Of a DNA stretch of 31,651 bases, positions 1 to 31,651 are shown piece after piece; positions within the stretch are counted from its first letter, which is position 1, and every line of letters begins with the position of its first letter. Where the stretch lies: IMG/VR virus record IMGVR_UViG_3300023257_001668, positions 1 through 31,651 of that record, one strand, 5' to 3'. This DNA is from a virus. The position numbers were made by a program, and so were the translations under genes. Below the pieces are notes generated by a model that made no database searches, had not been told where the DNA came from, and was given only the letters and a program-made list of their open reading frames with translations.

Positions 1-1326
1 TCCTTTTAGCACGAACCTCAAAGCATCTGTGGTTACAAGAACCGTATCAGGGCAAGCCCAAGTTCCGCTAACAGCCCCTTCTGCAGTCGAATCCGTAACG
101 TTCCATCCCGCATCATTATAAGCTACATCCGAAGCTAATAAGTCTTCAGTTCCATCTGAATGAACAATATAAATATCAAACGTACTAATAGGGCCCTTCC
201 AAAAAACATTCATCCACCATCCGCCATAATCTATGTAAGGGCACGTAATTTCATAATTATTTTCGGCTGACCCTTGAACGGTACTCAAAGAATATCCTGA
301 TTTATTATTTACAGATATATTTTCATACCTTGCGTATAGAGCAGTCGTAGCAGGGGTGGCAGGAGTAGTTTTTAAAAATGAATAATACATAGAAGCAAAT
401 AATCTTATCTTTGATGTTTCTACTTCGTTTCTATCCCACCCGACTAATAAACCAGAACTTAAAATCGAGTCCCAAGTAAGCTGATTGCCGGGCGTCATCG
501 CTCCCGCCGTCCAAGCCGTCATTACTCCTGTATCTACATTTTTCTCGTAATACGTAATAGCACTATCACCAAAAAAGCTTCCCCAAAATTTATTTCCCCC
601 ATCATAGGCTAAAATATTTACTTTAGCTTTCCAATCAAAATCTCTTACCTGACATAAAACCCCAATATAATCAGAATTTATTTGCTCTAATACAGGTAAA
701 TCAATTTCAGCCCCGTAAGTCCCATCAGCGTTTAAACCCACAGGCAAAGAAACAGTTCCCGAGGCTACAATCGTCGCAACATCTGGGATAAGAAAAGAAT
801 TATTACCTAACCCATCGCTCACTAATAATCCATAATCTGTAGGACTAAAAATATAAACTAATCCCAAATAGGCCGTAACGGAAATCGCTCCGCCAGTAGC
901 CTTAAAATAAATCTTTAACTTATATGCTCCCGAAGGAGCCGTCAACTCATCAGAATGAAGGGTATAATTTTGGACTGCCGACATCGTATCAATAACAATT
1001 TCAGACCCTACTTGGACATCAGAATCATCATACCAAAAAGCAGATAATTGACCCCCTCCCCCTACAGCGCATAATATTATTTTAACCCAAGCCCCTAACT
1101 TAAACTTCAATCCTTGCACGTTATATCCAAAGTCTACAGTCTGAGCAGTTCCTATATTTCCGTCGACCGTCTTAGCTAATCGTCTACAATGGTCACGAAT
1201 ATAAGCATTAGAATATGAATAAACATATTGAGCAGTATTAGTAGGATAACCACCGCCCTCCCAAACAGTATTCCAGTCAGATGCAGTTAAAAAATCTGGA
1301 TTTTTTATTAAATTAACTACACTCAT
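1..1326 (-). CDS. Tail fibre / receptor-binding-like protein, C-terminus cut by window edge
   Basis: Open reading frame starting at ATG 1326 and still open at base 1, so about 442 residues are visible and the C-terminus is missing. The start overlaps the stop of the upstream gene (ATGA type). The N-terminus (SVVNLIKNPDF, residues 2-12) looks like the opening of a carbohydrate-binding, jelly-roll-type module, and the whole protein is rich in Trp, Tyr and beta-type sequence. The middle (NADGTYGAEIDLPVL, MTAWTAGAM, KIRLFASMYY) is clearly related to the C-terminal half of the neighbouring 1326-2138 gene. Its position directly after the J-like tip protein suggests an accessory tail-tip or fibre subunit. 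No enzyme motif was seen. Function is inferred from place and composition. Confidence 0.6.
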   Translation of the reverse strand, partial: MSVVNLIKNPDFLTASDWNTVWEGGGYPTNTAQYVYSYSNAYIRDHCRRLAKTVDGNIGTAQTVDFGYNVQGLKFKLGAWVKIILCAVGGGGQLSAFWYDDSDVQVGSEIVIDTMSAVQNYTLHSDELTAPSGAYKLKIYFKATGGAISVTAYLGLVYIFSPTDYGLLVSDGLGNNSFLIPDVATIVASGTVSLPVGLNADGTYGAEIDLPVLEQINSDYIGVLCQVRDFDWKAKVNILAYDGGNKFWGSFFGDSAITYYEKNVDTGVMTAWTAGAMTPGNQLTWDSILSSGLLVGWDRNEVETSKIRLFASMYYSFLKTTPATPATTALYARYENISVNNKSGYSLSTVQGSAENNYEITCPYIDYGGWWMNVFWKGPISTFDIYIVHSDGTEDLLASDVAYNDAGWNVTDSTAEGAVSGTWACPDTVLVTTDALRFVLKG

Positions 1327-2138
1327 TAAGAAACCCCCAATGAAACATTCTCATTAACAGCTATTCCGTCTAGTCCAATCTCGATATACTTTGGTTGCGG
1401 ATTATAATGTTTAATGAATACAGAATAATCTATTTTAGAAACTCCTTTGTTTCCTATCGAATAAACTTTTTTATAAACTCCAGCACTTGAATCATAAATT
1501 AAATAACACATTCCCGCAAAAAGTCTCACCTGAGTAAAGGTCGTCTGACCCATTATATCCCAAAAGGCTACAGGGAACATTGAGGCGATATAATCAAATG
1601 TAGTGGCATCTCCATTAGTTAAATTTCCCGCCGTCCAAGCCGTCATTTGCCCGTTCGCTTTATTATGCTCATAATAATTTTCACTTGAATCCATATAAGC
1701 AATAGCTTGAGGATAGACGCTTACTAAAAGCTCAATATTCGTTATCGCATAAGTAAACTCAACAGGAAACAATAAAACTCCAACATCCGCTAAAGGAACA
1801 GCACCTAAATCTGAAAGAGCTATGTCTGTTCCATAAGTCCCGTCTACATTTAAAGCGTTAGGCATCGTAACCCTTCCCGCACTAAAAATCGTAGAAACAT
1901 CTGCAGTTAAAATGGTGAACAAATTTTCATCAACAGGACTTATAATTTTAACTCCATAAACCTTTATATCTAAAGTGACACTCTCGCTTACTATAATAGT
2001 TTCGCTTCTATCTAAAACTTCTCTTTCTACTTCGTCTACGTCAATTAAAATAATATAATCATATGCAAATATCGCTAAAGCGCTTATTTCGTTTTCTTCA
2101 GCAATCGATATAGATTCATATAATAATGGTAAATCCAT
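1326..2138 (-). CDS. Tail-tip accessory protein with N-terminal acidic repeat and a module shared with the next gene
   Basis: A 270-aa protein whose ATG overlaps the stop of the J-like gene (TAATG), with AGGAG about ten bases upstream. Residues 1-65 carry diverged copies of the window's acidic repeat (LPLLYESISIAEEN at residues 3-16; SETIIVSESVTLDI further on). Residues about 70-240 form a module paralogous to the middle of the following gene: shared NxDGTYGxxI, MTAWTAG and RLFA-MCY/MYY signatures, in the same order. Lacks signal peptide or catalytic motif. Probably a structural protein at the tail tip, receptor-binding or baseplate-like. This is inferred from the J-adjacent location; the family is not one I recognise. 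Confidence 0.6.
   Translation of the reverse strand: MDLPLLYESISIAEENEISALAIFAYDYIILIDVDEVEREVLDRSETIIVSESVTLDIKVYGVKIISPVDENLFTILTADVSTIFSAGRVTMPNALNVDGTYGTDIALSDLGAVPLADVGVLLFPVEFTYAITNIELLVSVYPQAIAYMDSSENYYEHNKANGQMTAWTAGNLTNGDATTFDYIASMFPVAFWDIMGQTTFTQVRLFAGMCYLIYDSSAGVYKKVYSIGNKGVSKIDYSVFIKHYNPQPKYIEIGLDGIAVNENVSLGVS
1944..2138 (-). repeat. Acidic SI-x-I-x-E repeat segment in the protein after J
   Basis: The first 65 residues of the 270-aa protein match the repeat of the giant 13549-19023 protein: a Pro, then VY/LY, then ESISIAE, and again SETIIVSES followed by a D-I-x-V strand. The copies are degenerate, with an irregular spacer between them. At DNA level a short stretch near 2105 (cgatatagattcat) is identical to one in the repeat part of the gpM-like gene near 7101. 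Confidence 0.55.
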
Positions 2139-5100
2139 TAGCTAACATCTCCTAAAACTACAACTAGATTTCCGCCCGCATCATAAATCTTTAAAGAGTC
2201 TCCAGACATTTCAACTCTTGGATTAGTCGCTGAAGTTCTAATCGTAAAACCTGTTAATGTTCCTACGTTTATTTTATCCGCATTCAAATTTAAAATTTTA
2301 GCAGACGTAATAATAGCATCCTTAATCTGAGCCGAAAGAGTTATTAATTCTCCTGTATAAAGTTTCCCTGCGGTAACAGCTTCGGCTGCTATTTTGCCCT
2401 CGGTAACAGCTAAATCTGCTAGTTTATCTGTAGTTATTGAGCCATCTTCTATCAAAAATTCGGAAAGAGGGTCAAAACTAATAGTCTTTTCAGAGGAGAA
2501 AGAACCCGCTCCGTAAGTATCTACCCCTCGAACCTTGAAAAAAGCTCTATCAGTTAATGCAAATTCATCCCCTACATCAGGCGTTCCAGAAGGCCAAGAT
2601 GCTACAGTAACCTTTCCCGTAGAATCGTCGTAAGCCGTCGCTATAGCTACTTGGTCTTTATATGTTCCTGAAGTTTGTCTAACATAATCATGCTTAAACT
2701 CATCTGTTCCTGAGCCTATTAATTCAGCATCCGTAATACTAGTCGCATCTACTGCATCAGCTTCGGCGTTCACAGATGTTTTTCCTTGAATGTTAGCTTG
2801 AGTACCTTTAACTTTTTTTACAAGAAATTCTTCCCCGGCCCAAGCCCCAGTTTCCGATTGATAGACTTCGTAATATTGAAGGTCAACATCTGCCGAATCG
2901 CCCCAATCAAGGGTAGCCATCCCGAACCAAACAGTATCGGTGACGGTAGGAGCTGCAGGCGCAGAATTAGTTGGAGTAACATTCTGGGCCGTAGCCGAAT
3001 AACTTCCACTTGTATTATAGGACTTAATGTAAATCGTGCCGGGCGTTCTCGAGGCGGGCTGATAAGTATAACTATTTACCAAGCCTCGATAGATTAAATC
3101 AGCACTATCTACTCCCCAACTATTATCAGCACTTCTTATTTCATATCCCGCTAAATCATTATTAGTTATTTTATCCCAAGTAAGTTCTAAATCATCATCA
3201 AAATTAGAGGCGAAATTTGCTACATCTGAAGGGATAGCGGGCAAACCTGATAAAGTAATATCATCATAAGGACTAGCACTTAGTTGATTTTCTTCTCCGT
3301 TGACGGTAATGGTAACAACTCTTACATAATATTTATTCCCTGATTTCAAATCCCCTTGAATCCTAAAATGAATATCATTAGATTCCCCTCTAAGGGCCCA
3401 GTTTAAATTGTCTTCGGATATATAAATTTTAACATGGTCGAATTGTCTAATAGCGTCTGTCATAGCAGGTTTATACCACCATACATCTATAGCTTCCTCT
3501 ATAGTTCCATCGGGCATAGTCGCTAATCTTTCAGTAAGAGCTAAATCGGACACATTAGGAATTGTTAAATCAAGAGCAGAATACTTTGTATCAGGAATAT
3601 CTACGGCTGTATCATCATAAATATCACTTTCATATTCAGTTCCAGTAACGTTTACGCCAAAGTCTCTATCTCGACCCATAGAAATAATACGAAAATCTTT
3701 TTTAGGAGCAGTTGATATACCGAAAGCATATGTATCATAAATCTGTGGGGCTTGAGAAAAGGCATCTCCTACAACTTCTATTATGCTCGTCGTTCCCACG
3801 CCCGTACTTACAACCTTTTCCTCAATCGTATCATCAGCAAATTGAACAAGTAAATGATAAGTTCCAGCAGCTAAAGTAACATTTCTATCTAAAACAACTT
3901 TGGTCGTAGTGGATGAGCCTTTAACCCTACCCGAATATCCCCATTGAGTAACGTCGTGAGAAAAAGAAATTAAATCACCAGCTTGACAAGCTACCGCATC
4001 TATGCCAGCCCCAAAAGATATAGTTTTGTTAATATATTTAGATTGCTTTAAAATATATCTAGCTTCCCTTAAAGCATAAGAAGACTTTGTAGTAAATATT
4101 TTAATAGTCCTTTTCCTCAATGGGTCTCCGGCAGTAAGGGCTACTTCGTCTATATAAGATATAGTCTCCTGTTTATAATCTTTTTCCTTGTCTAAAAACT
4201 GAACATCTATTACGTTAGGCTTATCTTTGATAGATTTCCAAGACTGACTAAAACTACCTTTCTGAACATTTCCCATTGTGAATAACTGAACGGCTGTATC
4301 AGGCTTATCTATTCTTACATTAATAGTTCCATTAGAATAAAAAGGTAAACCTCTAAAGGTAACACATAATTGAGAAATTAAATCCAAGGCTCTCGTAACG
4401 CTATCCAGAACTACATCTAATCTATATCTCTTTTCATAGCCTCCGGCTCCGTCGTCAATTTTTTCTTCGCAGACCTTAGACATCTCCACCGAAAGAGAAG
4501 CGTTTATCATATTTGTATCAATAAATTCTCCAAGTCCGAATCTTGTGTTTACCATTAAATCTTTTAAGCACCAAATCGGATTAGCGCAATATTGCTCTTC
4601 ATAAGTTACCCCATCCCAAGTCAAAGCAGCTCCGCTTGCAAGAAGTTTATACTCAGCAGTAGAAGAATCATAATAATAATCCGCCCAATCTACATGAGTA
4701 GCGCCATTCATAACTTTAGGGCAAGATATCTTTTTTCCTTTTACAACGCAAGTAAAATTAGGCATACCTCCTGATAACTGGTCATCCGCTAAAGCTTCGA
4801 CGCCTAATAAAGCTGTATTAGGATATCTAAAATCATCTGTCTTAATCTCATCTAATTGATTCCAAGTTAAATCTCCTTGTTTTATCGGACTAAGCTGAGA
4901 ATCATCAGAAATTCTAGTTACCTTTATATCGTATTGTCCAGCAGTTAATCCTGTTTTGCGATAAACTCTTTTAACTACTGCCCGTGATTTAGCCGTGATA
5001 GTTGTCTCACCTAAATTCGTGTATGAAGGGTCAGCGTGAAGTTTGTATTCAACCTTATAGGTAACAGCCCAATCGAGAATATTTCCAGTAGCATCTTGCT

Positions 5101-5893
5101 GAAAGAGCCCGCTAGATAAGGCTAAATGAATTCCAAAAGATTCTACATCTGAGTCGATAGTCGTATAAACATGAGGATTATCTTTAGTCAAAGAAACAGT
5201 AACATCATAAAGATTATGGGCGTCTTCGAAGTTGGATATTACGGTCTGGTCATTTGTCCCCATCCGTTCATAAGTAGTAACATTATCAAAATTTGCGATT
5301 GGATTATCTTTTATCTTAACAGAGGCTATTTCTTCAATTTCCCCTTCTGCTAAAGCGAGCAAAACATTAAGATAATTCTTATCCCCATCATTTCTTATAA
5401 ATGCATTTATAATATTTCCGCCAACTTTATGTTCTCCATAAATAACGGGGACGGTTCCGCCAACATCTTGGGTCGTTTGGATACCATTCCAACTATAAGT
5501 AGGTGAACCATCATCAATCCCTATTCCTAGAGTGTCATAACTAGCAGCTCTCGGAACTTGAAAAGCCGAATAAACTGTATAAGCGAACATCGCTGCTTGA
5601 GCTACACCCCATAGCAAACTTCCCCCGCCAAGCCAAACAAGAAACGTACTGATAGGCTCTTTAATTTTAGGAGTTATAATTATTTCATCATCATCGTTTA
5701 CACCAGCATTCAAGTCGTCGACAATTTTCCCAGATACAATAATTTTATATTCAAGAAAAGGGTCTTCAGTAAGCAGGGCCAAAGATTCATTTATATAATC
5801 TTTAATAGACTTATCTAGAAAATAAGGCAGTTCATAAGAACTTCTGCCAGCTTCTTCCATTACATTTGGTATAAATTTAAGTATAACAGACAT
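2138..5893 (-). CDS. Lambda J-like tail tip / host-specificity protein with fused I-like N-terminus
   Basis: A protein of 1251 aa. I choose the ATG at 5893 because AGGAG sits six bases upstream; a TTG directly before it would add one residue. In lambda, J is the central tail-tip protein that contacts the receptor. Residues 1-75 look like a beta-grasp ending in the DDDEIIITPKI strand, followed by a hydrophobic stretch (about 85-112, FLVWLGGGSLLWG...). This is the arrangement of the separate lambda tail-assembly protein I. The J-like part begins at about residue 135 with WNGIQTTQDVGGTVPVIYG. Fibronectin-III-like segments occupy about 780-1010, and the C-terminus (ITTDKLADLAVTEGKIAAEA, then short beta repeats) is typical of tip-protein ends. 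The gene follows the K-like gene by a short gap, as expected for a lambda-type tip. Confidence 0.85.
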   Translation of the reverse strand: MSVILKFIPNVMEEAGRSSYELPYFLDKSIKDYINESLALLTEDPFLEYKIIVSGKIVDDLNAGVNDDDEIIITPKIKEPISTFLVWLGGGSLLWGVAQAAMFAYTVYSAFQVPRAASYDTLGIGIDDGSPTYSWNGIQTTQDVGGTVPVIYGEHKVGGNIINAFIRNDGDKNYLNVLLALAEGEIEEIASVKIKDNPIANFDNVTTYERMGTNDQTVISNFEDAHNLYDVTVSLTKDNPHVYTTIDSDVESFGIHLALSSGLFQQDATGNILDWAVTYKVEYKLHADPSYTNLGETTITAKSRAVVKRVYRKTGLTAGQYDIKVTRISDDSQLSPIKQGDLTWNQLDEIKTDDFRYPNTALLGVEALADDQLSGGMPNFTCVVKGKKISCPKVMNGATHVDWADYYYDSSTAEYKLLASGAALTWDGVTYEEQYCANPIWCLKDLMVNTRFGLGEFIDTNMINASLSVEMSKVCEEKIDDGAGGYEKRYRLDVVLDSVTRALDLISQLCVTFRGLPFYSNGTINVRIDKPDTAVQLFTMGNVQKGSFSQSWKSIKDKPNVIDVQFLDKEKDYKQETISYIDEVALTAGDPLRKRTIKIFTTKSSYALREARYILKQSKYINKTISFGAGIDAVACQAGDLISFSHDVTQWGYSGRVKGSSTTTKVVLDRNVTLAAGTYHLLVQFADDTIEEKVVSTGVGTTSIIEVVGDAFSQAPQIYDTYAFGISTAPKKDFRIISMGRDRDFGVNVTGTEYESDIYDDTAVDIPDTKYSALDLTIPNVSDLALTERLATMPDGTIEEAIDVWWYKPAMTDAIRQFDHVKIYISEDNLNWALRGESNDIHFRIQGDLKSGNKYYVRVVTITVNGEENQLSASPYDDITLSGLPAIPSDVANFASNFDDDLELTWDKITNNDLAGYEIRSADNSWGVDSADLIYRGLVNSYTYQPASRTPGTIYIKSYNTSGSYSATAQNVTPTNSAPAAPTVTDTVWFGMATLDWGDSADVDLQYYEVYQSETGAWAGEEFLVKKVKGTQANIQGKTSVNAEADAVDATSITDAELIGSGTDEFKHDYVRQTSGTYKDQVAIATAYDDSTGKVTVASWPSGTPDVGDEFALTDRAFFKVRGVDTYGAGSFSSEKTISFDPLSEFLIEDGSITTDKLADLAVTEGKIAAEAVTAGKLYTGELITLSAQIKDAIITSAKILNLNADKINVGTLTGFTIRTSATNPRVEMSGDSLKIYDAGGNLVVVLGDVS

Positions 5894-5905
5894 CAAAAAC
5901 TCCTA

Positions 5906-6322
5906 TTATAGATTATCTTCATTAAGACCATCCTCGTACCGATAAATACCTGTTAATCTCTGCTTCCAAACATTTCTCAATCTCGTTATTATAACCCCGA
6001 CTGAACTCCCTTGAATAAATTCATCATTACTTAAATACACTCCTGCATGATAAGTCCTTCCGTTACCGTCGGAGAATAAAAGAATATCTAAAAATTTAGG
6101 GGTCGTTTGTTTAACCCATTTCTTATAATAATGTTCTACAAAATAATCTTTTCCATTTTTCGCCCAATCTTTTTCATAATTCATATCAAATAATTCAATA
6201 TTTTTAATCTCTCTATAAATTAAAATAGGAAGCCCCCAACAATCAAGTCCGTCTAGGGTTCTTCCCAAGTGCTTATAAGGTATTCCAAGATATTTTGTTC
6301 TGACCTCTATTTCTTTTGTCAT
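5906..6322 (-). CDS. NlpC/P60-type tail peptidase (lambda gpK-like)
   Basis: A 138-aa protein of the C40 cysteine peptidase family. Such tail-tip domains cut peptidoglycan peptides during DNA entry or act in tip assembly. The motif LDCWGLP places the catalytic Cys at residue 28, and YHAGVYL gives the catalytic His at 92; the spacing between them and the length are normal for the isolated NlpC domain. Lambda gpK also has a JAB-type metalloprotease domain, which is absent here, so this is the short form. It lies between the L-like and J-like genes, exactly where K sits in lambda. The ribosome binding site is weak (AGG nine bases before ATG), which fits translation coupled to the upstream gene, which ends five bases away. 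Confidence 0.88.
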   Translation of the reverse strand: MTKEIEVRTKYLGIPYKHLGRTLDGLDCWGLPILIYREIKNIELFDMNYEKDWAKNGKDYFVEHYYKKWVKQTTPKFLDILLFSDGNGRTYHAGVYLSNDEFIQGSSVGVIITRLRNVWKQRLTGIYRYEDGLNEDNL

Positions 6323-6327
6323 AACTT

Positions 6328-6939
6328 TTAACCTATTACTATACGTTTTGACGGGATAGAAGGAAATCCTCCAAATCGTTCTGAATTGGCTAGTACCCTA
6401 CATCTCGCCAAAGTTTTATTGCATTCTGTTTCCCCTGCCGAATACCCACACTCAGTAGATTTAAACTTCCAATTACAAAAATTTCTTGAATATTTTCTGG
6501 TAGGCAACCCTATTCCCAATATATCAAATTTACTTGTCAAGAGAAAAGACGCATTATCTTGATTACTAGAATAACTATCTATATAATAAGTATCAGTTAT
6601 ATTTGCATCTGCGTCGTCTAATTTATCGGCAAATATCTGAATAATGGATACTTTTTTCCCTCTCCAATCATAATCTTCAAGATAAGCTTGAACAAGCCGA
6701 GAAGCGTTGCCGAGTTTAATGCTAACACTATCTATTTCTCCAGTAGTGTTCTCTCCTATCGTCTCGTGAGTAATAGGACATTTTACATATGCTTGGCCAG
6801 AGTAGACAATAGATGTTTTATGATTAGTGTAATAAAGATTATTACTAGCTCCATCCCAATCATATATTATATATAGGAAGATAGGCTGATTCGCTTCGGC
6901 ATTTTTTCTAGTTATAAAATCTGAACTTGGTGTTCTCAT
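6328..6939 (-). CDS. Lambda gpL-like minor tail protein with four-cysteine cluster
   Basis: A 203-aa minor tail protein. In lambda, gpL is a tail-tip component that binds an iron-sulfur cluster through four C-terminal cysteines. The same pattern is visible here: Cys155, Cys164 (TECGY), Cys173 and Cys180, followed by FGGFPSIP, which parallels the FGGF end of gpL. Only one other Cys is present (Cys54). The N-terminal part is beta-rich and matches the usual region before the cluster. ATG overlaps the stop of the M-like gene by one base (TAATG). Family assignment rests on the Cys motif, length and gene order; cluster binding is known for lambda and inferred here. Confidence 0.85.
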   Translation of the reverse strand: MRTPSSDFITRKNAEANQPIFLYIIYDWDGASNNLYYTNHKTSIVYSGQAYVKCPITHETIGENTTGEIDSVSIKLGNASRLVQAYLEDYDWRGKKVSIIQIFADKLDDADANITDTYYIDSYSSNQDNASFLLTSKFDILGIGLPTRKYSRNFCNWKFKSTECGYSAGETECNKTLARCRVLANSERFGGFPSIPSKRIVIG

Positions 6940-7622
6940 TATGCAGGCGCTCCTATCGTATCATCTTCTACTATGGATATACCATCATTTACATCTATCC
7001 TCGCTAGAATTTCGAACAACCCTACATCTTCCGCTACCGAAACAGCATCATTTATCCCTAATTCTATAATAGGGTCATACATCGAAATAGATTCTATCAT
7101 CGATATAGATTCATAAACAGGGCCTACTTCGACGGTAATGTCAAAAAGGTTAGCATATTCAGAAATTGATACTGATTCATACTCATTAAGCCATAGAGCC
7201 ATATCAAACATTTCATTATATTCTGAAATGGCTATATCTTCGTTTACGTCTATTACGCAATAAGCTCCAAAAGGAAATTCAAGACCTAAAGAAACTCTCA
7301 TTCTAAATGTATTATATGCAATTCTCTCCCTAGACATTGTTGATTCTTTAAATCTAACGTCATATAATTTTCCATCTAAAGGATTTGTAAATTTAAAAGC
7401 TTCATATTTACCATTTCTTGCTTTAAAAAAGTCCAAAATATCTTGAGACTCAGTCAAAGTTAATGGAAAGAAATTTAAAACAAAGGCCATATGGTCTTGT
7501 TCGTTTATAAGTCTATATTGCTTATCTCCATTTTCGAACACAGTTTCTTGAACGTCATAACCCGTTTCGTCCGTGAATGGATAATTTCTTGTAAACTGAC
7601 CGAAATCCACTAAGGAAGCCAT
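6939..7622 (-). CDS. Lambda gpM-like minor tail protein with C-terminal acidic repeat extension
   Basis: A 227-aa protein starting at ATG 7622 directly after the tape-measure stop, with GGAGGG seven bases upstream. Residues 1-118 resemble minor tail protein M, which joins the tape measure end to the tip: typical lines are ILDFFKARNGKYEAFKFTNP and a final beta strand FRMRVSLGLEF. M proteins normally end there. Here residues 126-222 add four to five copies of the acidic repeat (NEDIAISEY, YESVSISEYANLF, DPIIELGIN), ending in a short IGAPA tail. DITVEVGPV and DPIIELGI recur letter for letter in the giant protein. The extension would project a decoration from the tail tip; that role is inferred. 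Confidence 0.82.
   Translation of the reverse strand: MASLVDFGQFTRNYPFTDETGYDVQETVFENGDKQYRLINEQDHMAFVLNFFPLTLTESQDILDFFKARNGKYEAFKFTNPLDGKLYDVRFKESTMSRERIAYNTFRMRVSLGLEFPFGAYCVIDVNEDIAISEYNEMFDMALWLNEYESVSISEYANLFDITVEVGPVYESISMIESISMYDPIIELGINDAVSVAEDVGLFEILARIDVNDGISIVEDDTIGAPA
6957..7247 (-). repeat. Four to five acidic repeats fused to the gpM-like protein
   Basis: Units of 20-23 codons, each starting [DE]-x-[IV]-[SA]-[IVM]-x-E, at residues about 126-222. Bases 7053-7081 are identical over 29 bases to 13702-13730 in the giant repeat gene, so the two arrays share recent ancestry or recombine. Confidence 0.85.
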
Positions 7623-10229
7623 TTATCTACCCTCCGTCATAAAAGTTTTTCTGGTCGAACCTGACCTCGCCATATCCTCATTAATAACATTTACTATAAC
7701 GCCTTTACCTTCCCTCGCCATAATGGCAGGTATCATTTTCTTATCAAATACACTTATAATAGTAATCGATTGACCATTACCTCCCACTTCGTGCTTAGGA
7801 ACGACTTGCTCTCCTCTATGCAAATAATATGCACCTTCGCTCGGGATTGAATCAATCCCTCCCTGAGCTCTTGCCATTCCCGTTGTAGCTATCGTTCCCG
7901 TTGGAAGAGACCCTGCATTCGAGGCTACACTTGCTGTACCACCCCACCCAAACAGACTTGCAAGCCCCGATACAGCTTTAGCCCACATGGCTTTAGCCAC
8001 CATATCAGCCAACATTTTAGCGAATGAAGCTCTTATAGAATTAGCAAAAGCGTTAAAATATTCTGAAGCACTCTTTAATTCTCCGCTAAAAACATCAAAA
8101 AATACACCCTGTAAAGTGTCACTCATCCCTCTAGCTACATCCTCTATTACTCTCGGCATCTCTCCAAAAACATCATTGGCATCTTCAGACATTTTGAGAT
8201 ATCCCGCTCCAATGCTATCCATTTTATCATTCCATTCCTTTAACGCATCATTAGTTCCTTCCTGTTTCGATAGCCAAAGTTCGTGCAGTTTATCTAATTG
8301 AATTTCAAGATTAGTAATTTCTTGTTCTTGCAATCCCTCTATATCTCGAAGGGCCTGTTTTCTATTTTCAATATCTTGAGCATAAGCCCACCGCTTAAAC
8401 TCTATTTCGGACATAACAAGTTCGTTGGTGTCATATTGAATCTTTTTCTGCTCATTCAAAAATTCAACCGTTAATCTCTGCTTTTCTACAATAGCTTTAT
8501 ATTCTTCTTTGTGCGCACTTATAACTTCTTGCTGCAATTTAAGCTGTTTTAATATGGATTTAGTAATAAGGTCTCTAACCTTCCTATCCTTATCATTTTC
8601 GTCATTCTGTTTTTTATATAATTCAACCATTTCTAAAATTGTTTCAGAATGCTTCTTCTCCGCATCAGTTAATCCTTTTATTTTTAGAGTAGTTAAGGCT
8701 AAATGCTGCCAAAGTTCCACAAAAGTTTTATCCGCTTTCTCCATAGATTCTGTAGCATCAGCTTGAGCCTTTTTAAGTGCCTCCCAAGCTATAACCACCT
8801 CTTTTACGGCCAGAACTATAGCGATAATAGCTGCAGCAACAAGAGCAGCTTGACCGATAAAAAGTAAAAAGACTCCTTTGCTTAATGTAAAGACAAGAGC
8901 CAAACTAACCATAGCTGTTTTAACCTTCAAGGCAGCTAGAGCCACTAACCCGAGAGCCTGAGAGAAGCCTACCATTAACGGAGCTAGAGGGCCTAAGACT
9001 AAAGCCACCGTCCCTAAAGCTATTGCCAATAAGCCAAGAATTCCTGTAAGGTAAACAACATATTTTGATAAAATAGGAAATTCTTTCATCCACGATTTTA
9101 TCCCTCTTAATCCATCAGCTAGAGACTGAACTAATTTAGTCAATACAGGCAATAATTTATTTCCAACTTCTATTTGAACACTTTGAAAGGCTGACATTAA
9201 AAGTTTTAACTGATTATTGAAAGATTGTAACTGAACCTTCGCTACTCGTTCCGCCTCTCCACCAGAATTTTTTAACGCTTCGGTAAGGTCAGTTATTCCT
9301 TCATAAGCAGCCTTTCCGCTTGCGTCAACACCTAATAGGGCCGTCATTAATGGACCCGCTCTTGTTCCAAATAATTCCATTGTTTGAGCATTGGATATTC
9401 CCGCTCGGTCAAGATTTCTAAGAACCCCTACCAAGCCGTAGGCGGTTGTATCAACATCTGAAAACTTCATGTTAAGCTCACCTAAAATTTCCTTTAATTT
9501 AGCTGATGGTTTCATCAACTCAGCCAAAGCTCTCCTTAAAGCCGTTCCAGCCATTGATGCGGGAAACCCTAAATCATAAATCTTACCAAGAGCTGCAGCC
9601 GTCTCTTCTAGCGATATATTAGCAGCCTTTGCTATCGGAGCAATATAAGACATTGAATCCTTAAGCTTATTAATCGTAGCTGCTGAACTTCCTATAGCCT
9701 TAGTGAAAACATCTGCCACTCTTTGCGTTTCATTTATTTGCAATCCGAAAGCTCTAACCGTAGACGTTACTGTTTCCGTCGCTGTCGTTAAATCTGCCTG
9801 CGTAGCTGCAGCCAAATCAAGCAAAGGCTGTAATTCTGCGATGGACATTTCGGCAGGCCTGAAACCCTTAGATGCTAAATCATACATAGCACTAGCTGCT
9901 TCACTAGCCGTAAATACAGTTGTTTCTCCTAAAGTCGTAGCAAGACCTTCCATAGATATTTTTGCTTTATCTAATTCCTCTCCCAGATACCCCGTAACAG
10001 ACGCAGCATTTAAAATAGCTGACTGGAATTGAGCTGCCTCTTTGACTGCCATTCCAAGACCTATGGTGGCTGCAGCCCCCATAGCCAAAAAGCTCGCACC
10101 CATAGTCCTTAAAAGAGCACTATTTTTAGTGGCAAATCCTTTAATTTGGCCGGAAGCCGTTAATAGCCCCGCCTGAAGGCCTCTTACGTCTGCTCCCATT
10201 TTGACCATTAATGATGCGAATGGATTCAT
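7623..10229 (-). CDS. Tail tape measure protein (TP901 type)
   Basis: An 868-aa tape measure, which sets tail length and leaves the tail during DNA injection. The N-terminal 350 residues match the TP901 core: GLQAGLLTASGQI near residue 20, a hydrophobic Ala/Gly stretch (about 40-65), and the AAALGKIYDLGFPASMAGTA-type region. Residues about 385-480 hold several strongly hydrophobic, probably membrane-active segments. Residues 490-650 are charged and helical (coiled coil), and the C-terminus is Gly/Ser-rich with another small hydrophobic part. By the usual 0.15 nm per residue, the tail would be of moderate length, about 130 nm. ATG overlaps the upstream stop as ATGA. Confidence 0.93.
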   Translation of the reverse strand: MNPFASLMVKMGADVRGLQAGLLTASGQIKGFATKNSALLRTMGASFLAMGAAATIGLGMAVKEAAQFQSAILNAASVTGYLGEELDKAKISMEGLATTLGETTVFTASEAASAMYDLASKGFRPAEMSIAELQPLLDLAAATQADLTTATETVTSTVRAFGLQINETQRVADVFTKAIGSSAATINKLKDSMSYIAPIAKAANISLEETAAALGKIYDLGFPASMAGTALRRALAELMKPSAKLKEILGELNMKFSDVDTTAYGLVGVLRNLDRAGISNAQTMELFGTRAGPLMTALLGVDASGKAAYEGITDLTEALKNSGGEAERVAKVQLQSFNNQLKLLMSAFQSVQIEVGNKLLPVLTKLVQSLADGLRGIKSWMKEFPILSKYVVYLTGILGLLAIALGTVALVLGPLAPLMVGFSQALGLVALAALKVKTAMVSLALVFTLSKGVFLLFIGQAALVAAAIIAIVLAVKEVVIAWEALKKAQADATESMEKADKTFVELWQHLALTTLKIKGLTDAEKKHSETILEMVELYKKQNDENDKDRKVRDLITKSILKQLKLQQEVISAHKEEYKAIVEKQRLTVEFLNEQKKIQYDTNELVMSEIEFKRWAYAQDIENRKQALRDIEGLQEQEITNLEIQLDKLHELWLSKQEGTNDALKEWNDKMDSIGAGYLKMSEDANDVFGEMPRVIEDVARGMSDTLQGVFFDVFSGELKSASEYFNAFANSIRASFAKMLADMVAKAMWAKAVSGLASLFGWGGTASVASNAGSLPTGTIATTGMARAQGGIDSIPSEGAYYLHRGEQVVPKHEVGGNGQSITIISVFDKKMIPAIMAREGKGVIVNVINEDMARSGSTRKTFMTEGR

Positions 10230-10492
10230 TTTTTATCCTTTATTATCGTTCTATCTATTCCGAACGAGTCTAAATTTTGACTATTTTCCCCTTTATTCAT
10301 TTTCGATTCTTCTTTTTTTCTCATTCTTTCTTCCTCGAAATTTGTGACAACTAATACCGCCGAGTTAAAGCAAAATTCATATATGCTCATCTCTAAAACT
10401 TGATACGGAGTTATTCCGTATTTCTTAGCAACAGCATCAACTACAATCACTAAATCCCTATTCTTAAAAAAAATTTCTAAACTATCATCCAT
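10226..10492 (-). CDS. Second tail-chaperone-position protein (lambda GT / T-like slot)
   Basis: An 88-aa protein between the first chaperone-like gene and the tape measure. In many siphoviruses this slot encodes the second chaperone product, often reached by ribosomal frameshift. Here it has its own ATG with AGGA eight bases upstream and overlaps the previous gene by eight bases. An in-frame TAA lies directly before the ATG, so a long frameshifted fusion is not possible. The N-terminal half is helical (VAKKYGITPYQVLEMSIYEF, residues 22-41), as in chaperone extensions that bind the tape measure. The C-terminal half is very charged and looks disordered. Assignment is by position and fold impression. 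Confidence 0.6.
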   Translation of the reverse strand: MDDSLEIFFKNRDLVIVVDAVAKKYGITPYQVLEMSIYEFCFNSAVLVVTNFEEERMRKKEESKMNKGENSQNLDSFGIDRTIIKDKK

Positions 10493-10883
10493 TTAATTTT
10501 CCTGAAATTACTTTTATAAGAAACATTTGGTCGGCCTCAGTAAGTTCAGCATATATTAAATGCGTTTCTTTTTTCTCCTCATTATATTTAAGAATTACTG
10601 GAGGTTCAATTATGCCTTGTTCAACGGTTATGCTAAGAAATTTTTCAAATAGTTCAAAGTTCTTCTTAGCTTCGGGTGATTCTGAATCAGTTACCCTTCC
10701 GGCATTAAGCTCTGCGATAAACTTAAAAAACTCATTAGGAATATCGGCTAATCCATTTTGGATATAATCCATTACACTCAAAGTCTTGACTTTAAACTTA
10801 GAACCCGAAGGAAGAGTTACTTCCTTCGGCTTTCCTATATTCTTTCTATATTCTTCTACAGTATTCATACCGTTACCAGACAT
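10485..10883 (-). CDS. Tail assembly chaperone (lambda gpG-like)
   Basis: A 132-aa protein that follows the major tail protein, the standard place for the chaperone that coats the tape measure before tail polymerisation. It opens MSGNGMNTVEEYRKN, with a small beta part near KEVTLPSGSKFKVKTL (37-42 region) typical of this family, then helices (DYIQNGLADIPNEFFKFIAE) and a C-terminal EADQMFLIKVISG helix. GGGAGG lies five bases before ATG. It overlaps the next gene by eight bases. No XXXYYYZ slippery site was found near its end. Confidence 0.72.
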   Translation of the reverse strand: MSGNGMNTVEEYRKNIGKPKEVTLPSGSKFKVKTLSVMDYIQNGLADIPNEFFKFIAELNAGRVTDSESPEAKKNFELFEKFLSITVEQGIIEPPVILKYNEEKKETHLIYAELTEADQMFLIKVISGKLNG

Positions 10884-10906
10884 AATTGACCTCCCATTTT
10901 TTTTAA

Positions 10907-10926
10907 ATGACTGATTATTCAGTCAT
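10907..10926 (-). other. Perfect hairpin at the stop of the major tail protein gene
   Basis: An 8-bp perfect inverted repeat (atgactga / tcagtcat) with a four-base loop. The TAA stop of the major tail protein gene lies in the loop. It is followed on the minus strand by TTAAAAAAAA, not a T tract, so it is not a canonical intrinsic terminator. It may protect the 3' end of a highly expressed message or reduce expression of the chaperone genes. Confidence 0.5.
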
Positions 10927-11424
10927 CGTGTCTACTATTGCTCCGTACTCTTTACCTGCAGCTAAATCAACATCAGGAAGTATTCTGAATGTTACAGGGA
11001 TTACAGTTAATGCATCTTTCTGTAAAGGCATATCCCCAACTTCCCAAATAACTGCTTTATGACAAGTGAAAGTTCTGTCATAACCTTCAGGAGATTTACC
11101 TGTAAAGGCCAAGGAATACTCCACTACATCTGCGTTCATACCCCAAGAAAGAGTTCTTGTAGGCGAAGACTCCACAACCGATTCAGTTTGCTCCCAAACT
11201 ATTTTAAGATTCGCCAAAGTAGCTTCAGCTAGATTAGTTTGGACTTCAAATGATTCTCTTATTTTATGGACTCCAACCGCAGCATAACTTTGGTCTACTT
11301 CTTTATCCATCCTGTCACAATTTTTTACAACCGTAACTCCACCGGAAGTATAACCAATGCTAGTACCGTTTACCGTCATTACTCCTACACCTATCAAAAC
11401 ATTAGTCGCTACATAATTACCCAT
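10915..11424 (-). CDS. Major tail protein (tail tube)
   Basis: A 169-aa beta-rich protein that would polymerise as the tail tube. Typical features are an early strand NVLIGVGVMTVNGTSIGYTSGG (described as residues 8-29), the motif VDQSYAAVGVHKIRESFEVQ (43-62), and a C-terminal strand region QKDALTVIPVTFRILPD that fits tube proteins, which end in alternating strands. A strong ribosome binding site, AAAGGAGGG, lies six bases before ATG, fitting a protein needed in many copies. It sits between the tail completion gene and the chaperones, the canonical place. Confidence 0.88.
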   Translation of the reverse strand: MGNYVATNVLIGVGVMTVNGTSIGYTSGGVTVVKNCDRMDKEVDQSYAAVGVHKIRESFEVQTNLAEATLANLKIVWEQTESVVESSPTRTLSWGMNADVVEYSLAFTGKSPEGYDRTFTCHKAVIWEVGDMPLQKDALTVIPVTFRILPDVDLAAGKEYGAIVDTMTE

Positions 11425-11445
11425 CGTTCAACCCTCCTTTAATTT

Positions 11446-11916
11446 TTACCAATCTCTTTTTCGCTTCCTTGTAGGGGCTACTTCAGAATCCCCTACAATA
11501 GCATCTTGTCTTGCTATAAGCTGAAACCTCAAAACTCTCTCATAACTTTTTTGTTCATCATTCCAATACGTAGATATGAGGTCGCCTGTATATGAACAAT
11601 CATACACAAAAGTTTCTTCACTTACATCTAAATCAGACCCATCAAGCAATAAGATAAGCCTTTCGGCCATATCGTCTATATTTAGGTCATTATCTCTATC
11701 GTAAACCCTGACTATCAGGGGTATCGTTCTTATTTGAGGAGTAAAATCTGTAGTCGCCATCGCTGTCTGCATATAAAATATTATAAGCTTGCTCCAGCTT
11801 CCAACAGGCGAATAGGCTCTCCTCATATTTTTTTTCGTTTCAGTATATTCTACCATTTTGCATAAATCTTGGTCATTTTTCAAAATATTGATTATGCCTT
11901 TATATATATTTTTCAC
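11446..11916 (-). CDS. Tail completion / terminator protein
   Basis: A 156-aa protein of the type that caps the tail tube and joins it to the neck (lambda U, SPP1 gp17 role). It starts with a helix (IYKGIINILKNDQDLCKMV), then strands around RTIPLIVRVYDRDNDLNIDD, and ends in a basic tail TRKRKRDW. ATG overlaps the stop of the upstream gp10-like gene by four bases. Function rests on gene order (gp10-like, this gene, major tail protein) and length; sequence similarity in this family is always weak. Confidence 0.7.
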   Translation of the reverse strand: MKNIYKGIINILKNDQDLCKMVEYTETKKNMRRAYSPVGSWSKLIIFYMQTAMATTDFTPQIRTIPLIVRVYDRDNDLNIDDMAERLILLLDGSDLDVSEETFVYDCSYTGDLISTYWNDEQKSYERVLRFQLIARQDAIVGDSEVAPTRKRKRDW

Positions 11917-12299
11917 AATCGACTCCTAACGGCCATTGATATTTGAATCTTAAAATAAGCTAAAGCTTCTCTTCCCACTTCCATAAGAGCGGGATAAAGA
12001 AATCCACCATCCGGCAAAGACTCTACGTGAGGAGCATAAGGAACATCTGTTCCTATGAAGCCTTCTATTTCAAAATTCCCCTTCCATTTAGCCTTTGATT
12101 TTATATTTCTCCTCAAGTTACCAGTTTTAATATGCATTACATGACCATGTTGACCTGAAATATTCTCTTTAGCTCTTGTCGCTACTATAGCTGACGCTCT
12201 ACCCATAGCCCTCAAAGCCTCGTCTCGAACTACTTGGTCAAGAAGCTTTAACTTAACTAATGCCTTAGGGACGCCTGAGATTACAAAATCTACTTTCAT
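11913..12299 (-). CDS. HK97 gp10-like neck/tail-joining protein
   Basis: A 128-aa protein with the features of the HK97 gp10 family: an N-terminal PKALVKLKLLDQVVRDEALR helix, ATRAKENISGQHG in the middle, a TGNLRRNI motif (residues 62-69), and VPYAPHVE near residue 90. The TGNLRRNI/YAPHVE pair is highly characteristic. The protein sits at the head-tail interface. It overlaps the adaptor gene by one base and the completion gene by four bases. Confidence 0.9.
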   Translation of the reverse strand: MKVDFVISGVPKALVKLKLLDQVVRDEALRAMGRASAIVATRAKENISGQHGHVMHIKTGNLRRNIKSKAKWKGNFEIEGFIGTDVPYAPHVESLPDGGFLYPALMEVGREALAYFKIQISMAVRSRL

Positions 12300-12649
12300 T
12301 ATATATCAATCCTCGATAATAAGCCCTCTAAATGATGTACCTTTTGATGGGTTCTAGCTGCCTTTAAAAATACTACCATATAAGTTTGACCCGCCTTATC
12401 TTCTTTTACCTTGTCTCCTACCTTAATGTCGACGAATTTATCACACATCATTTTCATCGAAACAATATAATTTTTGCCTTCTACCGAAAACGTAAAAGGC
12501 TGTCCTCTAGTCCCATAAATCCGACAAACAACATTCCAATTCTTTTTATCCCATTCAGAAGTCACCCCTCCGAAATCATCACCCTCGGTTGAACGACGAT
12601 AAATCGTAATGGTATTATTCAAAAATCTTTTCAAATCAAGAGACGCCAT
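12299..12649 (-). CDS. Head-tail adaptor (SPP1 gp16-like stopper)
   Basis: A 116-aa small beta-barrel-type protein. The pattern LKRFLNNTITIYRR near the start, EWDKKNWNVVCRIYG in the middle, and VKEDKAGQTYMVVFLKA followed by a short C-terminal HHLEGLLSRIDI strand is that of phage head-tail joining proteins that close the connector channel until a tail binds. The start lies within the end of the connector gene (14-base overlap), as is common for this pair. Confidence 0.83.
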   Translation of the reverse strand: MASLDLKRFLNNTITIYRRSTEGDDFGGVTSEWDKKNWNVVCRIYGTRGQPFTFSVEGKNYIVSMKMMCDKFVDIKVGDKVKEDKAGQTYMVVFLKAARTHQKVHHLEGLLSRIDI

Positions 12650-13268
12650 AACCTAACCAATTATTTTGATATTGTTTAACAATTAAATCTAACTCTTTAT
12701 CCGCAAGCTGATTCTCATTTACATCAAATAATATCTTCGTTGAGTAATCACCTATTTTTTCTGTTGCATTCTTTTCGTCAAAGAAACCTTTTTCTAAAAT
12801 CTTTTGAATTAATCTTCCCTGTAAATATTCTATGGGAGTAGGAACAGTCTCCCATCCCCAGACTGCATAAATTCCTATATTATAAAGACCCAAAGGAAAG
12901 ACTTCTGGATATAGTCTCCCTCTCGATACAGCAGAAGTAAATAAATTCCAAGTAATAAATTTTTTCTTGGCCGTAAAATTCGAAGCCGTATAGTCTACAT
13001 ATCCTGTAGTAGAAGAATATATTCTTATCTTTTCAAGAGTGACTAATTTTTTCGGCATAAAAACTGTATCTTTTCCCGTTCCAGATATCTTCTTCTCTAC
13101 ATAAGCCGAAGCTGTCCCCTCCTGAGAAAATGGTTGTCCGCAAAGATTATCTATAATAACCTTTGTCAAGTCCTGTAAAACCCCTAAATAAGTATCATCA
13201 GCTTCTTGTTCGCTAATGTTATAAGGGTCTACCCTTAATTTTGCTTTTGTAATGTACTCGTTCGCCAT
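12636..13268 (-). CDS. Head-tail connector protein (HK97 gp6-like)
   Basis: A 210-aa protein of the connector type that sits under the portal. The N-terminal half begins with TKAKLRVDPYNISEQEADDT and LQDLTKVIIDNLCG, the usual first helices, followed by beta strands and WNLFTSAVSRGRLYPEVFP. The motif LYNIGIYAVWGWETVPTPIE (residues 128-147) is characteristic (IxAxWGxxxxPxxI). The C-terminal helices follow. ATG overlaps the stop of the 94-aa gene by one base. Confidence 0.87.
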   Translation of the reverse strand: MANEYITKAKLRVDPYNISEQEADDTYLGVLQDLTKVIIDNLCGQPFSQEGTASAYVEKKISGTGKDTVFMPKKLVTLEKIRIYSSTTGYVDYTASNFTAKKKFITWNLFTSAVSRGRLYPEVFPLGLYNIGIYAVWGWETVPTPIEYLQGRLIQKILEKGFFDEKNATEKIGDYSTKILFDVNENQLADKELDLIVKQYQNNWLGYGVS

Positions 13269-13552
13269 TATGCCCTCACTTTTACGAAGATTTTATCTTC
13301 ATAGATATGACCACCAGAAGTAGTCGTTAAAAATGTAACCCAATACTCGGCTCCGTCAGCTCCTCCTTTGACCACCTGAGAAACTTTAGTAGCCTCTACT
13401 ACGGGCGAGCCATCAACAACAAGCCCGCCAGAAGGACTTATGGATACCGTGCAAGAGGCTAGGGTTGCGCCCTCCGTTAAATCTGGGCTTATATATTCAA
13501 ACCCTATAGAAAATTGTTCATTAGGCTTCTTTACTACTATTGGAATTTTCAT
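13268..13552 (-). CDS. Small Ig-like fibre/tail-adaptor-type protein
   Basis: A 94-aa beta-sandwich-like protein: strands around FSIGFEYISPDL, LASCTVSISPSGGL, VVKGGADGAEYWVTFLTTT and IFVKVRA. The closing lines (GADGAEYWVTFLTTTSGG) are typical of a short phage protein family often annotated as fibre-tail adaptor, found just before connector genes and after fibre-related genes. Here it is coupled (ATGA) to the giant repeat gene, which suggests that it may attach the giant protein to the virion. That link is inferred. Confidence 0.65.
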   Translation of the reverse strand: MKIPIVVKKPNEQFSIGFEYISPDLTEGATLASCTVSISPSGGLVVDGSPVVEATKVSQVVKGGADGAEYWVTFLTTTSGGHIYEDKIFVKVRA

Positions 13553-16500
13553 ATTCTCGCTCCTTGATATTCTATTTCAGTATCAGTTTTATCCGCCGTA
13601 AATATCCGCTTTCTAGGAGTAGCCGTAAACAGTAACGGGAATAAATCCCAATAGACTACACTTTCAAAAATATCCTCTTCTACAACAATTATATCATAAA
13701 CTATCCCTAATTCTATAATAGGGTCATACAGCTCCGCATCTTCGGTTATAGATATAGAGTCGGAGGAATTAACTTCAATTTGAATATATGCTTCTATGCT
13801 TTCAGAAATAGAAACATTATCAAAAATCTCTACATCAGCCTTTGTCACGATAGAAGCGTATTCATTAATGGCTATATCTTCGACGGCAGATAACTCAACG
13901 ATAATATCCCAAACTGTAGCTGCTTCTATTATAGATATTAAATCATATATATTTACATTAAGGTATGTCGAGTATAATCCAACGTCTTCGCCTGTAGAGA
14001 TATTGTCTAAAACCTCTATATCTAACCCAAAATAAATAGATGCGTTTTCTATTAAAGATATATTTTCAATAGCCTCTAACTCTACGCTAATATCTAATAA
14101 AAGGACATATTCACTTATGCTGATATTATCAGCTATGCTAATATCTACATCTACATTTCCATTAATATTTTCGGTTATCGTTATCCCTTCAAAAACTAAA
14201 GGAATGTCTATCTCAATATCCCATATATTAATATTTTCGGCTAAAGATATAGAATCAAATGCATCGATATTTGCATCTAGCTCAAATTGACTTATATATT
14301 CTGAGATGATAATGCCATCATAAACTAAAGGAACGTCTATTTCGATATCCCATATATTAATATTTTCGGTAAGAAATACGGAATCAAATACATTAAAATT
14401 AGTTTCAATCTCAAACTTCTCCACAGCCTCAACGATTGAAATATTATCATAAACAATAGGCAAATCTATGATAATATCCCACATATTTATGTATTCAGTT
14501 ATAGAGATATTATCATTTACGATTGCATCAAGTTCATAATAAAAATTAACGCTTTCAGCAAGAATTATTTCTTCATAGACTATTCCCAATTCTACTATAG
14601 GGTCATATATACTAGCGAATTCTGTTATATTAACACTCTCTATTACATTTAATTCTATATTTATATCCGCATTAACATTTTCCAAGATAGATATATTATC
14701 AAAGGCCACAGGTAAATCAATTTCAATATCTAATAAATCAGTATATTCAGCTATTAAAATATTTTCATTTACTTCAATATATATAAGAATCTCAAAATCA
14801 ATATTTTCTAATACCGTTATTCCGTCATAAATGCTTAAATTAAAAATATAATCAAATTTTATAGATTCCGATATAGACATTTCTTCGTAGACATTAAGAG
14901 CTTCAAATATATAATCAGTTTCTATATTTTCAGTTATAGTTATTTCATCATAAATAACTGGCAGGTTAATCTCTATATCGAGCAAATTTGTATATTCTGC
15001 TATAGAAATAGCGTCGCTAATATTTATATATGTAAGAATATTAAAACTTGCATCTTCGAATATCGCTATGTTTTCATAACTAATAGGTAAATTAATTTCA
15101 ATATCCCATAAATCAACATATTCAGCTACCCCAATAAAATCTAATACATCTATTTCGACCACCAAGTCAACATCATCTTCGTCTACTATAGCCATCTCAT
15201 CATAAATATTAAGGCCTGAGAAAATATATTCAGAAATAAAATCTTCGATTATATTTATGGCTTCGTAAACAGGCCCAAGCTCTATCGAAATATCTAATAA
15301 ACTTGTAAACTCAGTTATAAATATCTCTTCGTATACATTCATGCCAACAAATAATTCTAAAGAGACTAGTTCAGAAATTAAAATTGATTCAGAGGAGATT
15401 GGAATATCTATTTCAATGTCTAATATATTAATATTTTCGGTTATGGTTATCGCCTCATAAACCATAGGAAGGTCTATCTCAATATCATGGAGATTGATAT
15501 TTTCGGTTAGGGAAACTGATTCAAAAACATCAACATTTGAATCTAATCCGAATTGACTTATATTTTCTGCGATTGTTATATCATCAAAAACTAAAGGAAT
15601 ATTTATCTCAATATCGTGAAGGTTAACGTCTTCCGAAAGAGAAATTGATTCGATTGCCTCAATATTTGAATCCAATCCAAAATCCGTATATTCAGTTATT
15701 GTTATGTCATCATTTACCGATATATTTGAGAAGATTGTAAAATCTACAAATTCAGATATTGAAATTTCTTCGTATGTTTCTAAATATAAAACATCGAGAA
15801 GCATATCGATATCTTCCAATGTTCCTATTTCCTCATATTCCGATAAAGGTAGAGCGGGAGGATATTGCTGATTCCATTCCGTTATAGAAATAGAATCATA
15901 AATTTCTGCATAAAGTTCTGTTAAATACTGGTCTATATCTTCAACTATCGAAATAGAATCGTAAACAATTCCAACTTCAACAATAGGGTCAAATGCTGAC
16001 GCAGACTCCGTAATAATAATCAAGTCGTAAACCTCTAAATAAAGCTCCGTCAATAATAAATCTATATCCTCGACTATAGATATAGAATCATTTACATCAA
16101 CCTCTATAGATATTTCAAATGAACTTAAATATTCTGAAATAGTTATTTCATCATAAATAGACAATCCTTCAAAAATGTAATCAAATGCTATATCTTCTGA
16201 AACATATATATCATCATAAACCACAGGAACATCAATAATGATATCGTGTAAAACTATATCTTCTGTGATAGAAATCACATCACTAACGTCTATTCCAAAA
16301 AGAATCTCAAAATCTGTAGATTCAGTTATTGATATACTCTCGAAAGAAAGCGGAATATCAATCTCAATATCCCATATATTAATATTTTCAACGAGAGAGA
16401 CTAATTCATAAACTATTGGTAAATCAATTTCTATATCCCACATATTAGCGTATTCAACAAGCGAGATTAACTCAAATATATTAATATTTGCATCTAATTC

Positions 16501-19023
16501 AAACTGGCTTATATATTCAGTTATTAATATGCTATCGAAAACTATAGGGATATCTATTTCTATATCCCACATATTGACATATTCGGTTATTGTTATTTCT
16601 TCGTAGACTATTGGTAGGTCTATTTCGATATCGTGAAGATTAATATCCTCTGTTATAGAAATGGAATCAGACACATCAATACTTGCTTCTAATTCAAAAT
16701 TAGTATATTCCGTTAGATTTATGCTCTGACTTTCTGACGGTAATAAAACATCTAACAATGCTTCTATATCTTCAGATATTACTATAGATTCATAAACAAT
16801 GCCAAGCTCGATTATGGGGTCAAATAATTCTGCATCCTCTAAAACAGAAATATATTCTGACGGTTGGATTCCGATACCGATAGTAATTGAACGAATACAA
16901 ACAACATCTCTTTCCTCCCAAATAATAAAAGTGCTGCTCATTCCGTGGTCGGACTTAGCTAAATTTGTTCTGACTGCTTGGGTAGCTGTAGTTGTAGCTA
17001 AAATAATTCCAGAATGAGAATTATCGGCTAATAGCTCTAAATCATAATATATATTTGAGGTATCTCCTGAATCTCTAACCCAAGAAGTAATTGCGTAAGC
17101 TTCTCCAAAGAAACTTAATGCTGGGTGCCTACAATCTGTATTTGAATCTAAAACTATCTCGGCAGCTAAAACCCCATCGTAATCTCTATGGCATACAGTC
17201 CCATCACTCTTGAGATAACACATATGTACTTCATAATCTATTAAATCTGTTCCCGCATTGAAATTGTGCCCCCAAGTTCCAACCTTTATAGTGGCAACAG
17301 AGATAGGACCTACCCAAGCGTTTCCAGTATAATGGTCTAATTGTAAAGACGAACCTTCAGAAAAAAGAATTGTTGTATCATCATTATTTTTATTATCTAT
17401 CCTCGATACTTCTGTTTTACATAAAGCCTCGTTATTAGTATCCCCTATTACATCTTCTGTGCCCCAATTATCAATCCTATTTTTAAATGTTGATTCAATA
17501 GCTACCGCATATTGTTTTACTCCATTATGTTCCGTAGCGCTAACCCAATATTTTCCATCTGCTGCGTGTGTGATAGAAGGTGCATCATAAGTGTTGGAAA
17601 CATCTGTCAATATTGTTCTAACAGTATCCCAAGCAAAATCTATAGCCGGATATCCTGTCATCAATCTTCCATAAACCACGCCAGCAATAGCATAAATAAT
17701 AACTCCATGGTCATCACCAACTAATACAGAAAAATCATTAAATATACCCGCATCCGTTACTCTTGCAGAAACATTCTCAGTCCAAACACCATCGGGATTA
17801 GTAGTATATTCAAATTGTAAATACCTTCCTGTCCTATTATAAAAAGCTCTCCAATAATAAGTTCCATCATAAAAAGCAGCGTGTTGAGTCAAATAAGGCA
17901 AACATCCAGCAGTAGCTTTAATGGAAACATCTTCTGATATTGAGATTGATTCGGAGACTGGTCCCACTTCAACGGTAATATCGAACATAGAAACCGACTC
18001 AGCTATTCCGATAGAATCATAAACACTTGGAAGGAGAACATCTAACGAAATTTCATCATCTTCTACCAAACTTACCGAATCATACGAAGATACGTTTAAT
18101 TCAATAAGGTATTGACTTGTATCTTCACTCACGGACGCAGTATCATTCACCCCTATGTCTATGTCTATATATAGGGAAATAGCCTCTGTAACATCAACCT
18201 CATCATAATTAAAGCTATATAATAGGGGTAACAGCATAAAATCATATTCTGATAGAGATATCGCCTCGTATTCGGAAATATTGAGCTCTGACAGAAGGGT
18301 TTCCGAAGATTCGGCTATCGAGACAGAATCATTAACACCTATATTCGTAATAATCTCTAATAGGCTTATATTTTCAGCTATCGAGACAGAATCATATTCT
18401 GTAATATTCAAATCAGGAATCAAAACTTCTACATCTTCTGCTATCGAGACAGAATCATTAACAGATAAATTGAGAACGTCTAGAAGGGAAGATTCATCTT
18501 CGGCAATCGATATTTCTTCATTAACAGATAAGAATAAAACATCAAGAAGTATATTCGCATTTTCTGCTATCGATATATCTTCTTTTACTATTCCTAATTC
18601 TACTATTATGTCAAAGACTGAAGAAGATTCTGTAATAGTTATTAAATCAAATTTTTCAATATTAAGTGCAGGTTCCAAATCAAGGAGCTCGGCATCTTCT
18701 GTAATAGAGATTGAATCAAAAACATTCAAGTTGTATTCAAGAAGTAAATTTATATCTTCTGATAAAGAAGCTTCATCATAAACCACAGGAACATCAATAA
18801 TGATATCGTGTAAAACTATATCTTCTGTGATAGAAATCGCATCATATATATTTATATCCAAATCTCCTACTTCTGAAGACTCATTGGCTACAAATGGTTG
18901 AGCTTGATAGGCTACATCCATTTCAGCCAATGTTACTGAGACCTTAGACGCCACATAAACAAATGGTTGGGCTTTAAAAGCCATATCCATTGTCTTTAAT
19001 TCTGTAGGTGTAGGAAATGCCAT
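13549..19023 (-). CDS. Giant acidic repeat fibre with central beta-propeller-like domain
   Basis: A 1824-aa protein, the largest in the window. Residues 1-53 contain two copies of MD-x-A-[FY]-x-AQPFV. Residues 54-371 hold about 15 repeats of 20-23 aa. Residues 372-719 form a Trp/Tyr-rich globular domain with propeller-like blade lines (for example PSITHAADGKYWVSATE, YAITSWVRDSGDTSNIYY). Residues 722-1785 hold about 51 more repeats. Residues 1786-1824 form a basic tail with FTATPRKRIFTA, like anchor ends of other phage fibres. Repeat consensus is about [DE]-x-I-x-I-x-E-x(6)-DI-x-I-x-x-P-x-VY. Lys and Arg are almost absent from the repeats, making the protein extremely acidic. No signal peptide or transmembrane segment. 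AAGGA precedes ATG, five bases after the previous stop. Most likely a long virion fibre or adhesin; the repeat family is not one I recognise. Confidence 0.75.
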   Translation of the reverse strand: MAFPTPTELKTMDMAFKAQPFVYVASKVSVTLAEMDVAYQAQPFVANESSEVGDLDINIYDAISITEDIVLHDIIIDVPVVYDEASLSEDINLLLEYNLNVFDSISITEDAELLDLEPALNIEKFDLITITESSSVFDIIVELGIVKEDISIAENANILLDVLFLSVNEEISIAEDESSLLDVLNLSVNDSVSIAEDVEVLIPDLNITEYDSVSIAENISLLEIITNIGVNDSVSIAESSETLLSELNISEYEAISLSEYDFMLLPLLYSFNYDEVDVTEAISLYIDIDIGVNDTASVSEDTSQYLIELNVSSYDSVSLVEDDEISLDVLLPSVYDSIGIAESVSMFDITVEVGPVSESISISEDVSIKATAGCLPYLTQHAAFYDGTYYWRAFYNRTGRYLQFEYTTNPDGVWTENVSARVTDAGIFNDFSVLVGDDHGVIIYAIAGVVYGRLMTGYPAIDFAWDTVRTILTDVSNTYDAPSITHAADGKYWVSATEHNGVKQYAVAIESTFKNRIDNWGTEDVIGDTNNEALCKTEVSRIDNKNNDDTTILFSEGSSLQLDHYTGNAWVGPISVATIKVGTWGHNFNAGTDLIDYEVHMCYLKSDGTVCHRDYDGVLAAEIVLDSNTDCRHPALSFFGEAYAITSWVRDSGDTSNIYYDLELLADNSHSGIILATTTATQAVRTNLAKSDHGMSSTFIIWEERDVVCIRSITIGIGIQPSEYISVLEDAELFDPIIELGIVYESIVISEDIEALLDVLLPSESQSINLTEYTNFELEASIDVSDSISITEDINLHDIEIDLPIVYEEITITEYVNMWDIEIDIPIVFDSILITEYISQFELDANINIFELISLVEYANMWDIEIDLPIVYELVSLVENINIWDIEIDIPLSFESISITESTDFEILFGIDVSDVISITEDIVLHDIIIDVPVVYDDIYVSEDIAFDYIFEGLSIYDEITISEYLSSFEISIEVDVNDSISIVEDIDLLLTELYLEVYDLIIITESASAFDPIVEVGIVYDSISIVEDIDQYLTELYAEIYDSISITEWNQQYPPALPLSEYEEIGTLEDIDMLLDVLYLETYEEISISEFVDFTIFSNISVNDDITITEYTDFGLDSNIEAIESISLSEDVNLHDIEINIPLVFDDITIAENISQFGLDSNVDVFESVSLTENINLHDIEIDLPMVYEAITITENINILDIEIDIPISSESILISELVSLELFVGMNVYEEIFITEFTSLLDISIELGPVYEAINIIEDFISEYIFSGLNIYDEMAIVDEDDVDLVVEIDVLDFIGVAEYVDLWDIEINLPISYENIAIFEDASFNILTYINISDAISIAEYTNLLDIEINLPVIYDEITITENIETDYIFEALNVYEEMSISESIKFDYIFNLSIYDGITVLENIDFEILIYIEVNENILIAEYTDLLDIEIDLPVAFDNISILENVNADINIELNVIESVNITEFASIYDPIVELGIVYEEIILAESVNFYYELDAIVNDNISITEYINMWDIIIDLPIVYDNISIVEAVEKFEIETNFNVFDSVFLTENINIWDIEIDVPLVYDGIIISEYISQFELDANIDAFDSISLAENINIWDIEIDIPLVFEGITITENINGNVDVDISIADNISISEYVLLLDISVELEAIENISLIENASIYFGLDIEVLDNISTGEDVGLYSTYLNVNIYDLISIIEAATVWDIIVELSAVEDIAINEYASIVTKADVEIFDNVSISESIEAYIQIEVNSSDSISITEDAELYDPIIELGIVYDIIVVEEDIFESVVYWDLFPLLFTATPRKRIFTADKTDTEIEYQGARI
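13669..16860 (-). repeat. Repeat block 2 of the giant protein, about 51 units
   Basis: Tandem units of 60-69 bases (20-23 codons). Two length classes alternate in places: 22-23-residue units containing DIEIDLPIVY and 20-21-residue units containing QFELDANI. Five successive units at about 16340-16670 have no Lys or Arg at all. Several pieces of 20 or more bases recur, for example one around 14218, 14345 and 16367. Confidence 0.9.
16211..16276 (-). repeat. Copy A of a 66-base exact direct repeat
   Basis: Identical over 66 bases to 18773-18838, both inside the giant gene and in the same orientation and reading frame. Encodes ISITEDIVLHDIIIDVPVVYD in both places. Identity at every third base too, while neighbouring units have drifted, points to recent duplication or gene conversion. 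Confidence 0.93.
17911..18864 (-). repeat. Repeat block 1 of the giant protein, about 15 units
   Basis: N-terminal array before the central domain. Units open with the same [DE]-x-[IV]-S-[IL]-[AST]-E core but are more divergent in the second half (for example LLDVLFLSVN, LIPDLNITEY), so this block probably has an older or separate history from block 2. Confidence 0.9.
18773..18838 (-). repeat. Copy B of a 66-base exact direct repeat
   Basis: Partner of 16211-16276. The offset is 2562 bases, which is 854 codons exactly, so recombination between the copies would keep the frame and remove the rest of block 1, the central domain and the first units of block 2. Confidence 0.93.
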
Positions 19024-19027
19024 TTAA

Positions 19028-19273
19028 CTATTCCTTTTTATATAGTAGTTCTTTTAATCCAAGATTCTCTTTTTCTAATCTATTTATTTTATCAATATCA
19101 CTTTCTTCTATTACTTCATTATTTTTATTTTTTATAAATTTATCCACCTGTACAAAAACTTCTTCGTCAGTAGGCTCAGATTGAAACTTAAAAAATTGAG
19201 CTTCTTCCTTGGTTATAGAAACTCTTACTCTCCACTTTCCTGCCATATCTTTATATTTTTCTACTATTTCCAT
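19028..19273 (-). CDS. Small protein with C-terminal coiled coil
   Basis: An 81-aa protein with AGGAG seven bases before its ATG, between the tailspike-like gene (stop nine bases upstream) and the giant gene. The N-terminal half (KWRVRVSITKEEAQFFKFQS) looks like a small beta/alpha fold. Residues about 60-81 (DKINRLEKENLGLKELLYKK) are a leucine-zipper-like coiled coil that could trimerise. I do not recognise the family. A role in assembling or joining one of the flanking fibre proteins is plausible from its place. Confidence 0.6.
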   Translation of the reverse strand: MEIVEKYKDMAGKWRVRVSITKEEAQFFKFQSEPTDEEVFVQVDKFIKNKNNEVIEESDIDKINRLEKENLGLKELLYKKE

Positions 19274-19281
19274 AATATCTC

Positions 19282-21741
19282 CTATGCTTGAGTGATTGTC
19301 ATATCATCTACATATACACTTTCAGTTGTTCCACCATATGCCCATGCCTCTATTTCTACTACACCTGCTTCTGTAGGAGTAAATGTTATTTCTAACTCTT
19401 CATAATCAGTATCATCAGCTTTTGTATCAGTTACATCAGTCGCAACTCCTGCTATTTGCCCACCTTTACAAACCAATTTTGCTACTATAGTTGTTGCATG
19501 GGATTTTTTAACCCAAGCATTTATCGTAACTAAAGAGTCTGCTGCACATGCTACTTTTGCTATACTTAAATCTAATGGATAATTTGAATCTCTTAAAACA
19601 TTAGTAGGCGATAACTTCCAACATATACCAGAAGCTGTATGACGATTAGTTATATCACTCGTAATAACTCCATTATCCGTATAAATATAGTGATTATCAG
19701 GTGTTCCATCATGATTTGTAGAATATAGTTTTGAATTAGCATAATCCTTGGCAGAGGAAAATTCAGTCCCAGCTATTGAACAGTTATTCAAATAAGATAT
19801 TAAAGTATCATTCCAAACTCCAGCAATATCCATACTACTTATTGTGGCTGAATTTATTTTCCAATTATTAACATTATTAAGTTTAATACCGTAATTTGAA
19901 TGTTTACATTTAGCTATTTCATTAATAATAGCATTTCTTCCATTTGTACTATAAATATTACTATTTGAGTTATTACAAGTCTCATGAATTTTAGTTATTT
20001 TAACATTATAACCACTCATCTCTATTCCTGCACTCTGATTATTGTTTGCTTTATATATATTTTCTATAGAATAACTCGTACCAGAAAATTTTATTCCGCT
20101 TGAACCACAATTATTTGAAAACCATACATTAGTTATTATTGCACTACTTGAAAATAGATACAAAACATTATATATACAATTTGAACCAGAAATATTTGTA
20201 TAAGTTATATGTGTTGAACCATTATCAAGTACCCCCCACGAACACCTGATAATATTAATATAATTTATTGTTATATAACTTTGGGAAAAAATTAAACCCT
20301 GAAAACTTCCATCTCGTCCATCAAAAAAGGTTGTTCCATCCTGTATTGTTGTACTGATATTATACCCAGCTTGAAACTCTATATTATTTCCTGATATCCC
20401 AGCATCTTGGATTATTTGCTGAGCAGTTAATTTTATAGTTTCTCTTTTGTATGTAGTAACTGTTTCTGTTGTTCCTGAATAACCACACCCTCTTGTCGTT
20501 ATACCTTCATTTGGTTTTGTATCTGGTGCATTATCTAATTTTATTATTGTTCCATCCTCACTAATACTTTGAATTCCATACCATCCCTCCGAATCACATT
20601 GTGCAGCAGAACTTTTAGAAATTAAACTTTGTAAATTTAATCCAGATGTAGTGCAAGCAAGAATATTATCAAAAAGCATGTATGAAATATTAGCAGGGGC
20701 AGCACTATCAGTATAAAAAGCTATTGATTTAATAGAAGCACCTAAATTTCCTCCGCCTTCTTTTATAATACATTGCGGACCAAATCCTTTTATTCCTGCG
20801 GGAATAAGAAATGTATCTACTGGAGTTGCTCCTGCGATATCGGAGCATAAACATATCTTTACCTCACTTACTAAAGTTGTTGTATAACTTTTCATCCAAA
20901 ATGATATTTTTTGATAGCTTGAAAAATCCGTATCTGATATTTCAAAATAAGCATATAAAGTATCGTTAGCAGGAGAATTTTTAACTATTTTTACAGAAGC
21001 ATCTCCTTCTTTATAATAAGAAGTATCTAAAGTAACTGTTGAAGTATTAGCTAATGTCCATAATTCTTCACATCGAGTAATTGTTTTAGTTTGTGCTGTA
21101 GCAAGTTTAACTGCATGCCAATCTATTTTAGTAACATCTCCAGTAGCACCACCGACACCTACCCCTATAGAACCCTCTAATTCAAAAGTATCATCTGCTT
21201 TATTAGCTACTGTCCAAGTCCCATTTGCTGTTAAATTAGTAGTGTGATTTTGTATGTAAACTATATCTCCATTAACATATCCATGTCCAGTAAGTGTTAC
21301 TACTATAGGAGTAGCATTAGTAGAACTTTCTATATCTTGAGAAGTAGGTAATGTATCTGGAGCATCTGTCCAAGTTCCATTACAACCTAATGAAGTAGGG
21401 TCGGGTGATTTAGCTATTCTTATTACATCACCCGGCACTATTCTTGCAGCAGTTGGCCCCGCTGTTATAGTTTTCCAAGCGTTAGCCCAATCTGAGCCAT
21501 CATTCACATCATCTCCATTTTCATAATCTAAATAATAAATAGTATTACCTGTAGACCAATGTAAGATTCTATTTACAAATCCAGAATATGACCTATGCCC
21601 TCCCATTAAATTTTCTATACCTAAAATAAATTTTCGGATAAAATTTATATGCCCTATTTCGTAACCAAAAAATTTATCCCGAAAAGTTTCACATATCTTT
21701 TTAATAATCAACTCATAAGATTTTAATTTTTTTGATAACAT
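19282..21741 (-). CDS. Tailspike-like protein: beta-helix with binding modules
   Basis: An 819-aa protein with a strong AAGGAGG site before ATG 21741. Residues 1-65 are basic and helical and could be a virion-attachment part. IYYLDYENGDDVNDGSDWAN (68-87) is the typical opening of a right-handed parallel beta-helix (pectate-lyase-like) tailspike. Interrupting it is a small domain with TLTGHGYVNGDIVYIQN and ANGTWTVANKADDTFELEG, like the E1-FCCH-type insert found in phage proteins. A jelly-roll-like module follows (around SFWMKSYTTT). Residues about 450-680 are rich in Asn and Ile with short repeated strands, fitting beta-helix rungs. The last 110 residues resemble a carbohydrate-binding module ending in VYVDDMTITQA. 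Depolymerase activity is possible, but no catalytic pair can be assigned by eye. Confidence 0.78.
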   Translation of the reverse strand: MLSKKLKSYELIIKKICETFRDKFFGYEIGHINFIRKFILGIENLMGGHRSYSGFVNRILHWSTGNTIYYLDYENGDDVNDGSDWANAWKTITAGPTAARIVPGDVIRIAKSPDPTSLGCNGTWTDAPDTLPTSQDIESSTNATPIVVTLTGHGYVNGDIVYIQNHTTNLTANGTWTVANKADDTFELEGSIGVGVGGATGDVTKIDWHAVKLATAQTKTITRCEELWTLANTSTVTLDTSYYKEGDASVKIVKNSPANDTLYAYFEISDTDFSSYQKISFWMKSYTTTLVSEVKICLCSDIAGATPVDTFLIPAGIKGFGPQCIIKEGGGNLGASIKSIAFYTDSAAPANISYMLFDNILACTTSGLNLQSLISKSSAAQCDSEGWYGIQSISEDGTIIKLDNAPDTKPNEGITTRGCGYSGTTETVTTYKRETIKLTAQQIIQDAGISGNNIEFQAGYNISTTIQDGTTFFDGRDGSFQGLIFSQSYITINYINIIRCSWGVLDNGSTHITYTNISGSNCIYNVLYLFSSSAIITNVWFSNNCGSSGIKFSGTSYSIENIYKANNNQSAGIEMSGYNVKITKIHETCNNSNSNIYSTNGRNAIINEIAKCKHSNYGIKLNNVNNWKINSATISSMDIAGVWNDTLISYLNNCSIAGTEFSSAKDYANSKLYSTNHDGTPDNHYIYTDNGVITSDITNRHTASGICWKLSPTNVLRDSNYPLDLSIAKVACAADSLVTINAWVKKSHATTIVAKLVCKGGQIAGVATDVTDTKADDTDYEELEITFTPTEAGVVEIEAWAYGGTTESVYVDDMTITQA

Positions 21742-21773
21742 TCCATCCTCCTTCTAAGGATTGTTTTATAAAT

Positions 21774-21805
21774 AAAAACCCTATGGATATAATTATCCAT
21801 AGGGT
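21774..21805 (-). terminator. Intrinsic terminator before the tailspike gene
   Basis: A perfect 12-bp stem (accctatggata and its complement, 21778-21789 and 21794-21805) with a four-base loop, followed on the minus strand by TTTT-A-TTT. It lies 33 bases before the tailspike start, so tailspike expression from any upstream promoter must pass it. Confidence 0.85.
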
Positions 21806-21849
21806 CTATAAAATTTTTCTTTATTAAGATAAACGGATAATCTTTGCAT
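21793..21849 (-). CDS. Possible 18-aa leader peptide ending inside the terminator
   Basis: ATG 21849 has AGGAGAAAG directly upstream with good spacing and opens 18 codons (MQRLSVYLNKEKFYRPYG). The TAA stop falls at the loop edge of the terminator stem, so a ribosome finishing this peptide would cover the 5' arm of that stem. The peptide has no known relative that I can name. It could be a chance ORF, but the strong start signal and stop placement together are notable. Confidence 0.35.
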   Translation of the reverse strand: MQRLSVYLNKEKFYRPYG

Positions 21850-21882
21850 TCTTTCTCCTAATGCTAAAGATAACCGCTTAAT
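21823..21882 (-). promoter_or_regulatory. Long imperfect hairpin with a ribosome binding site in its loop
   Basis: About 20 base pairs with small bulges join attaag...cggataatctttgcatt (21823-21850) to its near complement at 21860-21882. The nine-base loop (21851-21859) reads AGGAGAAAG on the minus strand, the ribosome binding site of the 18-codon ORF. The structure lies between the 68-aa gene and the terminator, and may control translation of the leader peptide. The rest of the gap (21883-21951) holds only one more small stem, aatcac/gtgatt, near 21895-21920. Confidence 0.5.
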
Positions 21883-21951
21883 CTTCAAACAGGACTTCCC
21901 CGAATCACCCTATAAGTGATTTGGTCGCCTCGCTATCATCAAATCAAACGA

Positions 21952-22158
21952 CTATTTGTTTGCTCTAATAACTATAACGACAGGAAGCTGAGTCTCTTTA
22001 CTCAACTGCCACCCTGCTGATACAATCCTACCACAATTTTCGACCTTTGTCAAATGAAGGGTCCCGGCTAGCCCACCAATTCCCTTGACAACCTTTTCTC
22101 CAAAAGAATCTTTTGATTTAATCTCTTCGTTTACATTTATGCCTAAATCTTCTCCCAT
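21952..22158 (-). CDS. 68-aa protein of unknown function
   Basis: AGGAG lies about eight bases before ATG 22158. The sequence starts acidic (MGEDLGINVNEEIKSKDSFG), then has a Gly-rich piece VKGIGGLAGTLH, a single Cys in VENCGRIVSAGW, and a C-terminal strand LPVVIVIRANK. No signal peptide and no clear motif. It stands between the glycosyltransferase and the leader/tailspike region, separated by 57 bases from the former. I do not recognise the family and assign no function. Confidence 0.55.
   Translation of the reverse strand: MGEDLGINVNEEIKSKDSFGEKVVKGIGGLAGTLHLTKVENCGRIVSAGWQLSKETQLPVVIVIRANK
22025..22053 (-). promoter_or_regulatory. Possible sigma-70-type promoter inside the 68-aa gene
   Basis: On the minus strand TTGACA (22053-22048), a 17-base spacer and TAGGAT (22030-22025). 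It would start RNA near 22018 and feed the leader hairpin, terminator and tailspike gene. The -35 is perfect and the -10 matches four of six. Being inside coding sequence, it may be chance. Confidence 0.35.
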
Positions 22159-22213
22159 AAGTCTATCTCCTAGATTTTAAGGTAATAAAACTGAGAATCA
22201 AAACTACTCTGCT

Positions 22214-23029
22214 TTATGGATATTTCTTTCCATTCTCATCGATATGTTTACAAAACATTGACGTATCGATTAAAAATGGATATTTCTTTTTCTGAAACTT
22301 TTTATATTTTTCTACTCCACATTTCTCGAAAACTTTTTCATTTTTCATTCTGTCACACCAGAATAAATCTTCTGTTCCTGTTCTTCGTTCATAAGTCATC
22401 TTCTCAGGGTCGAATTTAGCTTCTCTCGGAGTTTCAAAGACTCTTCTGACAACAACTGGCCCATAAAGCGTATTACAAGTATAAACCTCTGATGCATCAT
22501 ATAAAACTCTTAACATCGAAGCATGAATAAGAGTGCATCCCATTGGAATGCCATCCGCCCAAACCTTTTCACCGGGCTTCCAATCCGTAAAGCAACCGTT
22601 TCCCCTACCTCTAAACACTAAAGGCTCGGGATGACTACCTTTACAATAATATAATCCAGAAACTACAGGAATATCTCCTTTAGTCATATATTCATTTATC
22701 TTTAAATAAGTATCAGGTGGTAATATAACATCATGGTCTATAAAAAATAACCACTCAAAGCCTTGACTTAAACAATATTCTACACAAATATTTCGTGCAT
22801 CCGCTACCGCCCAACCCATAGGGCTAAACTGGTCATAAAATTGAAACATATCTCCGTTGCTCCAATTACAAGGAATGACTTGTCCAAATCTAGCCATCAT
22901 CCATTCTACCCTAACTAAACCTGTAGTCGGAACGGCAATACAAATTCTTTTCTTCCATCCCGCCCATAAATCTCTTTTAGGGCCAAACATTTTTGGTTGC
23001 ATTAAATTAGTTATAGACTTCTTTCCCAT
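22214..23029 (-). CDS. GT-A-fold glycosyltransferase-like protein
   Basis: A 271-aa protein. I choose ATG 23029 (MGKKSITN), one base after the upstream stop with AGGGGAGGG nine bases before it; a longer frame would add 23 residues inside the preceding gene. The N-terminal strand KRICIAVPTTGLVRVEWM (27-44), ADARNICVEYCL, and FFIDHDVILPP with a DHD (98-100) in the place of the metal-binding DxD, then VVSGLYYCKG, are those of family-2-like sugar transferases. The C-terminal part has TGTEDLFWCDRM, like the ED motif near the catalytic base. Donor and acceptor unknown. Coupled to the methyltransferase upstream, so the two may act on one glycan. Confidence 0.75.
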   Translation of the reverse strand: MGKKSITNLMQPKMFGPKRDLWAGWKKRICIAVPTTGLVRVEWMMARFGQVIPCNWSNGDMFQFYDQFSPMGWAVADARNICVEYCLSQGFEWLFFIDHDVILPPDTYLKINEYMTKGDIPVVSGLYYCKGSHPEPLVFRGRGNGCFTDWKPGEKVWADGIPMGCTLIHASMLRVLYDASEVYTCNTLYGPVVVRRVFETPREAKFDPEKMTYERRTGTEDLFWCDRMKNEKVFEKCGVEKYKKFQKKKYPFLIDTSMFCKHIDENGKKYP

Positions 23030-23030
23030 A

Positions 23031-23591
23031 TTATTTGCCCTCCCCTTCTCTTCTCTTAGATAATATGATTTCCATATTACCCATTTGATAATATACATTT
23101 CGTTCTAATTTCCAAGGCTTAGGCCTATAAACTTCATAAAGAGCTTGGGTAGGGTCAAAATAAGTAAAAGTATTTTCATTCATAAAATTACAATGACTAG
23201 GGTCTTGAAGCATTCCATCACTACGGCCATAGGGACCTGATATCAACAGTTGTCCTTCTGGCTTCATTATTCTCCAAAGTTCATCCATTACAGCAAGCAT
23301 CCTTTTAGGACAAATATGCTCCATAAGATGACTCATTAAAATAGTTCTGCAAGAATCTTTCGGAATAGGATAAGGAGTATCTTCTACATTATGAAGAATG
23401 TCTACACCCTTAACGTTCCTTATATCCATTCCAAGATATTTAGGCTGTTTAGAAAAACCGCATCCAATATCTAATTGGATTCCGCCGTGTTGTTTTGATT
23501 TTTGTTTAAATAAAACTTTTACTTCTGATAAGGATTTACAAATGGTAGGAATTTTCTTTTCTTTCTTTCGAACTTTTTTTCGCACTTTCAT
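23031..23591 (-). CDS. SAM-dependent methyltransferase
   Basis: A 186-aa class I methyltransferase. I choose ATG 23591 because GGGAGGT lies six bases upstream; an ATG 15 bases earlier has none. The start is strikingly basic (MKVRKKVRKKEKK), perhaps for binding nucleic acid or acidic virion protein. Motif I is LDIGCGFSK (40-48), the acidic residue after strand 2 is in YLGMDIRN, followed by SHLMEHI and a KPEGQLLISGPYG line typical of Methyltransf_11-like enzymes. The substrate is unknown, with a sugar probable from the neighbours. Confidence 0.85.
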   Translation of the reverse strand: MKVRKKVRKKEKKIPTICKSLSEVKVLFKQKSKQHGGIQLDIGCGFSKQPKYLGMDIRNVKGVDILHNVEDTPYPIPKDSCRTILMSHLMEHICPKRMLAVMDELWRIMKPEGQLLISGPYGRSDGMLQDPSHCNFMNENTFTYFDPTQALYEVYRPKPWKLERNVYYQMGNMEIILSKRREGEGK

Positions 23592-23650
23592 TAAGACCTC
23601 CCTCAATCATTAAATATTTTACATCATTACATTCGAGATGATGCCCGAAA

Positions 23651-23675
23651 AGAGGCTATGTGAGTAGCCTCTCAC
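23651..23675 (-). other. Two overlapping alternative hairpins in a 113-base gap
   Basis: An 8-bp stem agaggcta (23651-23658) / tagcctct (23665-23672), followed on the minus strand by TTT only, could be a weak terminator. A second 5-bp stem gtgag (23660-23664) / ctcac (23671-23675) shares bases with it, so only one can form. The gap between the 153-aa gene and the methyltransferase (23592-23704) holds nothing else that I recognise. Confidence 0.4.
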
Positions 23676-23704
23676 GGAATTAATTTTCTATAAAAACCTT
23701 AATC

Positions 23705-24166
23705 TCAACTAAACCTTAATTGGTATGTTGCATTTACATTTTGATTACTTGCCCATTGAGAAGTAGCATATGTAGTTCCACAAAGAATAGTCCCTGCTGC
23801 GGATAAATCACATAAAGCTACATTTTGAATAGCACAACTTGCTGCGCCCAAATCTGAACCCGCAAATTGACAAGTCGCCTGCATCGTTTTAGAAGCTATA
23901 ACAGTATTAGAGGTTGTTACCCTCGCACCCGTCTCACCTTCTAAGCCAGTTGCAGTAACGCCGGGCGCTGTTCCTGTTCCAATGGCCATATAAGCTACTT
24001 GAACACTATTAGCTAGAGCACCAACCAAGGCGCAGATATACCATTCAAAACCTTCATTGACAACGGTATTCCTTTTCCAACCAGAGTCTCCTATAATACG
24101 GTCTTTTTTATCGACTATTTGGGTTCTCACAAAACCCTTTACACTGAGCATCTCTCCTCTTCTCAT
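23705..24166 (-). CDS. Small virion/fibre-type structural protein
   Basis: A 153-aa protein. ATG 24166 is chosen because AAGGAGG stands seven bases before it. The pattern is a beta-rich phage structural domain: YMAIGTGTAPGVTATGLEGE (residues 60-79), a middle of strands, then VALCDLSAAGTILCGTTYAT and a closing strand ATYQLRFS. Similar domains are common in tail-fibre and other virion proteins of environmental phages. It has its own promoter directly upstream, the best in the window, so it may be needed in larger amounts or at another time than its neighbours. Confidence 0.65.
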   Translation of the reverse strand: MRRGEMLSVKGFVRTQIVDKKDRIIGDSGWKRNTVVNEGFEWYICALVGALANSVQVAYMAIGTGTAPGVTATGLEGETGARVTTSNTVIASKTMQATCQFAGSDLGAASCAIQNVALCDLSAAGTILCGTTYATSQWASNQNVNATYQLRFS

Positions 24167-24211
24167 CTTCGTTCCTCCTTAGTTTAAGATACCCTCAAAC
24201 TCACCGACACA

Positions 24212-24240
24212 ATGATAACATATTAGAGACAATATGTCAA
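24212..24240 (-). promoter_or_regulatory. Sigma-70-type promoter with a palindrome in the spacer
   Basis: Minus strand TTGACA (24240-24235), exact 17-base spacer, TATCAT (24217-24212). Predicted RNA start near 24205, 39 bases before ATG 24166. The stop codon of the upstream gene lies within the -35 box. Bases 24218-24237 form a perfect inverted repeat acatatt-n6-aatatgt that fills the spacer, suggesting an operator for a dimeric regulator. Confidence 0.7.
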
Positions 24241-24554
24241 GAAAGTTTAAGAGAACGTTTAACGGTTATAGCAAAATCTTTCGTAGTAACTTTTTTTGAC
24301 GCACTATACTGCAAGACTAATCCTCCTGTATAGTTTCCTTCATTATCAAAATCACCACTTTGAGTAGTATATTTACAAGTTCCGGCTGAAGCTAGAACGA
24401 CTTCGCAAGTTCCATTTAAAATATTCAAATCCGTATCAACTTGCCTAACCCTAAAGTAAATAGCCCCTATATCAGTAAGATTGACCACCACTCCGTCTGA
24501 GTCTTTGACAGTAAAACTTATTTCATACCCATAGTCCCCAATTCTTAATTCCAT
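24237..24554 (-). CDS. Ig-like baseplate/fibre-type protein (BppU-N-like)
   Basis: A 105-aa beta-sandwich-like protein: IGDYGYEISFTVKDSDGVVV, LTDIGAIYFRVRQ, TCEVVLASAGTCKYTT and FAITVKRSL. The line KDSDGVVVNLTDIGAIYFRV resembles the N-terminal immunoglobulin-like domain of phage baseplate upper proteins, which mount fibres. Two Cys near residues 45 and 55. AGGTG precedes ATG by four to five bases. Lies after the 38-aa gene and before the promoter at 24.2 kb. A structural role is likely; its exact partner is unknown. Confidence 0.62.
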   Translation of the reverse strand: MELRIGDYGYEISFTVKDSDGVVVNLTDIGAIYFRVRQVDTDLNILNGTCEVVLASAGTCKYTTQSGDFDNEGNYTGGLVLQYSASKKVTTKDFAITVKRSLKLS

Positions 24555-24576
24555 AAATCACCTATTCCCTCAAACT

Positions 24577-24693
24577 TTATTCGTCAAGAATAACGTTTAT
24601 ATCAAAATTATTTATTTCAATAGTTTCAGATGTAGAAGGAATTTCTACATCTATATCAAAATTATTAGTCTCTATATTTTGGCTTTTAGACAT
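24577..24693 (-). CDS. 38-aa microprotein made of the acidic repeat
   Basis: ATG 24693 lies inside the end of the epimerase gene (22-base overlap), with AAGGAA upstream; stop TAA at 24577. Two copies of NNFDI[DN]V 18 residues apart frame the segment PSTSETIEI. The stretch DIDVEIPSTSETIEI matches DIEIDIPISSESILI of the giant protein at eight of fifteen positions, the rest mostly conservative. It is thus a single repeat unit plus flanks, possibly a seed or a remnant of an array. It has no Lys or Arg except Lys3. No function can be given. Confidence 0.5.
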   Translation of the reverse strand: MSKSQNIETNNFDIDVEIPSTSETIEINNFDINVILDE

Positions 24694-25589
24694 CTTTCGA
24701 CCCATTCCTTTAAATCGTCTGACGGATTCCAACCTAAATCCGTCCTCGCATTAAGATTATTGGCAAGAGTATAATCATACTCACCTTTTCTTACAGGAAC
24801 ATATTCTTGATAATCAGAAATCCAATCAGCAAGCTCCTGAACGCTATAATTATTCCCCGTTCCAAGGTTATATGCTTTACCATCGATTATAACAGATTGA
24901 GCTCCTTTTATCAAGCCTTCTACTATGTCTTGGACATAAGTAAAATCTCTCTTTTGTTTACCATCCCCTACAATAGTAAGAGCCGTTCCTTTCTCTGCTT
25001 GGCATAAAAATATTCCAACAACGGCTGCGTAAGCTCCATCCAACAACTGCCTTTCTCCATAAACATTAAATGGCCTAACCGCTATACATTTTAATCCATA
25101 CATTTTATGATATTGTTTTACCATAAGCTCTCCATACATCTTTTGATATGCATAATGAGAAGATGGATTATATCCTAATGTTTCAGCCATAGGAGCATCA
25201 AACTCTAAGCCTGTGTCTCCGTAAATAGACGAAGAAGAAACAAATACAAACTTATCTGGATTAACCTTCCGAGCAAACTCAAGCAGATTAAATGTTCCCA
25301 CAACATTAGTCTGAAAATATTTTTGTGGATGTTCGAATGAAGGTTGAATCCTTGCTTTAGCTGCGACATGGAAAATATACTTAAATGAATAACCACTAAG
25401 TTTATTTAAAAGAGTTTCGTAATCACTAATGTCTACTTTGTGGAAGATGACATCTTTATTTATGTTTTCACTTTTCCCCGTAGACAAATCGTCTACCATG
25501 ACGACTTTATAATTATCTTTAATTAATTTATCTACTAAATTACTTCCTATAAAGCCAGCTCCTCCTGTTACCAATACTAAATCTTTCAT
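24672..25589 (-). CDS. NAD-dependent epimerase/dehydratase (extended SDR)
   Basis: A 305-aa nucleotide-sugar epimerase or dehydratase. The Rossmann motif TGGAGFIGS is at residues 8-16, the catalytic Ser lies in SSSSIYG (118-124), and the YxxxK pair is Tyr146/Lys150 in YAYQK. Such enzymes change UDP- or GDP-sugars (for example UDP-glucose 4-epimerase type); the exact reaction cannot be told. It overlaps the upstream glycosyltransferase as ATGA with GAGGAGGG before its start, so the two are translationally coupled, fitting supply of a donor sugar for the cluster. Confidence 0.92.
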   Translation of the reverse strand: MKDLVLVTGGAGFIGSNLVDKLIKDNYKVVMVDDLSTGKSENINKDVIFHKVDISDYETLLNKLSGYSFKYIFHVAAKARIQPSFEHPQKYFQTNVVGTFNLLEFARKVNPDKFVFVSSSSIYGDTGLEFDAPMAETLGYNPSSHYAYQKMYGELMVKQYHKMYGLKCIAVRPFNVYGERQLLDGAYAAVVGIFLCQAEKGTALTIVGDGKQKRDFTYVQDIVEGLIKGAQSVIIDGKAYNLGTGNNYSVQELADWISDYQEYVPVRKGEYDYTLANNLNARTDLGWNPSDDLKEWVERCLKAKI

Positions 25590-26314
25590 CTTCCCTCCTC
25601 GGCTATCAATTCATTATATTTTTTAATTCTCCTACTCGAATTTACTTCTAGAGTATTCTTTAAAAATTCAGCAGTATATTTATACTGTAAAAGTTTAATC
25701 ATTTTTATAACATAATCTATATGTCTATCCGCTAAAGAAGCTTTCATTGTGGTATGACTATGATGAAGAATCTTCGTATCGGGACAATAAGCCGGGACCC
25801 AATCTGATTGCTCTAATCTAGCGAACCAATCCATTTCTCCGCCAATTAAAAACTTATTGTCAAAATAACCTATTTCATTTAAACATCTTCTCCTAACGAG
25901 ACAAAAAGATATTCCAGAAAACTCCCCGAGCTTAGAACCCCAATCGTTAAGTATTACTTTAGCTTCGATAAAGCCTATTTTATAATCTATCGTATAATTC
26001 CATAATTTATCTAACCAATCTTTGTCATCTATCTCAATGTCGGAATCTATAAAAACTATCCATTCGCTATGTCCTGCTTTTATCCCTTGGTTTCTACCTT
26101 CTGAAGTTCCTATATTTTTCTTATTAAAAATAAGATGACTTGCTCCTGAACTATCCTTAAGCCAATCTCTCGAACCATCTTTTGAGTTTTGGTCTATTAC
26201 TATTAATCTATAAGGCCCTTCGGTACATCTTTTAATGCTATTGATGCATCTCTGGATATATCCATTATTATTGCAATTTAAAATTACTATATCAACTGAG
26301 CCTGCAATCTGCAT
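25586..26314 (-). CDS. Family 2 glycosyltransferase
   Basis: A 242-aa GT-A enzyme: N-terminal strand VDIVILNCNNNGYIQRCINS, VIDQNSKDGS, NIGTSEGRNQGIK, and the metal-binding IDSDIEI (Asp90-Ser-Asp92). The acceptor-side region CLVRRRCLNEIGYFD precedes GGEMDWFARLE (the ED-like motif is E-M-D-W). Soluble, without membrane segments. It starts within the end of the methyltransferase gene (28-base overlap). It is related to the 28140-28850 enzyme over its whole length. Sugar specificity unknown. Confidence 0.9.
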   Translation of the reverse strand: MQIAGSVDIVILNCNNNGYIQRCINSIKRCTEGPYRLIVIDQNSKDGSRDWLKDSSGASHLIFNKKNIGTSEGRNQGIKAGHSEWIVFIDSDIEIDDKDWLDKLWNYTIDYKIGFIEAKVILNDWGSKLGEFSGISFCLVRRRCLNEIGYFDNKFLIGGEMDWFARLEQSDWVPAYCPDTKILHHSHTTMKASLADRHIDYVIKMIKLLQYKYTAEFLKNTLEVNSSRRIKKYNELIAEEGR

Positions 26315-26967
26315 TTATCTATCCTCTCTAATAACGAATTATGAATATAAGTAAAACTAGGCCTACCAAAATTAATTAAAGAATATTGAGATAATGTTTC
26401 TTTCTGGATAAATAAAAATAAATTTTGCGGATACCACCAAGCATCTTTTAGACATTTAATTTCTTGCCTAAAATCTATCGTTACATAACCTCTTTCTTCA
26501 AATTTATCTATCCAATAATCAGGCCATTGTTCGTTGATGTGATTCCTTCCCCCTTGAAATGGAATAGCGGCTGAAAATAATACCTTGTCACTAATCTTTG
26601 TCAGGTCATCTATCAATCCTTCAGCTCTCTCTTCGGATAAATGTTCAGCAGTTTCTAAGCAAAGAGCCAAACTAAATTTCATAGGAAAATTTAAAGGTTC
26701 TTCGAGATTTTGCGCTTTAAAATTCTTTTCTGGTATCAATAAATATTCTTTTGGAATCCAATCCCCATCAACACCCGATATATCCATCACTCCATTTTGC
26801 TTAAAAACCCGTAGCCAAGCTCCGAGACTACATCCGATATCTATTACACTATCTACCTTCCCTATCAACTTTTCAAGATGAAGTAAAATATATCTTATGA
26901 CGAAATCTCTATTATCGTCAATCTTTTTATATTCTTTATCTTCGTAATGGCTAGCTATTTCTTCCAT
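26287..26967 (-). CDS. SAM-dependent methyltransferase
   Basis: A 226-aa class I methyltransferase. AAGGAG lies four bases before ATG, which follows the upstream stop by one base. Motif I is VIDIGCSLGAW (41-51), then a GVDGDWIP acidic region, LCLETAEHLSEE near the motif II place, and a KVLFSAAIPFQGG strand-5 region. The ETAEH line and the C-terminal WW-YPQN pattern fit small-molecule or sugar methyltransferases encoded with glycan clusters. No membrane segment. Confidence 0.85.
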   Translation of the reverse strand: MEEIASHYEDKEYKKIDDNRDFVIRYILLHLEKLIGKVDSVIDIGCSLGAWLRVFKQNGVMDISGVDGDWIPKEYLLIPEKNFKAQNLEEPLNFPMKFSLALCLETAEHLSEERAEGLIDDLTKISDKVLFSAAIPFQGGRNHINEQWPDYWIDKFEERGYVTIDFRQEIKCLKDAWWYPQNLFLFIQKETLSQYSLINFGRPSFTYIHNSLLERIDKCRLQAQLI

Positions 26968-26968
26968 A

Positions 26969-27565
26969 CTACTCCTTTACAAGGGCTATTATTCCGCAGT
27001 GGCCTGACTTCGCATCAAATCTACAAATATAAGTAAACGGATAATTCTTTTCTTTAAGATAATAAACCTCAACAACATCCTCTATAGCTCTTCTAACATT
27101 ACTATTCCTCGTAGCATCGTGAAAAGCTATAATACCGCCTGAACGAACTAAAGGAGAATACATTCTATAATCCTCCTTGGCCCCTTGATAAGAATGCTCT
27201 CCGTCAATATAAAGAAAATCTATAGGTTCGTTATTCAATAATTCTCTAGCCTTAATCAAAGTTTCGGTAGCTCGGCTATCGCCTATGATAAAACTAACTC
27301 TTTTGTCGTCTTTAAATCTTTCCTTGACTTCTTCCATCTTTCCATAGAGGCCTTGTGATGGGTCATTCAAATTTATATCTACCCCAATTAACTTTCCATC
27401 TGGAGCAAGAAACTTTTGCCATACCATAGAAGATGCCCCTGTAGCTACACCTATCTCAACGATATTTTTTATAACAGGTTTATATCCATATAAAAAAGTT
27501 GTAAATAAATGAACCTCTGGCGTGCCTTTATGTCCTGTACTTAAAACCTCTTCGTGTGTTATCAT
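26969..27565 (-). CDS. Methyltransferase of the CmcI / Methyltransf_24 type
   Basis: A 198-aa protein. ATG 27565 (MITHEEVLS) is chosen because it overlaps the upstream stop as ATGA and has AGGAG upstream; a TTG 24 bases earlier is less likely. Motif I is IVEIGVATGAS (35-45), GVDIN follows, then FLYIDGEHSYQGAKEDY and the closing GGIIAFHDA. The D-G-E-H-S-Y and FHD lines are typical of the cephalosporin-hydroxylase/rhamnosyl O-methyltransferase-like family. It is a sister of the next gene upstream. Probably methylates a sugar or nucleotide-linked product. Confidence 0.83.
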   Translation of the reverse strand: MITHEEVLSTGHKGTPEVHLFTTFLYGYKPVIKNIVEIGVATGASSMVWQKFLAPDGKLIGVDINLNDPSQGLYGKMEEVKERFKDDKRVSFIIGDSRATETLIKARELLNNEPIDFLYIDGEHSYQGAKEDYRMYSPLVRSGGIIAFHDATRNSNVRRAIEDVVEVYYLKEKNYPFTYICRFDAKSGHCGIIALVKE

Positions 27566-28143
27566 TTTATCATTACTCCTATTCCGCAAGGATTATCATG
27601 GCCAAAAAATTCAATAATACCTTCGTATTTAATATTATATTTAAGATATCTCCACAACATCCATACTTCCGTTCCCTTTAAAAGTTCAGGGCCTACGATA
27701 TCGTGAAAGATTATTAACCCACCCTTTCTAACAAATTTGCTATAAATATCATAATCAGCTTGAACATCTTCAAAGACATGACTCGCATCTATAAATAATA
27801 TGTCAATAGGTCTATGCTCTAAGGCCTCTTTGACCTTTTGAATACAAATTCTATCGTTGCTTTTATAACCACTAATAAATTTTACATTTCTATCCTCGCT
27901 ATAATTTTGAGCTAAAGAATCTATATACCCTCTATCATTCAAATCTACCCCGACGAGAAGACCTTCATTATCTAAAATATTTTTCCAGAAAGTAAATGTT
28001 CCACCTTTAAACACCCCTATCTCAACAATAGTTTTAGGATTAGGCATGAACACTTCGAGCCAATCAAATAAATTTTTTAATTCAAATTGATTCTGAGGAG
28101 GGCCATGCTGGTTGAATAATTCTTTAAACTTTTCGTCTGTCAT
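27562..28143 (-). CDS. Second CmcI / Methyltransf_24-type methyltransferase
   Basis: A 193-aa protein in the same family as the following gene: TIVEIGVFKGGTF (38-50), LLVGVDLNDR, ILFIDASHVFEDVQADY and GGLIIFHDI line up one to one with that protein. The H-Y of its sister is H-V here. ATGA overlap with the glycosyltransferase upstream and with the sister downstream. The pair looks like a tandem duplication that has diverged, possibly methylating different positions of one sugar chain. Confidence 0.83.
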   Translation of the reverse strand: MTDEKFKELFNQHGPPQNQFELKNLFDWLEVFMPNPKTIVEIGVFKGGTFTFWKNILDNEGLLVGVDLNDRGYIDSLAQNYSEDRNVKFISGYKSNDRICIQKVKEALEHRPIDILFIDASHVFEDVQADYDIYSKFVRKGGLIIFHDIVGPELLKGTEVWMLWRYLKYNIKYEGIIEFFGHDNPCGIGVMIK

Positions 28144-28850
28144 TCTCTTTTCTTTTTTGCCTCTACCGTTTCAGTTGATGGGGTATTTATCCCCCACCTC
28201 TTATTAAATGCTTGCCTATCCTTTTCTATCAACTCTGTTCTCTTAGTTCCTTCTGAACCTTGAGTTAATGTTGAGCCCCAAATATGAATAGCTTTAGCCT
28301 TCTCGCATTTAGCAAATGTTCTTCTTAACATTTTCAATTTATGCAACATATCAGAATCATCATACCAACACCAATATCTTTCATCAAATTCTCCAACCTC
28401 CTCAAAACAACGAGCCTTTAATATACAAAAACATATTCCTAAATCATCTTTCCTCCAAGAAAAATAAGAATGAGTTTTTCCAAAAGCTATAGCATTACTA
28501 TCTTTTTCATAAAGACTATCATATAAACTTTTAAGAGAACTCTGAAGCATTATGAATACGTCTGAATCCATCAGACATACGTCTTGATAACTTCCTGTTT
28601 CTTTTTTTATTCTATTTAAAATTATATTTCTGCCTTGAGATATTCCAACATTCTTTTCCATTCTAATATACACATCATCAGGGCCTAACGCCTTAGTAAG
28701 CTCTGTTTCAGTTTCATCTTCTGAGCCATTGTTGAGAGCGAAAATTTTAATAGACAAACCCGCTCCCTTTCTTAAAAAATAAAAGAAAGAAGGAATCAAA
28801 TCCGCATTGTTTCTAAACAATACTCCTACGTTAAGAACATCGTTCCCCAT
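28140..28850 (-). CDS. Family 2 glycosyltransferase
   Basis: A 236-aa GT-A enzyme: LNVGVLFRNNADLIPSFFYF at the start, FALNNGSEDET, NVGISQGRNIIL, and LMDSDVFI with Asp95-Ser-Asp97 as the metal site. YWCWYDDSDMLHKLKM holds the acidic pair near the catalytic base. It resembles 25586-26314 in motif order and spacing (NIGTSEGRN / NVGISQGRN; GISFCLVRRRC / GICFCILKARC). The C-terminus is very basic (VEAKKKRE). Overlaps the upstream gene by 20 bases. Confidence 0.88.
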   Translation of the reverse strand: MGNDVLNVGVLFRNNADLIPSFFYFLRKGAGLSIKIFALNNGSEDETETELTKALGPDDVYIRMEKNVGISQGRNIILNRIKKETGSYQDVCLMDSDVFIMLQSSLKSLYDSLYEKDSNAIAFGKTHSYFSWRKDDLGICFCILKARCFEEVGEFDERYWCWYDDSDMLHKLKMLRRTFAKCEKAKAIHIWGSTLTQGSEGTKRTELIEKDRQAFNKRWGINTPSTETVEAKKKRE

Positions 28851-29652
28851 ATTTTACCATCTCCCTAATTTCAGCCCTTATATCTGGGCGAGTTTCTTCT
28901 ATTAATATATCAAAGTTTGAATCAAGATAACTTTTAAACTCTTTAAAATATCCTATATGCACAGGGTCCTTGAACATCTCGGCCCATCTTCCCGCAATCC
29001 TCGAATGCCCAAGATGTAAGCCATTGTATTCAAAGAATTTATGGTCAGGCAATTTATAGCCAATCTCTTCCATCATAACGGCCAGAGCATGCTGATTGTC
29101 GAATTTGCCTAATTTATCGTTCCAGAAGCAGAAGGGTAAATGTTTCTCTAAAATCCTTGCGTACTTCGTCATCACAGGCCGCATCTTAGTAAAATAGGGT
29201 CTACTATAGGCGAAGTGCAACCCCGTCATGCGGAGGCCTCTGGTGTCTACTGGGTCTATTGCTGTCGTATTCGAATAATCTAACCCCTCTTTTTCGCATA
29301 TTTTGCTATGTCTTTTAAATAAAGGAGGATTTTCTCTTGTAATTAAAATATCAATATCTCCAATATAAATAGACTTGAACGCTTCGAACTCTGGCATATA
29401 CCACACCCATCTCAAAGTCTTTACTATATTAACATCATCTGGATAATCTTCGAAAACATGAGAAGCTATATGAAACCTACTTCCATTTAATCGAGAGACC
29501 TGTCGCTCTACATCTTCAGGAAGAGTTCCTTTTATTCCTATGAAGGTAAAATATTCTGGATAAGCCTTGGCAACAGACCATAAAAAAAAAGGAATATAGT
29601 GATAATATTTATCCCTCGATACATACATTATAAAGCATAAATCTTTACTCAC
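28831..29652 (-). CDS. Putative glycosyltransferase (GT-A, GT8-like)
   Basis: A 273-aa protein starting with GTG at 29652 (AAAGGAT upstream), which overlaps the fusion gene by eight bases. Features: FIMYVSRDKYYHYIPFFLWS at the start, WYMPEFEAFKSIYIGDIDIL with Asp99-x-Asp101 as the likely metal site, FDNQHALAVMMEEIG and LGHSRIAGRW later. The YIGDIDI and HLGHSR lines recall GT8-like or other retaining GT-A enzymes that read a sugar-nucleotide. Family is uncertain, but its place among glycosyltransferases supports the call. Confidence 0.68.
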   Translation of the reverse strand: MSKDLCFIMYVSRDKYYHYIPFFLWSVAKAYPEYFTFIGIKGTLPEDVERQVSRLNGSRFHIASHVFEDYPDDVNIVKTLRWVWYMPEFEAFKSIYIGDIDILITRENPPLFKRHSKICEKEGLDYSNTTAIDPVDTRGLRMTGLHFAYSRPYFTKMRPVMTKYARILEKHLPFCFWNDKLGKFDNQHALAVMMEEIGYKLPDHKFFEYNGLHLGHSRIAGRWAEMFKDPVHIGYFKEFKSYLDSNFDILIEETRPDIRAEIREMVKYGERCS

Positions 29653-31402
29653 GATTTATCCTTTCAAAATTCATAACCACCATATTAGTTCTTCCATCTT
29701 TTTCGATAGGAAACATATCTATGCCCCACAAATGCATCTTAATTCCCCTATGACCCTTTTCGACTGGAAGCGATATGACTATCCTTCCGTCTGGCTTACA
29801 GACCCTTTCAAGCTCTTTAAATCCTTGGGCCACAGAGTCGATATGTTCAAGAACTTCTCCACAAAAAACAGTATCAAAAGAATTATCGGGAAAGGGAAGC
29901 TTATTTACATCTGCGTAATGAGCGTCTATCCCTCTTTTCTTCATTCTGTCTAATCTTATCTTAGATATTTCTGTTGCAGTTACGTCATAGCCCCTTTGGG
30001 TTAAAACTTCTACGCAATAACCGTCTCCCGCTCCTACCTCTAAAGCTGTCTTACCTTTCATTTGAGCCATCATCATCTCGACTCTTTCATTCTGCCAAGC
30101 TTCGCTTTTATAATGATTCTCGTCAAGCTCCAGCTCTAAAGCAAATTGTTCGTTTACATCCTTTATATCATAGTCAGGTCTTTTCTCCATAGCATCCATA
30201 TTCAATCCTTTTTTAATATTTTCAATTACCAATTTAGGACTTAATTCGGACATACATCTCGGAGGAATTGTATCTCCTTTGGGGCAATCTCTCCACCACA
30301 TATCCGTCGTCCACCAACAATCTTTACATTGAGAGGGGGTTTCGATATTAATATTTTCATCATATTTAAAAAACCCAAAAGATGTTGGGCCAAAAAGAAC
30401 AACGCTCCGAGTCCTAACTGCTCTCGCTATGTGCACCAACCCACCCTCTGTGTCAACATGCAGTCTTGCTTTATTTATAAAGGCGGATGTCTGTTTGATA
30501 TTAGACTTTCCTCTCATATCTATTGCGCCCTCAATTTTTTCCTCCAAGGAATTGCCTAACTGTATAACTTTCATCCCTCTACTTTTAATATATTTTACTA
30601 CATCATTCCAATAAGCCGTCACCCAACATTTAGTCTGTCTAGCGAAATCAGACCCATTATGAACTGTTACATAAACATCATTCTCTAAAAGAGAAAGCAT
30701 ATCATAATCTTTTTTATCTATATTGACAAACATATCATCGGGACTACCCTCTAACAAAGCTGTCTTTAATCCTAAATCATAAGTGTTTAAATTTTCTTTT
30801 GAATAAATATTATTGTTCTTGAAAGGAAAAACTAAAAATTCATCTTTATAAGGTTCTAATAATTTTTCATTTTCCGCAATATCGTCTTCATTATCTTCTG
30901 GATTTTTAAAAATAATTTTAGTCATATATCTAGAATCATAGACAATATCAAAATCTTGCTGAAGGATATGAGACAATAGGCTATTCCACATTTTATTTCC
31001 AGCCATAACAACCCTATCAACGTCTTTGTTTCCTTGGACTATCTCGGAAGAAGCTAAGTCCCTTATGTAAAGAGTTATATTACAGTCTGAATATTTTCTT
31101 TTAATTGCGGTGGCCTGTCCTGCAAGGACTAAAGTGTCTCCTATACCACCGAGACGTATTAAAGCTATTTTTAAAGTATTTAAGCCAAGAGGGGAAAGAG
31201 GGGAATTAAATTGAGAAGGCTCTAAGACCTTCTTCTCCTTGATGATTTTTTCTTCAAGGGCAGAAACTTCAACTGCGACTTTCTGAGAGTTTACTAAATA
31301 ATACGCAATTTTACTGCTAACTTCATAAACTTTTCCGGCATGAAATGATTGGTCGCCACAGCCATAATGCCCGTATTTTTGTTTAAGTCTTATTTTTGGC
31401 AC
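29645..31402 (-). CDS. Three-part fusion: phage N-terminal domain, GT9 heptosyltransferase-like, methyltransferase
   Basis: A 585-aa protein starting with GTG 31402 (AGAGG seven bases before). Residues 1-50 (IRLKQKYGHYGCGDQSFHAG ... YLVNSQKVAVEV) resemble a small phage head-region domain. Residues about 75-400 match family 9 glycosyltransferases: IALIRLGGIGDTLVLAG at the start, TKCWVTAYWNDVVKYI, and HVDTEGGLVHIA followed by VVLFGPT; a cysteine-rich stretch near CKDCWW is usual there. Residues about 452-575 are a class I methyltransferase: ALEVGAGDGYCVEVL, VFCGEVLEHI, KPDGRIVISLP. GT9 enzymes add heptose or similar sugars to LPS. First gene of the glycan cluster, 25 bases after the capsid terminator. 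Confidence 0.9.
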   Translation of the reverse strand: MPKIRLKQKYGHYGCGDQSFHAGKVYEVSSKIAYYLVNSQKVAVEVSALEEKIIKEKKVLEPSQFNSPLSPLGLNTLKIALIRLGGIGDTLVLAGQATAIKRKYSDCNITLYIRDLASSEIVQGNKDVDRVVMAGNKMWNSLLSHILQQDFDIVYDSRYMTKIIFKNPEDNEDDIAENEKLLEPYKDEFLVFPFKNNNIYSKENLNTYDLGLKTALLEGSPDDMFVNIDKKDYDMLSLLENDVYVTVHNGSDFARQTKCWVTAYWNDVVKYIKSRGMKVIQLGNSLEEKIEGAIDMRGKSNIKQTSAFINKARLHVDTEGGLVHIARAVRTRSVVLFGPTSFGFFKYDENINIETPSQCKDCWWTTDMWWRDCPKGDTIPPRCMSELSPKLVIENIKKGLNMDAMEKRPDYDIKDVNEQFALELELDENHYKSEAWQNERVEMMMAQMKGKTALEVGAGDGYCVEVLTQRGYDVTATEISKIRLDRMKKRGIDAHYADVNKLPFPDNSFDTVFCGEVLEHIDSVAQGFKELERVCKPDGRIVISLPVEKGHRGIKMHLWGIDMFPIEKDGRTNMVVMNFERINRE

Positions 31403-31427
31403 TTATTAACCTCTTTATTTTACCTTT

Positions 31428-31463
31428 AAAAAAAAAGAGGGTAGGGCAATCCCTACCCTCTTT
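31428..31463 (-). terminator. Strong intrinsic terminator after the major capsid gene
   Basis: A perfect 13-bp stem (31434-31446 and 31451-31463) rich in G and C at the loop side, a four-base loop, and nine T in a row on the minus strand (31436-31428), the first three of them from the stem. It begins 20 bases past the capsid stop. The plus-strand side has only a short T run, so it acts on the minus strand. Confidence 0.93.
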
Positions 31464-31482
31464 AATTATAATCTACCTAAAC

Positions 31483-31651
31483 TTAAGCGCTATGCTTAAC
31501 GTTAGTTACCTTAACTGCTGCTCCCTCTTCTTCCAACTTGAAGTCGAGACGCATTGTTATAGTAACCTCAACTATTCTCTTTCTTGGCACTCTTTCCATC
31601 TCATACATAATGTCACGATGAACGCCCATTACGATATTTTTTGGATTGATT
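31483..31651 (-). CDS. Major capsid protein, C-terminal 55 residues (N-terminus beyond window)
   Basis: An open frame enters from the right edge and ends with TAA at 31483. The visible end (NPKNIVMGVHRDIMYEME, then RIVEVTITMRLDFKLEEEGA, then VKV) is typical of HK97-fold phage major capsid proteins, whose last part has the pattern P-x-N-[IL]-x-x-G-[IV]-x-RDI followed by TLR-x-DF-x-x-EEE-x-A-V. Only the last third of the fold is seen. The direct terminator downstream fits a very highly expressed gene. Confidence 0.88.
   Translation of the reverse strand, partial: INPKNIVMGVHRDIMYEMERVPRKRIVEVTITMRLDFKLEEEGAAVKVTNVKHSA

Follow-up and report, generated by a model that had tools for sequence, protein, structure and literature searches.

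The DNA analysed here (the window) comprises 31,651 bases, is a virus record of IMG/VR and comes from a tailed virus. On the minus strand, glycosyltransferase and methyltransferase genes are followed by the genes for an 819-aa fibre-like protein (p819), an 81-aa protein, a giant protein (13549-19023) and a 94-aa protein, then by the connector/neck genes and by those for the major tail protein, the tape measure, a gpM-like protein (6939-7622), gpL-like and NlpC-like proteins, J and a 270-aa protein. A near-identical contig carries portal, MuF-like, protease and HK97-type capsid genes (called by eye, from sequence and order) immediately upstream of this gene set. The overall order is capsid, glycosylation genes, p819 fibre, giant, connectors, tail. 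The giant is thus encoded between the capsid and the connectors, an interval in which fibres of the head or neck are expected, and is probably a head/neck fibre.

The repeat and its carriers

The giant begins with a tandem motif (aa 1-47, 'TELKTMDMAFKAQPFV...LAEMDVAYQAQPFV'; 18883-19023, minus strand) that is conserved in Methanosarcina virus MetMV and in the related viruses L059, L061, L062, L069 and L073, with different sequence downstream. A first array of about 15 units of 20-22 aa comes next (17896-18861; HMM units at aa 67-364). It is separated by a non-repeat insert of about 340 aa (16879-17895), for which sequence searches of Pfam, phage proteins and the PDB gave nothing, from a second array of 47 HMM units and a few undetected ones (13669-16878; HMM units at aa 729-1761). 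A C-terminal tail past the array (13549-13668) completes the sequence.

The repeat profile (HMM), seeded with 49 units of the giant, was used in a six-frame scan. It detects 62 units in this protein, spaced by 20, 21 or 22 aa, and a few further ones lie in gaps of 41 aa. Asp or Glu is found at position -6 in 61/62 of these units and the anchor Glu in 62/62, a figure that is partly imposed because the seeds were required to have E. The repeat is indeed acidic, as the earlier note on this DNA had stated: D+E and K+R amount to 23% and 0.4% in the giant arrays, and to 22% and 0.9% in the array of the gpM-like protein. The profile gave no convincing match in the rest of a longer contig, G002.

The gpM-like protein occupies the Dit position in the order TMP-Dit-gpL-NlpC-J and shows sub-threshold matches to DUF2460 (PF09343), to phage minor tail protein and to TIGR02217 (distal tail protein), from which it can be identified as the distal tail protein (Dit). 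Its core, of the DUF2460/TIGR02217 type (7254-7622, minus strand), is the point at which orthologs end. Beyond it, the C-terminal extension claimed by the earlier note is confirmed: five repeat units at aa 124-221, the last of them shortened, are closed by a 'TIGAPA' cap (6942-7253), and the profile matches them with E=7.6e-18.

Six Dit orthologs (L017, L022-L024, L038 and L044; 24-34% identity) lack the extension and stop where the array begins. The closest relative, L021 (81%-identical; J 80%, Dit 71-76% identical), has an extended Dit too, with six profile matches versus five in the window. On these sequence comparisons the extension is lineage-specific. Its first two units and the cap match in register between the window and L021, at 79% nucleotide identity per unit, and the units between them vary between the two viruses, in number as well as in sequence. 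Being present in both viruses, the extension predates their split, and its middle has turned over since then. Two units of the L021 Dit are near-identical tandem copies, with a 29-nt self-repeat that exceeds the null maximum of 26. When the L021 array was used as a query of the sequence collection, only already known viruses were returned.

The earlier note had placed the repeat on four genes of the window. It is clearly present on only two of them, giant and Dit. The third claimed carrier is the 270-aa protein encoded after J, which has an N-terminal extension of about 58 aa (1965-2138, minus strand). Here the six-frame scan gives E=0.82 and the HMM score is reached by 6/500 shuffles; the alignment score of the first 28 aa is reached by 0/200. 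The stretch holds a single 8-aa core (YESISIAE), one unit at the very most, along with degenerate sequence. Because these 58 aa are missing both from the L021 ortholog and from a 196-aa paralog in G002 (recognised as such by eye), they are a lineage-specific extension, whose match to the repeat is weak and whose kinship with it is no more than suggestive. The fourth candidate, a 38-aa microprotein (24577-24693, minus strand), exists as an open reading frame, but 292/500 shuffles score as high (HMM E=24) and the resemblance is attributed to chance. Thus, of the neck, tip and accessory positions that had been proposed for the repeat, two are supported: the giant accounts for the head/neck interval and Dit for the tail tip.

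Kinship and possible exchange between the giant and Dit arrays

Giant and Dit have five 8-mer peptide windows in common, against a shuffled maximum of 0, and seven 7-mers, against a null maximum of 1. Both of the exact peptides singled out earlier recur as described: DPIIELGI twice in the giant and once in Dit, and DITVEVGPV in the giant, in Dit and also in the L021 Dit, with codons that have diverged at synonymous sites. The reported 29-base identity is exact as well. It joins 7053-7081 in Dit to 13702-13730 in the giant and encodes YDPIIELGI, and the codons of the other giant DPIIELGI (aa 735) differ. When synonymous codons were shuffled within each gene (20,000 replicates, the giant being reshuffled every fifth replicate), an identity of 29 nt was reached in 9/20,000. 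Since the codons are identical in this tract and the other shared peptides are synonymously diverged, one recent copied tract is likely, laid over an older kinship at the protein level; the sequences suggest a single recent DNA-level copy between the two genes, with this tract as the only candidate. To that extent the earlier idea of a cassette copied between genes is supported. Routine copying is not supported, given the synonymous divergence of the other shared peptides and the orthology, position by position, of the first two Dit units with those of L021.

The tree of units that had been suggested as a check gave a compatible picture. Mean nucleotide identity between units is 0.466 within the giant versus 0.471 between giant and Dit, and the Dit label changes 4 times on the tree versus 3.95 in shuffles, so the units are not sorted by gene but intermixed, in a tree whose power is low because it holds only four Dit units at a mean identity of 47%.

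These data bear on the possibility that the repeats are ancient or convergent, 'xIxIxE' strands arising easily, and that giant and Dit gained them separately, without recent exchange. Arrays of similar style and different sequence in MetMV, L032 and L072 speak in its favour, as do the many synonymous differences between the two DITVEVGPV-coding stretches and the orthology of the first two Dit units with those of L021. Yet the giant profile matches Dit at 8e-18, and on the MetMV and L032 arrays it scores no better than on many of their shuffles; the seven shared 7-mers and the 29-nt identity likewise exceed their respective nulls. We consider this reading unlikely.

Copying is not restricted to neighbouring units. 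The longest exact self-repeat in the giant is 66 nt long versus a null maximum of 39, and a 94-nt segment (16189-16282) recurs at 91% identity 2.5 kb away, across the insert (18751-18844), which together indicate that non-tandem copying within the giant occurs. One could go further and suppose that short ectopic conversion tracts shuttle units between giant and Dit, so that two distant virion sites have a repeat surface in common and diversify it jointly, and that the arrays form a local recombination hotspot; we regard this as possible, but on balance doubtful.

Contigs nearly identical to the window reveal variation within the array. L005 differs from it at 22 positions over 13.4 kb, all of them in 15114-16022 of the second giant array; all are transitions, and 12 change an amino acid. 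Conversion from other units of the window was considered as their source and rejected, the longest donor matches being only 10-15 nt. As the L005 alleles are untemplated, they could have been imported from the allele of another strain, have arisen by mutation in place or reflect a chimeric assembly. The arrays of the window, L003 and L004 are identical where they overlap.

This bears on the proposal of the earlier note, read as an actively exchanged cassette that displays one binding surface at several places on the virion and swaps its variants. The presence of the module on two genes, the intermixing of units, the 29-nt run and the clustering of array differences between near-identical contigs would all be expected of such a cassette. 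Against it stand the untemplated L005 differences and the identity of the overlapping arrays; moreover, no binding module is recognised, and neither a binding function nor a fold could be assigned to the arrays, so that a shared binding surface is not supported. We judge such a cassette quite improbable.

Several contigs break in or near the arrays: L003 and L004 each have a terminus within the giant array, the array of Dit contains the start of L013, and L005 begins in the giant insert, just ahead of the second array. Array variants or shared words would cause such breaks in assembly, but the pattern is circumstantial, because these four contigs were found through the giant and Dit genes.

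The fibre locus in related viruses

The giant has the features of a QPFV protein family, namely two N-terminal copies of the motif and a gene that adjoins the p819 beta-helix-like fibre. In relatives, the N-terminal tandem 'MDxAFxxQPFV' has nothing after it in L059, L061 and L062, precedes Ser/Thr-rich sequence in L069 and precedes other repeats in L073. Less strict forms of the motif, together with further types of repeat, are present in L072 and L079. A distant virus, L032, has a 21-aa array of similar style immediately upstream of its connector genes. The suggested comparison with relatives has thus uncovered different array types on a homologous fibre gene.

The 819-aa protein itself (19282-21741) has homologs in many virus contigs and in MetMV, which often adjoin a protein with the QPFV motif. 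Relatives also come from a MAG contig of Candidatus Methanoperedens and from a Patescibacteria-binned contig; they do not fix the host of the window virus.

MetMV offers the closest parallel. Its giant homolog (AZF89921.1, 467 aa; neighbour AZF89914.1) lies directly downstream of the p819 homolog and likewise has the homologous N-terminal tandem motif followed by an xIxIxE-type array. As in the window, a second protein, AZF89920.1, terminates in a few similar repeats (HMM 9.4 bits, 0/500 shuffles, weak alignment to MetMV's own array); all relatives of that protein share this C-terminus, which is therefore uninformative about gain. Unlike the situation in the window, the MetMV array is diverged, belongs to a much shorter protein and is not on Dit. 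A 20-aa array unit is present in 1 copy in MetMV versus 3 in the relative on the Methanoperedens contig, in genomes that are 95-99% identical. This change in copy number, together with the varied repeat types found after one motif, indicates that both array type and unit number are labile at this locus.

The Ser/Thr-rich linker at the same place in L069, taken with the strongly biased composition of the repeat, could be read as meaning that the arrays are acidic low-complexity linkers of no specific function, kept by composition alone. Such a linker is hard to reconcile with the strict pattern of the units (the anchor Glu, even allowing for the E required in the seeds, and the acidic residue at position -6), with their period of 20-22 aa or with peptides that are kept despite synonymous change, and we hold it to be very improbable. 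A structural repeat is the preferred reading.

A putative beta-strand stalk and its known counterparts

When eight giant units are modelled with AlphaFold, each is predicted to form two strands and the structure is all beta (pLDDT 59, pTM 0.58); the model of the Dit array is of low confidence (pLDDT ~30). The two strands per unit invite comparison with solenoid or curlin-like folds; a fold search with the giant model, at this pLDDT, gave only non-significant matches among PDB and viral folds. From the model, the repeat is probably a structural module of about 21 aa comprising two beta-strands.

The explanation that we favour, and consider reasonably probable, is that of a modular beta-strand stalk common to the giant fibre and to an evolved Dit, whose units have been gained and turned over, with one tract copied. 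In this very acidic repeat, a pair of acidic residues (D/E ... E) would flank an 'I-x-I' strand, and units joined head to tail would form an extended stalk, making up most of the giant fibre and the five-unit C-terminal extension of Dit. The Dit extension would have been gained in the common ancestor of the window virus and L021, its units coming most likely from the unit pool of the fibre, a direction of copying that we infer. Subsequently, units would have been duplicated, lost and replaced, in the giant also through non-tandem copying, and one short tract was probably copied from one of the two genes to the other. The arrays probably serve to hold or space host-contacting surfaces off the head/neck and the tail tip. 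This spacer role is suggested by the length and repeat nature of the arrays, by the position of the genes and by the variety of substitutes in relatives; no family on the giant or Dit arrays indicates a binding activity. The acidity might provide cation-dependent stiffness or a surface interaction, cation binding by the acidic pairs being a guess.

The distribution of the module has a precedent in the lactococcal 936 phages, for which Hayes et al. (2019, PMC6669499) report carbohydrate-binding modules (CBMs) on the neck passage structure, on the major tail protein and on Dit. These CBMs are folded domains, two of them with tested binding, and their presence varies among relatives (PMC6669499). 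Here too, homologous modules of one accessory type sit on two virion proteins, one on the neck side and the other, Dit, at the tip. The differences are that the module is a 21-aa tandem repeat without a recognised binding domain and that its neck-side carrier is a giant fibre. The Dit protein also resembles the evolved Dit (evoDit) of siphophages, in that its core is encoded between the tape measure and the gpL/J genes and bears a lineage-specific addition that is absent from plain relatives. The evoDit proteins compared from the literature carry CBMs, unlike the C-terminal array of five short repeats described here, on which neither a CBM nor any other family match was found.

In the way the arrays evolve, the nearest counterpart is provided by crAss-like phages, whose tail-associated proteins bear tandem BACON arrays; according to de Jonge et al. 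(2019, PMC6949934), these evolve as domains are duplicated and transferred. Both cases involve tandem arrays on virion or tail proteins that evolve by duplication and transfer; the present unit, in contrast, is a 21-aa repeat rather than a whole domain, neither the giant nor the Dit array has a Pfam match, to BACON or to any other family, and the BACON study was not concerned with spread between the genes of one virion. The case thus resembles 936 phages in distribution and BACON arrays in array evolution, being new in sequence and known in principle. It is a compact instance of a virion protein gaining an accessory extension: the gain on Dit can be dated between relatives, a reservoir of 60 units within the genome itself is at hand for comparison with those of Dit, and close relatives reveal how units turn over. 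The fibre gene of the capsid-connector interval emerges as modular, with quite different repeat types joined to one N-terminal motif across related viruses.

A few further observations concern neighbouring genes. A large block of glycosyltransferase/methyltransferase/epimerase-like genes (21952-31402) has the capsid gene on one side and the fibre genes on the other and, given this block, the fibres could be glycosylated. In the window, a glycosyltransferase gene is intein-free (22739-22750), next to a 'FFIDHDV' motif. The same gene in the near-identical contig G001 is interrupted, in frame, by an intein of about 367 aa (PF14890, LAGLIDADG); the regions concerned are L003 5171-6272 and L088 7218-9209. 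The residue that follows the insertion, Leu in the window, is Cys in the intein allele, and a few differences flanking the insertion resemble a conversion tract. Finally, an HNH-like open reading frame lies between the NlpC-like gene and J in L015 (947-1459), at a place where the window has none.
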